From positions 20,789 to 84,788 of the forward strand of contig JAFEEH010000198.1 of NCBI GenBank assembly GCA_018241185.1: a DNA stretch of 64,000 bases, written 5' to 3'. Position numbers and translations under genes: made by a program. The notes under the pieces were generated by a model. The model searched no databases. It had not been told where the DNA came from and saw nothing but the letters and a program-made list of their open reading frames with translations. The stretch is from Pseudomonadota bacterium. Its GTDB lineage: Bacteria; Pseudomonadota; Gammaproteobacteria; Burkholderiales; Burkholderiaceae_C. Shown here in pieces: positions 1 to 64,000 of this stretch. Position 1 is the stretch's first letter. Each line of letters begins with the position of its first letter.

Positions 1-201
1 GACCTCGCGCGCATCGCCCACGACCTTGACGCCCTCACCCACCGCGGCCTTCGCGCGGGCAGTGTCCAGGTCGGCGACCATGGTGATCTCGATGCCGCGG
101 CCGGCGCGGCGCTTGATCTCTTCCTGGTTGCGGGCCAGCACCTTGAAGGTGCCGCTGCCGACGGTGCCGATGCCCAGAAGGCCGACCTGGATGGGTTTCA
201 T
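1..201 (-). CDS. hom: Homoserine dehydrogenase, N-terminal part (runs off the window)
   Basis: The first 67 codons are visible; the rest lies to the left of the window. The protein opens MKPIQVGLLGIGTVGSGT, the Rossmann NAD(P)-binding fingerprint G-x-G-x-x-G near residues 8-16 typical of homoserine dehydrogenase, which reduces aspartate semialdehyde to homoserine in threonine and methionine synthesis. It lies 62 bp downstream of an alanine-type aminotransferase on the same strand, an order often seen in betaproteobacteria (alaC-hom-thrC), so the two are probably one operon. The assignment rests on the N-terminal motif and the context only. Confidence 0.85.
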   Translation of the reverse strand, partial: MKPIQVGLLGIGTVGSGTFKVLARNQEEIKRRAGRGIEITMVADLDTARAKAAVGEGVKVVGDAREV

Positions 202-263
202 GGATGCAGTCTTTTCAGTCACGGGAAAACACAGGGCGCGCCCACGCGGGCCGCCAGGAGAAA

Positions 264-1487
264 TCAGGCGAAGCGGGTGCGGTAGCGCTCGAGGAACTTG
301 GCGATGCGGCCGATGGCCTCGCGCAGGTCGTCCTCGTGCGGCAGGAACACGATGCGGAAGTGCTGGTTGTCGGCGTAGTTGAAGCCCGAGCCCTGCACCA
401 GCATCACGCGCGTCTCGCGCAGCACCTGCATGAAGAACTGGCGGTCGTCCTCGATCGGGTAGACCTTGGGATCGAGCTTCGGGAACATGTACAGCGCCGC
501 CGAGGGCTTGACGCAACTCACGCCGGGGATGGCGGTGATCAACTCGTAGGCCAGGTCGCGCTGGCGGCGCAGGCGTCCGCCTTCCTTCACCAGGTCGTGG
601 ATGCTCTGGTAGCCGCCCAGCGCGGTCTGGATCGCCCACTGGCCCGGCACGTTCGAGCCGAGCTTGAGGTTGGCCAGCATGTTCAGGCCTTCGATGTAGT
701 CGCCCGCCGCATGCTTGGGGCCCGAGACCACCATCCAGCCCGCGCGGTAGCCGCAGGAGCGATACGCCTTGGACAGCGAATTGAAGGTGAGCGTGAGCAC
801 GTCGGTCGACAGGCTGCCCATGGCGGTGAACTTCACACCGTCGTAGAGCACCTTGTCGTAGACCTCGTCGACCAGCAGCACGAGGCCATGCTCGCGCGCG
901 ATCTGCACGATGCACTTGAGCATCGCATCGGGGTAGATCACACCGGTCGGGTTGTTGGGGTTGATGACCACGATGCCGCGCGTGCGCGGCGTGATCTTGG
1001 CACGCATGTCCTCGAGGTCGGGAAGCCAGCCGTTGTCCTCGTCGCACTTGTAGTGCACCGGCGAGCCGCCCGACAGGGACGTCGCCGCGGTCCACAACGG
1101 GTAGTCGGGCATGGGCACCAGCAGCTCGTCGCCGTCGTTGAGCAGCGCGTTGGTGGCCATCACGATCAGCTCGCTGGCGCCGTTGCCCAGGTAGATGTCG
1201 TCCAGCGTCACGCCCTCGATGCCGAGCTGCTGCGTGTAGTGCATGACGGCCTTGCGCGCCGCGAAGATGCCTTTGCTGTCGGAGTAGCCCGCCGAGTCCG
1301 GCAGGTTGCGGATCATGTCCTGCTGGATCTCTTCCGGGGCATCGAAGCCGAACGGCGCCATGTTGCCGATATTCAGCTTGATGATTTTCTGCCCCTCGTC
1401 CTCCATCTGCCGCGCCGCGTCCACGATGGGACCGCGCACGTCGTAGAGCACATTGGCCAGCTTGTCCGATTTCTTGAGCGTTTTCAA
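264..1487 (-). CDS. alaC: Pyridoxal-phosphate aminotransferase, alanine/AlaC type
   Basis: This 407-residue class I/II aminotransferase probably makes alanine from pyruvate with glutamate as donor. It shows the N-P-N-N-P-T-G motif near residue 190, the D-E-V-Y motif that places the PLP pyridine nitrogen, and the Schiff-base lysine in SLSKAYRSCGYRAGW. It resembles the AlaA/AlaC group, where the N-terminus carries IKLNIGNMAPFGF. I chose a TTG start because a strong GGAGGG ribosome-binding site sits 4 bases upstream and homology begins there; the reading frame continues upstream without a better start. It is upstream of and probably cotranscribed with hom. Confidence 0.85.
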   Translation of the reverse strand: MKTLKKSDKLANVLYDVRGPIVDAARQMEDEGQKIIKLNIGNMAPFGFDAPEEIQQDMIRNLPDSAGYSDSKGIFAARKAVMHYTQQLGIEGVTLDDIYLGNGASELIVMATNALLNDGDELLVPMPDYPLWTAATSLSGGSPVHYKCDEDNGWLPDLEDMRAKITPRTRGIVVINPNNPTGVIYPDAMLKCIVQIAREHGLVLLVDEVYDKVLYDGVKFTAMGSLSTDVLTLTFNSLSKAYRSCGYRAGWMVVSGPKHAAGDYIEGLNMLANLKLGSNVPGQWAIQTALGGYQSIHDLVKEGGRLRRQRDLAYELITAIPGVSCVKPSAALYMFPKLDPKVYPIEDDRQFFMQVLRETRVMLVQGSGFNYADNQHFRIVFLPHEDDLREAIGRIAKFLERYRTRFA

Positions 1488-1523
1488 AGTCCCTCCGAGG
1501 GGCGCCTGTACCAGGGGAAAACC

Positions 1524-1529
1524 TATAAT
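1524..1529 (+). promoter_or_regulatory. Candidate -10 element in the alaC/Mth938 divergent gap
   Basis: A perfect TATAAT lies in the 114-bp gap between two divergent genes. The -35 region on the plus strand is poor, so this is a weak prediction for the Mth938-like gene starting at 1602. Confidence 0.35.
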
Positions 1530-1601
1530 TGGACCACAGTTCACCCCCGTGCATGCCCTTCGCAGGCCACTCCGCACGCACGCTCCACTCCCCCCTTTTT
1601 C

Positions 1602-1988
1602 ATGAAGCTCCAACCCGACAGGCCCGACGTGCAGACCGTGACGGCGCACGGTCCCGGCTGGGTGGCCGTGAACGGCGAGCGCATCGACCACAGCGTGGTG
1701 GTCGGTGCACGCGAAGAACGCTTCGACTGGCCGTGCGGCCGCTTCGAGGACCTGGGCGCGGAACACTTCGCGCAGCTGGCTGCATTGAACGCCGAGGTCG
1801 TCATCTTCGGCAGCGGGGATCGCATCCGCTTTCCGCGACCGGCGTGGATTGCGCCGCTGGTTGAGCGCGGCGTCGGCGTCGAGACCATGGACACTGCTGC
1901 GGCCTGCCGCACTTACAACATCCTGGCCGGCGAAGGGCGCCACGTGGTTGCGGCGTTGCTCATCGAACAGCCCGCACGTAGCGGTTAA
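1602..1988 (+). CDS. Mth938-like domain protein (DUF498 family)
   Basis: This 128-residue protein belongs to the small Mth938/DUF498 family (related to NDUFAF3). It has the family pattern: an N-terminal strand ending in G-P-G-W-V-A-V-N-G, the central VVIFGSGDRIRFP turn, and the C-terminal MDTAAACRTYNILAGEGRHV block with the invariant T-x-x-A-C-x-T-Y-N. Its biochemical role in bacteria is not settled. The start chosen is the ATG after a CT-rich stretch where homology begins; no clear ribosome-binding site is visible. It is divergent from alaC. Confidence 0.8.
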   Translation: MKLQPDRPDVQTVTAHGPGWVAVNGERIDHSVVVGAREERFDWPCGRFEDLGAEHFAQLAALNAEVVIFGSGDRIRFPRPAWIAPLVERGVGVETMDTAAACRTYNILAGEGRHVVAALLIEQPARSG

Positions 1989-2002
1989 CAATCGATTCGG
2001 GG

Positions 2003-2014
2003 TAAAATAGCGGG
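2003..2014 (+). promoter_or_regulatory. Candidate -10 block (TAAAATAGCGGG) upstream of the peroxiredoxin
   Basis: This 12-base block recurs identically at 46098-46109 upstream of efp. In both places it lies 150-215 bp before the start codon and begins with a TAAAAT hexamer. No good -35 hexamer is visible. It implies a long untranslated leader for the peroxiredoxin gene (about 200 bases), in which I see no other gene. Confidence 0.35.
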
Positions 2015-2217
2015 TTGCAGACCGGACTGCCCGCCGACTGCGCAACGCCTCGACGGGTGCTGCGCGCCGGTGGTGTCGGCTCGGTGCGTGACCCGCTGGA
2101 TGGGCGCTTGCAGGCTTGCCAAGGCCTGTTCGGCATCAATGCAGTATGGCATGCGCCGGCCGACCTTGGCGGCTCCGCGTTTTTACTCGGGAACCCTCAG
2201 CGGAGAAAACAATTTTC

Positions 2218-2694
2218 ATGGCGATCGTTGTCAACAAACCCATTCCCGAATTCGAAGCCAACGCCACCGGCGGCATCAAGGTCTCGAACACCTCGCACCT
2301 GGGCCACGTGCTGGTGCTGTACTTCTACCCCAAGGACAACACCCCCGGCTGCACCACCGAGGCGATGCAGTTCCGCGACCACTACAAGGACTTCGTGAAG
2401 GCGGGCGCCACGGTGTTCGGCGTCTCGCGCGACAACATGAAGTCGCACGACGAGTTCAAGGCCAAGCTCGAGCTGCCCTTCGAACTCATCGCCGACACCG
2501 AAGAGAAGATGTGCCACATGTTCGGCGTGGTCAAGAACAAGATCATGTACGGCAAGAAGGTCAAGGGCATCGAGCGCAGCACCTTCCTGATCGGTGCCGA
2601 CGGCGTGCTGAAGGCCGAATGGCGCGGCCTGAAGGTGCCGGGTCACGTCGACGAGGTGCTCAAGGAAGTCAAGGCGCTCAAGAAGGCTGCCTGA
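2218..2694 (+). CDS. bcp: Thioredoxin-dependent peroxiredoxin, PrxQ/Bcp family
   Basis: This 158-residue thiol peroxidase would reduce hydroperoxides with thioredoxin as reductant. The peroxidatic site is FYPKDNTPGCTTEAM with Cys45. The usual resolving cysteine five residues later is replaced by Met50, and the alternative helix-3 position is also not Cys; the only other cysteine is Cys99 in EEKMCHMF. It may therefore resolve with Cys99 or act as a 1-Cys enzyme. ATG at 2218 was chosen for homology and an upstream GGAGA; a longer frame exists but has no support. Confidence 0.9.
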   Translation: MAIVVNKPIPEFEANATGGIKVSNTSHLGHVLVLYFYPKDNTPGCTTEAMQFRDHYKDFVKAGATVFGVSRDNMKSHDEFKAKLELPFELIADTEEKMCHMFGVVKNKIMYGKKVKGIERSTFLIGADGVLKAEWRGLKVPGHVDEVLKEVKALKKAA

Positions 2695-2825
2695 GGCTCC
2701 CGCTCCGCACTTGTTCACACGTCCTGCGCCTACGTTGGCGCAGCGCAACGGGCCGCAGGACCTGCCACGCGCGATGTGCATAATGGCTCCATGCCGTTGA
2801 GATTCACGACTGCATCCCCCGAACA

Positions 2826-2856
2826 AAGCCGCTCTGGTCTCCAGGCGGCTTTTTCG
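2826..2856 (+). terminator. Rho-independent-type hairpin between peroxiredoxin and phoH-like gene
   Basis: AAGCCGC pairs with GCGGCTT around an inner CTGG/CCAG stem with a TCT loop, followed by a T-rich run. It lies 130 bp after the peroxiredoxin stop and 50 bp before the PhoH-like start. It could end the peroxiredoxin transcript or a small RNA, or act as an attenuator. Confidence 0.6.
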
Positions 2857-2908
2857 TTTTTCAGGCCCCACGCGCGCCCCGCGCAGCATCCCGCGAGTAC
2901 CCCCGCCC

Positions 2909-4645
2909 ATGCCCCTGCCTCCCGCCCCCACCCGACGTGCCGCCTTGCTCTCGCCGGAAGCGCTCGATGCGCCGGCCCGCGCGGCGCCAAAAAACGGGCG
3001 CCGTCCCGCCGCTGAGCGGCATTCGGACGACGCACGGACCCGGGGAGGCCAGGCGCTCGAACTGTTCGACGACCGGCGCGTGGTCGACGCCGGCGGCGGC
3101 GAGGACCTGCGCGCGCCCTCCTCCCGAGACCGCCCGGCTCCGGCAAATGTGCCGGTCGAATCATCCGCCGTGGCGCCCGCGCCGCGCCCGGCTGCCGAGC
3201 CGCCCGCCCGCCCGAAGCGGGCCAAGAGCACCGGCCCGGCCAAGCTCTTCGTGCTCGACACCAACGTGCTGCTGCACGACCCGATGAGCCTGTTCCGCTT
3301 CGAGGAACACGACATCTACCTGCCGATGATCGTGCTGGAGGAACTGGACGGCCACAAGAAGGGCACGACCGAGGTCGCCCGCAACGGCCGCCAGGCCAGC
3401 CGCACGCTCGATGCGCTTGCGGCCACCCAAGGCGCCGACATCGCCAAAGGCCTGAAGCTCGACGCGACGGGCCACAAGGAGGCCGGCGGCAAGCTGTTCT
3501 TCCAGACCGAGCCGCTGGACTACACGCTGCCCACCAGCCTGCCGCAGGGCAAGGCCGACAACCAGATCCTCGGCGTGGTGCAAGCGCTGCGCGAGGTGCA
3601 CGAGAAGAGCAAGACCGGGGCCGACCGGCGCGAGGTCGTGCTGGTGTCCAAGGACATCAACATGCGCGTCAAGGCGCGTGCGCTGGGCCTGGCCGCCGAC
3701 GACTACCAGAACGACAAGGCCCTGGAAGACGGCGACCTGCTGTACTCCGGCTCCTTCGCGCTGCCGGCCGACTTCTGGACGCGCCAGAGCAAGACCGTCG
3801 AGAGCTGGCAATCGGGCAGCAGCACCTTCTACCGCATCAGCGGGCCGATCGTGCCCAGCCTGTACATCAACCAGTTCGTCTACTTCGAGGCGCCGGGCGA
3901 GCCCAGCATGTACGCGCGCGTGACCGAGATCCGCGACAAGACCGCGGTGCTCAAGACGCTGAAGGACTATGCCTCGGGCAAGAACGCCGTGTGGGGCGTG
4001 ACCACGCGCAACCGCGAACAGAACTTCGCCATGAACCTGCTCATGGACCCGGAGATCGACTTCGTCACGCTCACCGGCACGGCCGGCACCGGCAAGACGC
4101 TGATGGCGCTGGCCTCGGGCCTCACGCAGGTGCTGGACGACCGCCGCTACACCGAGATCATCATGACCCGCGCCACCGTGAGCGTGGGCGAGGACATCGG
4201 CTTCCTCCCCGGCACCGAGGAGGAGAAGATGGGCCCCTGGATGGGCGCACTGGACGACAACCTCGAGTTCCTCGCCAAGGGCGACGGCTCGGGCGCCGGT
4301 GAATGGGGCCGTGCGGCGACCAACGAACTCATCCGCTCGAAGATCAAGATCAAGAGCATGAACTTCATGCGCGGGCGCACCTTCCTGAACAAGTACGTGA
4401 TCATCGACGAGGCGCAGAACCTCACGCCCAAGCAGATGAAGACGCTGGTCACGCGCGCGGGCCCGGGCACCAAGATCATCTGCATGGGCAACCTGGCGCA
4501 GATCGACACGCCCTACCTCACCGAAGGCTCCTCGGGCCTGACCTTCGCGGTGGACCGCTTCAAGGGCTGGCCGCACAGTGGCCATATCACGCTGGCGCGC
4601 GGCGAACGCTCGCGTCTGGCCGACTTCGCGAGCGACGTGCTCTGA
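2909..4645 (+). CDS. PIN domain-PhoH family ATPase (YlaK type)
   Basis: This 578-residue protein joins a PIN nuclease domain (from about residue 110, LFVLDTNVLLHD) to a PhoH ATPase domain (from about residue 370). The ATPase half shows Walker A GTAGTGKT and Walker B VIIDEAQN. PIN-PhoH proteins have been described as RNA helicase/ribonucleases in mycobacteria; the role here is inferred. The first 100 residues are proline- and alanine-rich with no recognisable domain, so the true start may be further inside. The stop is 10 bases before a dispersed repeat that also forms a terminator-like hairpin. Confidence 0.88.
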   Translation: MPLPPAPTRRAALLSPEALDAPARAAPKNGRRPAAERHSDDARTRGGQALELFDDRRVVDAGGGEDLRAPSSRDRPAPANVPVESSAVAPAPRPAAEPPARPKRAKSTGPAKLFVLDTNVLLHDPMSLFRFEEHDIYLPMIVLEELDGHKKGTTEVARNGRQASRTLDALAATQGADIAKGLKLDATGHKEAGGKLFFQTEPLDYTLPTSLPQGKADNQILGVVQALREVHEKSKTGADRREVVLVSKDINMRVKARALGLAADDYQNDKALEDGDLLYSGSFALPADFWTRQSKTVESWQSGSSTFYRISGPIVPSLYINQFVYFEAPGEPSMYARVTEIRDKTAVLKTLKDYASGKNAVWGVTTRNREQNFAMNLLMDPEIDFVTLTGTAGTGKTLMALASGLTQVLDDRRYTEIIMTRATVSVGEDIGFLPGTEEEKMGPWMGALDDNLEFLAKGDGSGAGEWGRAATNELIRSKIKIKSMNFMRGRTFLNKYVIIDEAQNLTPKQMKTLVTRAGPGTKIICMGNLAQIDTPYLTEGSSGLTFAVDRFKGWPHSGHITLARGERSRLADFASDVL

Positions 4646-4654
4646 GCTGAGTCT

Positions 4655-4710
4655 GCTACGATTTTCATAGCAGCCTGCGTACGCCCCATGGGCGCCGCAG
4701 GCTCTTTTTT
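4655..4710 (+). repeat. Dispersed repeat, copy 1, forming a terminator-like hairpin
   Basis: It begins with the inverted repeat GCTA...TAGC of the family and continues into a stem AGCCTGCG (4672-4679) paired with CGCAGGCT (4696-4703), followed by T6. This copy is more diverged than most. Its place 10 bases after the phoH-like stop suggests that it ends that transcript. Confidence 0.75.
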
Positions 4711-4749
4711 GCCCGAACGACGGCCGTGGCGGCGACGACGCCTGCCAGC

Positions 4750-4773
4750 CTCCTGACAACACGCTGTCAGGAG
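4750..4773. promoter_or_regulatory. Palindromic operator candidate before the VOC-EVE-GyrI-MGMT-WYL cluster
   Basis: CTCCTGACA and TGTCAGGAG form perfect 9-base arms around a 6-base spacer (ACACGC), 45 bp upstream of the VOC gene. The hairpin lacks a T tail, so a protein-binding operator is more likely than a terminator. The WYL regulator at the end of the cluster is the natural candidate ligand; this is inference. Confidence 0.55.
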
Positions 4774-4817
4774 CCCCCACGCAGCATGCAGCCTTCCTCA
4801 ACCCCTGGAGAAGCTCC

Positions 4818-5189
4818 ATGCACAGCGCCAACACCTGGTTCGAAATCCCCGTCACCGATCTCGCGACATCGCAGCGCTTCTACGAAGCCCTGCTCGACCG
4901 CCCCATGCGCGGGACCGAGGACGTCGGCGGCGACACCATGGCCGTCTTCGCGCACGAGAAGCCCGGCGCCGGCGGCTGCATCGTGCATCGCCCCGCGCAT
5001 GCAGGCGGCAGCGGCGGCACCATCGTCTACCTCGACTGCGCGCCCAGCGTCGAAGCCGCGCTGGCCCGCGCACAGGCTGCGGGCGGCAAGGTCGTCGTCG
5101 ACAGGACCTTGATCGCGCCCGGCATCGGCTACTTCGCGCAGGTGCAGGACCTGGACGGCAATCTGGTCGGCCTGCACGCGGCGGACTGA
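4818..5189 (+). CDS. VOC (glyoxalase/bleomycin-resistance fold) family protein
   Basis: This 123-residue single-module VOC protein starts [21 protein letters not shown], the typical first beta-alpha unit, and ends with [13 protein letters not shown], the strand that usually carries the metal-binding Glu. Here that position reads Gly-Leu-His, so metal binding is uncertain. It resembles the small PhnB/glyoxalase-like proteins common in proteobacteria, whose substrate is unknown. It is the first gene of a five-gene same-strand cluster and ends 2 bp before the EVE gene. The ribosome-binding site CTGGAGAA supports the start. Confidence 0.8.
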
Positions 5190-5191
5190 GC

Positions 5192-5722
5192 ATGCCGATA
5201 CGCCTGCCCCTGCGCCTGTACTCGCGGGCCCACGACGGCGCCGCGGCCGGTCCGCGGGCCGTCCCGTCCGACCGGGCGCCACGCAACTGGATCGCCGTCG
5301 CCAGCGCCGAGCACGCGCGTCGGGGCCGCGACCACGCGCCGACGGGTTTCATGCAGGTCGGCCACGGAAAGGAAGCGCCGCTGCGGCGCATCGCGCCGGG
5401 CGACCTCATCGCGTACTACGCGCCGTCCTCGGTGCCGGGCGGCAAGGACCGGTTCCAGTCCTTCGTGTCGCTGGGCACGGTGCTGCCGGGCGAACCGTAC
5501 ATGGCCGACATGGGTGGCGGCTTCGTGCCCTGGCGGCGCGATGTACGCTACGTGTCTGCGCGCGATGCGCCGATCGGCCCGCTGGTCCCTCGCCTGGCTT
5601 TCATCGACGATCCGTCGCACTGGGGCTCGAAGTTCCGTTTCGGCCTGGTGTCGATCGGCGATGGCGACATGCGATGCATCGCGCAGGCCATGGGCGCCGA
5701 ACTGGACGCGCTGGGCTTTTGA
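5192..5722 (+). CDS. EVE domain protein
   Basis: This 176-residue protein carries an EVE domain from about residue 32: [14 protein letters not shown], then a [24 protein letters not shown] segment in which the domain builds its ligand pocket. EVE belongs to the PUA-like fold, which binds modified bases in DNA or RNA. The first 30 residues are Arg/Ala-rich and may not be translated if an internal start is used, but the ATG at 5192 lies just after the VOC stop, which suggests coupling. Location in a cluster with an MGMT-like protein is suggestive but does not prove a nucleic-acid role. Confidence 0.75.
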
Positions 5723-5750
5723 CACCACAAGCGACGACGGAGACTGGGCC

Positions 5751-6203
5751 ATGAACGAACCAACCCGTGAACACGTGAATGCCGTCGAGGTTGCAGGCCC
5801 CCAGGTGCGCACCACCAACGCCGAGGAGACGAACCCGGCGACGGCCCGCATCGGCGGCCTGTGGAGCCGCTTCTTCGCCGAGGCGGTGCCTGCCCGCACC
5901 GAGGGGCGCACCGACGACGCCCGCAACTTCGGCGTCTATGCCCGCTACGCGTCCGACGCGCATGGCGCCTTCGACGTCATCGCCGGTGTGGCCGTGCGCG
6001 AGGACGGCATTGTGCGCGTGGAAGGCGGTGACTACCTCGTCTTCGACGCCCGTGGCGAGATGCCGCAGGCGGTGATGGAGGGGTGGTCGCGCATCTGGCA
6101 GTACTTCGACGCCCATCCCGAGGTCGTGCGGCGCTACCGCAGCGACTTCGAGGCCTACACCGGCCCGAACGATGCACGCATCTACATCGGCGTCGCGCAC
6201 TGA
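5751..6203 (+). CDS. GyrI-like/effector-binding domain protein
   Basis: This 150-residue protein matches the GyrI-like small-molecule-binding fold found alone or at the C-terminus of AraC/MerR regulators: an early segment with the L-W-S-R-F-F pattern, a central FGVYARYASDAHGAFDVIAGV strand, and a late WSRIWQYFDAH helix followed by an acidic FEAYTGPNDARIYIGV end. No DNA-binding domain is present. A GGAG-like site (GACGGAGAC) precedes the start. It probably binds a hydrophobic cationic ligand; the actual ligand is unknown. Confidence 0.65.
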   Translation: MNEPTREHVNAVEVAGPQVRTTNAEETNPATARIGGLWSRFFAEAVPARTEGRTDDARNFGVYARYASDAHGAFDVIAGVAVREDGIVRVEGGDYLVFDARGEMPQAVMEGWSRIWQYFDAHPEVVRRYRSDFEAYTGPNDARIYIGVAH

Positions 6204-6216
6204 CTGCGAGGCGGCG

Positions 6217-6684
6217 ATGAAGACCTGGCAGCAGAAGCTCACGGCCTATCCGCACCTGCCGACGGTGAAGCCCATTCCCGCATCCCTGCGACCGCGGCGC
6301 GGCGACGGCACGATCGCCACGCCCTCGCCGCAGGACGTCGAGGCGGCCATGCGCGCGGTGCCCGAACACCGGCTGACCACGGTCTTCGGCCTGGGAGAAC
6401 GTATTGCGGCCGCGCACCGCGCCACGATCGGTTGCACGGTGACCACGGCCATCTTCGCGCGGCTGGTGGCGCACGCGAGCGAAGAGGCAAAGCCGTCGAA
6501 CGTCGCGGCACGCGGTGCGCACGGCGTGCCTTGGTGGCGCACGCTCAAGGCCGGCGGCGAACTCAACCCGAATTACCCGGGCGGCATCGACGCCCAGATG
6601 GCGCGGCTCGAGGCGGAAGGCCACACCGTGGTGCAGCGCGGGCGGCGCTACTTCGTCGAAGAGTTCGAGAAGAAGCTCGTCTGA
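6217..6684 (+). CDS. MGMT/alkyltransferase-like protein (probable)
   Basis: This 155-residue protein has a C-terminal segment GVPWWRTLKAGGELNPNYPGG followed by a helix and EGH, resembling the DNA-binding part of alkyltransferase-like (ATL) proteins. The P-C-H-R active-site motif of true O6-methylguanine methyltransferases is absent, so it should not transfer alkyl groups by that mechanism. The central IGCTVTTAIFARLVAHASEEA helix contains the only cysteine. It lies 13 bp after the GyrI-like gene and 17 bp before the WYL regulator. The family call is tentative. Confidence 0.5.
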   Translation: MKTWQQKLTAYPHLPTVKPIPASLRPRRGDGTIATPSPQDVEAAMRAVPEHRLTTVFGLGERIAAAHRATIGCTVTTAIFARLVAHASEEAKPSNVAARGAHGVPWWRTLKAGGELNPNYPGGIDAQMARLEAEGHTVVQRGRRYFVEEFEKKLV

Positions 6685-6701
6685 CACGCAGCCCGGCCCC
6701 A

Positions 6702-7418
6702 ATGCGCCGCGCCGACCGCCTATTCCAGATCGTCCAGCTCATCCGTGGGCGGCGGCTGACGACGGCCGGCTTCCTCGCGCGGCGGCTGGAGGTGTCGGAG
6801 CGGACGGTGTACCGCGACGTGGCCGACCTGCAGCACCAGGGTGTGCCGATCGAGGGCGAAGCGGGCGTGGGGTATCGCCTGGGCGCGGGCTTCGATCTGC
6901 CGCCGCTGATGTTCACGCAGGACGAAGCCGCAGCGCTGACGGCGGCGGCGCGCCTCGCGCAGAGCTGGGTCGACCCGGCATTGGCCGCCGACATCGACAG
7001 CGCGCTGGGCAAGATCGTCTCGGTGCTGCCGGCTGCGGCGCGGGTGTCGGCCGAGGCCGTTGCGCTCTACGCGCCTGCGCTGGGCATGGACACGGCCACG
7101 CGCACGCACTTGCAGGCTCTGCGCGAAGCGGTGCAGGCGCGACGCAAGCTCAGGCTGGCCTACCGCGACGAGGGCGGCGCGCCGAGCGAACGCACCGTGC
7201 GGCCGCTGGGCTGCTTCTACTGGGGCAAGGTGTGGACGCTGTCGGCCTGGTGCGAACTGCGGCAGGACTTTCGCGGCTTCCGCGCCGACCGCATCGATGC
7301 ACTGCAGGTATTGGACGAACGCTTTCGCGACGAGCCTGGAAAGACCCTGGCCGACCTGCTGCGGCAGGTGCGCGCCGAATGCGCCGATCGCCCAGCACGA
7401 TCGCTACAGAAAAGATAG
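6702..7418 (+). CDS. YafY-type transcription regulator (HTH_11 + WYL domains)
   Basis: This 238-residue regulator has an N-terminal winged helix (residues 1-55, LARRLEVSERTVYRDVADL) and a C-terminal WYL domain that binds a ligand (LRLAYRDEGG...RTVRPLGCFYWGKVWTLSAWCE). It is the last of five tightly spaced genes and probably controls them, perhaps through the palindrome at 4750-4773. Oddity: the last four residues (LQKR) and the TAG stop are provided by a copy of the dispersed repeat that begins at 7403, so the original C-terminus was probably different. Confidence 0.85.
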   Translation: MRRADRLFQIVQLIRGRRLTTAGFLARRLEVSERTVYRDVADLQHQGVPIEGEAGVGYRLGAGFDLPPLMFTQDEAAALTAAARLAQSWVDPALAADIDSALGKIVSVLPAAARVSAEAVALYAPALGMDTATRTHLQALREAVQARRKLRLAYRDEGGAPSERTVRPLGCFYWGKVWTLSAWCELRQDFRGFRADRIDALQVLDERFRDEPGKTLADLLRQVRAECADRPARSLQKR

Positions 7419-7468
7419 CGGCTCACGCAAGCAGGACGGGCGCTACGAGCCTTTTTCTTCAATGAAAC
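7403..7468 (+). repeat. Dispersed repeat, copy 2, overlapping the end of the WYL gene
   Basis: A full-length copy: GCTACAGAAAAGATAGC inverted repeat, then the GC-rich middle with GGACGGGCGC, then a T-rich tail ending near TTCAATGAAA. The TAG in the inverted repeat is the stop codon of the WYL regulator. Confidence 0.85.
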
Positions 7469-7498
7469 TGGCTGCGGGGCAAGCCGCTTGCTGATGGC

Positions 7499-8908
7499 TC
7501 AGAAGTCGTCGCCGCCGCCCATGCCGGGCGCCAGGTTCTCGAACTTGGTGAGCGGCTTGAGGAAGGCCAGCTTCACCGTGCCGGTCGGGCCGTTCCGCTG
7601 CTTGGCGATGATGACCTCGGCGACGCCGGGCTCCTTGGAGTCCTTGTTGTAGTAGTCGTCGCGGTAGATGAACATGATCACGTCGGCGTCCTGCTCGATG
7701 GCACCGGACTCGCGCAGGTCGCTCATCATGGGACGCTTGTCGGTGCGCGACTCCACGCCGCGCGAGAGCTGCGACAGCGCGATCACCGGACATTTCAGCT
7801 CCTTGGCCAGCATCTTCAGGCCGCGCGAGATTTCGCCGACGGCCGTGGCGCGGTTCTCGTCGGCCATGCCGCCGGACACGCTCATCAGCTGCAGGTAGTC
7901 GACCACGATCAGCCCCAGCTGCCCGCACTGCCGTGCCAGGCGGCGCGCGTTGGCACGCAGCTCGCTGGAGGTGAGGCCCGGCGTCTCGTCGATGTGCAGG
8001 GAGATGGTGCGCAGCTTCTCGATGGCTTCGGTCAGGCGCGGCCATTCCTCGTCGGTGAGCTTGCCGGTGCGCAGGTGACCCTGGTCGATGCGGCCGATGG
8101 AGCCGACGATACGCACCGCCAGCTGGGCGGCGCCCATTTCCATCGAGAACACGGCGACGGGCAAGCCCTCGTTGAGCGCCACGTGCTCGGCGATGTTGAT
8201 GGCCAGCGAGGTCTTCCCCATCGAGGGCCGCGCCGCCAGCACGATCATGTCGCCGGCCTGCATGCCCGAGGTCATCTTGTCGAAATCGTAGAAGCCGGTC
8301 GGCACGCCCGTGATGTCGTTCGGGTTGTCCGCCATCTCGGTCACGCGGTCCAGCAGTTCGACCACCAGGGAATCCATGCTCTGGAAGCCCTGCTTCATCC
8401 GCGAGCCTTCCTCGCCGATGTTGAAGATCTTCTGCTCGGCCTCGTCGAGGATCTTGTCGACGGCCTTGCCCTGCGTGTTGAAGGCGTTGGTCGCGATCTC
8501 GTCCGAGGCAGAGATCAGCTTGCGCAGGATCGAGCGCTCGCGAACGATTTCGCCGTAGCGGCGGATGTTGCTCGCGCTCGGCACGTACTGCGCCAGCGAA
8601 TTCAGGTATTGCAGCCCGCCCACCTCCTCGGCCTTGCCGAGGTTCTGCAACTGCTCGTAGACGGTGATGACGTCGGCCGGCTTGTTGGCGTTGATCAGAC
8701 CGCCGATGGCCGCGTAGATCAGCTTGTGCTCGTGACGGTAGAAGTCGCCGTCGACGAGCAGGTCGCCCACGCGGTCCCAGGCGCCGTTGTCCAGCAGCAG
8801 GCCGCCCAGCACGCTGGATTCGGCTTCGAGGGAGTGCGGGGGGATGCGAAGCTGTGCGACCTGGCGATCCGGCGGATCGTTGTCGGCGTAGGAGAAGACG
8901 GCGGACAT
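7499..8908 (-). CDS. dnaB: Replicative DNA helicase
   Basis: This 469-residue hexameric helicase unwinds DNA at the replication fork. The N-terminal domain (about 20-120) begins PPHSLEAESSVLGGLL, a linker region follows, and the RecA-like ATPase starts near residue 185 with TGFYDFDKMTSG, Walker A ARPSMGKTS, VVDYLQLM (Walker B) and QLSRGVESR. Length and motifs match the family. It follows the ribosomal S6-PriB-S18-L9 operon on the same strand but is separated by a terminator and 261 bp. Its partner primase dnaG is at 61074. Confidence 0.97.
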   Translation of the reverse strand: MSAVFSYADNDPPDRQVAQLRIPPHSLEAESSVLGGLLLDNGAWDRVGDLLVDGDFYRHEHKLIYAAIGGLINANKPADVITVYEQLQNLGKAEEVGGLQYLNSLAQYVPSASNIRRYGEIVRERSILRKLISASDEIATNAFNTQGKAVDKILDEAEQKIFNIGEEGSRMKQGFQSMDSLVVELLDRVTEMADNPNDITGVPTGFYDFDKMTSGMQAGDMIVLAARPSMGKTSLAINIAEHVALNEGLPVAVFSMEMGAAQLAVRIVGSIGRIDQGHLRTGKLTDEEWPRLTEAIEKLRTISLHIDETPGLTSSELRANARRLARQCGQLGLIVVDYLQLMSVSGGMADENRATAVGEISRGLKMLAKELKCPVIALSQLSRGVESRTDKRPMMSDLRESGAIEQDADVIMFIYRDDYYNKDSKEPGVAEVIIAKQRNGPTGTVKLAFLKPLTKFENLAPGMGGGDDF

Positions 8909-9095
8909 GGGCGATTGATCCTAGAACTGCATGCGAACGAATGCGCTCGGAAAACTCCCCTCTTGCATCACCCGGGCCAAGGGCTGCGCTTTGGCGTGCA
9001 GTAGTGGCACGCGCAGCTTGATGCTGTGGACAAAGCTGGGGATTGCCGGTGCGCTGGCGGTGCATGCACAGTCAAAAGCTGTGGATGAGACAAAA

Positions 9096-9127
9096 CCAAA
9101 AAACAAAGGGCTGCCCGAAGGCAGCCC
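9096..9127 (-). terminator. Terminator of the rpsF-priB-rpsR-rplI operon
   Basis: On the minus strand GGGCTGCC, loop TTCG, GGCAGCCC is followed by TTTGTTTTTT. It lies 43 bp after the rplI stop. The rest of the 261-bp gap before dnaB holds no gene that I can support, only two one-mismatch DnaA-box-like sequences. Confidence 0.85.
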
Positions 9128-9169
9128 CTGTTGCTTTCAGGCCGCAGAGCGGACTGATCGCAACGGCTG

Positions 9170-9622
9170 TTACGCCGTCTCGCCGTACACCGTCACGGTG
9201 ATCTCGACCACCACGTCGGTGTGCAGTTGCACGGACACGGTGGTGTCGCCCACGGTCTTGATCGGGCCGTTGGGCAGGCGCACTTGCGACTTGGCGACCT
9301 CGTAGCCCTGCTTCTTCAGCTCGTCGGCCACGTCGTGGTTGGTGACGGAACCGAACAGGCGGCCGTCGACGCCGGCCTTCTGCGTCAGCTTGACGGTCGT
9401 GCCGCCGAGCTTCTCGCCCTGCTTCTGCGCTTCGGCCAGCTTGGCGGCGGCAGCCTTCTCGAGCTCGGCGCGCTTGGCTTCGAACTCGGCCTTGGCCGCT
9501 TCGGTGGCGCGGCGTGCGCGGCCCGAAGGGATCAGGAAGTTGCGTGCGTAGCCGTCCTTGACCTTGACGATCTCGCCCAGCGCACCGAGGTTGACGACCT
9601 TGTCCAGAAGAATGACTTGCAT
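9170..9622 (-). CDS. rplI: 50S ribosomal protein L9
   Basis: This 150-residue protein has the L9 layout: an N-terminal 23S rRNA-binding domain ([17 protein letters not shown], then [18 protein letters not shown]), a long charged connecting helix (about 50-75) and the C-terminal domain with [15 protein letters not shown]9 helps hold reading frame and organise the large subunit. It is the last gene of the rpsF-priB-rpsR-rplI operon, 13 bp after rpsR, with a good AAGGAGCGA ribosome-binding site. Confidence 0.98.
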
Positions 9623-9635
9623 GGTGGGTCGCTCC

Positions 9636-9917
9636 TTAGATGCGGTGCTGGTCGCTGTACGGGACCAGGGCCAGGAAGCGCGCGCGCTTGATGGCGGTGT
9701 TGAGCTGGCGCTGGTAGATCGCGCGCGTGCCGGTCAGGCGCGCGGGGATGATCTTGCCGTTCTCGCTGATGAAGTCGCGCAGGGTGTCGATGTCCTTGTA
9801 GTCGATCTCTTCGACGCCGGCGACGGTGAAGCGGCAGAAGCGCTTGCGCTTGAACAGCAGCGACTGGGTGTTGCGCTTCGGACGCTTGTCCTTGTTGAAT
9901 TTCTTGAACGTGGCCAT
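9636..9917 (-). CDS. rpsR: 30S ribosomal protein S18
   Basis: This 93-residue small-subunit protein contains the S18 signature: [19 protein letters not shown], then the [22 protein letters not shown] block that binds the S6-S18 rRNA platform. It sits between priB and rplI as in other betaproteobacteria and is made together with its partner S6 from the same operon. The N-terminus is a little longer and more basic than in Escherichia coli, which is normal for this group. Confidence 0.98.
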
Positions 9918-9938
9918 TTCGGGACCCTCTATCGAAAA

Positions 9939-10247
9939 TTAATCTTGCTGGAAATCCGTGATGTGAAGCACCGGGTGCTTGCCGTTGCGGGGGTTGGCCA
10001 GGAAGCCCTGGAACCGCCATCCGCTGCCCAGCGCCTGCCGGGCCAGCCGCTCGGCCACCGAACCGAAGGCCACGGCCTTCAGTGCCGCCTTCACCTGCCG
10101 GGGCTGTCCTGCTTCGTCGAGGGTGGACTCGTGTTCGAGCCGCAGATCGATGGCGGGCAGGCCGGCCGGGGTGAAACGCAAGGCGGCGAGTTCGGCGATG
10201 CAGGCACTCAGCAGCAGCTGGTTGACCGCACCGGCGGCAGACGTCAC
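9939..10247 (-). CDS. priB: Primosomal replication protein N (PriB)
   Basis: This 102-residue single-strand-binding OB-fold protein works in PriA-dependent restart of replication. It shows NQLLLSACIAELAALRFTPAGLP and the late GFLANPRNGKHPVLHITDFQ strand typical of PriB. It uses a GTG start 13 bp after the rpsF stop; no strong ribosome-binding site is visible, so translation may be coupled to rpsF. The position between rpsF and rpsR is the standard one. Confidence 0.93.
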   Translation of the reverse strand: MTSAAGAVNQLLLSACIAELAALRFTPAGLPAIDLRLEHESTLDEAGQPRQVKAALKAVAFGSVAERLARQALGSGWRFQGFLANPRNGKHPVLHITDFQQD

Positions 10248-10260
10248 ACCAATGAGCGAA

Positions 10261-10641
10261 TCAGTTGCTGCTGTTGTTGGCAGCGTACTCGGCCTGCTGG
10301 GCCTTGCGGGCCTCTTCGCGCTCGACCGTCTTCATCATCGACGACGGGCCGGTGTCGGCCTTCTTCTTCACCACCGTCAGGTGGCGCAGCACGGCGTCGT
10401 TGAACTTGAAGGCGTGTTCGAGTTCGGACATCACGGCCTGGTCGGCCTCGATGTTCACGCACAGGTAGTGCGCCTTGTTCAGCTTGTTGATCTGGTAGGC
10501 CAGCTGGCGGCGGCCCCAGTCTTCGACACGATGCACCTTGCCGTTGCCGGCGGCGATCATGCCCTTGTAGCGTTCCAGCATGGCCGGAACTTGTTCGCTC
10601 TGGTCCGGATGGATGAGCAGAATGATTTCGTAGTGACGCAT
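10261..10641 (-). CDS. rpsF: 30S ribosomal protein S6
   Basis: This 126-residue protein has the S6 ferredoxin-like fold pattern: [19 protein letters not shown], the [21 protein letters not shown] strand-helix segment and VLRHLTVV. The C-terminal tail after residue 100 is charged and disordered, as usual. S6 pairs with S18 on the 30S platform. It is the first gene of the operon, with an AAGGAGTGCC ribosome-binding site and a good promoter 110 bp upstream. Confidence 0.98.
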
Positions 10642-10751
10642 GGCACTCCTTGTGGATTGAAGCCCGTGGTCATCCGATGCAGACATCGATCGACCCCGGA
10701 CCTGGAAAGCCACCCGCCGCGTCCAGGCAGTGTGGCAAGGCAAAGCCCACG

Positions 10752-10780
10752 ATTGTAGCAGCCCGTCGCGGCGCTGTCAG
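10752..10780 (-). promoter_or_regulatory. Promoter of the rpsF operon
   Basis: On the minus strand CTGACA (-35) and TACAAT (-10) are 17 bp apart, and the -10 is preceded by TGC as in extended -10 promoters. The -35 overlaps the stop codon of the upstream hypothetical gene. Confidence 0.7.
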
Positions 10781-11280
10781 GTGCCGAGCGCCTGCTCCAG
10801 GGGTGCCGCCTTCTCCGGGCCGACCGCCGCCTTGATCTTCGGCGCCAGGGCGGCGAGTTCCTCGTAGGTGGTCGCCGCCTCGACCGCGAGGTTGAGACGA
10901 AAGCCACGCAGCCCCAGCCCCGCCGTGAGCCGCGTCGCCACGGGATAGGCGTCCTGGTAGCGCTGCTGGGCGCTGCGGCCGTCCGCAGCGGCAGCGGCAG
11001 GCGCGGGTGACGTCGACGCAGTTTCGTTCGCTGGCGCCGCCGGCTCGGACGCCGAGATGCCAGTGGCCGAATCGGCCACTGTCCCTGCCAGACGCCCGAG
11101 CAGGCCCAGGTCCACCAACTGGTCCACATCCTCCTGGGCGACGCCCATGCCGGCGGCCAGCACGTCGGCCACCGAGCGCTTGCCGTCGAACAGGATGAAC
11201 GCGGAGCGCTGGCGCGGCGTGAGCCGCACCGACCGGTCCTTCATGACCTGCTGGCCCATCTCGGTCTTCACGAGAATCAT
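10777..11280 (-). CDS. Conserved hypothetical protein with a winged-helix-like N-terminus
   Basis: I do not recognise this 167-residue protein. Residues 1-65 (including SVRLTPRQRSAFILFDGKRS and a DVDQLVDLGLLGR helix) look like a small winged-helix or dimerisation module. Residues 70-100 are an Ala/Ser/Pro-rich linker. The C-terminal 65 residues (SAQQRYQDAYPVATRLTAGL onward) form a helical domain with an amphipathic pattern. There is no signal peptide or membrane segment. It lies on its own upstream of the rpsF operon, whose promoter overlaps its 3' end. Confidence 0.7.
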   Translation of the reverse strand: MILVKTEMGQQVMKDRSVRLTPRQRSAFILFDGKRSVADVLAAGMGVAQEDVDQLVDLGLLGRLAGTVADSATGISASEPAAPANETASTSPAPAAAAADGRSAQQRYQDAYPVATRLTAGLGLRGFRLNLAVEAATTYEELAALAPKIKAAVGPEKAAPLEQALGT

Positions 11281-11390
11281 GGTGTCGTCCTCTTGTCAGG
11301 GCGAAGTGAGTGGTTCCCCGCTCCGCGATGAAACGAAGTTTGACACCAAATACACAAATTATTTCAATTACACCGGGCTGACAGGGTTAT

Positions 11391-11430
11391 GACGGAAAAA
11401 AGGCCGGGATTTCCCCGGCCTTTCCGTCGC
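11391..11430 (-). terminator. Terminator of ppsA
   Basis: On the minus strand a stem of AAAGGCCGGG/CCCGGCCTTT, extended outward by GACGGAA/TTCCGTC, ends in a T6 run. It lies 55-95 bp after the ppsA stop. Confidence 0.85.
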
Positions 11431-11485
11431 CCTCAGGCGACAGCGGTGGAACACGCGGCGGCTTGCGCCCTCGCCCCAGGGGGCC

Positions 11486-13879
11486 TCAGCCCTGAGCGAG
11501 CCGCTGCCAGGTATCGATCACGCTGTCGGGGTTGAGCGAGATCGACTCGATGCCCTCGCCCGCCAGCCACTGTGCGAAGTCCGGGTGGTCGCTGGGCCCC
11601 TGGCCACAAATGCCGACGTACTTGCCCTCGGCCTTGCAGGCCTTGATGACCCGTGCGAGCAGCGCCTGCACCGCCGGATCGCGCTCGTCGAAGTCGGCCG
11701 CGAGCAGTTCCAGACCCGAATCGCGGTCCAGGCCCAGCGTGAGCTGCGTGAGGTCGTTCGACCCGATCGAGAAGCCGTCGAAGAACTGCAGGAACTCGTC
11801 GGCCAGGATGGCGTTGCTTGGCACTTCGCACATCATGATCAGCTTCAGGCTGTTCTCGCCGCGCTTGAGGCCGTGCTGGCCCAGCAACTGCGTGACCCGC
11901 TCGGCCTGCTTCAGGGTGCGCACGAAAGGCACCATGATCTGCACGTTGGTCAGGCCCATGTCGTTGCGCACGCGCTTGAGCGCCTCGCACTCCATCGCGA
12001 AGGCCTCGCCGAACTCGGCGCTGATGTAGCGTGCCGCACCGCGGAAGCCCAGCATCGGGTTTTCTTCCTCGGGCTCGTAGCGGCTGCCGCCGATCAGCTT
12101 GCGGTATTCGTTGGACTTGAAGTCCGACAGCCGCACGATCACCGGCTTGGGCCAGAAGGCGGCGGCGATGGTCGCCACGCCCTCGGCCACCTTGTCGACG
12201 TAGAAGGCCTTGGGCGAGGCATGGCCGCGCGCCACCGACTCGACCGCCTTCTTCAGGTCGGCATCGACCTGCGGGTAGTCGAGGATGGCCTTCGGGTGCA
12301 CGCCGATGTTGTTGTTGATGATGAACTCCAGCCGCGCCAGGCCCACGCCCTCGTTCGGCAGTTGCGCGAAGTCGAAGGCGAGCTGCGGGTTGCCCACGTT
12401 CATCATGATCTTGGTCTTGATCTTCGGCATCTCGCCGCGCTGAACTTCGGTGACCTCGGTCTCGAGCAGGCCGTCGTAGATGTGGCCGGTGTCGCCCTCG
12501 GCGCAGCTCACGGTGACCAGCGTGCCGTCTTTCAGGCGCTCGGTGGCGTCGCCGCAGCCGACCACGGCCGGGATGCCCAGCTCGCGCGCAATGATCGCCG
12601 CGTGGCAGGTGCGTCCACCCCGGTTGGTCACGATGGCGGAGGCGCGCTTCATCACCGGCTCCCAGTTGGGATCGGTCATGTCCGTCACGAGGATGTCGCC
12701 GGGCTGCACCAGGTCCATCTGGCTGATGTCGTTGACCAGGCGCACGGGGCCGGTGCCGATCTTCTGGCCGATGGCACGGCCTTCGGCCAGCACGGCGCCC
12801 TTGCTCAGCAGCTTGAAGCGCTGCTCGGCCTTGCCGGCCTGCTGGCTCTTCACCGTCTCGGGGCGGGCCTGCAGGATGTAGAGCTGGCCGTCGGTGCCGT
12901 CCTTGCCCCACTCGATGTCCATGGGACGGCCGTAGTGCTTCTCGATGACGATGGCGTACTTCGCGAGCTGCTCGACCTCGTCGTCGGTCAGCGAGTAGCG
13001 GTTGCGCAGCTCGGCCTTGACGTCGGTGGTCTTGACCAGCTTGCCCGTGGCCTTCTTCTCCTCGGGCGTGGCGAATTCCATCTGGATCAGCTTGGAGCCG
13101 AGGTTGCGGCGGATCACGGCCTTGTTGCCCGCCTCCAGCATCGGCTTGTGGACGTAGAACTCGTCCGGGTTCACCGCGCCCTGCACCACCGTCTCGCCCA
13201 GGCCGTAGCTGGAGGTGATGAAGACCACCTGGTCGAAGCCCGATTCGGTGTCGATGGTGAACATCACGCCCGCAGCGCCGAGGTCGGAGCGCACCATGCG
13301 CTGCACGCCGGCCGACAGCGCGACCACGTCGTGCGCGAAGCCTTTGTGCACGCGGTAGCTGATGGCGCGGTCGTTGTAGAGGGAGGCGAAGACCTCCTTC
13401 ATCTTGTGCAGCACATCCTCGATGCCGACGACGTTCAGGAAGGTCTCCTGCTGGCCGGCGAAAGATGCGTCGGGCAGGTCTTCCGCCGTGGCCGACGAGC
13501 GAACCGCGAAGCTGGCCTGTTCGTTGCCGGCCGAGAGCGTGGCGAAGGCATCACGCACACCCTTCTCCAGGTCGGCCGGGAAGGGTTGGGCCTCGATCCA
13601 GCCGCGGATCTCGGCACCGGCGGCGGCCAGCGCGCGCACGTCCTCGATGTCGAGCGTGGCCAGGCGCTGGCTGATGCGCTCCGTGAGCCCCTCGTGGGCC
13701 AGGAACTGGCGGAAGGCATGGGCGGTGGTGGCGAAGCCCGTGGGCACCCGCACGCCCTGCGGCAGCTGCGAGATCATTTCGCCGAGGCTGGCGTTCTTGC
13801 CGCCGACCGCCTCGACGTCGGTCATCCTCAGGTTTTCAAACGGTACGACCAGGGCGGTCGCTTCGAAGAGTTGAGACAT
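11486..13879 (-). CDS. ppsA: Phosphoenolpyruvate synthase
   Basis: This 797-residue enzyme makes phosphoenolpyruvate from pyruvate and ATP for gluconeogenesis. It has the three expected parts: ATP-grasp domain ([12 protein letters not shown] near residue 23, [20 protein letters not shown]), the swivelling phosphohistidine domain with [21 protein letters not shown], and the TIM-barrel PEP-binding domain ending with the SIGSNDLTQ motif and a late [11 protein letters not shown] that carries the catalytic cysteine. It is divergent from ppsR, its kinase/pyrophosphorylase. I took the ATG at 13879, where homology starts; the longer frame upstream has no support. Confidence 0.97.
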
Positions 13880-14093
13880 GGGAAAGCTCCGGAAGTTGAA
13901 ATCGGCGCGGTCGCATGCAGGCGGGCGTGGGGCACGGTCGTTCTTCTTGCTCTGGGTGCGCGGCCGGGCTGCATGGAGGTGTGAGGTGGGTCGGGTCGCG
14001 AGCGGTGCGCGATCCCGATAATGGCGCGGATTGTAGGCGTCGCCCCGGGCCGGCGCCGCAGGACAGGAACTACAGCGAAGGCACCCCCGCACC

Positions 14094-14915
14094 ATGCGCA
14101 CCCGCACCGTTTTCTATGTCTCCGACGGTACCGGCATCACGGCCGAGACCTTCGGCAACGCCGTCCTCAACCAGTTCGAGATCAAGCCGCGGCACGTGCG
14201 CCTGCCCTTCACCGACACGGTCGACAAGGCCCACCAGGCGGTGCGGCAGATCAACCACACGGGCGAGGTCGAGGGCCTGCGCCCGATCGTCTTCACCACC
14301 CTGGCCGACATGGAGGTGCTGGAGGTGATCGAGACCGGCTGCAAGGGCATGCTGCTGGACATGTTCGGCACCTTCGTGCGGCCGCTGGAAATCGAGCTGG
14401 CGATGAAGTCCAACCACCGCATCGGCCGCTTCTCCGACGTCAGCAAGAGCAAGGAGTACAACGACCGCATCGCCGCCATCGACTTCAGCCTGCAGCACGA
14501 CGACGGCCAGAGCAACCGCGACCTGGAGGGCGCCGACGTCATCCTGGTGGGCGTGAGCCGCAGCGGCAAGACGCCCACCTCGCTCTACCTCGCGATGCAG
14601 CACGGCCTGAAGGCGGCCAACTACCCGCTCATCCCCGAGGACTTCGACCGCCGCCAGCTGCCACCCGCGCTGGTGCCGCACCGCAAGAAGATCTTCGGTC
14701 TGACCATCGCGCCCGACCGGCTGGCCGAGATCCGCAACGAGCGCCGGCCCAACTCGCGGTACGCCAGCATCGAGAACTGCCGCCACGAGGTGAGCGAGGC
14801 CGAGGCCATGATGCGCCGCGCCGGCATCCGCTGGCTGTCGACCACGACCAAGAGCATCGAAGAGATCGCCACGACGATCCTGCAGGAGCTGCGGCCCGAG
14901 CGGCTGAGTTACTGA
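14094..14915 (+). CDS. ppsR: PEP synthase regulatory kinase/pyrophosphorylase
   Basis: This 273-residue DUF299-family enzyme switches PEP synthase off by ADP-dependent phosphorylation of a threonine and on by phosphate-dependent release. It shows the opening [13 protein letters not shown], the P-loop [15 protein letters not shown] near residues 152-166, and YPLIPEDF. Its place, divergent from ppsA with a 214-bp gap, supports the specificity for PpsA rather than pyruvate phosphate dikinase. Confidence 0.95.
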
Positions 14916-14949
14916 GACGTTTTGCGAACGCCGCCGGACAGTTCGGTTT

Positions 14950-15013
14950 ACTACAGTTTTCATAGCGGCTCGCGCACATCCAACGAGCGCTGAAAGCCAA
15001 TTTTTCTTTCAAA
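14950..15013 (+). repeat. Dispersed repeat, copy 3
   Basis: It starts with CTACAGTTTTCATAGC and ends with a T-rich tail TTTTTCTTTCAAA. The middle is diverged (fewer GC pairs) compared with other copies. It fills much of the gap between ppsR and the marR gene. Confidence 0.7.
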
Positions 15014-15042
15014 TTTAGTAAGCCTAGTCTTATGATTCAGGC

Positions 15043-15507
15043 ATGACGCATCCCGCCGACACCCTGCCCACAGCCATCCAGCTGCGTGCCGCCCTCTCCG
15101 GCCTGCAGCGCGAACTGCGCAGCCAGGCCCCGGGCGACGGCCCGTCGACCGCCCAGCTTGGCGTGCTCGCCTTGCTCTACCGCCTGGGGCCGTTGCCGCC
15201 CTCGCAGGTCGCGCGGCACGAGCGCGTCAAGCCGCAGAGCCTCACGCGGCTGATCGCCGACATGGAGGCCGCAGCACTCGTCACCCGCGGACCCGACCCG
15301 GCCGACGCGCGCCGCATCCTGCTCGCCCTGACGCCGACCGGCGCCCGCGCCCTGACCGACGAGGCGCACCGCCGCGAGGCCTCGCTGGCCGACGCCATCG
15401 CCACCCGCCTCACGTCCGCCGAGCGCGCCCGCCTGCGCGCTGCGTGCGGCCTGCTCGACCGGCTGGCGCAGGCGCTGGCCGAGGCGCCGGTGACCACCGC
15501 CGACTGA
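15043..15507 (+). CDS. MarR-family transcription regulator
   Basis: This 154-residue dimeric winged-helix repressor-type protein has the recognition region VARHERVKPQSLTRLIADME and the beta wing GPDPADARRILLALTPTG typical of MarR. It ends 13 bp before the FUSC-family membrane protein on the same strand, so it probably controls that exporter in response to an aromatic or similar ligand, which is inferred. No ribosome-binding site stands out. Confidence 0.88.
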   Translation: MTHPADTLPTAIQLRAALSGLQRELRSQAPGDGPSTAQLGVLALLYRLGPLPPSQVARHERVKPQSLTRLIADMEAAALVTRGPDPADARRILLALTPTGARALTDEAHRREASLADAIATRLTSAERARLRAACGLLDRLAQALAEAPVTTAD

Positions 15508-15520
15508 CCGCAGCCTCGCC

Positions 15521-16573
15521 ATGCGGGCCCGCGCCGAGAGCGCCCAAAATGCCGCGGACTGGACGCACGCCGCCCAGCTCGGCGCCGCCGTGGGGTTGGC
15601 CTGGGGCGTGTCCGCGCTGCTGCGGCTGCCCGAAGGCTTCTGGGCGGTGATGAGCGCGCTGATCGTGCTGCGCCCCACCGCGGGCGCCACGCTGGGCGCG
15701 GGCTGGGACCGCATCCGCGGCACGCTGGCCGGCACGCTCCTCGGCCTGACCGGCGTGGCGCTGCGCCATCTTCTGCACGGCTTCGACGGCACGGCCACCA
15801 CCCTGGCCCTGGTCGGCCTGCTCGCGGCGGCCAGCGCGCTGCTGCCCTGGCTGCGCAGCGCACCGATCACGGCGCTGATCGTGCTCGGCAGCGGCGGCCT
15901 GGCACAGCACTCGGCGCTGCAGGTCGCGGCGCTGCGCGCGGTCGAGATCGGCATCGGGGTCGGCGTCGGTCTGCTGCTGTCCTTCGCCAGCCTGTGGCAG
16001 GCCACCGCGCGGCGCTTCGACTCGGCCTGCGCGCGGGCGCTGCGCCGGATCGCCGACCAGGTGCGCCGGGACTTCGCGGCGCCGCCACTCGACGCGAAGG
16101 AACGCGAGCGCCGCATGGAGACGCTGCGTACGGAACTGCGCGCCCTGGCCGTGCTGGCCATCGGCGTGCAACGCGAGGCACGCATCGCCGCCTGGCTGCG
16201 CCGCCATCCGATTCAGGGCGACCCGGTGCGCATGGCGCGCATCGCCGCGCGCACCCTGTACGACGCCAGCGCCTTCGCGCGCCACGAGGCCCTGCGCCGG
16301 CCCGACGAACCTCACGAGGACAGTGCGGCGATCGCTGCGGCGGTCGCGGCCACGCTCGAAGCAGCGGCGGCGCAGCTCGACGGCGGGCCGGCCTTCGACG
16401 AGACCGCACGGCGCGTGCATGGGCGTGCGATCGCATCGAGTGCGCAAGGCGCCGCGTGGGTGCAGCCGTCGATGCGGCTGTTGATGCAGGACTTGGCCGC
16501 ACTGACGAAGCTGGCCAACACTGCGTCACCCGATCGCACACCGGGCGCTTGCGATTGCGAAACAGCCCGATAG
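15521..16573 (+). CDS. FUSC-family membrane protein (fusaric acid resistance/aromatic acid exporter type)
   Basis: This 350-residue protein has a run of four to six hydrophobic segments in residues 18-160 (starting GAAVGLAWGVSALLRL and VMSALIVLRPTAGATLGAGWDRIRGTLAG), followed by a soluble helical C-terminal half. The R-x-x-G-T-x-x-G block is the FUSC hallmark. Relatives such as AaeB export aromatic acids. It follows marR by 13 bp, fitting a regulated efflux unit. It is shorter than AaeB and probably works as a half-size member. Confidence 0.82.
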   Translation: MRARAESAQNAADWTHAAQLGAAVGLAWGVSALLRLPEGFWAVMSALIVLRPTAGATLGAGWDRIRGTLAGTLLGLTGVALRHLLHGFDGTATTLALVGLLAAASALLPWLRSAPITALIVLGSGGLAQHSALQVAALRAVEIGIGVGVGLLLSFASLWQATARRFDSACARALRRIADQVRRDFAAPPLDAKERERRMETLRTELRALAVLAIGVQREARIAAWLRRHPIQGDPVRMARIAARTLYDASAFARHEALRRPDEPHEDSAAIAAAVAATLEAAAAQLDGGPAFDETARRVHGRAIASSAQGAAWVQPSMRLLMQDLAALTKLANTASPDRTPGACDCETAR

Positions 16574-16581
16574 ACCACAAG

Positions 16582-16639
16582 CGTTCGGGCTGAGCCTGCC
16601 GAAGCCCTGCGCGGCGCTTCGACGGGCTCGGCCCGAACG
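16582..16639. repeat. Large imperfect palindromic repeat between convergent genes
   Basis: Two 24-base arms, CGTTCGGGC...GAAGC and GCTTCG...GCCCGAACG, agree at 21 positions and flank a 10-base centre. Similar palindromes with the core TTCGACAGGCTCAGCCCGAA are common intergenic repeats in many proteobacteria (from memory). It sits between the FUSC gene and ahpF, which converge, and may serve as a two-way terminator. Confidence 0.8.
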
Positions 16640-16702
16640 GTTGAGGAGGGATGAACCGTCGTCGTCAGAGGGCTCGGCGCGCAGAAGCGCCGAACCTTCC
16701 AC

Positions 16703-18283
16703 TCAAGCCGCGACGGCCTCCTTCTCTTCCACCGGGGCGGTGGTGCGGATCAGGTGATCGAACGCACCCAGCGCCGCCTTCGCGCCGTCGCCGGCCGCGA
16801 TGATGATCTGCTTGAAGGGCACCGTCGTCGCATCGCCGGCTGCGAACACGCCCGGCACCGAGGTCTGGCCGCGGTCGTCGACCACGATCTCGCCATGCCG
16901 GCTCAACTCGAGCGTGCCCTTGAGCCAGTCGGTGTTGGGCACCAGGCCGATCTGCACGAACACGCCTTCGAGCTCGACGCGGTGCGTCTCGCCACTGCTG
17001 CGGTCCTTGTAGTTCAGGCCATTCACCTTGTCGGTGCCGGTGATCTCGGTCGTCTGCGCGTTGGTGAACACCGTCACGTTGGCCAGGCTGCGCAGCTTGC
17101 GCTGCAGCACCTCGTCGGCGCGCAGCTTGGTGTCGAACTCGATCAGCGTCACATGGCCCACGATGCTGGCCAGGTCGATGGCCGCTTCGACGCCCGAATT
17201 GCCGCCGCCGATCACCGCCACGCGCTTGCCCTTGAAGAGCGGGCCGTCGCAGTGCGGGCAGTAGGCCACGCCCTTGTTCTTGAACTCGTGCTCGCCGGGC
17301 ACGTTGATGTTGCGCCAGCGCGCGCCGGTGGCGAGGATCACGGTGCGGGCCTTCAGCGTCGCACCGCTCTCGGTCTGCAGCTCGACGAAGCCGTCGCCGG
17401 GGACCAGCGCCTTGGCGCGCTGCAGGTTCATGATGTCCACGTCGTAGTGGCGCACGTGCTCTTCCAGGGCCAGCGCGAATTTCGGCCCCTCGGTTTCCTT
17501 GACCGAGATGAAGTTCTCGATGCCCAGCGTGTCCAGCACCTGGCCGCCGAAGCGCTCGGACGCGATGCCCGTGCGGATGCCCTTGCGCGCCGCGTACACG
17601 GCCGCAGCTGCACCGGCCGGGCCACCGCCGACGATCAGCACGTCGAAAGGCGCCTTGGCGGAAATCTTCTTCGCTTCGCGCTCGACACCGCTGGTGTCGA
17701 TCTTGGCGAGGATCTCTTCCAGCGTCATGCGGCCCGAGCCGAACTGCGTGCCGTTGAGGAAGACGGTGGGCACGCCCATGATCTGGCGTTCCTTCACTTC
17801 GTCCTGGAAGGTGCCGCCCTCGACCATCGTGGTCTTGATGCGCGGGTTCTGCACGGCCATGAGGTTCAGCGCCTGCACGACGTCCGGGCAGTTGTGGCAG
17901 GTGAGCGAGACATACACCTCGAACTCGAAGTCGCCGTCGAGCGACTTGATCTGCTCGAGGATCGCCTGCTCCACCTTGGGCGGGTAGCCGCCGACCTGCA
18001 GCAGCGCGAGGATTAGCGAGGTGAATTCGTGGCCCATCGGCAGGCCGGCGAAACGCGGCCCGTGGCTCTCGCCGGGGCGGTTGATGGAGAACGACGGCTT
18101 GCGCTGCGTGTCGTCGCGGCTCTCGATCACGGTGATCAGCTTCGACGTCTCGGCGATGTCCTTGAGCAGTGCCTGGGTCTCCTGCGATGCCTGCGAGTCG
18201 TCGAGCGACGCGACGACCTCGATGGGCTGCGAAATGCGTTCGAGGTAACTGGCGAGTTGGGACTTGGTGGCGGCGTCGAGCAT
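16703..18283 (-). CDS. ahpF: Alkyl hydroperoxide reductase subunit F
   Basis: This 526-residue flavoenzyme passes electrons from NADH to AhpC. It has an N-terminal double thioredoxin-fold domain with redox pair TCHNCPD near 128-134, an FAD-binding domain starting [22 protein letters not shown], and the second redox pair [11 protein letters not shown] in the NADH-binding domain ([18 protein letters not shown]). It lies 184 bp after ahpC on the same strand, with a hairpin between them that may lower its expression relative to ahpC. The ATG at 18283 follows AGAGAGATC and matches the family start. Confidence 0.96.
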
Positions 18284-18305
18284 GGTGATCTCTCTCTTTC
18301 GATGT

Positions 18306-18345
18306 CCTGAAAAACGAAAAGCCCGGGTGCATGGCGCCCCCGGGC
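18306..18345 (-). terminator. Hairpin between ahpC and ahpF (attenuator or partial terminator)
   Basis: On the minus strand GCCCGGG pairs with CCCGGGC across an 11-base loop and is followed by TTTTCGTTTTT. It lies about 120 bp after ahpC and ends 23 bp before the ahpF start, so it may reduce read-through and keep AhpC in excess. Confidence 0.65.
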
Positions 18346-18466
18346 TCGACTCGGGGCGGCTGGTGAAAGCCGCCGGGCTGGTGCGTTCAGGCGAGCGCCA
18401 TCCACCTTCCATCGAAGGTGGGGGCACCGGGCCCGAAAGCCAGCCGGTGGCCGGTCATGGGGGTGC

Positions 18467-19030
18467 TTAGATCTTGCCGACCAGGTCGAACGAGGGCTTG
18501 AGCGTGGCGGCGCCTTCTTCCCACTTGGCAGGACAGACTTCGCCGGGGTGGGCGGCAACGTACTGGGCCGCCTTGACCTTGCGCAGCAGGTCCTTGGCGT
18601 CGCGGCCGATGCCTTCGGCGGTGATTTCCAGCGCCTGGATCACGCCCTGCGGGTCGACGATGAAGGTGCCGCGGTTGGCCAGGCCCTGGTCTTCACGCAG
18701 CACTTCGAAGTTGCGGCTGATGGCCAGCGTGGGGTCGCCGATCATCGTGTACTTGATCTTGCCGATGGTCTCGGACGAGTCGTGCCAGGCCTTGTGGGTG
18801 AAGTGGGTGTCGGTCGACACGGAGTAGATCTCCACGCCCATCTTCTGGAACTCGGCGTAGTGGTCGGCCACGTCGCCCAACTCGGTCGGGCACACGAAGG
18901 TGAAGTCGGCCGGGTAGAAGAAGAAGACGGCCCACTTGCCCTTCACGTCGGCATCGGACACGTCGACGAACTTGCCGTCCTTGTATGCGGTGGCCTTGAA
19001 GGGTTTGATTTCGGTGTTGATCACGGACAT
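18467..19030 (-). CDS. ahpC: Alkyl hydroperoxide reductase subunit C (typical 2-Cys peroxiredoxin)
   Basis: This 187-residue peroxiredoxin reduces hydrogen peroxide and organic peroxides. The peroxidatic cysteine is in [10 protein letters not shown] (about residue 47) and the resolving cysteine in [10 protein letters not shown] (about 166), as in the AhpC1/Prx1 group. It is reduced by AhpF, encoded downstream. The upstream region has a strong promoter (19074-19101) and an OxyR-type site (19101-19137), so peroxide induction through OxyR is likely. Confidence 0.98.
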
Positions 19031-19073
19031 TTGATTTCCTCTGTCGGTTGGTCAGAAAAATGGGCGAACCATG

Positions 19074-19101
19074 AGTATATGCATGAATCACTCGTTTTCA
19101 A
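19074..19101 (-). promoter_or_regulatory. ahpC promoter
   Basis: On the minus strand TTGAAA (-35, 19096-19101) and TATACT (-10, 19074-19079) are separated by 16 bp. The -35 box touches the OxyR-type operator, the usual layout for OxyR-activated genes. Confidence 0.8.
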
Positions 19102-19137
19102 TAGAAATAGACTATTGATGGCGGGCGTGCCGGCTAT
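19101..19137. promoter_or_regulatory. OxyR-binding site upstream of ahpC
   Basis: The pattern ATAG-N7-CTAT-N7-GGGC-N7-CTAT matches the four-part OxyR consensus ATAG-N7-CTAT-N7-ATAG-N7-CTAT except for one of the four tetrads. It directly abuts the ahpC -35 box. The other half of the 308-bp gap, between here and bfr at 19339, shows no further clear element. Confidence 0.75.
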
Positions 19138-19338
19138 GAGGAGCGGGAGAGAGTCATCGTGCCGTCATGCATGCGAGCCTTGTTGCCCCCTGCGCGTGGC
19201 CGCGCGCGGCGCAGGGCAATACGAACGCCTATCACGATCAAACGCATGCAGACCGGAAGCGCGGGGCCTTGGCTTGGCGCCGCCGCGTCGCGCTCGCAGA
19301 ATCGCGCCCTGATCCGGATCAATACCAAGGAAAAATCC

Positions 19339-19815
19339 ATGAAGGGCGACCCCCAAGTCATCGACCACCTGCAGGCGCAGCTGAAGAACGAGCTCACCGC
19401 CATCAACCAGTACTTCCTGCACTACCGCATGCTCAAGCACTGGGGCCTGGACAAGCTGGCGAAGAAGGAATACGAGGAGTCGATCGGCGAGATGAAGCAT
19501 GCCGACTGGCTCATGGACCGCATCTTCATGCTCGACGGCCTGCCCAACCTGCAGGACCTGGCCAAGCTCAACGTCGGCGAAGACGTGCCCGAGATCCTGC
19601 AGTGCGACCTGAAGGCCGAATACGGCGCGCAGGCCACCATCAAGGCCGGCATCGCGCATTGCGAATCGGTGCGCGACTACGTCTCGCGCGACCTGCTGCA
19701 GAAGATCCTCGACGACACCGAGGAGCACATCGACTTCCTCGAGACGCAGATCGACCTGGTCGACAAGGTCGGCCTGCAGAACTACCTGCAGTCGCAGATG
19801 GGCGAAGTGAGCTGA
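19339..19815 (+). CDS. bfr: Bacterioferritin
   Basis: This 158-residue haem-binding ferritin stores iron and detoxifies Fe(II) with oxygen or peroxide. It matches the family end to end: KNELTAINQYFLHYRM (ferroxidase Glu), the haem-ligand Met region in IGEMKHADWLMDRI, and DDTEEHIDFLETQIDLV with the E-x-x-H ferroxidase ligands. It is divergent from the OxyR-controlled ahpC and near a bfd-type gene (25484), which usually helps release iron from bacterioferritin. A terminator follows at 19859. Confidence 0.96.
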   Translation: MKGDPQVIDHLQAQLKNELTAINQYFLHYRMLKHWGLDKLAKKEYEESIGEMKHADWLMDRIFMLDGLPNLQDLAKLNVGEDVPEILQCDLKAEYGAQATIKAGIAHCESVRDYVSRDLLQKILDDTEEHIDFLETQIDLVDKVGLQNYLQSQMGEVS

Positions 19816-19858
19816 GAGCGAGCGTCCCTGCGTCGCAGTCGTGCGGCGCTCCTTGACG

Positions 19859-19884
19859 ACGAGGCCCTGCGGGGCCTCGTTTGC
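19859..19884 (+). terminator. Terminator of bfr
   Basis: ACGAGGCCC pairs with GGGCCTCGT over a short loop and is followed by a T-rich stretch. It lies 44 bp after the bfr stop. Confidence 0.75.
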
Positions 19885-19996
19885 TTTTGGGCGCGTTCAA
19901 TTGGCTTTACCGAAACTTCACCGCTCCCAAAACCATAGCTGCGCGCGCCCGCTGGCCGGGCGCCGGCGCCACTTTTGACTGCACATCGGCATGGCG

Positions 19997-20021
19997 ACAA
20001 ATGACATCGATTCTCATTTGT
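19997..20021. promoter_or_regulatory. Fur-box candidate upstream of the iron island
   Basis: ACAAATGA and TCATTTGT are perfect 8-base arms around 9 bases that include GATTC; the right half CGATTCTCATTTG resembles the Fur motif found in this group. It ends 22 bp before the PepSY gene, so iron repression of the whole cluster is plausible. Confidence 0.65.
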
Positions 20022-20043
20022 ATCGTTAGAATGCGCCGCGCTG

Positions 20044-20688
20044 ATGTCTGCCCCTTCCACCGCTCCCCGCCGCGCCTACTGGCTCAAGACCCTGCACGAG
20101 TGGCATTGGGTCAGTTCCGCCCTGTGCCTGGTCGGCATGCTGCTGTTCAGCATCACGGGCATCACGCTCAACCATGCCGGCCAGATCGAAGCCAAACCCG
20201 CCGTCACCCAGCGCACCGCCACACTGGAGCCCGCCCTGCGCGCGCAGCTCGAGAAGATGCAGCCCGAGGTGCAGCAAGCCCACAAGGGCAAGGCGCCGCT
20301 GCCGGTGGAGTTGCAGCACTGGGCCAGCCGGCAGTGGCAGATCGACACGGCCGACCGTGACGCGGAGTGGTCCGAGGACGAGGTGTATCTCTCGCTCCCG
20401 CGGCCCGGCGGCGATGCCTGGATGCGCGTCAACCTCGGCGACGGCGCCGCCGAGTACGAGTTGACCGACCGCGGCTGGATCTCCTACCTCAACGACCTGC
20501 ACAAGGGCCGCAACACCGGCGCGGCCTGGCGCTGGTTCATCGACATCTTCGCGGCCGCCGCGCTCGTCTTCTCGGCCACCGGCCTGCTGATCCTGAAGAT
20601 GCACGCCAGCAACCGGCCCTTCACTTGGCCGATGGTCGGCATGGGCCTGCTGGTGCCGCTGCTGCTGGCGCTGCTCCTCATCCACTGA
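20044..20688 (+). CDS. PepSY-type membrane protein of an iron-uptake cluster
   Basis: This 214-residue inner-membrane protein has a first membrane segment at about 23-43 (VSSALCLVGMLLFSITGITLNH, with the HEW and N-H-A-G signature of PepSY-associated helices), a periplasmic part of about 120 residues, and two more membrane segments near the end. It opens a cluster with DUF2271, DUF4198, ApbE and a membrane flavoreductase, a set often found with ferric siderophore uptake. A role in periplasmic ferrisiderophore reduction is inferred. Only 47 bp separate it from the next gene. Confidence 0.82.
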   Translation: MSAPSTAPRRAYWLKTLHEWHWVSSALCLVGMLLFSITGITLNHAGQIEAKPAVTQRTATLEPALRAQLEKMQPEVQQAHKGKAPLPVELQHWASRQWQIDTADRDAEWSEDEVYLSLPRPGGDAWMRVNLGDGAAEYELTDRGWISYLNDLHKGRNTGAAWRWFIDIFAAAALVFSATGLLILKMHASNRPFTWPMVGMGLLVPLLLALLLIH

Positions 20689-20735
20689 CCTCCCCGCTTT
20701 TCGTCTTTTCCATCGCTTCCAGCAAAGGACCTTCC

Positions 20736-21269
20736 GTGCAGTTCCGCTATCCCCTCGCCCCCATCGCGCTGTCGGCACTGTTTGCCGGCCCGGCCGTCGC
20801 CGCCGGCCTGGGCGTCAACATCGAGATTCCCCGCCTGAACGTCTCGGAGTACCACCGGCCCTACGTGGCGGCCTGGATCGAGCGCGCCGACAACTCGATG
20901 GCGACCACGCTCGCGGTCTGGTACGACGTGCGCACCAAGACCAACAACCCCGAGGGCGAAGGCACCAAGTGGCTGAAGGACCTGCGCCAATGGTGGCGCC
21001 GCGGCGGCCGTGAACTGGCGGTGCCGATCGATGGCGTGACCGGCGCGACCAAGCCCGCCGGCAAACACGCGCTGAGCTTCACCGAAGGCAGCAAGCCGCT
21101 CGCACAGCTGGCTCCCGGCAGCTACAAGCTGGTGGTCGAGGCCGCACGCGAAGTGGGCGGCCGCGAGGTCGTCTCGGTGCCCTTCCAATGGCCGCCCGCC
21201 AAGGCCGACAGCGCCACGGCCACCGGCAAGGAAGAGCTCGGCGAAGTCAAGGTCGACTTCAAGCCCTGA
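20736..21269 (+). CDS. DUF2271 family periplasmic protein
   Basis: This 177-residue protein has a signal peptide (about residues 1-22, cleavage after AGPAVAA) and a DUF2271 domain with VAAWIERADNSMATTLAVWY, a K-W-L-K-D-L-R-Q-W-W-R-R block and the late GSYKLVVEAAREVGGREVV strand. The family is found beside PepSY and ApbE genes, and its role is unknown. The frame starts with GTG at 20736, preceded by AAAGGACC; the long open frame upstream overlaps the PepSY gene and is not real. It may be a flavin-carrying substrate or partner of ApbE, which is speculation. Confidence 0.85.
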   Translation: MQFRYPLAPIALSALFAGPAVAAGLGVNIEIPRLNVSEYHRPYVAAWIERADNSMATTLAVWYDVRTKTNNPEGEGTKWLKDLRQWWRRGGRELAVPIDGVTGATKPAGKHALSFTEGSKPLAQLAPGSYKLVVEAAREVGGREVVSVPFQWPPAKADSATATGKEELGEVKVDFKP

Positions 21270-21313
21270 CCCCCCATCCCGACCTCCCCCTTTTCACTTC
21301 CGGAGCCTTTGCC

Positions 21314-22120
21314 ATGAAGCCGATCCTGCGCACCGCCGCCGTCGCCACGACCGCCCTGCTGGCCACCCTCGCCGCCCAGGCGCACAACGCCTGGCTGCTG
21401 CCCTCGACCACCGTGCTGTCCAAGCCCGACCGCGTGACCGTCGACGCTGCCATTTCCAACGACCTGTTCGTGGCCAACCACGCGGCGATGAACCTCGACA
21501 ACCTGCAGATCACCGCGCCCGACGGTGCAGCGTTGAAGGCCGAATCGCAGGCCAAGCTCAAGCAGCGCAGCGTGTTCGACGTCGAGCTGCCGCAGCCGGG
21601 CACCTACCGCATCGCCGTGGTCAACGCCGGTGTGTTCGCGAGCTGGAAGGACAAGGCCACCGGCCAGCCCAAGCGCGCGCGCGGCACGGCGGAGAGCATC
21701 GCCGCCCAGATTCCCGCCGATGCGACCGACGTCAACGTCACCCAGTCGGTCGGCCGCAACGAGACCTTCGTCACCGTCGGCAAGCCCTCCGCGCTCAAGC
21801 CGGTCGGCGTGGGCCTGGAACTGGTGGCGGCCGGCAGCCCGACCGACAACGTGAAGGGCGAGAAGTCGACCTTCACGCTGCTGCTCGACGGCCAGCCCGC
21901 GAAGGACATGGAGGTCGGCATCACGGCCGGCGGCACCGTGTACCGCGACAAGCTCGAGGAACTCAAGCTCAAGACCGACGACAAAGGCCAGTTCAGCGTG
22001 ACCTGGCCCGCCGCCGGCATGTACTGGCTGGAGGCGAGCACGCGCGACAAGAAGACCACGCTGCCGCAGGCCAAGGAGCGGCGCGTGAGCTATTCGGCGA
22101 CGCTGGAAGTTGCACCATAA
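21314..22120 (+). CDS. DUF4198 family periplasmic protein
   Basis: This 268-residue exported protein has a signal peptide ending in LAAQAHNAWLLP; the mature N-terminus begins with H-N, as is usual for DUF4198 (NikM-like) proteins, where the His may bind metal. Two beta-sandwich regions follow, with GTYRIAVVNAGVFASWKD and a later MYWLEASTRD. The family is linked to nickel, cobalt or iron uptake. It sits 44 bp after DUF2271 in the same operon. A GGAG site precedes the start. Confidence 0.85.
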   Translation: MKPILRTAAVATTALLATLAAQAHNAWLLPSTTVLSKPDRVTVDAAISNDLFVANHAAMNLDNLQITAPDGAALKAESQAKLKQRSVFDVELPQPGTYRIAVVNAGVFASWKDKATGQPKRARGTAESIAAQIPADATDVNVTQSVGRNETFVTVGKPSALKPVGVGLELVAAGSPTDNVKGEKSTFTLLLDGQPAKDMEVGITAGGTVYRDKLEELKLKTDDKGQFSVTWPAAGMYWLEASTRDKKTTLPQAKERRVSYSATLEVAP

Positions 22121-22227
22121 GCTGCTCCGGCGTTCCCTCCTTCGCGGCGCGCGTCTCGGGCTACCGCCTGCCCGACGCGCCGCGCGCCGCCGATCCGGCC
22201 CGCCTGCAGCAGCTCGCGGGCGAGACG

Positions 22228-23139
22228 ATGGGCACCACCTGGTCGCTGCGCGTCGACAACCGGCGCATGCTGCCGCTCGATGCGCTGCGGCAGGCCGTGC
22301 AGTCGGCGCTGGACGAGGTGGTGGCGCAGATGAGCCACTGGGATGTGGATTCGACGCTGGGCCGCTTCAACCGCGCGCCGGCTGGCAGCACGCACACCTT
22401 GCCCGAGGCGTTCAACACGGTGCTGGCCCGCGCCCTGCATTGGGCCGACGCCAGCGGCGGCGCGCTCGATCCGGGCATGGGCGCGCTGGTGGCGCTGTGG
22501 GGCTTCGGCCCCGACGCGGCGGCCGACAGCGCCCTGCCGCCCGGCACTGCTGCGCTGGCCGCTGCCCGCGTACGCTGCGGCTGGCCACGCATTGCGCACG
22601 ACGCGGCCGGTCGCACGCTGGTGCAGCCCGGCGGCCTGTCGCTGGACCTGTCGGGCATCGCCAAGGGTTACGGCGTCGACGCCGGCGTGGCCGCATTGCA
22701 GCGCCTGGGCCTGAGCGACTTCCTGCTCGAAGTGGGCGGCGAGCTGCGTGGCGTCGGGCGGCGTCCGGGCGGCCTGCCGTGGCAGGTGCAGGTCGATCCC
22801 GGTGCCGGTCCCGGCCTGCGCATCGCGCTGGCCGACCGGGCAGTCGCCACCTCGGGCGACCGCTGGCACGTGCGCGAGCAGGCCGGGCGGCGCTGGTCGC
22901 ACACGATCGATCCGCGCACCGGCGAGCCGGTCGCCCACGCGCTGTCCTCCGTCACCGTGCTGCACGAACAGTGCATGGACGCGGATGCGCTGGCGACGGT
23001 ACTCACGGTGCTGGGCGTCGAGGACGGACTGGCCTTCGCCGACCGGCACGGGGTGGCGGCCCTGTTCGCGCAACGCGAGCCCGAAAGAACGCCGGTCCTG
23101 CATCCCAGCGCCGCCTGGGTGGCACAGGCGGCGGCGTGA
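22228..23139 (+). CDS. apbE: FAD:protein FMN transferase (ApbE family)
   Basis: This enzyme covalently attaches FMN to threonine or serine of partner proteins in the periplasm. Visible motifs are GETMGTTWS at the start, DLSGIAKGYGVDAGV, the G-G-E-L segment, and WSHTIDPRTGEPV plus MDADALATVLTVLG. Family homology (LQQLAGETMGTTW) extends upstream of the only ATG at 22228, and the frame is open back into DUF4198, yet I find no ATG, GTG or TTG there; only CTG codons at 22168 and 22204. The true start is therefore uncertain and probably lies upstream. A signal peptide is not seen. Confidence 0.88.
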   Translation: MGTTWSLRVDNRRMLPLDALRQAVQSALDEVVAQMSHWDVDSTLGRFNRAPAGSTHTLPEAFNTVLARALHWADASGGALDPGMGALVALWGFGPDAAADSALPPGTAALAAARVRCGWPRIAHDAAGRTLVQPGGLSLDLSGIAKGYGVDAGVAALQRLGLSDFLLEVGGELRGVGRRPGGLPWQVQVDPGAGPGLRIALADRAVATSGDRWHVREQAGRRWSHTIDPRTGEPVAHALSSVTVLHEQCMDADALATVLTVLGVEDGLAFADRHGVAALFAQREPERTPVLHPSAAWVAQAAA

Positions 23140-23152
23140 TGCAGCCCCTGCA

Positions 23153-23216
23153 ATTTCAAGCCAAATTGGCCTCCAGCGCCCGTGGGGCGGGCGCGAGCAG
23201 CTACGAAATCGATAGC
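23153..23216 (-). repeat. Dispersed repeat, copy 4
   Basis: Read on the minus strand it starts GCTATCGATTTCGTAGC, continues with the GC-rich middle (CGCCCCACGGGCGC) and ends CCAATTTGGCTTGAAAT. It begins 14 bp after the apbE stop and ends 8 bp before the ribosome-binding site of the flavoreductase gene. Confidence 0.9.
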
Positions 23217-23233
23217 ATTCTGCGGAGGGTCGC

Positions 23234-24616
23234 GTGCTGAGTGAATCGCTTCGGTGGGCCGCCGCCGGCGCTTCCGTGGCGGCGTACAGCGCGCTGTGCG
23301 CCGGCATCTGGTGGCGCGCGCGCGCACGCGCCGCCGCAGCGGCCGCCGATGCCGCCGCACTGGCTGGCGAAGGCGATGCGGTGCTGATGGTCCACGCCAG
23401 CCAGACCGGCCAGGCCGAATCGCTCGCGTGGGACAGCGCCCGCTGGCTGCACGCCGGCGGCACCCCCGTGCGCGTGGTGGCGCTCAACGCGCTCGACGCG
23501 ACGACGCTGGGCCAGGCGCGGCGGGCCTGCTTCATCGCCAGCACCTACGGCGAAGGCGATGCGCCCGACGGCGCGAGCGTGTTCGTCGAGCGGCTGATGG
23601 AAGGGCCCGCGCCACCGTCGCTGCAACAACTCTCGTACGCCGTGCTGGCGCTGGGCGACCGCGAGTACGCCCACTTCTGCGGCTTCGGCCGGCGCCTCGA
23701 CGACTGGCTCCAGGCCCAGGGCGCGCAGCCGGCCTTCCCGCGCATCGACGTCGACAACGGCGCCCCCGGCGCGCTGGCGGAATGGCGCCGCCGGCTGCGG
23801 CCGGAGGCCAGCGAGCAGGACTTGGCCGACGCCATGCTGACCGCGGACTTCGCGCCCTGGCGCCTCGTGGCGCGCGAGCACCTCAACCCCGGCAGCGACG
23901 GCGGACCGGTGTTTCTGCTGGGCTTCATGCCGCCGCCCGGCCCCGATCCGGTGTGGGAGGCCGGCGACCTGGTGCAGGTGGCCGTGGCCGCGGACCCCGG
24001 CCGACCGCGCGACTACTCGATCGCGTCCACGGTGGACGATGGTGAGCTTCAGCTCATCGTCCGCCAGGAGCGCCACCCGGATGGGAGCCTGGGTGCGGCA
24101 TCGGGCCTGCTCACTTCCACCCTCGCCCTGGGCGACACGGTGGCGATGCGGCTGAAGCCGCATCCTGGCTTCCGGCTTGCGGGCAACGAGGAACGACCTC
24201 TCATCCTGATCGGCAACGGCACGGGCCTGGCGGGGCTGCGTGCCCACCTGCGCGCGCGCGGGGCCGCCGGTGCGGGGCCGAACTGGCTGGTCTTCGGCGA
24301 ACGCCGCGCGGCGCACGATTTCCTGTGCCGCGCCGAACTCGAGGCCTGGCGCGCGGACGGCACCCTGACACGGCTGGACATGGTCTTCTCGCGCGACGCC
24401 GAAGCGGCGCAAGGCGAACGCCTGTACGTGCAGCACCGCCTCCTCCAGCAGGCCGACGAGGTGGTCGCCTGGGTCGAGCGCGGCGCGGCCCTCTACGTGT
24501 GCGGCAGCCTGCAGGGCATGGCCGCGGGTGTGGACGGTGCACTGCGACAGGTCCTGGGCCCCGATCGCCTGGCCACACTGACGGCCGAGGGCCGCTACCG
24601 GCGCGACGTCTATTGA
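23234..24616 (+). CDS. Membrane-anchored flavodoxin-ferredoxin reductase (sulfite reductase alpha-like)
   Basis: This 460-residue protein has one N-terminal membrane segment (about 8-30), a flavodoxin-like FMN domain (VHASQTGQAESLAWDSA, ASTYGEGDAPDGAS) and an FNR-like FAD/NADPH module (RPRDYSIAS, IGNGTGLAGLRAHLR, ALYVCGSLQGMA). The domain order is that of cytochrome P450 reductase and CysJ. In this context it is a likely source of electrons for ferrisiderophore reduction across the membrane with the PepSY protein. It uses a GTG start after GGAGGGT. It lies directly after repeat copy 4. Confidence 0.88.
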   Translation: MLSESLRWAAAGASVAAYSALCAGIWWRARARAAAAAADAAALAGEGDAVLMVHASQTGQAESLAWDSARWLHAGGTPVRVVALNALDATTLGQARRACFIASTYGEGDAPDGASVFVERLMEGPAPPSLQQLSYAVLALGDREYAHFCGFGRRLDDWLQAQGAQPAFPRIDVDNGAPGALAEWRRRLRPEASEQDLADAMLTADFAPWRLVAREHLNPGSDGGPVFLLGFMPPPGPDPVWEAGDLVQVAVAADPGRPRDYSIASTVDDGELQLIVRQERHPDGSLGAASGLLTSTLALGDTVAMRLKPHPGFRLAGNEERPLILIGNGTGLAGLRAHLRARGAAGAGPNWLVFGERRAAHDFLCRAELEAWRADGTLTRLDMVFSRDAEAAQGERLYVQHRLLQQADEVVAWVERGAALYVCGSLQGMAAGVDGALRQVLGPDRLATLTAEGRYRRDVY

Positions 24617-24706
24617 CGCCGGTCGAACCCATCGACGTCGAAGCGCACGACACTCTTCCCCCCGGCGCGCCACCGGCCGCCCCGTTGACCTGCAAGGAGC
24701 CTTCCC

Positions 24707-25387
24707 ATGATGCTGCACGTGCCCGAAGTGCTGACCCGCGACGAAGTGCGCGCGCTGCGCACCGCCCTCGACCAGGCCGACTGGGTGGACGGCAAGGCCA
24801 CCGTCGGCGAACAGGGTGCGCGGGTCAAGCAGAACCGGCAGATCGCCGAGTTGTCGCCGCTCGGCCGCCAGTGGGGTGACCGGATCCTGAAAGTGCTGCT
24901 GCAGCATCCGCAGTTCTTCTCGGCCGCGCTGCCCTTCCGCTTCGTGCCGCCGCTGTTCAACCGCTACGAGGGCGGCGAGCACTACGGCCTGCATGTGGAC
25001 GGCAGCATCCGCAACGTGCCCGGCACCCACTACCAGCTGCGTACCGACCTGTCGTGCACGCTCTTCCTGTGCGACCCGGAGGACTACGACGGCGGCGAAC
25101 TGGAGGTGGTCGACACCTACGGCTCGCACGAGGTCAAGCTGCCCGCCGGCGACCTGATCCTCTACCCCTCCAGCAGCCTGCACCGCGTGCATCCGGTGAC
25201 GCGCGGGGCGCGGGTCTGTTCCTTCTTCTGGGTCCAGAGCATGGTGCGCGACGACGCGCGGCGCTCCATGCTGTACGAACTCGACCAGACCCTGCAGCAC
25301 CTGCGCAACCGGCTGGGCGAGACCGACGAGACCGTCGCGCTGACCGGCCACTACCACAACCTGCTGCGCATGTGGTCCGAGGTGTGA
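24707..25387 (+). CDS. Fe(II)/2-oxoglutarate dioxygenase, PiuC/PKHD type
   Basis: This 226-residue enzyme has the double-stranded beta-helix iron site H-x-D in [11 protein letters not shown] and a distal His in [10 protein letters not shown], followed by the 2-oxoglutarate-binding Arg in [13 protein letters not shown]. It belongs to the PiuC/YbiX family, which is commonly found beside TonB-dependent siderophore receptors and is repressed by Fur; the substrate is unknown. AAGGAGCC upstream supports the start. No receptor gene lies in this window, so the partner receptor must be elsewhere. Confidence 0.9.
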
Positions 25388-25415
25388 GGCGTTCCGAAGG
25401 CCTGGGCGATAGCGA

Positions 25416-25445
25416 TTGCAAATGCGATAGATTCGTATTTATAAT
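25416..25445 (+). promoter_or_regulatory. bfd promoter with overlapping Fur box
   Basis: TTGCAA (25416-25421) and a perfect TATAAT (25440-25445) are 18 bp apart. The 21-base stretch 25420-25440 (AAATGCGATAGATTCGTATTT read as two halves) is an approximate palindrome with 7 of 10 paired positions, like Fur boxes. Fur would block the promoter directly. Confidence 0.75.
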
Positions 25446-25483
25446 CACTGCATCGTCCAATAGCCAGCCAACTGCTGCCCACC

Positions 25484-25756
25484 ATGATCGTCTGCGTGTG
25501 TCGTCGAGTCTCCGATCGCGAAATCGCACGGCACGCGCGCGCGGGCATGACCTTCGACGAAGTTCAGTTCGAACTCGGCGTCGCCACCCAGTGTGGCCGC
25601 TGCGAAGGTTGTGCGCGCGACGTGGTGGCGCAATGCAGCGCATCGCACCCGGTCGCGGCCCTCAACTGCGATTTCGAGCCACGAGCGATCCAGCTTGCCA
25701 CCGCCATCACGGAGAGCAACGCATGGAATTCGTCTCGGCCATCGCCGGCAGCCTGA
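25484..25756 (+). CDS. bfd: Bacterioferritin-associated ferredoxin-like protein
   Basis: This 90-residue protein has the Bfd-type [2Fe-2S] domain with four cysteines: MIVCVCRRVSDREI and a later QCGRCEGCARDVV, giving C-x-C ... C-x-x-C. In bacteria with Bfr this ferredoxin gives electrons to mobilise stored iron, and it is made under iron shortage, consistent with the Fur box upstream. The last 30 residues are beyond the domain and are not typical; their 3' end overlaps a possible small membrane-protein gene. Confidence 0.85.
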   Translation: MIVCVCRRVSDREIARHARAGMTFDEVQFELGVATQCGRCEGCARDVVAQCSASHPVAALNCDFEPRAIQLATAITESNAWNSSRPSPAA

Positions 25757-25797
25757 TCTTCGTGGCAGGCTCTGCCTGGTGGATATTTCGTAAGTAG
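25723..25797 (+). CDS. Possible 24-residue single-span membrane peptide
   Basis: The reading frame starts ATG-GAA-TTC and has a GGAG motif 8 bases upstream. The peptide has a Glu at position 2, then a continuous hydrophobic stretch (residues 4-21) with a Trp-Trp near the end, and finishes in Arg-Lys, the positive-inside signature. It overlaps the bfd 3' end by 34 bases and precedes tonB by 63 bp. It is too short for usual gene finding; expression is unproven and no family is recognised. Confidence 0.4.
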   Translation: MEFVSAIAGSLIFVAGSAWWIFRK

Positions 25798-25860
25798 CGC
25801 GCTGCGGCCTGCGCCGCGCCCCGCGTGCGCATGCATGCGGCGGCCTGACCTTGGTGGATC

Positions 25861-26571
25861 GTGTCCAGTCGTTTTTCGTCTTCCCCCCCCTCCTCGCCCC
25901 TGGGCCTGTCGCGTACCGCGGTGATCGCGGGCGGTGTCATCCTGTTCCACGCCGCGGCGCTGTGGGCCCTGCAGAGCGGCCTGCTGCGCAAGGCGGCCGA
26001 AGTGGTCGTGCCGGTGGAACTGCTGGCGCAGATCATCGAGCCGCCTCGGCCCGCACCGCCGCCGCCCCCTCCGCCGCCGCCGCCCGCGCCGCCGAAGAAG
26101 GAGGTCGTCAAGCCGCCGCCCCGGCCGCAGGCCGTGCGCGAGACGCGGCCGACGCCACCGCCGCCGAATGCGCCGACGGGCGTGGTGGAGCCGCCACCGC
26201 CAGCCCCGCCCGCGCCCGCGACGCCGCCCGCACCACCCGCGCCTCCGGCTCCTCCGCCGGCCCCGCCTGCCGCCCCCGCGCAGAAGGAACTGACCGGCGC
26301 GCAGGCGCAGTGGCTGGTGAAGCCGCCCCTCGTATTCCCGGCCATGAGCAAGCGGCTCGGCGAATCGGGCACGGTGGTCGTGCGCATCATTTTCGATTCC
26401 GAAGGCAACGCCAAGCGTGCCACCGTCGTCACCTCGAGCGGTTACGAGCGGCTCGATGTCGCGGGCCGCGAAGCGGCCTTGCGCTCGCGCATCGCGATCA
26501 ACCTGCCCGCGGGCACGCCACGTTCGCCGGAATATGCCTACACCGCGCCGCTGGCCTTCGTCCTGAACTGA
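25861..26571 (+). CDS. tonB: Energy transducer TonB
   Basis: This 236-residue protein spans the periplasm to energise outer-membrane receptors. It has an N-terminal membrane anchor (about 20-40, VIAGGVILFHAAALWAL, with the helix His used in ExbB/D coupling), a long proline-rich periplasmic stretch (about 60-145 with runs of Pro and Lys-Pro-Pro) and the C-terminal TonB domain (SGTVVVRIIFDSEGNA, TSSGYERLDVAGREAAL). It begins with GTG. exbB follows 19 bp after, exbD after that: a standard TonB operon in the iron island. Confidence 0.94.
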   Translation: MSSRFSSSPPSSPLGLSRTAVIAGGVILFHAAALWALQSGLLRKAAEVVVPVELLAQIIEPPRPAPPPPPPPPPPAPPKKEVVKPPPRPQAVRETRPTPPPPNAPTGVVEPPPPAPPAPATPPAPPAPPAPPPAPPAAPAQKELTGAQAQWLVKPPLVFPAMSKRLGESGTVVVRIIFDSEGNAKRATVVTSSGYERLDVAGREAALRSRIAINLPAGTPRSPEYAYTAPLAFVLN

Positions 26572-26590
26572 TTTTTTTCTTGGAGCACTT

Positions 26591-27304
26591 ATGGATTCCC
26601 AATTCGGCTTGATGCACGTCTGGCAGCAGGGCGACTTCGTCACCAAGGCGGTGGCCATCCTCCTGGTGGGCATGTCGCTCGCCTCGTGGATCGTCATCCT
26701 CGTGAAGGCTTTCGACATCGTGCGCTACAAGCGCATGGCCCGACGCTCCGGCGACTTCTGGCACAGCGAGGACTTCGCCACCGCGCTCGACAAGCTGGGC
26801 AAGGACGACACCAACCCCTTCCGCGTGCTGGCGCTGGAAGGCCGCGAGGCTGCCGCGCACCACCGCAACACCAAGGCGCACCTGCACGACGCGCTCGACG
26901 TGAGCGACTGGATCACCCGCGCGCTGCGCAACACCATCGACGAGTTCACGGCACGGCTGCAGACCGGGCTCGCCATCCTGGCATCGGTGGGCTCCACCGC
27001 CCCGTTCATCGGCCTCTTCGGCACCGTGTGGGGCATCTATCACGCACTGATGAGCATCGGCTCGGCCGGCCAGGCGACCATCGACAAGGTGGCCGGCCCC
27101 ATCGGCGAGGCGCTGATCATGACGGCACTCGGCCTGGCCGTCGCCATTCCTGCGGTGCTGGGCTACAACGCGCTCGTGCGCGGCAACAAGTTCGTGCTGA
27201 CCAAGCTCAACAGCTTCGCGCACGACCTGCACGCGTACTTCGTGACGGGCGCCCGCGTCCAGGCCGGCGGCGAGTCGACGGTGGTCGCGCTGAAGAAGGG
27301 CTAA
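26591..27304 (+). CDS. exbB: ExbB proton-channel subunit (MotA/TolQ/ExbB family)
   Basis: This 237-residue inner-membrane protein has a first membrane segment at about 17-38 and two more near 130-155 and 175-195, with the conserved LASVGSTAPFIGLFGTVWGI and GEALIMTALGLAVAIPAV motifs that line the proton path. It works with ExbD and TonB. It is 19 bp after tonB with a GGAG site. There is no signal peptide, as in the shorter ExbB form. Confidence 0.95.
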   Translation: MDSQFGLMHVWQQGDFVTKAVAILLVGMSLASWIVILVKAFDIVRYKRMARRSGDFWHSEDFATALDKLGKDDTNPFRVLALEGREAAAHHRNTKAHLHDALDVSDWITRALRNTIDEFTARLQTGLAILASVGSTAPFIGLFGTVWGIYHALMSIGSAGQATIDKVAGPIGEALIMTALGLAVAIPAVLGYNALVRGNKFVLTKLNSFAHDLHAYFVTGARVQAGGESTVVALKKG

Positions 27305-27337
27305 AGACATGCGCCCCCAAGCTCACATCCATTCGCT

Positions 27338-27385
27338 GCCTCCCGAGGGGGCACATGCCTTCCCAGAGGCGGCTCGTCGGGAGGC
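27338..27385 (+). other. Intergenic hairpin covering the exbD ribosome-binding site
   Basis: GCCTCCCGA (27338-27346) is perfectly complementary to TCGGGAGGC (27377-27385), and the right arm contains GGGAGG, the only good ribosome-binding site for the exbD start at 27393. A 30-base loop separates the arms. No T tail follows, so a translational effect is more likely than termination. Confidence 0.55.
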
Positions 27386-27392
27386 ATGACCC

Positions 27393-27806
27393 ATGGCCTT
27401 CGGTACCCAGGACGAACCCGATGACGTGATGAACGAGATCAACATGACGCCGCTGGTCGACGTGATGCTGGTGCTCCTCATCATCTTCATCATCACCGTG
27501 CCGGTGATGAAGCACGCCGTGAACATCGACCTGCCGCGCGAAACCACGCAGCGGGAAGAGACCAAGCCCGAGACGATCTCGCTGAGCGTCGACGCCGACG
27601 GCAGCTACTACTGGAACCAGGAAAAGATCGACGACGCCACGCTGGAGTCGCGCCTGGCCGCGGCGGGCGCCCAGCAGCAGCCGCCGGAATTGCACATCCG
27701 AGCCGACAAGGCCGTGCGCTACGAACGCGTGGCAGGCGCCATGGCCGCCGCGACACGTGCGGGGGTGCACAAGATCGGCTTCATCAACGACCCGACGAAG
27801 AACTGA
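27393..27806 (+). CDS. exbD: ExbD biopolymer transport protein
   Basis: This 137-residue protein has one membrane helix with the essential proton-carrying Asp in MTPLVDVMLVLLIIFIIT (the D of VDVM), followed by a periplasmic domain with DADGSYYWNQEKI and LHIRADKAVRYERVAGAM. It completes the TonB-ExbB-ExbD complex. The 88-bp gap after exbB contains a hairpin that would hide its ribosome-binding site and may help set the ExbB:ExbD ratio. Confidence 0.95.
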   Translation: MAFGTQDEPDDVMNEINMTPLVDVMLVLLIIFIITVPVMKHAVNIDLPRETTQREETKPETISLSVDADGSYYWNQEKIDDATLESRLAAAGAQQQPPELHIRADKAVRYERVAGAMAAATRAGVHKIGFINDPTKN

Positions 27807-27848
27807 CGGCGGCACACAAAAAAATGCATCGCGGCGATTGACTTCTTA

Positions 27849-27867
27849 TTGCGAATCATTATCATTT
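27849..27867. promoter_or_regulatory. Fur box upstream of hemP
   Basis: TTGCGAATCATTATCATTT is close to the 19-base Fur consensus (GATAATGATAATCATTATC) and lies 29 bp before the hemP start. It is the best of the three Fur-box candidates in the island. Confidence 0.8.
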
Positions 27868-27895
27868 GATCATCGCCTTCCAGAAGGACTCTCCC

Positions 27896-28114
27896 ATGCA
27901 AGCCACCCCGACCGCCTTCAAAGTTCTGAGCCATCCTTCGCTGGACCAAGCCGGCGGCGGCACGGCCACCGCCACGGCCTCCAGCGTGCATCCCGCCCAT
28001 TTGGTCCAGAGCAACGAGTTGCTCAAGGGCCAGAAGACCATCGGCATCATGCACAACGGCTCGCTCTACCGTCTGCAGGCCACCAAACTCGGCAAGCTGA
28101 TCCTCACCAAGTAA
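27896..28114 (+). CDS. hemP: Hemin uptake protein HemP
   Basis: This 72-residue protein ends with the HemP core: S-x-x-L-L-K-G, then IGIMHNGSLYRLQATKLGKLILTK, with the invariant HNG-x-x-Y-x-L and GKLILTK. HemP members are small proteins induced under iron limitation; in some betaproteobacteria they are required for haem uptake gene expression. The N-terminal 35 residues are Ala/Thr-rich and variable. It has a CAGAAGGACT ribosome-binding region and a Fur box close upstream. No haem receptor follows; two terminators do. Confidence 0.88.
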   Translation: MQATPTAFKVLSHPSLDQAGGGTATATASSVHPAHLVQSNELLKGQKTIGIMHNGSLYRLQATKLGKLILTK

Positions 28115-28149
28115 AGGATCGGCGCCCCTCGCAAGTTTCATCGTGGGGC

Positions 28150-28184
28150 GACTCGAGGAGATCACTCTCCGAGGGTCGTTTTTG
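28150..28184 (+). terminator. Imperfect terminator after hemP
   Basis: GACTCGAGGAGA pairs imperfectly with TCTCCGAGGGTC across a TCAC loop, followed by GTTTTT. It lies 36 bp after the hemP stop. Confidence 0.5.
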
Positions 28185-28246
28185 GCTAGCCACGGTTCTC
28201 CCAGCCAAGCCCTTTTTTTCCACGCTGCAACGCTTCCAGAAAGAAC

Positions 28247-28273
28247 AAAGCCGGCCCTCGAGGCCGGCTTTTT
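28247..28273. terminator. Bidirectional terminator between hemP and the GlcG-like gene
   Basis: AAAGCCGGCC and GGCCGGCTTT form a perfect 10-bp stem with a CTCGA loop and T5 on the plus side. It separates two convergent genes and can end both transcripts. Confidence 0.85.
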
Positions 28274-28295
28274 CATGGACGAAGCATCCGCGCGT

Positions 28296-28703
28296 TCAGA
28301 GCCCGAGCGCGGCGATGCCCGCCTTGGCGATCTGTGCGTCCTCGTTGGACTTCACGCCGCTTACGCCCACGGCACCGATGACCTGGCCGTCCTTCACGAT
28401 CGGCACCCCGCCCTCGAGCATGCCCTTGACGGCCGGCGCCGTGAGGAAGGCCGTGCGGCCGCCGTTGATGACGTCTTCGTAGCCCTTGCTCTCACGACGG
28501 CCCAGGGCCGCGGTGTGCGCCTTGGCGGGCGCGATGTGCGAGGACAGCGCGGCGGCGCCATCCAGGCGCTGCAGCCACAGCAGGTGCCCGGCGTCGTCGC
28601 TGATGGCGATGGTCACGGCCCAATTGTTCTTCAGCGCTTCGGCTTCCGCAGCGGCGGCGATGCGCTTGACGTCGTCGAGTTCGAGGTAGTGCTTGGTCTT
28701 CAT
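28296..28703 (-). CDS. GlcG/HbpS family haem-binding-type protein
   Basis: This 135-residue protein has the GlcG/DUF336 fold pattern: LDDVKRIAAAAEAEALKNNW, then VTIAISDDAGHLLWLQRLDGA, HIAPAKAHTA and the Gly-rich GGVPIVKDGQVIGAVGVSG. Relatives include HbpS, which binds haem, and GlcG beside glycolate oxidase. There is no signal peptide, so it is cytoplasmic. Position next to hemP and the iron island makes haem or cofactor binding plausible, but the family is broad. Confidence 0.85.
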   Translation of the reverse strand: MKTKHYLELDDVKRIAAAAEAEALKNNWAVTIAISDDAGHLLWLQRLDGAAALSSHIAPAKAHTAALGRRESKGYEDVINGGRTAFLTAPAVKGMLEGGVPIVKDGQVIGAVGVSGVKSNEDAQIAKAGIAALGL

Positions 28704-28906
28704 GGTGTCGGTGCTGCGAGCGCAAAATGTCGAGCATAGCGCCCGTCGCGCGCCTTTGCGTCGGTGCCATGCAGGGCCCAGGGTGGGCTTGCTGCGCGCG
28801 CGGTTTCTCCGGGGGCCCTCTTGCAGCCTTCTAGAATCCGCCCCATCTGTCCCCAGTGCCTCCGCACCCGCGTTGCGCAGCCCGCCCTTTTCCAGGAGTT
28901 CCTGCC

Positions 28907-29608
28907 ATGACCGATCGCGCCGACACCTTCGAATCTCCCGTCGCCTATGGCCAGACGCTGCCGCAGGCCGAACGGCAGCGCGTGCTTCGCAACACCTACT
29001 GGCTGCTGGCCCTGAGCCTGCTCCCCACCGTGCTGGGTGCCTGGCTGGGCGTGGCCACCGGCATCACGCGGTCGCTGACTGGCGGGCTCGGCCTGGTGGT
29101 GTTCATGCTGGGCGCCTTCGGCTTCATGTTCGCGATCGAGAAGACCAAGAACTCGGCCGCCGGCGTGCCGGTGCTGCTGGGCTTCACCTTCTTCATGGGC
29201 CTGATGCTGTCGCGCCTGATCGCGATGGTGCTGGGTTTCAAGAACGGCCCCGAGCTGGTGATGACCGCCTTCGGGGGCACGGCCGGCGTGTTCTTCGTGA
29301 TGGCCTCGCTGGCCACCGTCATCAAGCGCGACCTGTCGGGCATGGGCAAGTTCCTGTTCGTCGGCGTGCTCGTGCTCTTCATCGGATCGATCATCAATGT
29401 CTTCGTCGGCTCGACGGCCGGGATGCTCGCGATCTCGGTGGCGGCCATCGGCATCTTCTCGGCCTACATGCTGTACGACCTGAAGCAGATCATCGACGGC
29501 GGCGAGACCAACTACATCAGCGCCACGCTGGCGCTTTACCTGGATCTGTTCAACGTGTTCCAGAGCCTGCTGGCCCTGCTGGGGATCTTCGGCGGCGAAC
29601 GGGACTGA
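28907..29608 (+). CDS. Bax inhibitor-1/YccA family membrane protein
   Basis: This 233-residue inner-membrane protein shows seven hydrophobic segments (starting near 30 with LLALSLLPTVLGAWLG) and the C-terminal LYDLKQIIDGGETNYISATLALYLDLFNVF signature with two key acidic residues of BI-1 calcium-leak/pH-sensing proteins. In E. coli YccA modulates FtsH proteolysis. The start at 28907 follows CCAGGAGTTCC. A strong 16-bp-stem terminator lies at 29623. Confidence 0.92.
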   Translation: MTDRADTFESPVAYGQTLPQAERQRVLRNTYWLLALSLLPTVLGAWLGVATGITRSLTGGLGLVVFMLGAFGFMFAIEKTKNSAAGVPVLLGFTFFMGLMLSRLIAMVLGFKNGPELVMTAFGGTAGVFFVMASLATVIKRDLSGMGKFLFVGVLVLFIGSIINVFVGSTAGMLAISVAAIGIFSAYMLYDLKQIIDGGETNYISATLALYLDLFNVFQSLLALLGIFGGERD

Positions 29609-29622
29609 AAGACACTTTGCCG

Positions 29623-29657
29623 AAACGACAAGGGGGCCGCTGGCCCCCTTGTCGTTT
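29623..29657. terminator. Strong bidirectional terminator after the BI-1 gene
   Basis: A perfect 16-bp stem (AAACGACAAGGGGGCC with its complement) closes a 3-base GCT loop; the arms begin and end in AAA/TTT. It stands between the convergent BI-1 and rlmD genes. Confidence 0.85.
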
Positions 29658-29688
29658 CTGGCTTCGCCGCGCATGGACGGCAGGCTGC

Positions 29689-31137
29689 TCAGGTGCCGCG
29701 CTCGAACACGGCAATCGACTCCACGTGCGCCGTGTGCGGGAACATGTTGATCGCCCCTGCCAGCGTGCAGCGATAGCCCGCCTGATGCACCAGCAGCCCC
29801 GCGTCGCGCGCCAGGGTCGAGGGGTTGCAGCTCACGTAGACGATACGGCGCGGCGCGGTCCAGCCTCCCGTGCGCAACTCGGGTTGCTGCTCCAGCTCGG
29901 CCAGCGCCTTGGCCAGCGCAAAGGCGCCCTCGCGCGGCGGGTCGACCAGCCAGCGGTCGGCGCGGCCGTCGGCCACAAGCATCCCGGGCGTCATCTCGAA
30001 GAGGTTGCGCGCTACAAAATTCGTAGCTGCCAGCGCCCGTCCCGCGGGCGTTTCGGCCCGATTTCGTTCGAAGTTCTGCTGGGCACGCGCCACGAGCACC
30101 TCGCTGCCCTCGATGCCCAGCACCTCAGCCGCCTGTGTCGCCAGCGGCAGCGTGAAGTTGCCGAGGCCGCAGAACCAGTCGATCACGCGCTCGCCAGCCT
30201 GCACGTCCAGCAGCCGCAGCGCGCGCGAGACCAGCACGCGGTTGATGTGCGGGTTGACCTGCGTGAAGTCGGTCGGCTTGAAGGGCATCGTGACGCCGAA
30301 GTCCGGCAGTTCGTAGGCGAGCTGCGGGCCACCCTCTTCCAGCCGATGCACGGTGTCGGGCCCCTTCGGCTGCAGCCACCATTGGACGCCGGCATGCGCG
30401 GCCGCGAAGTCCTTCAGGCGCTGCGCGTCGGCACCGCTCAGCGGCTCCAGGTGACGCAGCACGAGGGCGATCACGCCGAGCTGCGTGGTGCCCGGCGCGT
30501 CGCCGCAGGCCACCTCGATCTGCGGGCAGGTCTGGCGCGCGTCGAGCGAGTCGATCAACCGGCGCAGCGGCACCAGCATGTCGCTCACGGTGCGCGGCAG
30601 CACGGGGCACACGGTCATGTCGGCCACGTAGCGGCTCTTGCGCTCGTGGAAGCCGATCAGCGTCGTGCCCTTTTTCTCCACGTAGCGCACCGACAGCCGC
30701 GCACGGTAGCGGTAGTGCCAGCTCGGGCCCTCGAGCGGGCGCAGCAGCGTCTCGGGCTTGACCTTGCCCAGGTGCCACAGGTTGTCTTCCAGCGCACGCT
30801 GCTTCACGGCGACCTGCGCCGCCGCGTCCAGGTGCTGCATCTTGCAACCGCCGCAGGCACCGGCATGCAGGCCGAAATGCGGGCAACCCGGCCTCACTCG
30901 CTGCGAAGACTCGCGGCGCAGCGCCGACAGCGTGCCCTGCTCCCAGTTGTTCTTCTTGCGATGTACGTTCACGCGCACCTGCTCGAAGGGCAGTGCGCCG
31001 TCGATGAACACCACCTTCCCGTCGGGCCGGTGGGCAACGCCCTGCGCGTCGAGGTCGATCGATTCGACGGTCAGCCAACCATCGTCGGAGGGTGGCGTCT
31101 CGGGCGCCGCTGTGTCGTTCTGGGTCGAATCCGTCAT
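29689..31137 (-). CDS. rlmD: 23S rRNA (uracil-5)-methyltransferase RlmD
   Basis: This 482-residue enzyme methylates U1939 of 23S rRNA. It has a TRAM-like N-terminal domain ([15 protein letters not shown]), the [4Fe-4S] cysteines ([18 protein letters not shown] plus C in MTVCPVLP), the SAM site [14 protein letters not shown], and the catalytic Cys in [15 protein letters not shown] at 31137 is preferred because homology starts shortly after; an upstream ATG at 31206 would reach a repeat copy. Oddity: residues around [20 protein letters not shown] come from repeat copy 5, an apparent in-frame insertion in the methyltransferase fold. Confidence 0.92.
30011..30072 (+). repeat. Dispersed repeat, copy 5, inside rlmD
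   Basis: It starts GCTACAAAATTCGTAGC, contains the CAGCGCCCGT...GCGGGCG centre, and runs into GGCCCGATTTCGTTCGAA. It lies wholly inside the rlmD frame (opposite strand), where it encodes a loop between the SAM site and the conserved ARNLFE strand. Confidence 0.85.
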
Positions 31138-31215
31138 CGGGTGATTGTCGTTGGCCGGTGGTCCGCCCGAGGCCGACGGCGCCGGGTCACCCACGCCGCC
31201 CGGCATGCCGGAAAC

Positions 31216-31281
31216 GCTACGAAATCCATAGCTGCCTGCGCAAGCGGGACGGGCGCTGGAGGCCCATTTGGCTCATGAAAA
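31216..31281 (+). repeat. Dispersed repeat, copy 6
   Basis: It starts GCTACGAAATCCATAGC, then GCCTGCGCAAGCGGGACGGGCGC in the middle, and ends CCCATTTGGCTCATGAAAA. It lies between rlmD and nlpD. Confidence 0.88.
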
Positions 31282-31348
31282 ACAATGCCGAGCCGGCAAC
31301 ATGCGCCTGGCTCGGCAGGATGAATGCCGCGCCTGCGGCCGCTGCCGG

Positions 31349-32284
31349 TCAGCGCGCCGGCAGGTAGCGCGACGGATCGACGGGCTTGCCCTGGCGGCGG
31401 ATCTCGAAGTGCAGCTTGACGCGGTCGGCGTCGCTGCTGCCCATCTCGGCGATCTTCTGGCCCTTCTGCACCGACTGGTCTTCCTTCACCAGCAGGGTCT
31501 GGTTGTGGGCGTAGGCCGTGAGGTAGGTGTTGTTGTGCTTGAGGATGATGAGGTTGCCATAGCCGCGCAGGCCCGCGCCGGCGTAGACCACGCGACCGTC
31601 CGCCGCGGCGAGCACGGCATCGCCGGCCTTGCCGCCGATGTCCAGGCCCTTGTTCTTCACCTCGTCGAAGCCGGCGATGAGGCTGCCGTGGGCGGGCCAG
31701 ATCCAGCCCACGTCCTCGTCGCCCGACGCGGCAGCGGCGGGCGCCACCGACGAGGTGGTGACCGGTGGGGTCGGCTTCACGGCCGGTGCGCTGGCAGCTG
31801 CGGCCGGTGGCGTGGCCGCCGCAACTGCAGCCGCGGCGCTGGTGGCGGCAGGCGTGCCGCTCGCCGTCGACGGCGCGGTGGATGCCGGCGCCGCGGCAAC
31901 CGCACCCGCAGCCGGCGGAATCACGCGGAGCACTTGGCCGACCTCGATCAGGTCGGGGTTGTCGAGGTTGTTCCAGCGGGCGAGGTCGCGCCAGTTCTGG
32001 CTGGTTTCCGATGCGATGCGTCGGATGGTGTCGCCGGGCCGCACGGCGTAGTAGCCGGGCTTGCCGAGGTTCTCGACGCCCGGCAAGGGCTTTCCGTTGG
32101 CATCGGTGATGGGCAGGCCGTTGGGGCCGATGACCGGCCCTGCGGCGGCGGCCGGCGCCTGGCTCATGGTGCCGCGGTCCTCGACGGGCGCGGGCCCGCG
32201 CTTGGCGGTGCTGCAGCCCGCGACTGCCAGCACGAGCGCCAACGACGACCACACCAGCCAACGCCGGTTACCAAAACCCTGCAT
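31349..32284 (-). CDS. nlpD: NlpD-like lipoprotein (LysM + degenerate M23 peptidase)
   Basis: This 311-residue outer-membrane-type lipoprotein has a lipobox (VLAVAGCST), a LysM domain (about 75-120, GYYAVRPGDTIRRIASE), an Ala/Thr-rich linker and a C-terminal M23 domain. The catalytic His-x-x-x-Asp is replaced by NKGLDIGG, as in E. coli NlpD, which activates the amidase AmiC rather than cutting peptidoglycan itself. It is downstream of surE and pcm. In many proteobacteria rpoS follows nlpD; here rlmD follows instead. Confidence 0.93.
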   Translation of the reverse strand: MQGFGNRRWLVWSSLALVLAVAGCSTAKRGPAPVEDRGTMSQAPAAAAGPVIGPNGLPITDANGKPLPGVENLGKPGYYAVRPGDTIRRIASETSQNWRDLARWNNLDNPDLIEVGQVLRVIPPAAGAVAAAPASTAPSTASGTPAATSAAAAVAAATPPAAAASAPAVKPTPPVTTSSVAPAAAASGDEDVGWIWPAHGSLIAGFDEVKNKGLDIGGKAGDAVLAAADGRVVYAGAGLRGYGNLIILKHNNTYLTAYAHNQTLLVKEDQSVQKGQKIAEMGSSDADRVKLHFEIRRQGKPVDPSRYLPAR

Positions 32285-32295
32285 GTGTCTTTCCT

Positions 32296-33069
32296 TCAAG
32301 CAATCCCGGATTTTAGAGGGACAAAGTGCACGGCCTCAAGAACACGCCGCTCGATCCCACGGGCATTTTTATCAATGATGACAAGCGTTTGGCCGCCATT
32401 TGCAGAAACCGTCGGAGCTACGATGCGCCCGCCTACCGCCAGTTGCTCCACCCACTCCGCCGGCACCTCCTCGCCGCCCGCGGCCGCGATGATGCCGGCA
32501 TAGGGCGCGCCGCGCGCATAGCCGATGCGACCGTCGGCCAGCATCAGGTGCACGTTGGCCAGGCGGAAGGGCCGCAGGTTGGAACGGGCGCGCTCGTGCA
32601 GCCCGCGCAGGCGTTCGATGCTGTAGACCTCGCTTGCGACGTGGCTCAGCACCGCGGCCTGGTAGCCGCAGCCGGTGCCGATCTCCAGCACGCGACCGAG
32701 GCGCTCCTGCGGCTTGCCGGCCAGGGCCGGCGCGCCGAGCAGCAGTTCGATCATGCGGGCGACAACGTTCGGCTTGGAAATGGTCTGGCCCAGGCCGATC
32801 GGCAGGCTGGTGTCCTCGTAGGCCTGGTTGACGAGGGCGCTGTCGACGAAGCGATGCCGCTCCACGGTGCCCATGGCGCGCAGCACCCGCCCGTCAGCGA
32901 TGCCCTGCTGGGCCAGCTTCTGGACCATGCGCGCACGGATGGCTTCGGACGCCATCGACGGCGTGCTGCTGACCACCGGGCTGGCCGGCACGGCCGGCTG
33001 GCGGCCGCGCGTGACGGCCGACGCGGTGGGCGTGAGCTTGACCGGGAACGAGGGGCGCTGCTGGGCCAT
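32296..33069 (-). CDS. pcm: Protein-L-isoaspartate O-methyltransferase
   Basis: This 257-residue SAM-dependent enzyme repairs isoaspartyl residues in ageing proteins. It has a 40-residue Ser/Pro-rich N-terminal extension before the family domain (MVQKLAQQGIADGRVLRAMG, SLPIGLGQTISKPNVVARM, SAM motif VLEIGTGCGYQAAVLS). The stop is 11 bp before nlpD and the start is 4 bp after surE, so the three genes form one transcript. Confidence 0.95.
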   Translation of the reverse strand: MAQQRPSFPVKLTPTASAVTRGRQPAVPASPVVSSTPSMASEAIRARMVQKLAQQGIADGRVLRAMGTVERHRFVDSALVNQAYEDTSLPIGLGQTISKPNVVARMIELLLGAPALAGKPQERLGRVLEIGTGCGYQAAVLSHVASEVYSIERLRGLHERARSNLRPFRLANVHLMLADGRIGYARGAPYAGIIAAAGGEEVPAEWVEQLAVGGRIVAPTVSANGGQTLVIIDKNARGIERRVLEAVHFVPLKSGIA

Positions 33070-33073
33070 GCGC

Positions 33074-33838
33074 TCAGTCGGCCGCGTCGAGGCGGGCCAC
33101 GGCCTCGCCCCACTCGCCCAGGCGCGCGTGGTCGGTCAGGTCGATCTGCAAGGGCGTGAGGGCCACGTGGCCGGCTGCCGTCGCGTGAAAATCCGTGCCC
33201 TCACCGCTGTCCTTCGCGCCGCCGGCGCCGGCGATCCAGTACATGGTGTCGCCGCGCGGACTGTCCTGCGTGATGACCTTCTCGGCCGCGTGCCGGCGAC
33301 CGAGGCGGCAGACCTTGATCGGCTTGAGCTCTTCCACCGGCCGGTTGGGCACGTTGACGTTGAGCAGCCAGGCAGCGCCGCCGAGCATGCGCTCGCGCTC
33401 GATGCGCTGCACCAGCCGCTGCGCGACCTGCGCCGCGGCGTCCACGTGCGCCCAGCCCTTCTCCATCTGCGAGATGGCGATGGCCGGAATGCCGAAAAGA
33501 TAGGCTTCCATCGCCGCGCCGACAGTGCCCGAATAGATGGTGTCGTCGCCCATGTTGGCGCCGTTGTTGATGCCCGAGACCACGAGGTCCGGCCGGTAGT
33601 CCAGCAGGCCCTTGAGCGCGATGTGCACGCAGTCGGCGGGCGTGCCCGTTACATAGCGGAAGCCGTTGTGCGCCTGATGAACGTACAGCGGTGCGGACAG
33701 GGTCAGTGCGTTGGACTTGGCGCTGTTGTTGTGCTCCGGCGCGATCACCTCGACGTCGGCGATCTCGGCCAGCGCCTGCTGCAGTGCGACGATGCCGGGC
33801 GCCTGGTAGCCGTCGTCGTTGGAAATGAGGATCTTCAT
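33074..33838 (-). CDS. surE: 5'/3'-nucleotidase SurE
   Basis: This 254-residue stationary-phase survival nucleotidase has the metal-binding opening MKILISNDDGYQAPGI, then AP-E-H-N-N-S-A, and VSGINNGANMGDDTIYSGTVGAAMEA. It dephosphorylates nucleoside monophosphates. It begins the surE-pcm-nlpD operon. The 138-bp gap to the divergent quinone reductase gene has no strong promoter match that I can name. Confidence 0.96.
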   Translation of the reverse strand: MKILISNDDGYQAPGIVALQQALAEIADVEVIAPEHNNSAKSNALTLSAPLYVHQAHNGFRYVTGTPADCVHIALKGLLDYRPDLVVSGINNGANMGDDTIYSGTVGAAMEAYLFGIPAIAISQMEKGWAHVDAAAQVAQRLVQRIERERMLGGAAWLLNVNVPNRPVEELKPIKVCRLGRRHAAEKVITQDSPRGDTMYWIAGAGGAKDSGEGTDFHATAAGHVALTPLQIDLTDHARLGEWGEAVARLDAAD

Positions 33839-33976
33839 GGCAGAGCGGCCGATTCTAGGCCGCCCCTATGGGCGTCCTCGCCGCCTGGACCGGCGCGGGA
33901 TTCCGGTCTCGCCAGGGACATCGCGCCCGCTGCAGCGGCCCGTATCATGCGCCGCTTCACAGACGGAGACTTTCGG

Positions 33977-34963
33977 ATGCATGCATGGCTTTGCGAGGAT
34001 CCGGTGGGCGTCGACGCGCTCACCTGGAAGGAGTTGCCCACGCCGGAGCCCGGACCGGGCCAGGTGCTGGTGGAGATCCAGGCCGCGAGCCTGAACTTCC
34101 CCGATCTGCTCATCGTCCAGAACAAGTACCAGATCAAGCCGCCCCTGCCCTTCGTGCCAGGCTCCGAATACGCCGGCATCGTGCGCGCGGTGGGCGAAGG
34201 CGTCACGCACCTGAAGCCGGGCCAGAACGTGGCCTGCCTGTCGGGCACCGGCGGCTTCGGCACGCACACCCTCGCACCGGCCGCGCTGTGCATGCCGCTG
34301 CCCGACGGCTTCTCGCATGTGGACGCGGCGGCCTTCATCATGATCTACGCCACGTCCTGGCACGCGCTGATCGATCGTGCGCAACTCAAGGCCGGCGAGA
34401 CGGTGCTGGTGCTGGGCGCCGCAGGCGGTGTCGGCACCGCCGCGATCCAGATCGCAAAGGCGGCGGGCGCCCGCGTGATCGCTGCGGCCTCCACCGACGA
34501 GAAGTGCGCGTTGTGCAAGTCCATCGGCGCCGACGCGACGATCAACTACAGCACCCATGGCCTGCCGGGCGCATTCCGCGAGGCGGTGAAAGCAGCCACC
34601 GATGGCAAGGGCCCGGACGTGATCTACGACCCGGTGGGCGGCGATTTCGCCGAGCCTGCATTCCGGTCCATCGCATGGCGCGGCCGCTATTTGGTGGTGG
34701 GATTCGCCTCGGGCCCTATTCCCTCGCTCCCGCTCAATTTGATGCTGCTCAAGGGCGCATCGCTGGTGGGCGTGTTCTGGGGCGATTTCGCCAAGCGCGA
34801 GCCCAAGGCCAATGCGCAGATGATGGCCGAACTCGCCCAATGGTATGCACAAGGCAAGGTCAAGCCGGTCATCGACCGCACCATGCCGATGACCGAATTG
34901 AAGGCGGCCTATGCGCACATGGGATCTCGCGGTGTGATGGGCAAGCTCGTGCTCGTCAACTGA
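33977..34963 (+). CDS. NADPH:quinone oxidoreductase family (zinc-free MDR)
   Basis: This 328-residue medium-chain reductase has the N-terminal GroES-like domain (PGPGQVLVEIQAASLNFPDLLIVQ) and Rossmann NADPH site LVLGAAGGVGTAAIQIAKAAG. The zinc-binding residues of alcohol dehydrogenases are missing, as in the quinone reductase branch. Substrate cannot be told from sequence. A GGAGAC site precedes the start. It ends at a strong terminator at 34981. Confidence 0.9.
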   Translation: MHAWLCEDPVGVDALTWKELPTPEPGPGQVLVEIQAASLNFPDLLIVQNKYQIKPPLPFVPGSEYAGIVRAVGEGVTHLKPGQNVACLSGTGGFGTHTLAPAALCMPLPDGFSHVDAAAFIMIYATSWHALIDRAQLKAGETVLVLGAAGGVGTAAIQIAKAAGARVIAAASTDEKCALCKSIGADATINYSTHGLPGAFREAVKAATDGKGPDVIYDPVGGDFAEPAFRSIAWRGRYLVVGFASGPIPSLPLNLMLLKGASLVGVFWGDFAKREPKANAQMMAELAQWYAQGKVKPVIDRTMPMTELKAAYAHMGSRGVMGKLVLVN

Positions 34964-34980
34964 CGCGTGGCAGGCGCCAA

Positions 34981-35014
34981 AAAACAAAGGCCCGCGAATG
35001 CGGGCCTTTGTTTT
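34981..35014. terminator. Strong bidirectional terminator
   Basis: A perfect 15-bp stem (AAAACAAAGGCCCGC and its complement) with a GAAT loop ends the convergent quinone reductase and H-NS genes. Confidence 0.92.
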
Positions 35015-35042
35015 TGAACCTGCGCGATGCGCCGACAGCTGC

Positions 35043-35384
35043 TCAGTTGACTTCGAATTCGCTGAGCGATTTGCCGGCAGCCAGCGCCTCGGTCACCCAG
35101 CGCGGCTTGCGGCCGCGGCCGCCCGACCAGGTTTCGCCCGTCGGGCTGCGGTATTTCACTGCCGGCTTCGCCGCCGGTGCCGATAGGGCCCGCTTGCCGG
35201 CGCCGCGGACCGACAGCTTCAGATCGGCGGCAGTGATGCCGTAATCGGCAATCTTCTTGCGAATGTCCTCGATCACGCCGGCACGCTCGTGGGTGCGCAA
35301 CTCCTCGGCCTGCTTGCGCAATTGCGCAATGAGCTCGTCGTGCTGCTGAATCTGGGAATTGATCTCGGCAAGGGTGATGGCCAT
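35043..35384 (-). CDS. H-NS family nucleoid-associated protein
   Basis: This 113-residue DNA-binding protein is of the betaproteobacterial H-NS type (Bv3F/BpH3): an N-terminal coiled-coil for oligomerisation (about 1-60) and a C-terminal DNA-binding domain with KYRSPTGETWSGGRGRKPRWV. The G-R-G-R-K-P loop inserts in AT-rich minor grooves. It probably silences horizontally acquired genes. It is preceded by AAGGACC. Confidence 0.95.
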   Translation of the reverse strand: MAITLAEINSQIQQHDELIAQLRKQAEELRTHERAGVIEDIRKKIADYGITAADLKLSVRGAGKRALSAPAAKPAVKYRSPTGETWSGGRGRKPRWVTEALAAGKSLSEFEVN

Positions 35385-35545
35385 TCGAAGGGTCCTTCCA
35401 ATTGAAACGCCGCGAATTCTAATTCATGTCGAAATGGATGGAAGACCCAATTCGTCCGGCTTGTTCATTGAATAGTCGAAACCGAATGTTTCATGGCCGG
35501 CAACAAGGCGGCTGGAAATTGCGATCGCCACAACGCCGGCAAGAA

Positions 35546-35577
35546 AAAACCCCGCATCCTTGCGAATGCGGGGTTTT
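35546..35577. terminator. Terminator downstream of tRNA-His
   Basis: AAAACCCCGCAT and ATGCGGGGTTTT form a perfect 12-bp stem. On the minus strand it lies 44 bp after the tRNA-His gene. Confidence 0.85.
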
Positions 35578-35620
35578 GCTTTCTACGCGACCTTCTGCCT
35601 GGACGGACAAGATCAAAAGA

Positions 35621-35697
35621 TGGGGTGGCTGATGGGACTCGAACCCACGACAACCAGGATCACAACCTGGGACTCTACCAACTGAGCTACAGCCACC
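35621..35697 (-). tRNA. tRNA-His (anticodon GTG)
   Basis: The 77-nt gene includes the extra 5' G of histidine tRNA and an encoded CCA. The anticodon loop TTGTGAT gives GTG, the T arm has GGGTTCGAGTCCC and the D arm AGCTCAGTTGGTAGAG. It follows ppiD on the same strand. Confidence 0.97.
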
Positions 35698-35727
35698 GGA
35701 GAACTTCGAATTGTACTGTGAAAATGC

Positions 35728-37644
35728 TCAGCTTCGCGCGCCGCCGGCCACACTTTCCGCCGGGCGCGGCACCAGGATTTTGACCTTGAGTCGATCCTTG
35801 AGCACCTCGTAATAGGCAGCTGCCTCAGCCCCGCCGGTGGCCTGGGCAAGCTGTGCGCGCTCCTGCTGCTGGACGCCCGCAGGCGACGCGGCGCGAGGCA
35901 CATCCTTGTTCACACGCATCACGGCGTAGCCATCGCTGCCCAGATCCACACCCACCCAGGCCGGCAGCTTGGCCCCGTCCGCGCGCAGGGCGGCCTCGAC
36001 CAGTGCAGGGGGCTGCGACTGCGACTGCGCACGCGAAAGCACGATCGACGTGCCCAATGAGGCACCGGCCGCATTCGCCTGCCAGGCCGCGAGCTTGGCC
36101 TCGCCTTCTGCCTTGGCAAGCGCTGCGGCGCGTTGGGCCACGAGCAACTCGCGTACCTTGTCCTTGACCTCGGCGAAGGGCAAGGCGCGCGCTGGGGAGT
36201 ACTGGGTCACGCGGCCGGAAGCGAGTTGGTTCGAGCCGATCTCGATCGCCTCGGTGTTGTGCTTGCGGTCCAGCGACTCCGGTGCGAACAGCGCCGCCAG
36301 GAAATTGCGGCTCGCCAGCGCGCCCTTGGCGTCCGGTGCCGGCGTTCGCGTGACGCCCGACGCCTTCTGGATCGTCAGCTTGAGCTTGTCGGCCGCAGGC
36401 TGCAGGCTGTCGCCCTGCTGGTAGACGAGATCGCTCATCGTTTCGGCCGCCTTGGCGAACTCCTGCGTCGCCTGCTGGGTGCGCACCTCGTTTTCGATCT
36501 GGGCGCGCACCTGCTCGAAGGGCGGTACCACGGCGGGCTTCACGTCGTCGAGACGGATGATGTGGTAGCCGAACTCGGACTCGACCACGTTGCTGATCTC
36601 GCCCTTCTTCATGGCGAACACGGCATCCTCGAACGGCTTGACCATCGCTCCGCGCGTCACGAAGTCGAGTTCACCGCCCTTCTCGGCAGAGCCGGGATCC
36701 TGCGAGTTCTTGCGTGCGAGGTCGCCGAAGCTTCCGGGCGCCTTGCGCACCTCGGCCAGCAGCTGCTCGGCCTTGGCCTTCGCCTTTTCTCGCTCGGCGG
36801 CCGGAGCATCCTTGGCCGCCGTGATGAGGATGTGGCTCGCGCGCCGCTCCTCCTTGGTGCCGAAGCGTTCCTTGTTCTGTTCGTAGTAGGCCTTCAGATC
36901 GGCGTCGCTCACGGTCACGGCCTTCTTGGCGGCATCGAGGTCGAGCACGATGTACTCGATGCTGGCCTGCTCCGGCGCCTGGAACTGCGCCGTGTGGGCC
37001 TTGTAGTAAGCCTCGAGGTCCGCGTCGCTCACGCTGACCTTGCTCGCGAACTCCTTGGGCGAAAAACGCGCCACCTGGACCTCGCGCTGGTCGTAGATGG
37101 CATTCAGCGCCACATCTGCCTGCGCTCGGCTCGCCTGGGCGGTGACGGTCACGCCGGCCAGCACCTGCTGGGTCGTGAGTTCGGCGCGTACTGCACGCGC
37201 GAACTGGTCGGGTGTCATGCCCACGCCCAGCCGAAACGCGCCCTCGTCGAGCTCGCCTTTGGCATTGCGGAAATTCTTCACACCGCGGTCCTCGGCCGCC
37301 AGACGCACCGCCATGTCCGACACCGTCAGGTTGGCTTTGGACGCAGCGGCAACCAGCACACGGTCGCGCACCATCCGCTCGAGCGTCGCATAGCGGGCGG
37401 CATCCGAATCGAGCATCGCGGGATCGACCCCCGGCATCTGCTGCCGCAGCCGGTCGGCTTCGTTGCGATGCTGCGCATCCCACTCCGGCCGCGTGATGGC
37501 TTGCCCGTCCACCGTGGCCACGCTGTCGCCGCCGCGGTTGAGTTCCGTGTAGCGCTCGACGCCGAACAGCACGAACGACGGGATGATCAGCAAGAACAAG
37601 AAGAACATGGCGAACTTGTTGTACTTGCGGAAGAAATCAAACAT
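35728..37644 (-). CDS. ppiD: Periplasmic folding chaperone PpiD (SurA-N + parvulin domain)
   Basis: This 638-residue inner-membrane-anchored chaperone helps newly exported proteins leave the Sec translocon. It has one membrane helix at about 12-32 (FAMFFLFLLIIPSFVLFGV), a SurA-like N-terminal region, a parvulin PPIase domain (about 255-360, RRASHILITAAKDAPAAERE and FGYHIIRLDDVKPAVV) and a long C-terminal region. It is downstream of hupB and tRNA-Val, a standard neighbourhood for ppiD. Confidence 0.95.
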   Translation of the reverse strand: MFDFFRKYNKFAMFFLFLLIIPSFVLFGVERYTELNRGGDSVATVDGQAITRPEWDAQHRNEADRLRQQMPGVDPAMLDSDAARYATLERMVRDRVLVAAASKANLTVSDMAVRLAAEDRGVKNFRNAKGELDEGAFRLGVGMTPDQFARAVRAELTTQQVLAGVTVTAQASRAQADVALNAIYDQREVQVARFSPKEFASKVSVSDADLEAYYKAHTAQFQAPEQASIEYIVLDLDAAKKAVTVSDADLKAYYEQNKERFGTKEERRASHILITAAKDAPAAEREKAKAKAEQLLAEVRKAPGSFGDLARKNSQDPGSAEKGGELDFVTRGAMVKPFEDAVFAMKKGEISNVVESEFGYHIIRLDDVKPAVVPPFEQVRAQIENEVRTQQATQEFAKAAETMSDLVYQQGDSLQPAADKLKLTIQKASGVTRTPAPDAKGALASRNFLAALFAPESLDRKHNTEAIEIGSNQLASGRVTQYSPARALPFAEVKDKVRELLVAQRAAALAKAEGEAKLAAWQANAAGASLGTSIVLSRAQSQSQPPALVEAALRADGAKLPAWVGVDLGSDGYAVMRVNKDVPRAASPAGVQQQERAQLAQATGGAEAAAYYEVLKDRLKVKILVPRPAESVAGGARS

Positions 37645-37698
37645 GCCTGGACACTTTCTCTGGCTGCGCGCCGGAGCGCATTCGACGAGACCAACAAA

Positions 37699-37722
37699 AA
37701 AGGCGAACCGATGTTCGCCTTT
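37699..37722 (-). terminator. Terminator downstream of tRNA-Val
   Basis: On the minus strand AAAGGCGAAC, loop ATCG, GTTCGCCTTT is followed by a T run. It separates tRNA-Val from ppiD. Confidence 0.85.
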
Positions 37723-37730
37723 GCTTCGGG

Positions 37731-37806
37731 TGGTGGGTGCTGACGGGCTCGAACCGCCGACCTACGCCTTGTAAGGGCGCCGCTCTACCAACTGAGCTAA
37801 GCACCC
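37731..37806 (-). tRNA. tRNA-Val (anticodon TAC)
   Basis: The 76-nt gene has a GGGTGCT acceptor arm, anticodon loop CTTACAA with anticodon TAC, T arm with GGTTCGAGCC and an encoded CCA. It lies 16 bp after hupB and is probably cotranscribed with it. Confidence 0.97.
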
Positions 37807-37822
37807 CACCGTCAGTTCCCCA

Positions 37823-38095
37823 TCAGTTCAGCGCGTCCTTGAGCGCCTTGCCGGGGCGGAACTTCGGGATCTTGGCAGCCTTGATTTTAATCGCGGTGCC
37901 GGTGCGGGGATTTCGGCCGGTGCGAGCCGCCCGCTTGCCCACGGCGAAGGTGCCGAAACCGACGAGCGACACGGAACCGCCTTTCTTCAACGTGGTGCGG
38001 ATGGCACCGATGGTCGACTCGAGCGCGCGCGTGGCGGCTGCTTTGGAAATGTCGGCGTTCTTTGCGATGTGCTCAATCAGTTCGGTCTTGTTCAC
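37823..38095 (-). CDS. hupB: DNA-binding protein HU-beta
   Basis: This 90-residue nucleoid protein matches HU along its length: [48 protein letters not shown] (beta arm) and [15 protein letters not shown]. It bends and compacts DNA as a dimer. It has a near-consensus promoter (38224-38252) and a perfect 22-bp palindrome at its predicted transcription start. Confidence 0.98.
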
Positions 38096-38198
38096 AAGGG
38101 CCCCTTGTTCGGAAGAGTTGATCGGGTGACGTCAAGTGCGCGACCGGCCCTGCGGCAATGCCGGGCATTTCGGGCGAGGGTGGGAGGCAGTCCTGACG

Positions 38199-38220
38199 CT
38201 TCGGCAGCGCGCTGCCGAAG
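38199..38220. promoter_or_regulatory. Perfect 22-bp palindrome at the hupB transcription start
   Basis: CTTCGGCAGCG followed directly by its exact complement (no loop) sits just downstream of the hupB -10 box, at about +1 to +20. It may be a dimeric repressor operator or a 5' stabilising hairpin. Confidence 0.6.
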
Positions 38221-38223
38221 GCG

Positions 38224-38252
38224 ATTAAAGCCATGCAGCCAGAGGGTGTCAA
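38224..38252 (-). promoter_or_regulatory. hupB promoter
   Basis: On the minus strand a consensus TTGACA (38247-38252) and TTTAAT (38224-38229) are separated by exactly 17 bp, 130 bp upstream of the hupB start codon. Confidence 0.85.
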
Positions 38253-38317
38253 TAAGACAAAGGCCTCCCCGGCGCAGTGGGTCCGAGGATTTTAGGGGCG
38301 TTTTGTGCAGTCCTCGT

Positions 38318-39409
38318 TCAAAGCGCCTGTGCGATCGCCTTGCCCAGGTCGACAGTGCCTGCGCTGCCACCGATGTCACGCGTGCGCGGCGCGCCACTGC
38401 CAGGCGCGAGCACGGCCTCGATGCTGCGCAGGATGGCGTCGTGCGCCTCCTTGTGGCCGAGGAATTCCAGCATCATCGCGCCGCACCAGATCTGACCGAT
38501 CGGGTTCGCGATGCCCTGCCCCGCGATGTCCGGCGCCGAGCCGTGCACCGGCTCGAAAAGTGACGGGGTCGTGCGGTCGGGGTTGAGGTTGGCACTTGGC
38601 GCGATGCCGATCGTGCCGGTGCACGCCGGGCCCAGGTCCGAAAGGATGTCGCCGAACAGGTTGCTTGCCACCACCACGTCGAAGAAATCGGGACGCTGCA
38701 CGAAATGCGCCGTGAGGATGTCGATGTGGAACTTGTCGAGCGTGATGCCCGGGTACTGCTTGGCCATCTCTGCCACACGCTCGTCCCAGTAGGGCATGGT
38801 GATCGAGATGCCATTGCTCTTGGTGGCGCTGGTCAGGTGCTTCTTGGGCCGCGACTGCGCGAGCTCGAACGCGAACTTGAGCACGCGGTCGACGCCGTGG
38901 CGAGACATCACGGTCTCCTGCACCACGATCTCGCGCGGCGTGCCGGCATACATGCGGCCGCCAATGCTGGAGTACTCGCCTTCGGTGTTCTCCCGCACGA
39001 TGTACATGTCGATCTCGCCAGGCTCGCGCGGGCTGCCGTCGCGGCGCACCACCGGCGCGGTGATGCCGGGCATCAGGCGCGCGGGGCGCAGGTTGATGTA
39101 CTGGTCGAACTCGCGGCGAAACAGCAGCAGCGAGCCCCACAGCGACACGTGGTCGGCGATCTTCTCGGGCCACCCGACGGCGCCGAAGAAGATCGCGTCG
39201 TGCCCGCCGATCTGGTCCTTCCAGTCGTCGGGCAACATCTTCCCGTGCTTCTCGAAATAGTCCCAGCTGGAGAAGTCGAAGTGGTCGAAAGCGAGGTCGA
39301 TGCCGAACTTGCGCGCCGCCGCGTCGACGACCCGAAGCCCTTCGGGCATGGTCTCCTTGCCGATCCCGTCGCCGGCGATGACGGCGATGCGCTTCTTGCT
39401 GCTGCTCAT
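38318..39409 (-). CDS. Tartrate dehydrogenase/D-malate dehydrogenase family
   Basis: This 363-residue enzyme belongs to the decarboxylating beta-hydroxyacid dehydrogenases. It shows IAVIAGDGIGKETMPEG, the substrate-site INLRPARLMPG, IVRENTEGEYSSIGG, TKSNGI and VVASNLFGDILSDLGP, with the TDH/DmlA rather than isopropylmalate-type pattern. It likely oxidises tartrate or D-malate with NAD. Its ATG overlaps the stop codon of the upstream hydrolase by 4 bases (ATGA), which implies translational coupling. A LysR gene lies divergent from the pair. Confidence 0.9.
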   Translation of the reverse strand: MSSSKKRIAVIAGDGIGKETMPEGLRVVDAAARKFGIDLAFDHFDFSSWDYFEKHGKMLPDDWKDQIGGHDAIFFGAVGWPEKIADHVSLWGSLLLFRREFDQYINLRPARLMPGITAPVVRRDGSPREPGEIDMYIVRENTEGEYSSIGGRMYAGTPREIVVQETVMSRHGVDRVLKFAFELAQSRPKKHLTSATKSNGISITMPYWDERVAEMAKQYPGITLDKFHIDILTAHFVQRPDFFDVVVASNLFGDILSDLGPACTGTIGIAPSANLNPDRTTPSLFEPVHGSAPDIAGQGIANPIGQIWCGAMMLEFLGHKEAHDAILRSIEAVLAPGSGAPRTRDIGGSAGTVDLGKAIAQAL

Positions 39410-40302
39410 GGTGTGTCTTCCTTGGACTCGGTGAAAAACCGGAGGGCCTCGGCCGCCAGGGCCTCGGGTGCCTCCTCAGGGATGTAGTGGCCGCAAGGCA
39501 GCGGCGCGCCGCTCACCTGCGTGGCCCGCTCGCGCCACAGCGCGAGCACGTCGAAGCAGCGGCCGACGACGCCGTGGGCACCCCACAGCACGTGCAGCGG
39601 CTGTTCGAGCCGTCGGCCCGCCGCGATGTCCTCGCGGTCGTGCGCCAGGTCGATGCCGGCCGAGGCGCGGTAGTCCTCGCAGATGCCCCGTGCACTGCCG
39701 GGCAGCGCGATGCAGCGCTCGTACTCGGCCATCGCCTCGGGCGCGAAGGGGCCCAGGCCGGCGTAGCGTCCGCCCATGGTGCTGCGCACATAGCGCACGG
39801 GGTCGGACTCGATCAACGCTTCTGGCAGCGGTGACGGCTGGATCAGGAAGAACCAGTGCCAGTAGGCACGTGCGAAGGCCAGGTCGGTGCGCTCGTACAT
39901 GGCCAGCGTGGGCGCGATGTCCAGCAGCATCATGCGTTCGACCGACGACGGATGGTCCGCCGCGAGACGATGCGCGACGCGGGCGCCGCGGTCGTGCGCC
40001 AGCACGCCGAAGCGCTCGAAGCCATGGTGCCCCATGGCGGCCAGCGCATCCTGCGCCATCTCGCGCTTGCTGTAGGGCCGATGTTCCGTATCGGTGGGCG
40101 GCCGGCCCGAATCGCCGTAGCCGCGCAGGTCGACCATCACAAGCGTGAACTGCCGCGCCAGCGTCGGCGCGACCCGGTGCCAGATCGCATGCGTCTGGGG
40201 ATGGCCGTGCAGCAGCAGCAGGGGGGCGCCCTGCCCGCCGACGCGGCCATGGATACACACGCCGTCGCGTTCGATGTCGAAGGGGGTGAAGTCGTCCAGC
40301 AC
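39406..40302 (-). CDS. Fluoroacetate dehalogenase-like alpha/beta hydrolase
   Basis: This 298-residue hydrolase has an Asp nucleophile in LAHDRGARVAHR (Asp104), Arg105 and Arg108, the acid Asp128, His149-Trp150 in AYWHWFFLIQP, Tyr211 and the catalytic His272 in CGHYIPEEAP. These match the nucleophile, carboxylate-binding, halide-binding and general-base residues known for fluoroacetate dehalogenase (Asp104, Arg105, Arg108, Asp128, His149, Trp150, Tyr212, His271 in the Burkholderia FA1 enzyme, from memory). The GTG start at 40302 gives almost identical numbering. Natural substrate is unknown. It is coupled to the tartrate/malate dehydrogenase gene. Confidence 0.82.
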   Translation of the reverse strand: MLDDFTPFDIERDGVCIHGRVGGQGAPLLLLHGHPQTHAIWHRVAPTLARQFTLVMVDLRGYGDSGRPPTDTEHRPYSKREMAQDALAAMGHHGFERFGVLAHDRGARVAHRLAADHPSSVERMMLLDIAPTLAMYERTDLAFARAYWHWFFLIQPSPLPEALIESDPVRYVRSTMGGRYAGLGPFAPEAMAEYERCIALPGSARGICEDYRASAGIDLAHDREDIAAGRRLEQPLHVLWGAHGVVGRCFDVLALWRERATQVSGAPLPCGHYIPEEAPEALAAEALRFFTESKEDTP

Positions 40303-40377
40303 GCGGCAATTGTGCGTTGCGCGACGCCAACGGATCAAGCAACAATCCGCCAATCGACTCTTTCCTATTTTGAATGA

Positions 40378-41334
40378 ATGGAACGCGCGGACCTCGAGCT
40401 GGTGTTGAACGTGCGCGACCGCGGCAGCCTGGCGGGTGCGGCAGCGGCGCTCGGCGTGGTGCCCTCGGTCGTCACCAAGCGCCTCGCCGCGCTGGAGGCG
40501 CGGCTGGGCCAGCGCCTGTTCGAACGCACCACGCGCCGCCTCGTGCTCACGCGCGAGGGCGAGGCGGTGTGCGGCCATGCGCAGAAGCTGCTCGAAGGCT
40601 TCGCGGCACTCGAATCGGACCTGCGTGAACGGCAGCAGGCGCTCAGCGGCACCATCCGGCTGGCCGCCACACTGGGCTTCGGCCGTCGCTGGGTCGGCCC
40701 GGCGCTCGCCACATTCCAGCAGAAGAATCCCGGCGTGCGGATCGACCTGCGCCTGAGCGAGCAGCTGCCCGAGCTCGGGGCCGAGGGCTATGACGGTGCC
40801 GTCTGGCTGTGGTCCGTGCAGGCGCGGCACGCCGCCGACTGGACCATGCGGCGCCTGGCCCGCAACCAGCGCGTCGTGGTTGCGGCGCCGGACTACCTCG
40901 AAGCGCACGGCGTGCCGGCGTCGCCCGACGAACTCGCCCATCATGCCTGCCTGTCGGTGCAGGAGAACGAGGACAGCGGCCGCACGGCCAACGCCCGGTC
41001 GGTGTGGACGCTGCGGCACCAGCGCGACGGCACCGTGCACCGTGTACGCGTCGAAGGCCCGCTGTCGAGCAACTCGGGCGAGCTGGTGCGCGACTGGTGC
41101 CTGGCCGGCCACGGCCTCATGCTGCGCAGCCTGTGGGACGTGGCACCGCACCTCGCCGCCGGCAGGCTGGTGCGGGTACTGCCGCAGTACGCGATGACCG
41201 ATGCCGACATCCACTGGATCGCCCCCTGGCAGCCGAAGACGCCGCGCCGGGTGCGCCTGCTGGTCGACGCGCTGGCGGAGCATTTCCGCGGCGAGCCGTG
41301 GAAGCCACCGACGACGGCTCGCCGAAAAGGGTGA
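40378..41334 (+). CDS. LysR-family transcription regulator
   Basis: This 318-residue regulator has the N-terminal winged helix (LELVLNVRDRGSLAGAAAALG, VVTKRLAALEARLGQRLFERTTRRL) and a ligand-binding C-terminal domain (IRLAATLGFGRRWVGPAL, GAEGYDGAVWLW). It is divergent from the hydrolase-dehydrogenase pair with a 75-bp gap, the usual place for a LysR protein that activates its neighbours. The LysR branch resembles DmlR/TtdR-type regulators of tartrate or malate use, which fits. Confidence 0.9.
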   Translation: MERADLELVLNVRDRGSLAGAAAALGVVPSVVTKRLAALEARLGQRLFERTTRRLVLTREGEAVCGHAQKLLEGFAALESDLRERQQALSGTIRLAATLGFGRRWVGPALATFQQKNPGVRIDLRLSEQLPELGAEGYDGAVWLWSVQARHAADWTMRRLARNQRVVVAAPDYLEAHGVPASPDELAHHACLSVQENEDSGRTANARSVWTLRHQRDGTVHRVRVEGPLSSNSGELVRDWCLAGHGLMLRSLWDVAPHLAAGRLVRVLPQYAMTDADIHWIAPWQPKTPRRVRLLVDALAEHFRGEPWKPPTTARRKG

Positions 41335-41337
41335 CGC

Positions 41338-42228
41338 TCAGGCCGGGCGCGGCTCGCGCACCACCAGGCTCACGCCGAGCGCCGTCAGCGCGATGCCGGC
41401 CACCGTGAGCACGGTGATGGGCTCGTCGAACAGCAGCCACGCCATGACGGCCGTGCAGGGCGGCACGAGGTATAGCAGGCTGGTCACGGCCGTGGCCGTG
41501 CCGCGCTGGATGAGCATGTACAGCAGCGAGCTGCCGCCCAGGGTCAGCGCTACCACCGACCAGGCCATGGCGCCGATCGATCCCGCGGTCCATTCGATGG
41601 ACGACCGCTCCAGCAGCAGCGCGAGCGGCAGCGTCACCGCCAGCGCCGCCAGCTGCTGCACCGCGCTGGCCGAACGCACGTCGCAGGGCGCCACGAAACG
41701 CTTCTGATACAGCGTGCCGGCCGTGATGGACAGCAGCGCCAGCAGGGCCAGAGAAAGAGTGAGCGCGCTGACCTCGCCGCCCTGCCCCAGCTTGCGGGCC
41801 ACCACCAGCGCCAGCCCCGCGAAACCCAGCACCAGGCCGAGCCACTGCCGCGGCGCGATGCGCCCGCCATGGAAGGACATCCACACGGCCGTGAGCACCG
41901 GCTGGATGCCCACCAGCAAGGCCACGAGACCCGAACCCATGCCGGCCTTGACGGCCGCCCACACGCCGCCGAGATAGCCGGCCTGCATCAGCACGCCGGT
42001 CACGGCCAGGTGCAGAGCCTGCGTGCGCGAGCGCGGCCAAGCCACACCGGCCGCCATCACCCAGGCCAGGAAACAGGCGGAAGACAGCGCATAGCGCACG
42101 GCAAGAAACTTGAGCGGCGGCGCGTGCGGCATGGCATAGCGCGCCACGATGAAGCCGGTGCTCCAGATCAGCACGAAGACCGCGGGCATGGCGCGCAGCC
42201 AGCCGTCGCTGCGCGCCATGGCGCTCAT
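41338..42228 (-). CDS. DMT (EamA) family transporter
   Basis: This 296-residue inner-membrane protein has ten hydrophobic segments in two EamA repeats; the first begins AVFVLIWSTGFIVARYAMP, the second region includes GGSSLLYMLIQRGTATAVTSLLYLVPPCTAVMAWLLFDEP, typical of amino-acid or metabolite exporters of the RhaT/EamA group. The substrate is not predictable. Its ATG overlaps the pgsA stop (ATGA), so it is translated together with pgsA. It is convergent with the LysR gene, only 3 bp apart. Confidence 0.88.
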   Translation of the reverse strand: MSAMARSDGWLRAMPAVFVLIWSTGFIVARYAMPHAPPLKFLAVRYALSSACFLAWVMAAGVAWPRSRTQALHLAVTGVLMQAGYLGGVWAAVKAGMGSGLVALLVGIQPVLTAVWMSFHGGRIAPRQWLGLVLGFAGLALVVARKLGQGGEVSALTLSLALLALLSITAGTLYQKRFVAPCDVRSASAVQQLAALAVTLPLALLLERSSIEWTAGSIGAMAWSVVALTLGGSSLLYMLIQRGTATAVTSLLYLVPPCTAVMAWLLFDEPITVLTVAGIALTALGVSLVVREPRPA

Positions 42229-42800
42229 CGCGCCCGGGCCCGGATTTCGGGAATCGCCTTCTGCAGGTAGTACACCATCGACCAGATGGTGAGCACCGCC
42301 GAGATCCAGATCAGCCACTGGCCCCAGGCGCCGGTGTCGATGACGCCGAACAGGCGCCCGTTGTAAAGCAGGAAGGGGATGGCCACCATCTGCACGACCG
42401 TCTTGACCTTGCCGATCATGTGCACGGCGACGCTCTTGCTGGCGCCGATCTGCGCCATCCATTCGCGCAGGGCCGAGATCGCGATCTCGCGGCCGATGAT
42501 GATCAGGGCCACGAAGACGTCACAGCGGTTCAGGTGCACCAGCACCAGCAGCGACGCGCAGACCAGGAACTTGTCGGCCACCGGATCGAGGAAGGCGCCG
42601 AAGGCCGAGGTCTGGTTCAGCTTGCGGGCCAGATAGCCGTCGAGCCAGTCGGTGGCGGCGAAGACGATGAACATCACCGTCGCGATCAGGTTGCGCATCG
42701 GCTCGGCGATGGGCAGGTAGAACACCCCCACGATGAGCGGAATCGCGACGATGCGCGTCCAGGTCATGATGGTGGGGAGCGTCCAGAACATGCGGCTCAT
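42225..42800 (-). CDS. pgsA: CDP-diacylglycerol-glycerol-3-phosphate 3-phosphatidyltransferase
   Basis: This 191-residue membrane enzyme makes phosphatidylglycerol phosphate, the precursor of phosphatidylglycerol and cardiolipin. It has the CDP-alcohol phosphotransferase motif D-G-x2-A-R-x8-G-x3-D-x3-D in LDGYLARKLNQ and GAFLDPVADK, and four hydrophobic segments. ATG at 42800 or 42791 are both possible. It lies 54 bp after uvrC, the same neighbour as in many proteobacteria. Confidence 0.95.
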   Translation of the reverse strand: MSRMFWTLPTIMTWTRIVAIPLIVGVFYLPIAEPMRNLIATVMFIVFAATDWLDGYLARKLNQTSAFGAFLDPVADKFLVCASLLVLVHLNRCDVFVALIIIGREIAISALREWMAQIGASKSVAVHMIGKVKTVVQMVAIPFLLYNGRLFGVIDTGAWGQWLIWISAVLTIWSMVYYLQKAIPEIRARAR

Positions 42801-42854
42801 TGTGTCATGCGCCCGTGAAGCCATGACCGGCACGGGCCTTGGCGCGCGGGCCGA

Positions 42855-44849
42855 TCAGTGCAGGGCGCGGTAGATCTCCTCGGCCAGGTCGAAGGCGATG
42901 CCGTCGACCGAGGCGATGTCCTCCACGCTGGCCGCCGCCACACCGCGGATGCCACCGAAGCGCTGCAGCAGCCGGGCGCGCCGCTTGGGGCCGATGCCGG
43001 GAATCTCCTCCAACTGGCTGCCGCCCACCCGCACCTTGGCCCGCTTGGCCCGCATGCCGGTGATGGCGAAGCGGTGCGCCTCGTCGCGGATCTGCGCCAC
43101 CAGCATCAGCGCCGCCGAATCGCGGCCGAGGTACACCTTCTCGCGCCCGTCGGCAAAGACCAATTCCTCCAGCCCGACCTTGCGGCCCTCGCCCTTCTCG
43201 ACGCCGACGATCAGCGACAGCGGCAGCCCCAGTTCGCTGAACACCTCGCGCGCCATCGAGACCTGCCCCTTCCCGCCGTCGACCAGCACCAGATCGGGCA
43301 TGCGTGCACCGACGGTGCCGGGTGGCGCATCGCCCCCTGCCGCGTCGCCCGGCGGCGGAGCCTCGGCCTCGGCGGCGATGGCCTCGGCGATCTTGCCGTA
43401 GCGGCGCTGCAGCACCTGGCGCATGGCGGCGTAGTCGTCGCCCGGCGTGATGCCCTCGATGTTGTAGCGCCGGTACTCGCGGTTCTGCATCGCGTGGTGC
43501 TCGAACACCACGCACGAGGCCTGCGTCGCCTCGCCCGCCGTGTGCGAGATGTCGAAGCATTCGATGCGGAAGCTGTCCAGGTCGTCCGGCGCCAGCTCGA
43601 GCGCGTCGACCAGCGCCCGCGTGCGTGCCTGCTGCGAGCCCTCCTCGGCCAGCAGCCGCGCGAGCTGGATGTCGGCGTTCTTCTGGGCCATCTCCAGCCA
43701 CAGGCGCCGCTGGGCGCGCGGCTGGAAGACGGCGGTGGTGCGCTGGCCCGCCTGCTGCGCGATGGCCTCGATCAGCTCGCGCCCCACCGCTTCGCCCAGC
43801 ACCAGCGTCGCCGGCGCGGGCGAGTCGATGTAGTGCTGGGCGATGAAGGCCTCGAGCACCTGCTGCTCGACCGTTTCGACCTCGGCGGCGACGTCCGGGC
43901 CACCGTCTTCCTGTGCCTCGGCCTGCGCCACCAGGGCGGCGTCTTCCACGTGAGCGGGGAAGTAGGCCCGGTCGCCCAGGTGCCGCCCGCCGCGCACCAT
44001 GGCGAGGTTCACGCACGCCTTGCCCCCCTGCACCTTCACCGCCAGGATGTCGACGTCCTTGTCCGACGCGATCTCCACCGACTGCTGGTGCAGCACTTTC
44101 GACAGCGCCGACATGCGGTTGCGCAACTCGGCCGCCTGCTCGAACTCCAGCTTCTCGGCGTGCTGCATCATCCGCCCCTCCAGCTCGGCCAGCACCTGCT
44201 GGGTGTCGCCGCGCAGGAAGGCCTCGGCATCGGCCACGTCGTCGGCGTAGGCCTGCGGCTCGATGTGGCCCACGCAGGGCCCGGTGCAGCGCTTGATCTG
44301 GTAGAGCAGGCAGGGCCGGGTGCGGTTGACGTACACCGTGTCCTCGCAGGTGCGCAGGCGGAACACCTTCTGCAGCTGCTGGATGGTCTCCTTCACCGCC
44401 CACGCGCTGGGATAAGGGCCGAAGTAGCGGTGCCGCCGGTCGGTCGCGCCGCGGTAGTAGGCCAGGCGCGGCACGCTGCCGGCCGCCAGCCCGTCGGCGC
44501 CGTCGCGTTCGCGGGTGCCGGTGATCTTCAGGTAGGGGTAGCTCTTGTCGTCGCGGAACAGGATGTTGTAGCGCGGCTTGAGCGTCTTGATGAGGTTGTT
44601 CTCGAGCAGCAGCGCCTCGGCCTCGGAGCGCACGACGGTGGTCTCCATGCGTGCGATCTTGCCGATCATGTGGCCGATGCGCGTGCCGCCGTGGTTCTTC
44701 TGGAAGTAGCTCGACACCCGCTTCTTGAGGTTGCGCGCCTTGCCGACGTAGAGCACGCCGCCGGCCGCATCGAAGTAGCGATAGACGCCGGGCATCGAGG
44801 GCAGCGCGGCCACCTCGGCCAGCAGTTGTTCGGAATGCACGTCTGACAT
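42855..44849 (-). CDS. uvrC: Excinuclease ABC subunit C
   Basis: This 664-residue nuclease makes the two incisions in nucleotide-excision repair. It has the GIY-YIG domain ([20 protein letters not shown]), a UVR motif near 215-250 ([20 protein letters not shown]), the RNase-H-like C-terminal nuclease ([36 protein letters not shown]) and a helix-hairpin-helix end ([16 protein letters not shown]). The N-terminal 165 residues upstream of the ATG in the open frame are not part of it. A short Asp/Pro-rich insertion precedes VLVDGG. Confidence 0.97.
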
Positions 44850-44883
44850 GGCGGCTATTGTGGCCGCGCCACGCGGCCATTTA

Positions 44884-44947
44884 CTTTCAAGCCAAAAGTG
44901 CCCGCAGCGCCCGCGGGGTGGGCGCAGGCAGCTATCAATTCCATAGC
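44884..44947 (-). repeat. Dispersed repeat, copy 7
   Basis: On the minus strand it starts GCTATGGAATTGATAGC, contains the CGCCCACC...GCGGGCGC centre, and ends CTTTTGGCTTGAAAGT. It fills the gap between the divergent uvrC and earP genes, where their promoters should be. Confidence 0.9.
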
Positions 44948-44984
44948 AACCGCCATGCGCCGGGGTGCCACGGACAATCGCCCC

Positions 44985-46100
44985 ATGCCGACGCCCGACA
45001 CCGACCGCCTGCGCTGGGACCTGTTCTGCCGCGTCATCGACAACCACGGCGACCTGGGCGTGTGCTGGCGTCTGGCCCGCCAGCTCGCCGACGGCGGCGA
45101 CGCGGTGCGCCTGTGGATCGACGACGGTCGTGCGCTCGCCTGGATGGCGCCCGCGGGCCACGCGGGCGTCACGGTGATCGACTGGGGCGACGCGGGCGCC
45201 GTGCAGCGGGCCGTGGCTGAGGCGCCGGCGCCCGATGTGCTGGTCGAGGCCTTCGGCTGCGACCCGGCGCCCGAACTCGTCGCGCACTTCGCCCGCCACG
45301 CCGGCACGGCGCGCCGCCACGCCTGGATCAACCTCGAATACCTCTCGGCCGAACCGTACGTGGAACGGTTGCACGGCCTGCCCTCCCCCGTCTTCCGCGG
45401 CCCGGGCGAGGGCATGACCAAGTGGTTCTTCTACCCGGGCTTCACGCCGGCGACGGGCGGGCTGCTGTGCGAGCCGGGCCTGGTCGCGCAACGAGACGCC
45501 TTCGACAGGCGCGCCTGGCTCGCCGGACAGGGCATCGCCTGGCGGGGCGAGTCGCTCGTGTCCCTCTTCTGCTACGAGCCGCCTGCGCTGGCGCCGCTGC
45601 TTCGGCAGTGGATGGACGACCTGGAACCGACACGCCTGCTGGTCACCGCCGGCCGCGCAAACAACGCCGTCGAGCAGGCCCTGAAGATGCTGGAAGCCCC
45701 GCCGGACGGGCGCGGCGCGCTATCGATTTCATATCTGCCGCATCTGCCCCAGCCCGCGTTCGACGCGCTCCTGTGGTCCTGCGACCTGAACCTCGTGCGG
45801 GGCGAGGATTCCTTCGTCCGCGCCCACTGGGCAGGCGCCCCCTTCGTCTGGCAGACCTACCCGCAGGACGACGACGCCCACCATGTCAAGTTGAACGCCT
45901 GGCTGGACTGGCTCGATGCGCCGGCCTCGCTACGCGCTTTCCACCACGCCTGGAACGGCTTTTCGGACGCACCGGCGCTGGCGCCCGACGCGGCCACGCT
46001 GGCCGGTTGGTGCGCTGCCGCGCAGGCAGGCCGCGCGCGGCTGCAGGCCCAGGACGACCTGGCCACCCAGCTGCGCGGCTTCGTCACCCAAAAAAGCTAA
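44985..46100 (+). CDS. earP: EF-P arginine rhamnosyltransferase
   Basis: This 371-residue glycosyltransferase adds rhamnose from dTDP-rhamnose to Arg32 of elongation factor P. It shows the family patterns [38 protein letters not shown] and [20 protein letters not shown], including the conserved Asp and the R-G-E-D-S loop that bind the sugar nucleotide. It is directly upstream of efp, whose product has Arg32. The ATG at 44985 and an earlier in-frame one at 44955 are both possible. Confidence 0.95.
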
Positions 46101-46109
46101 AATAGCGGG
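46098..46109 (+). promoter_or_regulatory. Candidate -10 block (TAAAATAGCGGG) upstream of efp
   Basis: The block is identical to one at 2003-2014. It overlaps the last codons of earP and would give efp its own transcript with a leader of about 145 bases. The -35 region is weak. Confidence 0.35.
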
Positions 46110-46253
46110 CTTTGCGGAAATCGGGGTTGCGACCTCGGCGGCCTTTTCAGGGGCCTTTCGCACAACCCGCCGCGGGTCCGCAGCGCGCCAGCCACAGCCC
46201 GTGAGCCGGCGACCTGCACCGAGCGGCCAACGTCCCCCCAAGGACACACACTC

Positions 46254-46808
46254 ATGAAAATCGCTCAAGAAATCCGCGCCGGCAACGTCATCATGCACGG
46301 CAAGGACCCGATGGTCGTGCTCAAGACCGAATACAGCCGCGGCGGCCGCAACAGCGCCACCGTGCGCATGAAGATGAAAAGCCTGATCGCCAACTTCAAC
46401 ACCGAAGTGGTCTTCAAGGCCGACGACAAGATCGACCAGATCGTGCTGGACAAGAAGGAGTGCACCTACTCCTACTTCGCCGACCCGATGTATGTCTGCA
46501 TGGACAGCGAATACAACCAGTACGAAGTCGAAGCCGAGAACATGGGCGACGCCCTGAACTACCTCGAAGACGGCATGCCGCTCGAAGTGGTGTTCTACGA
46601 CGGCAAGGCCATCTCGGTCGAAGTGCCGACCAGTGTCGAGCGCGAGATCACCTGGACCGAACCGGCCGTCAAGGGCGACACCTCGGGCAAGGTGCTCAAG
46701 CCCGCCAAGATCGCCACCGGCTTCGAAGTGCCCGTGCCGCTCTTCGTGTCGCAAGGCGACAAGATCGAAATCGACACCCGCACGGGCGAATACCGCAAGC
46801 GCGTCTGA
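46254..46808 (+). CDS. efp: Translation elongation factor P
   Basis: This 184-residue factor rescues ribosomes stalled at polyproline. It has three beta domains with [20 protein letters not shown] at the start and [13 protein letters not shown] at the end. Domain I has SRGGRNSA with Arg32 at the tip, the residue rhamnosylated by EarP, in place of the lysine of the EpmA system. A clear terminator follows at 46833. Polyproline-rich proteins such as the TonB in this window (26040-26280) would depend on it. Confidence 0.98.
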
Positions 46809-46832
46809 GCGCGCGGCGGCGCACCCGGCCAG

Positions 46833-46855
46833 AGGCTCCTTCGGGAGCCTTTTTC
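46833..46855 (+). terminator. Terminator of efp
   Basis: AGGCTCC, loop TTCG, GGAGCCT followed by T5; 25 bp after the efp stop. Confidence 0.92.
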
Positions 46856-46926
46856 TTTGGGCGGCCGCGACAGGCGCAGCCACCGGCACCGATAGACTCG
46901 CCGCCTTCACTGTGCCGCCGCATCCC

Positions 46927-47517
46927 ATGGCCAAGACCTCCCATTCCGACGAATTCAAGCGCCAGCTGGTCGACGAAGCGCTGAACCGCACGCCACGCGG
47001 CGGCTTTCCCGAACTGGAGAAGCGCCACGGCCTGAAGCCCGGCACGCTGTTCGACTGGGTGGAAACGCTGGGCCCGCCGCCCCCACCGGCCCCCTTCTCG
47101 TCGCTGCACTTCTGGGTCGGCACCACCCCCCTGTCCGACGCCGAATTCGGGGCCTACTTCGACGCGGCCGACGACTACTGGTCGCACGAAGTCGAGGAGA
47201 TCGAGGCGGCCGACACGGACCTCACGGGCTGCGGCTTCTGCGTCGACCTGGGCATGCGCTTCCTCTATGACGAGGACCTGCTGCTGGTGATCCGCCTGGA
47301 AACGCCGGTGCCCGTGCGCGAGCTGGCCGAGATGAGCACGATCGAATCGGACGCGTCCGTGCAGGCCATCGTGGCCGCTTGCGCCGAGCGGGGCATCCGG
47401 AGCGCGAATGCCATGTTCGTCTACGCCGACCCGACCGAAGCGGTGACGGACAGGGCCAGGCTGTACAACGGCCTGCCCTACATCGGCCTGTTCCAGAGCA
47501 AGCCCGCCAAGAAGTGA
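46927..47517 (+). CDS. HTH (transposase-8-like)-Imm22 immunity fusion protein
   Basis: This 196-residue protein joins a 50-residue N-terminal helix-turn-helix of the IS3-type transposase OrfA/Terminase kind (SDEFKRQLVDEALNRTPRGG, LKPGTLFDWVETLG) to a C-terminal domain that resembles immunity family 22: HFWVGTTPLSDAEFGAYFD, GCGFCVDLGMRFLYDEDLLL, and a helix ending ANAMFVYADP. Imm22 proteins neutralise contact-dependent toxins in polymorphic-toxin loci. No toxin gene is nearby, so it would be an orphan. The Imm22 call is from motif memory. Confidence 0.65.
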   Translation: MAKTSHSDEFKRQLVDEALNRTPRGGFPELEKRHGLKPGTLFDWVETLGPPPPPAPFSSLHFWVGTTPLSDAEFGAYFDAADDYWSHEVEEIEAADTDLTGCGFCVDLGMRFLYDEDLLLVIRLETPVPVRELAEMSTIESDASVQAIVAACAERGIRSANAMFVYADPTEAVTDRARLYNGLPYIGLFQSKPAKK

Positions 47518-47548
47518 TCCGAAGGCAGCACCGGCGTAAGCTGGCGCG

Positions 47549-48337
<789 letters not shown>

Positions 48338-48420
48338 CCGGGCTTGTGGCCCGCCTGGCCCGATGCTTGCTGGGCGCACAATCACTGTCACCCGAAGCAC
48401 CCGCGACCCCCCGCCCAAGA

Positions 48421-49290
48421 ATGAGCCCCAACGACACGCACGACCTCCACGACAAACGCCTCGCCGACGCCTGGGCCACGCTCCAGGCCCACGCCGACCA
48501 GGGGCTGCCGCTCGACCACGATCCCTCCCGCCTGGCTTTTGCCGACCCCGAGTTCCTGCTGCGCCGCGAAACCCGCGGCCTGCGCATGCAACTGGAGCTG
48601 ATGAAGCCCGACCTGGAGATGCGCGCCCACGGCATCGAGAACACGATCGTCGTCTTCGGCAGCGCGCGCTTTCGCAGCGAGGAAGAAATGGGCGCGCTCA
48701 TCGCCCAGGCCGACGCCGCCGGCGACGCCAAGGCCGCCGCCCGCTGGCGCAAGCTGGCGCGTGGCAGCCACTACTACGAGCAGGCGCGCGCCTTCGGCAA
48801 GCTGGTCGCGCACTACAGCAACGACAAGGACCCGGCCGACCAGCTCTTCGTGTGCACGGGCGGCGGCCCCGGCATCATGCAGGCGGCCAACCGCGGCGCC
48901 TACGAGGGCGGCGGTCTGTCGGTCGGCCTGGCCATCGCGCTGCCGATGGAAGAGGCCGCCAACCCCTACGTCACGCCGGCGCTGTCGTTCAAGTTCCACT
49001 ACTTCGCCATCCGCAAGATGCACTTCATGATGCGGGCGAAGGCGCTGGTGGCCTTCCCGGGCGGCTTCGGCACGCTGGACGAACTCTTCGAGGTCGTCAC
49101 GCTCGTGCAGACCCGCAAGTCCAAGCAGGTGCCGATCGTGCTGTTCGGCTCCGAGTATTGGAAGCGGCTGATCGACTTCGACTTCCTGGTCGAGGAAGGC
49201 GTGATCTCGCCCGAGGACATCGACCTCTTCGAGTACGTCGACACGCCCGAGGATGCGTGGGCGGCGATCAAGCGCTTCTACAAGCTCTGA
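48421..49290 (+). CDS. LOG family protein (TIGR00730-like nucleotide N-glycosidase fold)
   Basis: This 289-residue protein has the LOG motif PGGFGTLDELFEV near residue 215, an E-x-x followed by an upstream GGGPGIMQAANRGAYEGGG nucleotide-binding loop, as in cytokinin riboside 5'-monophosphate phosphoribohydrolases. In bacteria this fold hydrolyses AMP or related nucleotides. About 75 N-terminal residues precede the core, as in the longer type of LOG protein. A dispersed repeat starts 5 bp after the stop. Confidence 0.9.
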   Translation: MSPNDTHDLHDKRLADAWATLQAHADQGLPLDHDPSRLAFADPEFLLRRETRGLRMQLELMKPDLEMRAHGIENTIVVFGSARFRSEEEMGALIAQADAAGDAKAAARWRKLARGSHYYEQARAFGKLVAHYSNDKDPADQLFVCTGGGPGIMQAANRGAYEGGGLSVGLAIALPMEEAANPYVTPALSFKFHYFAIRKMHFMMRAKALVAFPGGFGTLDELFEVVTLVQTRKSKQVPIVLFGSEYWKRLIDFDFLVEEGVISPEDIDLFEYVDTPEDAWAAIKRFYKL

Positions 49291-49294
49291 GCGG

Positions 49295-49360
49295 GTTTCA
49301 TTGACCGAATCGGGCCGCAGCGCCCGTCCAGCGGGCGCGAGCAGCTATCTTTTCGATAGC
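49295..49360 (-). repeat. Dispersed repeat, copy 8
   Basis: On the minus strand it starts GCTATCGAAAAGATAGC, contains CGCCCGCTGGACGGGCGC and ends CCGATTCGGTCAATGAAA. It begins 5 bp after the LOG stop. Confidence 0.9.
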
Positions 49361-49387
49361 GATCGAGGTTGACCCGGCGTGCTCTTG

Positions 49388-50155
49388 TCAGGGGCTGCGC
49401 TCGGCACCCGGCGCGTCGGGCAGCGCGGCGTCGGGCGCGTCGTCTGCAGGCCGGTGCGATGCGCCCAGCCCCATGCCCATGCCCGCGCCACCGGCCATCG
49501 CGCCCCCGGCACCGCCGCCACCCGCACCCCCACGGCCACCCGCGCCACCCGTTCCCTGCCCGGCGCCGCCGCCGCGCGATCCAGCACCGCCAGCGGCCCC
49601 GGGACGCGCCGGCCCCTGCGGCGGCACCACCAGGTCGGCCGGCACGGGTGCCAGGTCCAGCGCCTCGCGGATGAAGCCGCGCAGCGAGGCGACCAGCGGC
49701 CCGACAAGCACGACCCGCCCCGCCACCATGTCCTGCGCCGCCTGCACGGCCAGGCGCACTTGCTCTTCGGTGCCGAGCAGGATCACGTCGGACAGCGCCG
49801 CCTCCACCGCGTCGCGGATGCGGCGCCGCCGCTCGGCGACGCTCGCCGGCAGTTCGCGTTCCACCGGCAGCACGGCCTCGACGTCGCCGGCTGGCGTGGC
49901 CTGTGCTCGGACGCGCCCGCCGCCGTGCGAGGGATCGACCTCGAGGTTGCCGGTGAACGAGCCGCCCAGCACCTTGTAGGCGGCGATCAGCGTGCGCAGG
50001 CGCTCGTTGATCTGCCGGTTCTGGCGCTCGCGCCGCCGCTGCAGCGTCTGCATGAACACAAGGCGGATGCCGACTGCCACCAGCGACACGAGCACCAGCC
50101 CGAACAGGGTGGTCACAGCCGCGGACCAGGAGGAGAAGTCGAAGGCGTTGCGCAT
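49388..50155 (-). CDS. Membrane-anchored hypothetical protein with Gly-rich tail
   Basis: I do not recognise this 255-residue protein. One membrane helix lies at about 13-35 (VTTLFGLVLVSLVAVGIRLVF), followed by a charged helix with QRRRERQNRQINERLRTLIA, a predicted soluble domain (about 60-165, including RRRRIRDAVEAALSDVILLG and a VAGRVVLVGPL strand) and a 60-residue Gly/Ala-rich low-complexity tail (with GGAGGRGGAGGGGAGG). The order points to a cytoplasmic domain held at the membrane. It is 59 bp downstream of the MFS gene on the same strand. Confidence 0.7.
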   Translation of the reverse strand: MRNAFDFSSWSAAVTTLFGLVLVSLVAVGIRLVFMQTLQRRRERQNRQINERLRTLIAAYKVLGGSFTGNLEVDPSHGGGRVRAQATPAGDVEAVLPVERELPASVAERRRRIRDAVEAALSDVILLGTEEQVRLAVQAAQDMVAGRVVLVGPLVASLRGFIREALDLAPVPADLVVPPQGPARPGAAGGAGSRGGGAGQGTGGAGGRGGAGGGGAGGAMAGGAGMGMGLGASHRPADDAPDAALPDAPGAERSP

Positions 50156-50214
50156 GGCTGCAAGTGTCACGCAGCGGCGATGGGGGTCCGCGTCGGCGCG
50201 CCGCCCGGCCGCGT

Positions 50215-51399
50215 TCAGGACGGCGGCGCGCGCAGCCCCCACACCGCCCGCGCACCGGAGGCGACGACGGCGCCCACGACCCAGAACACGCCGCCGATGC
50301 CGATCAGCGCGCCGAGCGAGCCGAAGAGCATGGGCATGGCAACGCTCGACGCATTGATCGTCATGAGCCGCAGCCCCAGCGCCTCGCCGTGGCGGGTGTG
50401 CGGCGTGATCTGGTGCAGCATGCTCATGACCATCGGCTGCACCGCGCCCAGCGCGAAGCCCAGCACCACGGAGCACAGGCCCATAAGCCAGGGCGACTCC
50501 AGCAGCGGGTAGACCGAAAACACGAGGGCCGTGACGATCGTCGACGTGAGGATCACGCTGCGCTCCGACGCGCGCGCCGCCAGCACCGGCAGCAGCACCC
50601 GCACGAGGGCAGCGGCGATGGCGAAGGCGCCCAGGATCGAGCCGATGACCGAGGCGCTCAGGCCGCGCTCGTGCCCCAGCACCGGCAGCACGAAGGCGTG
50701 CACGTCCCAGCTCGAGGACTGCAGCCAGTTGACGAACAGCAGGCGGCGGAACATCGGTTCGCGCAGCAGGTCCCAGGCGCGCGTGGGCACGGCGCCCACG
50801 GCGGGCGGCGTGCGCGCGGGTTCGTCCACGCTGCGCACCAGCAGCCAGCAGGCGATCGGCAGCAGCGCCATCACGGCGAAGCAGACGCGAAAGGATGGCA
50901 GGTCGGCCGGCGCGCCGCCCCACAGCCGGCTGCCATGGTCGATGAGCAGACCCGCGACGAACGGGCCAAGGAAGTTGGCGCCGGCCGGCGCGATCGCCAG
51001 CCAGCTGAACATGCGCTTGAGCTGCGTCGGGTTGCTCGCAGCCCGTCCCACATGGCGCTGCAGCGCGATGACCGTGGCGCCGGTCGACCCACCGGTGAGC
51101 AGCGCCGCCACGCACATGGCAGGGAACACCGGAAAGGCCAGCACCAGCGCCGCGCCGGCCACGGCCGCGATCACCGACAGCGCCAGCGGCCGCTTGAGCC
51201 CGTGCCGGTCGGCGAAGCGGCCGGCAGGCAGCGCGAGGAACACCTGCGTGAGCGCGAACAGCGCGATCAGCACCCCGACCGCCGCCGGGCTGTAGCCCTG
51301 CTGCAGCGCCAGCAGCGGCGTGGCCAGGCGCATGCCGGCCATGGTGGCATGCAGGCAGACCTGGGCGAGGATCAGGCGCAGCAGTTCGGCGCCGTTCAT
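50215..51399 (-). CDS. Major facilitator superfamily transporter
   Basis: This 394-residue inner-membrane protein has about 12 membrane helices and the MFS loop motif between helices 2 and 3 in ALPAGRFADRHGLKRPL. It resembles drug or metabolite exporters of the DHA1 kind; no substrate can be assigned. It is preceded by a dispersed repeat (51412-51475) within 15 bp of its start, so its promoter and ribosome-binding region may derive in part from that repeat. Confidence 0.9.
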   Translation of the reverse strand: MNGAELLRLILAQVCLHATMAGMRLATPLLALQQGYSPAAVGVLIALFALTQVFLALPAGRFADRHGLKRPLALSVIAAVAGAALVLAFPVFPAMCVAALLTGGSTGATVIALQRHVGRAASNPTQLKRMFSWLAIAPAGANFLGPFVAGLLIDHGSRLWGGAPADLPSFRVCFAVMALLPIACWLLVRSVDEPARTPPAVGAVPTRAWDLLREPMFRRLLFVNWLQSSSWDVHAFVLPVLGHERGLSASVIGSILGAFAIAAALVRVLLPVLAARASERSVILTSTIVTALVFSVYPLLESPWLMGLCSVVLGFALGAVQPMVMSMLHQITPHTRHGEALGLRLMTINASSVAMPMLFGSLGALIGIGGVFWVVGAVVASGARAVWGLRAPPS

Positions 51400-51411
51400 G
51401 GGCGCCTCGGC

Positions 51412-51475
51412 TTTTCAAGCCAAATCGGGCTGCAGCGCCCGTCCTGCCTGCGAGAGCAGCTATGGATTCGATAGC
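51412..51475 (-). repeat. Dispersed repeat, copy 9
   Basis: On the minus strand it starts GCTATCGAATCCATAGC, has TCTCGCAGGCAGGACGGGCGC in the middle and ends CCGATTTGGCTTGAAAAG. It lies between rmuC and the MFS gene, both on the minus strand. Confidence 0.9.
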
Positions 51476-51496
51476 AACCGGCTGGCGCGGGCACCG

Positions 51497-53155
51497 TCAC
51501 GGCGCCCCGTCGTCGTCGAGCGGCGCGGGCTCGGCATCCAGCCCCGGCAGCAGCGTCTGGGCCTGCGCCTCGGGCACTGCCTCGACCTTGCGCAGCGCCA
51601 GCCGCATCTGCTTGGCGCGGGTGTCGGCCTTGTCCAGGGTGTCGGAGGCCTTGGCCACCTGTTCCTTGAGCTTCTCGACCCAGTCGCCGAACCGGCCGAA
51701 CTCGGTCTTGACGGCGCCCAGCACCTTCCACACCTCCGAGGCCTGCTTCTCCAGCGCGAGCGTCCGAAAGCCCATCTGCAGCGAATTGAGCATGGCCAGC
51801 AGCGTGGTCGGGCCGGCGAGCGTCACGCGGTGCTGGCGTTGAACGGCGTCCATCAGGCCAGGCCGGCGCAGCACCTCGGCATACAGGCTTTCGACCGGCA
51901 GGAAGAGGATCGCGAAGTCGGTCGTGTGCGGCGCGGCGAGGTAGTTTTCGGCGATGGACTTCGCCTCGGCACGCACCCGCGCCTCGAGCGCCTTGCCGGC
52001 GAGCTCGACCGCTGCGGCATCCACGCGCTCGTGCGCGTCGAGCAGCCGCTCGTAGTCGTCGCGCGGGAACTTGGCGTCGATGGGCAGCCACACCGGCGCG
52101 CCGTCGTCGCCGCGGCCGGGGAAGCGCACCGCGAAGTCCACGCGCTGGCCGCTGCGGGGCTTGGTCTCGATCTGGCGCGCGTACTGCTCGGCCGTGAGCA
52201 CCTGCTCGAGCAGCGCCTCGAGCTGCACCTCGCCGAACACGCCGCGGGTCTTCACGTTGGTCAGCACGCGCTGCAGGTTGCCCACGCCCACCGCCAGCGT
52301 CTGCATCTCGCCCAGGCCCTTGTGCACCTGCTCCAGCCGCTCGGCCACCTGCTTGAAGCTTTCGCCCAGGCGCGCTTCGAGCGTGCTCTGCAGCTTCTCG
52401 TCGACCACCTGGCGCATCTCGTCGAGCTTGGTGGCGTTGCTGGCCTGCAGCTGGGTGAGCTGCTGTTCCATCGTCGCGCGCACTTCGGCGATGCGGCGGG
52501 CATTGGTTTCGCTGAGCGACTGCAGCTGCGTGTTGAGCGCCTCGGCCAGCGACTGGCGCAGCGTATCGATCTGGCGCGCGAAGGCGTCCAGCCGCTCGGC
52601 CTGCGCCTGCATCGCGTGCGTGCCCTGCTGCACCAGCGCCGCCTGGAAGGCCGCCAGGCCCTCGCCCTGCTCGCGCCGCGCGGCCTGGGTCGAGAGCGTG
52701 ACCTCCTCCAGCTTGCCGGCATGGGTCTGCTGCAGCTGGCCGAGCAGTTGCTCGGTGGTGGTGCGGACCTCGGCCAGCCGGCGGGCGTTGGACTCGGTCA
52801 GTCCGTGCAATTGGGTGTTGAGCGTTTCGCCCAGGGTGCCCTGCATGCGGGCGAGCTGCTGGGCGAAGGCATCGATCTGCGCGTTCTGCGTGCGCGCCGT
52901 CTCCGCCCCCTGCGCCAGCAGCGCCTGCTGGAAGGTGGCGAGCTGCTGGGCGCTTTCCTGCCGGGTGGCGCGGGCCGAGTCCGACAGCTCCTGCCGCAGC
53001 GAGCGCTCGGCCTTGTCGACGGCACCGTCGACCACCGTTGCCAGCACCGTGGCGTCTGGCGGCGCGGGGCGGCGCAGCAGGAGCACCAGCACGAGGATGA
53101 GGTTGAGGGCCGCCAGCGCGAGCAGCAGCCAGGTCTCGAGGGGCAAAGCAGGCAT
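51497..53155 (-). CDS. rmuC: DNA recombination protein RmuC
   Basis: This 552-residue protein has one N-terminal membrane helix (about 7-27), a long coiled-coil region (about 35-270) rich in Gln/Ala/Glu, and a C-terminal nuclease-like RmuC domain (about 275-480) with VFGEVQLEALLEQVLTAEQY, DFAVRFPGRGD, PIDAKFPRDDYERLL and TDFAILFLPVESLYAEVL. RmuC limits DNA inversion at short repeats in E. coli. It is 16 bp after the 2-hydroxyacid dehydrogenase gene. Confidence 0.95.
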   Translation of the reverse strand: MPALPLETWLLLALAALNLILVLVLLLRRPAPPDATVLATVVDGAVDKAERSLRQELSDSARATRQESAQQLATFQQALLAQGAETARTQNAQIDAFAQQLARMQGTLGETLNTQLHGLTESNARRLAEVRTTTEQLLGQLQQTHAGKLEEVTLSTQAARREQGEGLAAFQAALVQQGTHAMQAQAERLDAFARQIDTLRQSLAEALNTQLQSLSETNARRIAEVRATMEQQLTQLQASNATKLDEMRQVVDEKLQSTLEARLGESFKQVAERLEQVHKGLGEMQTLAVGVGNLQRVLTNVKTRGVFGEVQLEALLEQVLTAEQYARQIETKPRSGQRVDFAVRFPGRGDDGAPVWLPIDAKFPRDDYERLLDAHERVDAAAVELAGKALEARVRAEAKSIAENYLAAPHTTDFAILFLPVESLYAEVLRRPGLMDAVQRQHRVTLAGPTTLLAMLNSLQMGFRTLALEKQASEVWKVLGAVKTEFGRFGDWVEKLKEQVAKASDTLDKADTRAKQMRLALRKVEAVPEAQAQTLLPGLDAEPAPLDDDGAP

Positions 53156-53171
53156 CCGGTGGCTACGTCGC

Positions 53172-54158
53172 TCAGTTCTTGGCCAGCACGGCCGGGTTCA
53201 CGGGGGTCAGAGGCTTGCCGTTGACGAGGTAGCCGATCAGGTTGTCGACGGCCAGGTCGGCCATGGCCTTGCGCGTGGGCACCGTGGCGCTGGCGATGTG
53301 CGGCGTAAGCACGACGTTGGGCACGGTGAGCAGGTCGGGGTGCACTTTCGGCTCGCCCTCGAACACGTCCAGGCCCGCGGCGGCGATCCGCTTCTCCTTC
53401 AGGGCGACGGCCAGCGCCGCATCGTCGACGATGCCGCCGCGCGCGATGTTGACCAGCGTGGCGGTGGGCTTCATCAGCGCGATCTCGGCGGCGCCGATGG
53501 TGTGGTGAGAGGCCGGCGTGTAGGGCACGACGAGCACGACGTGGTCGGCCGTCTTCAGCAGCTCTTCCTTGCCGACGTAGCTCGCCTTGCATTCAGCCTC
53601 GAGCGCCGCATCGAGCCGCGAGCGGTTGTGGTAGACCACCTTCATGCCGAAGCCGTGCGCGCCGCGCCTGGCGATGCCCTGCCCGATGCGCCCCATGCCG
53701 ATGATGCCCAGCGTGCTGCCGTGGATGTCGCTGCCCGAGAACATGTCGTAGGCCCACTTCTGCCACTTGCCGGCGCGCAGGAAATGCTCGCTCTCGGCGA
53801 TGCGGCGGGCCGTGGCCATGAGCAGTGCGAAGCCGAAGTCGGCGGTGGTCTCGGTCAGCACGTCGGGCGCGTTGGTGCCCAGCACGCCATGGGCCGTCAT
53901 GGCCTCGGTGTCGAAATTGTTGTAGCCCACGGCCATGTTGGCGCAGATCTTCAGGTCGGGGCAGGCGGCGAGCAGTTCGGCGTCGATGCGCTCGCTGCCG
54001 GTGGTGAATACGCCCACCTTGCCCTGCAGCTTCTCGATCAGCTGCGCCTTGCTCCAGGCCTCGTCGGCCTGGTTGGACTCGACCTCGAAGTGCTGCGCGA
54101 GGCGCTCGATGGTTTCGGGAAAGATCGCACGGGCGACCAGGACCTTGGGCTTGCTCAT
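53172..54158 (-). CDS. D-2-hydroxyacid dehydrogenase (glyoxylate/hydroxypyruvate reductase type)
   Basis: This 328-residue NAD(P)H enzyme shows GMGRIGQGIARRGAHGFGMKV in the cofactor domain and the catalytic Arg in NIARGGIVDD, Glu in VFEGEPKVHPDL and His in LTPHIASATVPTR. It most resembles GhrB/GyaR glyoxylate reductases. It ends 16 bp before rmuC and begins 10 bp after the NhaD-like antiporter, so the genes share an operon. Confidence 0.93.
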   Translation of the reverse strand: MSKPKVLVARAIFPETIERLAQHFEVESNQADEAWSKAQLIEKLQGKVGVFTTGSERIDAELLAACPDLKICANMAVGYNNFDTEAMTAHGVLGTNAPDVLTETTADFGFALLMATARRIAESEHFLRAGKWQKWAYDMFSGSDIHGSTLGIIGMGRIGQGIARRGAHGFGMKVVYHNRSRLDAALEAECKASYVGKEELLKTADHVVLVVPYTPASHHTIGAAEIALMKPTATLVNIARGGIVDDAALAVALKEKRIAAAGLDVFEGEPKVHPDLLTVPNVVLTPHIASATVPTRKAMADLAVDNLIGYLVNGKPLTPVNPAVLAKN

Positions 54159-54168
54159 GGGCGTGACC

Positions 54169-55581
54169 TCAACGGAAGAAGATGAACGTGACCAGCACGA
54201 AAAGCGGCAGCAGGATGGCACCTGACCAGGCCATGTAGCCGAAGAAACTCGGCATCTTGACGCCGCGGTCTTCGGCGATGGCCTTGACCATCAGGTTGGG
54301 CGCGTTGCCGATGTAGCTGTTGGCGCCCATGAACACCGCGCCGGCCGAGATGGCGGCCAGGGTGCTGGCGTAGGTGGTCATGAGCGCCGCGGGGTCGCCG
54401 CCGGCGGTGTTGAAGAACACGAGGTAGGTCGGCGCGTTGTCCAGGAAGGAACTCAGGATGCCGGTCGCCCAGAAATACATCGCCGGGTCGGGCTGGCCAT
54501 CGGGCCGCGTGACGGCCGCGACGATCGCGCCGAAGGGCCCGTTCACGCCCGCCTTGAGCATGGCGATGACCGGGACGATCGTGAGGAAGATGCCGGCGAA
54601 GAGCTTGGCCACCTCGGCCATCGGGCCCCAGCCGAACTGGTTGTCGGCGTGCACCTGCGGCGCGGTGAGCTTCAGGGAGAGCAGCGTCACGCCGATGAGG
54701 CCGACGTCGCGCACCAGGCCCGGCAGCCCGACCGGCGTGCCGAACACGTCGAAGCTCAGGTCGGACTTCCACACGCCGCTCAGCAGCACCAGCACCACGA
54801 TGGCCGCCAACAGCGCGAAGTTGGCCGCACCCTCGAAGCGGATTCCGCGCGTGTCGGGCGTCGGGTCGACGGGCAGCACGCCCTCCTTGCGGTAGTAGTG
54901 GCGGTCGACGAGGTAGAACAGCCCCAGCAGCACCGCCAGGCAGAACAGCGTGTCGGGCAGGATGTTCAGCAGCGTCCAGAAAAATTCCACGCCCTTGAGG
55001 AAGCCGAGGAACAAGGGCGGGTCGCCCAGCGGCGTGAGGGACCCTCCGACGTTCGACACGATGAAGATGAAGAACACCACGACGTGCGCCCTGTGCACGC
55101 GGTTGTCGTTGGCGCGGATCAGCGGGCGGATCAGCAGCATCGAGGCGCCGGTGGTGCCCATGACGCTGGCCAGCGCGGCGCCGATGGCAAGGATCGCGGT
55201 GTTCAGGCCCGGTGCCCCATGCAGGTTGCCCCGGATGTGGATGCCGCCCGCGACGGTGAAGAGGGCCGTGAGCAGGATGATGAAAGGAACGTACTCGGCC
55301 ACCAGCGCATGCACGAACTGCGTGCCGGCCGCGGGCAGGCCGTACACCGCCGCGAACGGGATCAGGAAAGCCAAGGCCCAGCCGGCCGCGACTTTGCCGA
55401 AGTGGTGATGCCAGAAGGAAGGCGCGAGCAGCGGCATGAGCGCGATCGACAGCAGGATGCCGGCGAAGGGCACGCCCCACCAGGGCGAGAGCCGGGCGCC
55501 GTCGAACTCGGCGGCATGGGCGACGGCAGGCAACAGCGCGGGCAGCAACAGGCCCGCCAGGAGGCGAAGGGCGGGTTTCAT
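54169..55581 (-). CDS. NhaD-type sodium/proton antiporter
   Basis: This 470-residue inner-membrane protein has about 12 membrane segments, VVFFIFIVSNVGGSLTPLGDPPLFLGFL and FLDNAPTYLVFFN motifs of the ion-transporter superfamily NhaD branch. A signal-like first segment (MKPALRLLAGLLLPALLP) is followed by AHAAEFDGARLSPWWGVPF. I chose ATG 55581 for that segment; ATG 55623 or GTG 55629 (overlapping the pncB stop) would add 14-16 residues and would permit coupling to pncB. Confidence 0.92.
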   Translation of the reverse strand: MKPALRLLAGLLLPALLPAVAHAAEFDGARLSPWWGVPFAGILLSIALMPLLAPSFWHHHFGKVAAGWALAFLIPFAAVYGLPAAGTQFVHALVAEYVPFIILLTALFTVAGGIHIRGNLHGAPGLNTAILAIGAALASVMGTTGASMLLIRPLIRANDNRVHRAHVVVFFIFIVSNVGGSLTPLGDPPLFLGFLKGVEFFWTLLNILPDTLFCLAVLLGLFYLVDRHYYRKEGVLPVDPTPDTRGIRFEGAANFALLAAIVVLVLLSGVWKSDLSFDVFGTPVGLPGLVRDVGLIGVTLLSLKLTAPQVHADNQFGWGPMAEVAKLFAGIFLTIVPVIAMLKAGVNGPFGAIVAAVTRPDGQPDPAMYFWATGILSSFLDNAPTYLVFFNTAGGDPAALMTTYASTLAAISAGAVFMGANSYIGNAPNLMVKAIAEDRGVKMPSFFGYMAWSGAILLPLFVLVTFIFFR

Positions 55582-55625
55582 CGGGACGGTCGATGCGGTC
55601 GGGGGCAAGGTCGGCAGCCGCATCG

Positions 55626-56840
55626 TCACTCGGCGGGCTGCTCGATCTCGAACACCTGGCGCAGGTAGGCGAGGTATCTCTCGTCGTCACACATGCCCTT
55701 GCCGGGCGTGTCCGACAGCTTGGCCACGGGCTGGTCGTTGCAGCGGACCATCTTGATGACGATCTGCAGCGGCTCGTAGCCCAGGTCGTTCGTGAGGTTG
55801 GTGCCGATGCCGAATGCCAGCTGGCAGCGGCCGCGGAACTGCTGGTAGAGCTCGATGGTGCGCGGCACCGTGAGACCGTCGCTGAAGATCAGCGTCTTGG
55901 TCTTGGGGTCGACGCGGTTGGCGATGTAGTGCGCGATCATGCGCTCGCCCCAGTTGAAGGGGTCGCCGCTGTCGTGGCGCGAGCCGTCGAAGAGCTTGCA
56001 GAAGTACAGGTCGAAGTCGCGCAGGAAGGCGCTCATGCCGTACACGTCGGACAGCGCGATGCCCAGGTCGCCGCGGTACTCACGGGCCCACATCTCGAAG
56101 CCGAAGATCTGGCTGTCGCGCAGTCGCGGCCCGAGCGCCTGGCAGGCCTGCAGGTACTCGTGCGCCATGGTCCCCAGCGGAAGCAGGCCCAGCTTCATCG
56201 CGTACAGCACGTTGCTGGTGCCGGCGAGCTGCGGTTGCGCTGCGGCGCCGGGCACCGGGCGCGGCTGCACGGCGCCGAGCTGGCTGGTGAGCGTGCGCAG
56301 CACCTCCTCGTGCCATTGCGTGGAGAAGCGGCGGCGCGTGCCGTAGTCGGCGATCTTCAGGTCGGACAGGCCGTCGGCCTGCAGCAGCGCGATCTTCTCG
56401 TCGAGCCGGCGGCGGCCTTCGGCGAAGTCAGGCCGGCGCTGCGTGTTGCGAAAGTAGACCTCGTTGACGATGGCCAGCACCGGGATCTCGAACAGGATCG
56501 TGTGCAGCCAGGGGCCGCGGATGCTGATGTCAAGCTCGCCCGTGTCCCTGGGCGTGATGTCGATGTACTTCTCGTTGAGCTGGAAGATGCCGAGGAAATC
56601 GACGAAATCGCTCTTGATGAAGCGCATCGAGCGCAAGTACGCGAGCTCTGGCTCCTTGAACTTCAGCGAGCACAGTGCGCGCACCTCCTCGCGGATCTCG
56701 TTGGCGAACTGCGCCAGGTTGACGCCCGGGTTGCGGCACTTGAAGCGGTACTCGACACGCGCACCGGGGAAGTGGTGGAGCACCACCTGCATCATCGTGA
56801 ACTTGTACAGATCGGTGTCGAGGAGGCTCTGGATGATCAT
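55626..56840 (-). CDS. pncB: Nicotinate phosphoribosyltransferase
   Basis: This 404-residue enzyme makes nicotinate mononucleotide in NAD salvage. It shows [13 protein letters not shown] at the start, the autophosphorylated His in [10 protein letters not shown], and [16 protein letters not shown], with [12 protein letters not shown] at the phosphate site. ATG at 56840 matches the family start; a longer frame is open upstream without support. The 208-bp gap upstream has no other gene that I see. Confidence 0.96.
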
Positions 56841-57048
56841 GGTGCGCGCGAGGGCCGCTTGTCTCGGCGGCACAGGGGGTTCAGGAGGGGGCGACAGGGG
56901 CGTGCGACCGATTATCACGGGGCCCGTCGGCCTCTGCCTACGGGGCGTCCCCGGAGCGTCCTACCGGCCGGATGAGAGGGGTGCCGGACAGTGCGTGCAC
57001 GGCGGCGCCACAGACCGCCGGACACCTGTTCAAGCAAAGGAGTTCGAC

Positions 57049-57282
57049 ATGAACAAAGACACCATCGAAGGCAACTGGAAGCAGCTCAAGGGCAAGGTCA
57101 AGGAACAGTGGGGCAAGCTGACGGACGACGATTTCGACGTCATCGCCGGCAAGCGCGACCAGCTGCTCGGACGCATCCAGGAACGCCACGGCATCACCAA
57201 GGACGAGGCCGAAAAGCAGGTCAAGGAATGGGAAAGCGCCGAAGGCCGCACGCCCGCCGCGCTCTGGTTCGAGAAGTACTGA
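57049..57282 (+). CDS. CsbD family stress-response protein
   Basis: This 77-residue soluble, highly charged protein opens MNKDTIEGNWKQLKGKVKEQWGKLT, the CsbD signature. CsbD-like proteins are abundant under general stress; their mechanism is unknown. AAAGGAG precedes the start. The next gene encodes an exported Cys-repeat protein, 69 bp downstream, and the two are likely cotranscribed. Confidence 0.92.
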   Translation: MNKDTIEGNWKQLKGKVKEQWGKLTDDDFDVIAGKRDQLLGRIQERHGITKDEAEKQVKEWESAEGRTPAALWFEKY

Positions 57283-57351
57283 GCACGCCTCCCGTACCGA
57301 TCACCCCACTCCAATCCCCCAACACCACAAAGACCTCAGGAGATTCCATCC

Positions 57352-57753
57352 ATGAAAAAGCACCTGTTGATGATGGCCATTGCCTCGACCTGCTTCATCG
57401 GCGTTCACGCCAGCGCCATGACCAGCGACGAGTACAAGGCCGGCAAGGACAAGATCGAAGCCGACTACAAGGCCGCGAAGGCCCAGTGCGGCACGCTCAA
57501 GGACAACGCCAAGGACGTGTGCGAGAAGGAAGCCAAGGGTAAGGAGAATGTTGCCAAGGCCGAGCTGGAGCAGCAATACAAGCCCAGCGCCTCTCACCAG
57601 CGCAAGGTCGCCGAGGAAAAGGTGAAGGCCGACTATGAAGTCGCCAAGGAAAAGTGCGACGACATGAAGGGCGACGCCAAGGACGCCTGCGTGAAGGAAG
57701 CCAAGGCGATGGAAGCCAAGGGCAAGGCCGACATCAAGGCCATGAAGATGTAA
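57352..57753 (+). CDS. Exported hypothetical protein with duplicated C-x10-C modules
   Basis: This 133-residue protein has a signal peptide (about 1-22, ending in VHASA) and a Lys/Ala/Glu-rich helical mature part. Two similar units are seen: AKAQCGTLKDNAKDVCEKEAK and AKEKCDDMKGDAKDACVKEAK, each with cysteines 11 residues apart. These could form disulfide-stapled helical hairpins in the periplasm. Proteins of this kind occur next to CsbD genes in betaproteobacteria (from memory). Function is unknown. Confidence 0.8.
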   Translation: MKKHLLMMAIASTCFIGVHASAMTSDEYKAGKDKIEADYKAAKAQCGTLKDNAKDVCEKEAKGKENVAKAELEQQYKPSASHQRKVAEEKVKADYEVAKEKCDDMKGDAKDACVKEAKAMEAKGKADIKAMKM

Positions 57754-57775
57754 TCAGGCCTGCGGCCTTCAGCGG

Positions 57776-57802
57776 AAACGGCGCCCTCGGGCGCCGTTTT
57801 TC
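57776..57802. terminator. Terminator between the Cys-repeat protein and the thioesterase
   Basis: AAACGGCGCC, loop CTCG, GGCGCCGTTT, then T-rich on the plus strand. It serves two convergent genes. Confidence 0.9.
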
Positions 57803-57807
57803 TTTGC

Positions 57808-58257
57808 TCAGGCCTTCGCGTCGACCTTGAGCGGGCCGATCACGCGCAGCAATTCCTGCGGCAAAGGTACCGGCCGCTGGCTGGCCCGATCGACGTAGAC
57901 GTGGACGAAGTGACCCTGTGCGGCGGCAGTGGGCGCCCCTTGCGCGAACAGGCCGATCTCGTAGCGCACGCTCGAACTGCCCACGTGCGCCACGCGGATG
58001 CCCGCCTCCACCATCTGCGGAAAGGCCAGCGGCGCGAAGTAGTTGCACTGCGTCTCGACCACGAAACCGACGGTGCTGCCGTGGTGGATGTCGAGCGCCC
58101 CCTGCTCGATCAGCAGGGCATTGACCGCCGTGTCGAACCAGCTGTAGTACACGACGTTGTTGACGTGACCGTAGAGGTCGTTGTCCATCCAGCGGGTGGG
58201 GATCGCGCGGAAGGCGCGGTAGCTGCTGCGGGGCTGGGGCGAGGGGCGGCTGCTCAT
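57808..58257 (-). CDS. Acyl-CoA thioesterase, YbgC/4HBT hot-dog family
   Basis: This 149-residue hot-dog-fold protein has RWMDNDLYGHVNNVVYYSWFDTA, with the Asp-x-x-Gly-His-Val-Asn-Asn motif of the 4-hydroxybenzoyl-CoA thioesterase group, and HVGSSSVRYEIGLF. It likely hydrolyses acyl-CoA thioesters; specificity is unknown. It starts with an ATG after CACC without a strong ribosome-binding site and is convergent with the Cys-repeat gene. Confidence 0.9.
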   Translation of the reverse strand: MSSRPSPQPRSSYRAFRAIPTRWMDNDLYGHVNNVVYYSWFDTAVNALLIEQGALDIHHGSTVGFVVETQCNYFAPLAFPQMVEAGIRVAHVGSSSVRYEIGLFAQGAPTAAAQGHFVHVYVDRASQRPVPLPQELLRVIGPLKVDAKA

Positions 58258-58370
58258 GGTGGGGCGGCATTCTGCCAGCGACGTCGGCCACGGCCTGTCG
58301 CGTCGGCCACGCCTTCCCGGTGCCGCCAAAACGCCGGTTCCAGCCTCGAGTTAGGGGTCCGCGCCTAATT

Positions 58371-58393
58371 TGCTGCATTGCAACAAAAAGAGC
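58371..58393 (+). promoter_or_regulatory. Phasin operator box 1 (PhaR-type candidate)
   Basis: A 23-base box (TGCTGCATTGCAACAAAAAG plus AGC) immediately upstream of the phasin -35. It repeats at 58431 with 21 of 23 identical bases, exactly 60 bp away. The core GCAACAAAAAGA is similar to PhaR-binding repeats described for phasin promoters of related bacteria. Confidence 0.65.
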
Positions 58394-58422
58394 TTGAAGT
58401 GCGGGATGGCCGCTGCCATACT
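58394..58422 (+). promoter_or_regulatory. Phasin promoter
   Basis: TTGAAG (58394-58399) and CATACT (58417-58422) are 17 bp apart and lie exactly between the two operator boxes. Transcription would start near 58429. Confidence 0.7.
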
Positions 58423-58430
58423 TCACCTCA

Positions 58431-58453
58431 TGCTGCACCGCAACAAAAAGAGC
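58431..58453 (+). promoter_or_regulatory. Phasin operator box 2 (PhaR-type candidate)
   Basis: Second 23-base box (TGCTGCACCGCAACAAAAAG plus AGC), covering the first transcribed bases. A repressor bound here would block initiation. Confidence 0.65.
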
Positions 58454-58496
58454 AGCAACCCGACACCGCCCATTCACTCAATTTCTGGAGATCCCC

Positions 58497-59048
58497 ATGG
58501 CACTCACCGCTGACCAAATGATCGCTGCCCACAAGGCCAACGTCGAAGCCCTCTTCGGCCTCACCACCAAGGCTTTCGAAGGCGTCGAAAAGATCGTCGA
58601 ACTGAACGTGCAAGCCTCCAAGGCCGCCCTGAGCGAAGCCGCCGGCACCACGCAAGCGCTGCTGAGCGCCAAGGACGCACAGGAGCTGCTGACGCTGCAA
58701 GCCAGCCTGATGCAGCCCATCGCCGAGAAGACCGCTGCCTACAGCCGTCACCTGTACGAAATCGCCCAGGGCACCAGCGCCGAGTTCACCAAGGCCTTCG
58801 AAGCCAAGGCAGCCGAAGCCCAGCAAACCTTCGTCGGCCTGGTCGACAGCGCGGCCAAGAACGCCCCCGCCGGCTCGGAAACCGCCGTCGCCATGATGAA
58901 GAGCGCCGTGGCTGCCGCCAACAACGCCTTCGAATCGGTGCAAAAGGCCGTGAAGCAAGCGTCCGACGTCGCCGAAGCCAACTTCAACGCCGTGTCGGCC
59001 CAGGCCGTCAACGCCGCCAAGACCGCCACCGCCAAGGCCAAGCGCTGA
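58497..59048 (+). CDS. phaP: Phasin (polyhydroxyalkanoate granule protein)
   Basis: This 183-residue Phasin_2-family protein is almost wholly amphipathic helix, with the pattern [20 protein letters not shown] and [20 protein letters not shown] followed by an Ala-rich C-terminus. It coats polyhydroxybutyrate granules and controls their size and number. GGAGATCCCC precedes the ATG. The twin boxes around its promoter suggest control by PhaR, which senses the polymer. A terminator follows at 59149. Confidence 0.93.
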
Positions 59049-59148
59049 TCGGCAGCCGGGCCTGGCGCCCGGCCGCGAATCGAATCGATCGGGGTGCGCC
59101 CGCTGCGCACCCACAAGTTGTCTCCTTGGGTTCCTCGGGACCCAATTC

Positions 59149-59178
59149 AGGCCCCGTCATCGCGACGGGGCCTTTTTT
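59149..59178 (+). terminator. Terminator of phaP
   Basis: AGGCCCCGTC, loop ATCGC, GACGGGGCCT, then T7; 100 bp after the phasin stop. Confidence 0.93.
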
Positions 59179-59238
59179 TCGCCCGAACGGGCCCCGCCTA
59201 TCATTGGCGGCTTCCCCATTCACAGCGAGACACTCACC

Positions 59239-59997
59239 ATGCAGATCGAGGGCAAGGTTTTCATCGTCACGGGCGGCGCTTCGGGCCTGGGTGAGGGCAC
59301 GGCCCGCATGCTGGCCGAGCTTGGCGGCAAGGTCGTCATCGCCGACATGCAGGCCGACAAGGGCCAGGCGGTCGCCCAGGAGATCGACGGCGTCTTCGTC
59401 AAGTGCGACGTCAGCCAGGAGGTCGACGGCCAGGCCGCGGTGGCTGCGGCGCTGAAGCTGGGCAAGCTGGTCGGCCTCGTCAATTGCGCCGGCATCGCGC
59501 CGGCCGAGAAGACCGTGGGCAAGAACGGCCCGCACGCGCTGGCCGTGTTCAGCAAGACCGTCACCGTCAACCTCATCGGCAGCTTCAACATGATCCGCCT
59601 GGCCGCGGACGCCATGGCGAAGAACGAGCCCGAGCCCACCGGCGAGCGCGGCGTGCTCATCAGCACCGCCTCGGTCGCGGCGTACGACGGCCAGATCGGC
59701 CAGGCCGCGTACAGCGCCAGCAAGGGCGGCGTGGTGGGCATGACCTTGCCGATCGCCCGCGACCTGGCGCGCAGCGGCATCCGCAACATGACCATCGCGC
59801 CCGGCATCTTCGGCACGCCCATGCTGTTCGGCATGCCGCAGGAGGTGCAGGACGCCCTGGCCGCCAGCGTGCCCTTCCCCTCGCGCCTGGGCACGCCGCA
59901 GGACTACGCGAAGCTGGCCAGGCACATCATCGAGAACGACATGCTCAACGGCGAGGTGATCCGCCTGGACGGCGCGATCCGGCTTGCACCGCGCTGA
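59239..59997 (+). CDS. Short-chain dehydrogenase (3-hydroxyacyl-CoA dehydrogenase type II-like)
   Basis: This 252-residue SDR has the cofactor loop [21 protein letters not shown] in the NAD strand, the catalytic Ser ([10 protein letters not shown]) and Tyr-x-x-x-Lys in [12 protein letters not shown]. Overall pattern, including [15 protein letters not shown], fits the 17-beta-HSD10/3-hydroxy-2-methylbutyryl-CoA dehydrogenase group, which acts in fatty- or branched-acid breakdown. It lies between the phasin and yihY genes. A dispersed repeat begins 18 bp after its stop. Confidence 0.92.
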
Positions 59998-60014
59998 GTC
60001 TGGGCCAGCCAGCT

Positions 60015-60079
60015 GCTACGTTTTTGATAGCTGCCCGCGCCCGTCCCGCGGGCGCTACAAGGCTTTTTTGCTCAAGAAA
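60015..60079 (+). repeat. Dispersed repeat, copy 10, overlapping the end of yihY
   Basis: It starts GCTACGTTTTTGATAGC, has the GCGCCCGTCCCGCGGGCGC hairpin and ends GGCTTTTTTGCTCAAGAAA. The TAG stop and last eight codons of the opposite-strand YihY gene lie inside it. Confidence 0.92.
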
Positions 60080-60972
60080 CTGCGACGCTCCAGCCGCTCG
60101 TGCCGCGCGATCACCTGGGCGCCGAAGAGCACCAGCGTGGCGGCGATCTCCAGGCTCAGCAGCACCACGATGGCGGTCGTCAGCGAGCCGTAGACCACGT
60201 TGACCTGCGACAGCGTCGAGAAGTACCACACCAGCACCCGACGCGTGAGCTCCCACAGCAGCGCCGCCGTCACGCCGCCGATCAGCGCATGCCGGAACGA
60301 CAGGCGCCCGACCGGCATCACGAGGTACAGCGAGGTCAGCATGAAGACCTCGCCGCCCAGTCCCACCAGGTACAGCAGCACGCCCGACACGCCGCTGAGC
60401 GACCAGCTGCGGCCGAACAGGTCGACCTGCTCCTGCCCGATCAGCTGCAGCGCCCCAGACACCAGCGTGACCAGCAGCAGTCCGAAGCACAGGCACAGGA
60501 TGTAAAGGTAGGGCATCACCACCGACACCAGCATGTGCCGGCCGTGCGTGGCCTTGCGATGGTGGAAGATCACTGCCATGGCGCTTTCCAGCACCGTGAA
60601 GGCGAGCGAGCTGAAGAACACCATCGTGACGAAGAGCACCGGGCCCATCAAGTCGCGGTGATCGAGGAAGTTCGCGAGCTCGTGCACGACCGCGCCGGAC
60701 TGCCCCGGCAGCAGCCAGCCCAGGTAGCGGCCGATGGTGGACAGCAGCAGGTCCTGCGGCAGCACGTGCGACAGGACGATCACCGACAGGATCAGCAGCG
60801 GCACGATGGACAGCAGCGCGTAGTAGGCGACGGCCCCGGCCAGCAGCAGCCCCTGGTTGGCTCGGAACTCCTTGAGCGCCTGCCACATGAAGCCCGGCGG
60901 GTTGCGCCAGAGGGTGGCCCCGTCCGCGGCGGCGGGCGGGGGCGCGTCGGTGGGCAGCAAGGGCTCGGGCAT
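60055..60972 (-). CDS. YihY/virulence factor BrkB family membrane protein
   Basis: This 305-residue inner-membrane protein has six hydrophobic segments (from GLLLAGAVAYYALLSIVPLLILSVIVL at 40-66) and the family motifs GGVTAALLWELTRRVLVWYFS and YGSLTTAIVVLLSLEIAATLVLFGAQV. The E. coli homologue was once misnamed RNase BN; the role is unknown. Its C-terminal residues FLSKKAL and stop come from repeat copy 10, so its natural end was probably different. Confidence 0.9.
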   Translation of the reverse strand: MPEPLLPTDAPPPAAADGATLWRNPPGFMWQALKEFRANQGLLLAGAVAYYALLSIVPLLILSVIVLSHVLPQDLLLSTIGRYLGWLLPGQSGAVVHELANFLDHRDLMGPVLFVTMVFFSSLAFTVLESAMAVIFHHRKATHGRHMLVSVVMPYLYILCLCFGLLLVTLVSGALQLIGQEQVDLFGRSWSLSGVSGVLLYLVGLGGEVFMLTSLYLVMPVGRLSFRHALIGGVTAALLWELTRRVLVWYFSTLSQVNVVYGSLTTAIVVLLSLEIAATLVLFGAQVIARHERLERRSFLSKKAL

Positions 60973-61073
60973 GGTGTGGCGGCAGTATGACGTCGCCCGG
61001 GCACACGACGGCGTAGGAGAGGCTTGCGTATCATCGGCCGCTCCCCTGCCCCGCCTGCCTCTGACGCGCCGCC

Positions 61074-62990
61074 ATGGCGATCCCCCAGACCTTCATCCAA
61101 GAGCTCATCGCTCGCGCCGACATCGTCGAGATCGTCGGCCGCTACGTGCAGCTCAAGAAGGGCGGCGCCAATTTCATGGGGCTGTGCCCCTTCCATGGCG
61201 AGAAGTCGCCGTCCTTCTCGGTCAGCCCGACCAAGCAGTTCTATCACTGCTTCGGCTGCGGGGCGCACGGCAACGCCATCGGCTTCCTGATGGAGCACGG
61301 CGGCATGGGCTTTCGGGAAGCCGTGCAGGACCTGGCCGGCCAGTACGGCCTGGAGGTGCCGGAGGACGACGCCTCGCCCGCCGAGCGCGAACGTGCCGCG
61401 GCGCAGCGACAGAAGCAGGCCACGCTGAGCGACGTGCTGGAGAAGGCGGGCGAGGCCTATCGCAAGCTGCTGCGCCAGTCGCCGCGCGCGATCGAGTATT
61501 TCAAGGGCCGCGGCGTGTCGGGCGAGGTCGCCAAGGCCTTCGGGCTGGGCTACGCGCCCGAGGGCTGGCGCACGCTGGCGGGCGTGTTTCCGGACTACGC
61601 CGACCCGCTGCTGGCCGAGAGCGGCCTGGTCATCGTCGGCGAGGACGGCGAGGACAAGCGCTACGACCGTTTCCGCGACCGCGTGATGTTCCCGATCCGC
61701 AACGTCAAGGGCGAATGCATCGGCTTCGGCGGCCGCGTGCTGGGCGACGAGAAGCCCAAGTACCTCAACTCGCCCGAGACGCCGGTCTTCAGCAAGGGGC
61801 GCGAGCTCTACGGCCTGTTCGAGGCCCGCAGCGCACTGCGCGACAAGGGCTACGCGCTGGTCACCGAGGGCTACATGGACGTGGTCGCGTTGGCCCAGCT
61901 GGGCTTCGCCAACGCCGTCGCCACGCTGGGCACCGCCTGCACGCCGGAACACGTGCAGAAGCTGTTCCGCTTCACCGACGCGGTGGTGTTCAGCTTCGAC
62001 GGCGACGCCGCCGGCCGCCGGGCCGCACGCAAGGCGCTGGACGCCGCCCTGCCCTTCGCCACCGACGTGCGCAGCGTGAAGTTCCTGTTCCTCCCGGCCG
62101 AGCACGACCCCGACAGCTTCATCCGCGAGCACGGCGCCGAGGCCTTCGCGCGCTTCGTGGCCGAGGCGACGCCGCTGTCGCGCTTCATGGTCGAGGCCGC
62201 GCGCGAGGGCTGCGACCTGGGCACGGCCGAGGGCCGCGCTCACATGGCGGCCAACGCACGGCCGCTGTGGAGCGCGCTGCCCGACGGCACGCTCAAGCGG
62301 CAGATGCTGGGTGAGCTGGCCGAACTGATCCAGCTCGACAGCCGCGAACTGGGCGGCCTGTGGGCCGCCGCACCGGCACCGCGCGCCGCGCCACGGAGTG
62401 AAGAGCGCTATCAAAAAGAGAGCTGGTCGCGCCCGGACGACGCGCCTTTCGAGCCTTTTTCGCCCCAGGAAGGCCGCCGCAGCGGCCGTTCATCGCGCCG
62501 TGGGCCACCGCCGGCGCGCGGCCGCACCCAGCCGCTCTCGCGGGCCGACGTCGCGGTGCGACTGCTGCTGTCGCAACCGGCCGAATGGGACGCCCTGTCG
62601 CACGAGTTGCACGCGCTGCTGTGCGAGCTGCCGGGCGAACACGGCGAGTTCTTCACCTGGTTCGACAGCCAGGTCCACGAGCACGGCATCCAGCCCTGGG
62701 CGGCCTTGCGCGAAGGCCTGCGCGGCCTCAACTTCGAAGCGCTGGTCGACCGGCTGATGGCGCCGTCGGCCGCCGCCAGCCCCGAGGCCGAGGCGGCCGC
62801 ACCCGCCGACGTGGCGGCGGAATTGCGCAACGTGCTGGACTTCATGCTGGACGAGCACCTGAAGGCCCAGCAGACCGCGGTGCTCGCCACGGTGGGCAGC
62901 GACCCGCAGGCCCTGGAGCGCTACAAGGCGCTGGAGCGGCGCCGGCTGGAGTTGCGCCAGCGACTGGCGCGCAGCCGCTACACCGGCTGA
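61074..62990 (+). CDS. dnaG: DNA primase
   Basis: This 638-residue enzyme makes RNA primers for replication. It has the zinc-binding CHC2 domain (GLCPFHGEKSPSFSV, HCFGCGAHG), the catalytic core with TOPRIM (LVTEGYMDVVAL, FDGDAAGRRAARKALD) and a DnaB-binding C-terminal domain (about 500-638). In the linker before that last domain, residues near 445-465 (EERYQKESWSRPDDAP) are encoded by repeat copy 11. It is upstream of rpoD. The usual rpsU gene does not precede it here; yihY does, on the other strand. Confidence 0.97.
   Translation: MAIPQTFIQELIARADIVEIVGRYVQLKKGGANFMGLCPFHGEKSPSFSVSPTKQFYHCFGCGAHGNAIGFLMEHGGMGFREAVQDLAGQYGLEVPEDDASPAERERAAAQRQKQATLSDVLEKAGEAYRKLLRQSPRAIEYFKGRGVSGEVAKAFGLGYAPEGWRTLAGVFPDYADPLLAESGLVIVGEDGEDKRYDRFRDRVMFPIRNVKGECIGFGGRVLGDEKPKYLNSPETPVFSKGRELYGLFEARSALRDKGYALVTEGYMDVVALAQLGFANAVATLGTACTPEHVQKLFRFTDAVVFSFDGDAAGRRAARKALDAALPFATDVRSVKFLFLPAEHDPDSFIREHGAEAFARFVAEATPLSRFMVEAAREGCDLGTAEGRAHMAANARPLWSALPDGTLKRQMLGELAELIQLDSRELGGLWAAAPAPRAAPRSEERYQKESWSRPDDAPFEPFSPQEGRRSGRSSRRGPPPARGRTQPLSRADVAVRLLLSQPAEWDALSHELHALLCELPGEHGEFFTWFDSQVHEHGIQPWAALREGLRGLNFEALVDRLMAPSAAASPEAEAAAPADVAAELRNVLDFMLDEHLKAQQTAVLATVGSDPQALERYKALERRRLELRQRLARSRYTG
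62407..62466 (+). repeat. Dispersed repeat, copy 11, inside dnaG
   Basis: It starts GCTATCAAAAAGAGAGCTGG, has a diverged GC-rich middle (GCGCCCGGACGACGCGCC) and ends TTTCGAGCCTTTTTCGCC. It lies in frame in the linker between the primase core and the DnaB-binding domain. Confidence 0.78.
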
Positions 62991-63344
62991 TGGACGCCAC
63001 GTGGCGTCAAGGTGCTTGAAAAAGCGGCATCGCGGTATAATGTAAGGCTTCGCATCACGCGAATCAGGCAAGAGCGACAGCGGCACCTCCGGGCCGGCCC
63101 GGCATCCAAGATCGGATGCAGCATCCCACCAGCAGGATCAGGGCCCCTTCCGTCCCCGGGCGGAAGGACCACCGCAAGGACCGCACACCAAATGTTCGCC
63201 CGCACATCTTGCCGCGGAAGACGCCTTGCGGTTTTTTGCCCGCCAGGAGCCTTCCGGCTATCGATTTCCGTCTGCCCCGCGCCGGGCTTTCGCCATCGGC
63301 GCCTGTGTTTCCGCTCGTCCGTCGTTCTTGTTTCATGAGGTCTT
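62991..63344 (+). promoter_or_regulatory. dnaG-rpoD intergenic leader with -10 element and attenuator-like hairpin
   Basis: This 354-bp stretch holds no gene that I can support. A perfect TATAAT lies at 63036-63041; TTGAAA at 63016 is only 14 bp upstream, so the -35 is uncertain. A GTCCCCGGGCGGAA-type hairpin lies near 63150. CCGCAAGG (63172-63179) is complementary to CCTTGCGG (63224-63231), which is followed by T6. The leader of rpoD is therefore long (about 295 bases) and structured. Confidence 0.55.
63171..63237 (+). terminator. Attenuator-like hairpin in the rpoD leader
   Basis: ACCGCAAGG (63171-63179) pairs with CCTTGCGGT (63224-63232), leaving a 44-base loop, and T6 follows at 63232-63237. 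The loop can form competing structures with GCCGCGG. The long loop makes it a weaker prediction than the other terminators. Confidence 0.4.
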
Positions 63345-64000
63345 ATGCCCAGTTCTAAGAAGCCAGCAGCCACAGCGTCCGTGAAGGCCCCCGCCAAGTC
63401 CGCCCCCAAGGCACCAGCCAAGGGGACGGCCAAGGCCGCTGCGGCAGACAAACCCGTGAAGGCCGCCGCTTCGGCGGCCACCAAGCCCAGCGCATCCGCC
63501 AAGACCGTGACCAAGAAACCGACCGCCCCCGCCGAAAGCAAGAAGCCCGCTGCCGCCGCAGCCGCCACCGAAGACGCGCCCAAGAAGAAGCCCGGCCGCC
63601 CGCCCAAGGCCGCCGCCGCGGGTGCGCCCGCCGCCACCGGCGCCAAGCGCGGCCGCAAGCCCAAGGGCGCCGAGCCGAAGGAGATCGAGGAAGACTTCTC
63701 CGACGTCGAAGCCGAGTTCGCCGAGGAAGAACCGGCGCCGGCCGCCGAGGCCGTGGTCGAGAAGGTCAAGCCGCTGCGCATGAAGATCAGCAAGGCGAAG
63801 GAACGCGCCTTGATGAAGGAATTCGGCCTGGACGAGACCGTCCTGTCCGAGGAAGACATGGCCAAGCGCCGCCAGCGCCTGAAGACGCTGATCACGCTCG
63901 GCAAGACCCGCGGCTACCTGACGCAGACCGAGATCTCCGACCACCTGCCCGACAAGCTGGTGGACGCCGAGACCATGGAAGTCGTGGTCACCATGCCCAA
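63345..64000 (+). CDS. rpoD: RNA polymerase primary sigma factor, N-terminal part (runs off the window)
   Basis: The first 218 codons are visible. After a long Lys/Ala/Pro-rich N-terminal extension (about 1-105) come KISKAKERALMKEFGLDETVL and LKTLITLGKTRGYLTQTEISDHLP, the start of sigma region 1.1. The extension has two AT-hook-like blocks, KKKPGRPPK and KRGRKPK. Such a basic low-complexity head is typical of RpoD in Comamonadaceae and relatives (from memory). It follows dnaG, as in the macromolecular synthesis operon, but with a long leader. Confidence 0.93.
   Translation, partial: MPSSKKPAATASVKAPAKSAPKAPAKGTAKAAAADKPVKAAASAATKPSASAKTVTKKPTAPAESKKPAAAAAATEDAPKKKPGRPPKAAAAGAPAATGAKRGRKPKGAEPKEIEEDFSDVEAEFAEEEPAPAAEAVVEKVKPLRMKISKAKERALMKEFGLDETVLSEEDMAKRRQRLKTLITLGKTRGYLTQTEISDHLPDKLVDAETMEVVVTMP

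Follow-up and report, generated by a model that had tools for sequence, protein, structure and literature searches.

A dispersed 66-bp DNA site of Comamonadaceae with signs of purifying selection, and of its loss in one lineage

What purpose REP-like repeats serve, if any, is an old question, and it is raised again by a repeat family in the window, the whole 64-kb stretch of DNA analyzed here, where selection on the individual sites can be measured. An earlier note had described 11 dispersed copies in the window. All 11 were present at the positions given, and a twelfth, on the plus strand, had been missed. A covariance model built from the 11 copies and this further one (R1) gave 12 full-length matches of 60–79 bits in the window, all 12 of which match by construction (Table 1). 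Eight copies lie on the plus strand, where the note had counted six, and four on the minus strand, within its count of four or five; at least six had been placed close to a stop codon, and by the ORFs of an in-house caller 6 of the 12 do overlap one or lie within 20 bp of it. The family is real beyond the window: an R1 search of the genome returned at least 150 full-length matches, every one with E ≤ 4.6e-10.

Table 1. Element copies in the window, with R1 score, gene context and state of the orthologous sites.
Feature	Position	Strand	R1 score (bits)	Overlaps or ≤20 bp from stop codon	Context	Orthologous sites
Element copy	4653–4722	+	62.5	yes	just 3' of the stop of a PhoH-like gene	recognizable in G071 and G108; decayed in G100
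Element copy	7401–7470	+	69	yes	overlaps stop codon; convergent genes	recognizable in G071 and G108; decayed in G100
Element copy	14948–15017	+	67.5		tandem genes	recognizable in G071 and G108; weak in G100
Element copy (twelfth)	19921–19990	+	60.4		repeat families D1 and D8	recognizable in G071 and G100, not in G108
Element copy	23149–23218	-	78.9	yes	between apbE-like and cysJ-like genes	kept in G071 and G108; mostly deleted in G100
Element copy	30009–30078	+	67.1		within rlmD coding sequence, antisense	same codon position in many Comamonadaceae
Element copy	31214–31283	+	77.9		between nlpD-like gene and rlmD	kept in G071 and G108; 5' third missing in G100
Element copy	44880–44949	-	76.4		divergent genes	recognizable in G071, also in G100
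Element copy	49293–49362	-	74.1	yes	convergent genes	absent in G071, where the gap exceeds the element
Element copy	51408–51477	-	75	yes	tandem genes	G071 86% identical over the element
Element copy	60013–60082	+	74.9	yes	convergent genes	G071 94% identical over the element
Element copy	62405–62474	+	61		within dnaG, residues about 443–465, past the part matched by TIGR01391	no ortholog anchored
Possible decayed copy, weak	45675–45737	-	22.6 (E 0.004; next-best match)		within gene	

The window copies form one family of about 66 bp and align over that whole length, not through the short palindrome alone, and conservation falls to background on either side, giving sharp borders. Sampling of 464 kb (the window plus 20 stretches of 20 kb) gave 58 matches with E < 0.001; 57 full-length copies were used (12 from the window and 45 from the other 400 kb, the partial match L042:15944-15982 being left out), and 56 of these 57 have exactly the length of the model. 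Some columns are invariant in 56 of 56 copies and others nearly random. Three parts make up the element: a palindrome with an AT centre, GCTAY-N7-RTAGC; an inverted repeat rich in GC, CGC...GGGCG; and an A-tract accompanied by a third, weaker inverted repeat. The three shared parts described earlier (AT palindrome, GC hairpin and tail) are recovered, with the corrections that the 5' arm of the hairpin varies among copies and that the tail GGCC-N-TTT-N-GCTTGAAA is complete in some copies only. Positions 15–18 read ATAG in most copies, with G at position 15 in 7 of 56. Both A-tracts avoid TpA: among the copies with a pure A/T tract, TpA occurred 0.08 times per tract in one of the two (expected 0.45; 112 of 200 copies) and 0.03 times in the other (expected 0.29; 148 of 200 copies).

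Extrapolation gives roughly 600–650 copies per genome; the match counts themselves are lower bounds, with at most 150, 50 or 16 matches scored per genome, depending on the search. Element matches occurred in 8 of 15 genomes of the genus, the other 7 (G101, G103, G104, G107, G109, G110 and G111) having none at E ≤ 1e-4, and a sample of the family comprised 28 carriers and 72 others. Among the genomes searched, R1 matches were confined to the window's family, with the model fitting the window's genus best and being less sensitive elsewhere; the earlier remark on similar sequences in other Comamonadaceae was right. The element occurs in genus-specific versions (e.g. a G085-type consensus). The score limit for the stretches exceeded by 3 bits the highest score among three Markov shuffles of each stretch, and one shuffle for each of 80 loci gave no match at the limit used. 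The stretches of G072, G015, G004, G010, G085, G088, G070 and G023 (the first four of these genomes being distant carriers) were picked around known matches, which biases the densities there, and L082 is probably the same record as G108:C32. Carriage by plasmids or phages was rejected after one copy, used as query, found no match in either collection.

Copies are mostly intergenic and near gene ends, with some inside genes. Per gap, density was highest between convergent genes and copies were scarce in divergent gaps, the gap classes resting on ORFs from a simple in-house gene caller with rough start positions. Across six genera, copies in tandem gaps had no preferred orientation to transcription, 42 being sense and 35 antisense (p 0.49). 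Replichore strand bias was likewise rejected for 83 copies of G072 among the 146 matches listed, the best split over all possible origins (45 of 83) being equalled in all 500 permutations.

We then compared orthologous sites in close relatives: the carriers G071 and G108, and G100. From 33 copies of G000 in three regions, flank-anchored orthologs were obtained for 29 sites in G071, 22 in G108 and 23 in G100. The element was recognizable at 25 of the 29 sites in G071 (4 below the score limit), at 21 of the 22 in G108 (1 below) and at 5 of the 23 in G100. Substitution rates at 17 conserved positions, defined on the G000 copies, were 6.1% in G071 (28/459), 3.2% in G108 (12/374) and 21.8% in G100 (63/289), compared with 21% (103/482), 18% (71/393) and 23.7% (71/300) at 18 variable positions and 15.2%, 16.4% and 17.0% in the flanks. 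Sites from which at least 10 positions were deleted (2 in G071, none in G108 and 6 in G100) do not enter these counts. The difference between conserved and variable positions was pronounced in G071 (p 4.6e-12) and G108 (p 6.1e-12) and absent in G100 (p 0.62). Whole-element identity was close to that of the flanks (0.84 vs 0.83 in G071; 0.85 vs 0.84 in G108), only the conserved positions being slower. At the 12 sites common to all three genomes, the flanks of G100 differ by 16.4%, against 11.5% in G071 and 12.8% in G108. G100 is nested among carriers: in a tree of three proteins it groups with G000, G071 and G105 (the last two nearly identical in these proteins), apart from the carriers G108 and G106, with a support of 0.96, neighboring branches being supported at 0.571 and 0.366. 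Since conserved positions evolve more slowly than variable ones in G071 and G108 and alike in G100, these data indicate that the sites are under purifying selection, which the G100 lineage lost across the three sampled regions.

The copy inside rlmD allows a look at synonymous sites. It covers residues 378–399 and falls on a loop that exceeds its counterpart in RumA (PDB 1uwv) by 8 residues. In five carriers, AT-rich synonymous letters are kept here: third-position GC is 0.30 in the palindrome codons, compared with 0.93 over the remaining codons; in the other 10 genomes of the genus the corresponding values are 0.89 and 0.90. Of 80 named loci, a non-random set of best matches of the window's rlmD, some of them short, 26 retain the palindrome at this codon position. 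Other copies lay nearby in 20 of the 26 loci with an intact palindrome vs 8 of the 54 without; controlled for the tree, the association kept its direction but was not significant (nine pairs: 3.7 same, 0.0 opposite, 5.3 no difference; median p 0.125).

Could the family nevertheless be a passive mobile repeat of the REP or MITE kind, propagated by a RAYT-type transposase and now decaying at differing rates? Such a repeat would have the copy number, the mostly intergenic position and the palindromes seen here, and the genome does contain a single gene resembling RAYT (73 bits to NF047646, whose curated cut-off is 80) with one element copy at its 3' end. However, RAYT occurs with and without the element. 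All 15 genus genomes have it, among them the 7 with no element match, so that abundance does not follow a cognate rayt (element in 8 of 15); in the family sample it was detected in 24 of the 28 carriers and in 57 of the remaining 72. By R1 and inspection by eye, the element flanked RAYT on both sides in none of the 15 genus genomes, and 3 of the 15 had a one-sided match at E ≤ 1, with E 0.13 in one case. As G100 RAYT also has an intact HxH motif, RAYT was rejected as the driver. Nor was there any sign of recent movement: none of six absent or part-absent sites in G071 and G100 ends at the element borders, and several retain remnants, although target-site duplications may have gone unseen in so few sites. 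The consensus termini carry no inverted repeat between the two ends, as a MITE would, and the GT(A/G)G head beside the hairpin, a feature of RAYT-associated REPs, is replaced by ATAG in most copies. Constraint at individual sites is not what a passive mobile repeat predicts, and we consider this explanation unlikely. In copy number and length, in lying mostly between genes and in being scarce in divergent gaps, the family does fit the REP/MITE-like character proposed in the earlier note; not supported are mobility and the transposase link, for which that note had suggested looking for a REP-associated transposase and comparing gaps with and without the element.

Molecular drive of the kind acting on DNA uptake sequences, in which preferred incoming DNA maintains the letters without use of the sites and loss of the receptor leads to decay, would account for broad decay in one lineage and would fit copies in and between genes, the lack of orientation and the genus-specific versions. 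Known DNA uptake sequences, however, are about 10–12 bp, far below 66 bp with three inverted repeats, and the copies are mostly intergenic. ComEC (PF03772) is present in 14 of 15 genomes of the genus; G100 has it, and so do 6 of the 7 in which no element was matched. We regard such drive as rather improbable.

An RNA-level 3'-end element, either a terminator or an mRNA-protecting hairpin, could explain the many copies at stop codons and the inverted repeats, and excess pairing was seen for part of hairpin 2. Across 194 copies there was nonetheless little covariation, with 13 of 18 base pairs tested lacking a clear excess over shuffled columns, and a conserved RNA structure was rejected on this count. 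The balance of orientations in tandem gaps is not that of an intrinsic terminator, and the palindrome is kept at synonymous rlmD sites antisense to the gene. Searches of Rfam 15 returned two tRNAs only for the window, and the copy at 51408, searched by itself, had no hit at E ≤ 1. A role in RNA thus appears quite improbable, and the lack of orientation preference together with little covariation favors recognition at the DNA level, by a putative trans-acting factor. Concerted evolution, in which gene conversion homogenizes the copies, would likewise give conserved letters without function, but is very improbable given that change at variable positions is no slower than in the flanks (0.214 and 0.181 vs 0.152 and 0.164 in G071 and G108) and that orthologs, by eye, retain their own variants.

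We give about even chances to the reading that this element of about 66 bp is a dispersed DNA site, ancient in Comamonadaceae, kept by selection and used by a trans-acting factor. This factor would probably be a DNA-binding protein that recognizes the palindromes, and its loss or change would leave the sites to rot, as in G100. Constraint, palindromes, A-tracts and the lack of orientation bear indirectly at most on a REP/BIME-like site that a chromosomal protein such as gyrase or IHF would bind. One guess is that, as proposed for the REP/BIME sites of E. coli, the sites organize the chromosome or relieve it of the twist that converging transcription builds up at gene ends. More tentatively, the family may represent a chromosome-wide nucleoprotein system of Comamonadaceae, undescribed in the open-licence PMC literature, in which a predicted DNA-binding protein acts at the ends of genes on 66-bp sites numbering several hundred or more, every one of them kept by selection, and in which loss of the protein (e.g. 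in G100) leads to site decay. The missing factor should be a gene common to carriers and absent or broken in G100. No trans-acting factor was found; ComEC, tried as a candidate, was rejected because G100 has it and its distribution does not follow the element. With measurable selection, a synonymous-site test within a housekeeping gene (rlmD) and a natural lineage of lost constraint (G100) beside close carriers, the purpose of REP-like repeats becomes testable here.

Several described repeats are comparable. The accessible part of PMC2817692 describes REPs with RAYT as short palindromic intergenic repeats in up to hundreds of copies, with an RTAG tetramer just 5' of a GC-rich inverted repeat, as here; unlike them, the element is longer (about 66 bp) than the REPs in Table 1 of that paper, has mostly ATAG as its tetramer, has no cognate flanking RAYT and varies in abundance independently of RAYT. 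The Beta-proteobacterial repeat element BRE is also dispersed in Betaproteobacteria including Comamonadaceae, with some copies intragenic, but differs by its description in the accessible text (75–91 bp in Bordetella, partly tandem, at most 29 copies per genome; PMC3110155). VeiPR1 of Verminephrobacter eiseniae, a host close to Acidovorax, is a palindromic repeat that likewise occurs in abundance, making up about 2.3% of the genome, but is called unique to that species in the accessible part of PMC3975124. In 2017, two "potential novel motifs" were reported (Table 7 of PMC5217627): GCTTAT(N)5AAGCG, with 114 copies in Acidovorax ebreus, and ATAGCT(N)22CAAAAG, with 125 in Polaromonas naphthalenivorans. 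Most copies are intergenic, and 44 and 34, respectively, lie between convergent genes. In the accessible portion of that paper they stand as half-motifs in two genomes, with no whole element, family or selection. The P. naphthalenivorans motif shares ATAGCT with the element, at a spacing unlike that of the window's version, and the A. ebreus motif has the hairpin 2 letters and the spacing of the G085-type consensus; judging from these letters, both half-motifs may belong to the present element.

The repeat family claimed in the earlier note is real: all of its 11 copies were confirmed and align over about 66 bp, and a twelfth (see the table) was missing from its list. A covariance model (R1) built from the 12 window copies scored them at 60–79 bits, with the next-best match in the window at 22.6 bits. 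In 464 kb of the window's genome (G000), R1 gave 58 matches with E < 0.001; one partial match was left out, and the 57 copies used (45 of them outside the window, in 400 kb) spanned exactly 70 positions in 56 cases and 69 in one, only full-length matches being kept, so that copies with large indels are under-counted. Beyond either edge of the element, information content is at background level. Extrapolation from the sampled stretches gives about 600–650 copies per 5.34-Mb genome, and the whole-genome search that the earlier note called for returned at least 150 matches in G000.

The element consists of a palindrome, GCTAY-N7-RTAGC (positions 3–7 and 15–19), a GC-rich inverted repeat (CGC at 26–28, GGGCG at 38–42), and a tract with centre TT at 54–55 followed by a loose GGCTTGAAA-like tail. 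C4, T5, A17, G18, C26, and G27 were invariant in 56 of 56 copies, positions 8, 33, and 52 were near-random, and both A/T tracts were mainly AAAA, AATT, ATTT, or TTTT, with TpA avoided. Versions in other genera carry GCGCTTG...CAAGCGC where the window type has GCGCCCG...CGGGCGC. Base pairing was compared with 500 column shuffles in 194 copies (200 minus six from G100, a same-genus relative with decayed copies). Pairs 22–45, 28–40, 29–39, 30–38, and 51–57 exceeded the shuffles (each matched by at most 15 of 500), and 13 of the 18 tested pairs showed no clear excess. Because pairing was mostly not above the shuffles, sequence recognition fits better than a conserved fold; hairpin 2 is partly supported. 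Rfam gave no match at the element.

Using our own ORF caller, we found 48 of the 57 G000 copies to be intergenic. Gaps of at least 60 bp numbered 28 convergent, 141 tandem, and 54 divergent, compared with 12, 30, and 6 copies, respectively, in these three arrangements. Among 159 copies from six genera (37 within genes, 3 at stretch edges left unclassed), copies per gap of at least 60 bp were 0.68 for convergent genes, 0.33 for tandem, and 0.11 for divergent, these being ratios rather than gap fractions, with copies in smaller or overlapping gaps included; tandem-gap copies comprised 42 sense and 35 antisense. This lack of orientation preference, together with the palindromes and A-tracts, points to recognition at the DNA level. 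Among copies inside genes, that in dnaG lies after the region covered by the primase family model and probably falls within a linker. Five others, all in the same element reading frame, form by eye a signal-peptide-like N-terminal stretch (e.g. MKNIAARAALAGAAALFGLNAQAG), and genes for secreted proteins or lipoproteins seem to have incorporated the element there.

Coordinates of individual repeat copies
Feature	Position
Twelfth window copy	window 19921
Copy within rlmD	window 30009
Copy within dnaG	window 62405-62474
Signal-peptide-like copy	L036:17777
Signal-peptide-like copy	L033:17466
Signal-peptide-like copy	L036:11165
Signal-peptide-like copy	L038:5220
Signal-peptide-like copy	L038:10689
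Copy of the ~52-bp repeat	L037:3943-4003 (G000 contig C112)

Orthologs of 33 G000 copies from three regions, anchored on flanks alone, were compared in G100 and two same-genus carriers, G071 and G108. Copies were still recognisable (score above 25) at 25/29 sites in G071, 21/22 in G108, and 5/23 in G100; for non-coding sites (coding list hand-set) the counts were 19/22, 15/16, and 2/16. In the same order, substitutions were 28/459, 12/374, and 63/289 at conserved positions and 103/482, 71/393, and 71/300 at variable positions, with flank differences of 15.2%, 16.4%, and 17.0%. At the 12 sites shared by the three genomes, rates were 5.4%, 2.5%, and 21.1% (conserved), 19.4%, 13.0%, and 22.2% (variable), and 11.5%, 12.8%, and 16.4% (flanks); thus G100 is somewhat more diverged, yet its conserved positions changed faster than its own flanks. 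The decay was present in all three regions sampled. It looks derived, since a three-protein tree (RAYT, a REP-associated transposase-like gene, and rlmD among them) groups G100 with G000, G071, and the carrier G105, apart from carriers G108 and G106 (support 0.96; neighbouring branches 0.571 and 0.366). The comparison of orthologous gaps suggested in the earlier note yielded no clean empty sites: at six sites, two in G071 and four in G100, the element was missing or truncated, but none of these ended at the element borders and most held remnants, which points to deletions of older copies.

The rlmD copy, on a loop eight residues longer than that of RumA (PDB 1uwv), occupies the same position in many genera and is an ancient copy inside a gene. 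The palindrome was kept in 26 of 80 named rlmD loci, where third-position GC was 0.21 in the palindrome codons versus 0.84 elsewhere in the gene (other named loci, 0.72 versus 0.86). Within the window's genus, the values were 0.30 versus 0.93 in the five carriers and 0.89 versus 0.90 in the other ten genomes, including G100; both groups retain the protein stretch, and only the carriers retain the DNA palindrome. Other copies lay nearby in 20 of 26 loci with the intact palindrome versus 8 of 54 without (p = 8.6e-8). Exceptions occurred in either direction; a Hydrogenophaga bin (L148), for instance, has the palindrome and zero other copies in 11.7 kb. The state changed 15 times on the rlmD tree. 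Of 9 independent pairs, an average of 3.7 had both traits in the same direction, 0.0 in opposite directions, and 5.3 showed no difference; this tree-controlled association was not significant (median p 0.125).

R1 matches at E ≤ 1e-4 occurred in 28 of 100 family genomes (99 genera). With the best 16 candidates per genome scored, 4 of 300 order genomes had matches at E ≤ 1e-5 among the matches listed, all in the window's family and including G000. Of 15 genomes in the window's genus, five had at least 150 matches, G100 had 38, two had 5 and 2, and seven had none at E ≤ 1e-4. Copies elsewhere in the locus accompanied 28 of the 80 named rlmD loci, from Simplicispira, Acidovorax, Giesbergeria, Curvibacter, Ramlibacter, Rhodoferax, Hylemonella, Oryzisolibacter, and genus-less records; the named Variovorax, Hydrogenophaga, Pseudacidovorax, and Limnohabitans loci had no further copy at the limit used. 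Plasmid and phage collections gave no match for the one copy searched.

For constraint across many sites that ended jointly in a single lineage, the simplest explanation is a trans-acting partner, putatively a protein; the sites might, as a guess, serve chromosome topology at gene ends. RAYT, for which the earlier note proposed a test, does not explain the element: a RAYT-like gene is present in 15/15 genomes of the genus, and in the family it does not track the element. The upstream sequence is alike by eye in 14 of 15, so the genus RAYT genes are probably one locus. The HxH motif of RAYT is unaltered in G100. In two other genomes of the genus, G102 (HFR, L175) and G101 (EFQ, L176), it is changed although the genes remain open, so these may be domesticated or dying copies. 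Downstream of the RAYT stop codon, all 15 genomes (L162–L176) carry, by eye and with small changes, a block like TGATCTGTCCCCAATT ... GAATCTGACCCCAATTAAA, which may be RAYT's own recognition sequence. ComEC was rejected, as its distribution does not match that of the element.

A 2017 list of potential novel motifs contains two half-motifs that resemble portions of the element (PMC5217627). BRE and VeiPR1, compared here by description rather than sequence, are other repeats from this group of bacteria (PMC3110155, PMC3975124). A second dispersed repeat, about 52 bp long (TTCGCGTCCTTTGCGTAACCTTCGCGTCCTCTGCGTCC), looks REPIN-like. At least dozens of matches to it were listed in G100, many of them adjacent to one another as inverted pairs, with further matches in G071 and G108; it seems to be commoner in G100, the genome in which the main element is decaying.
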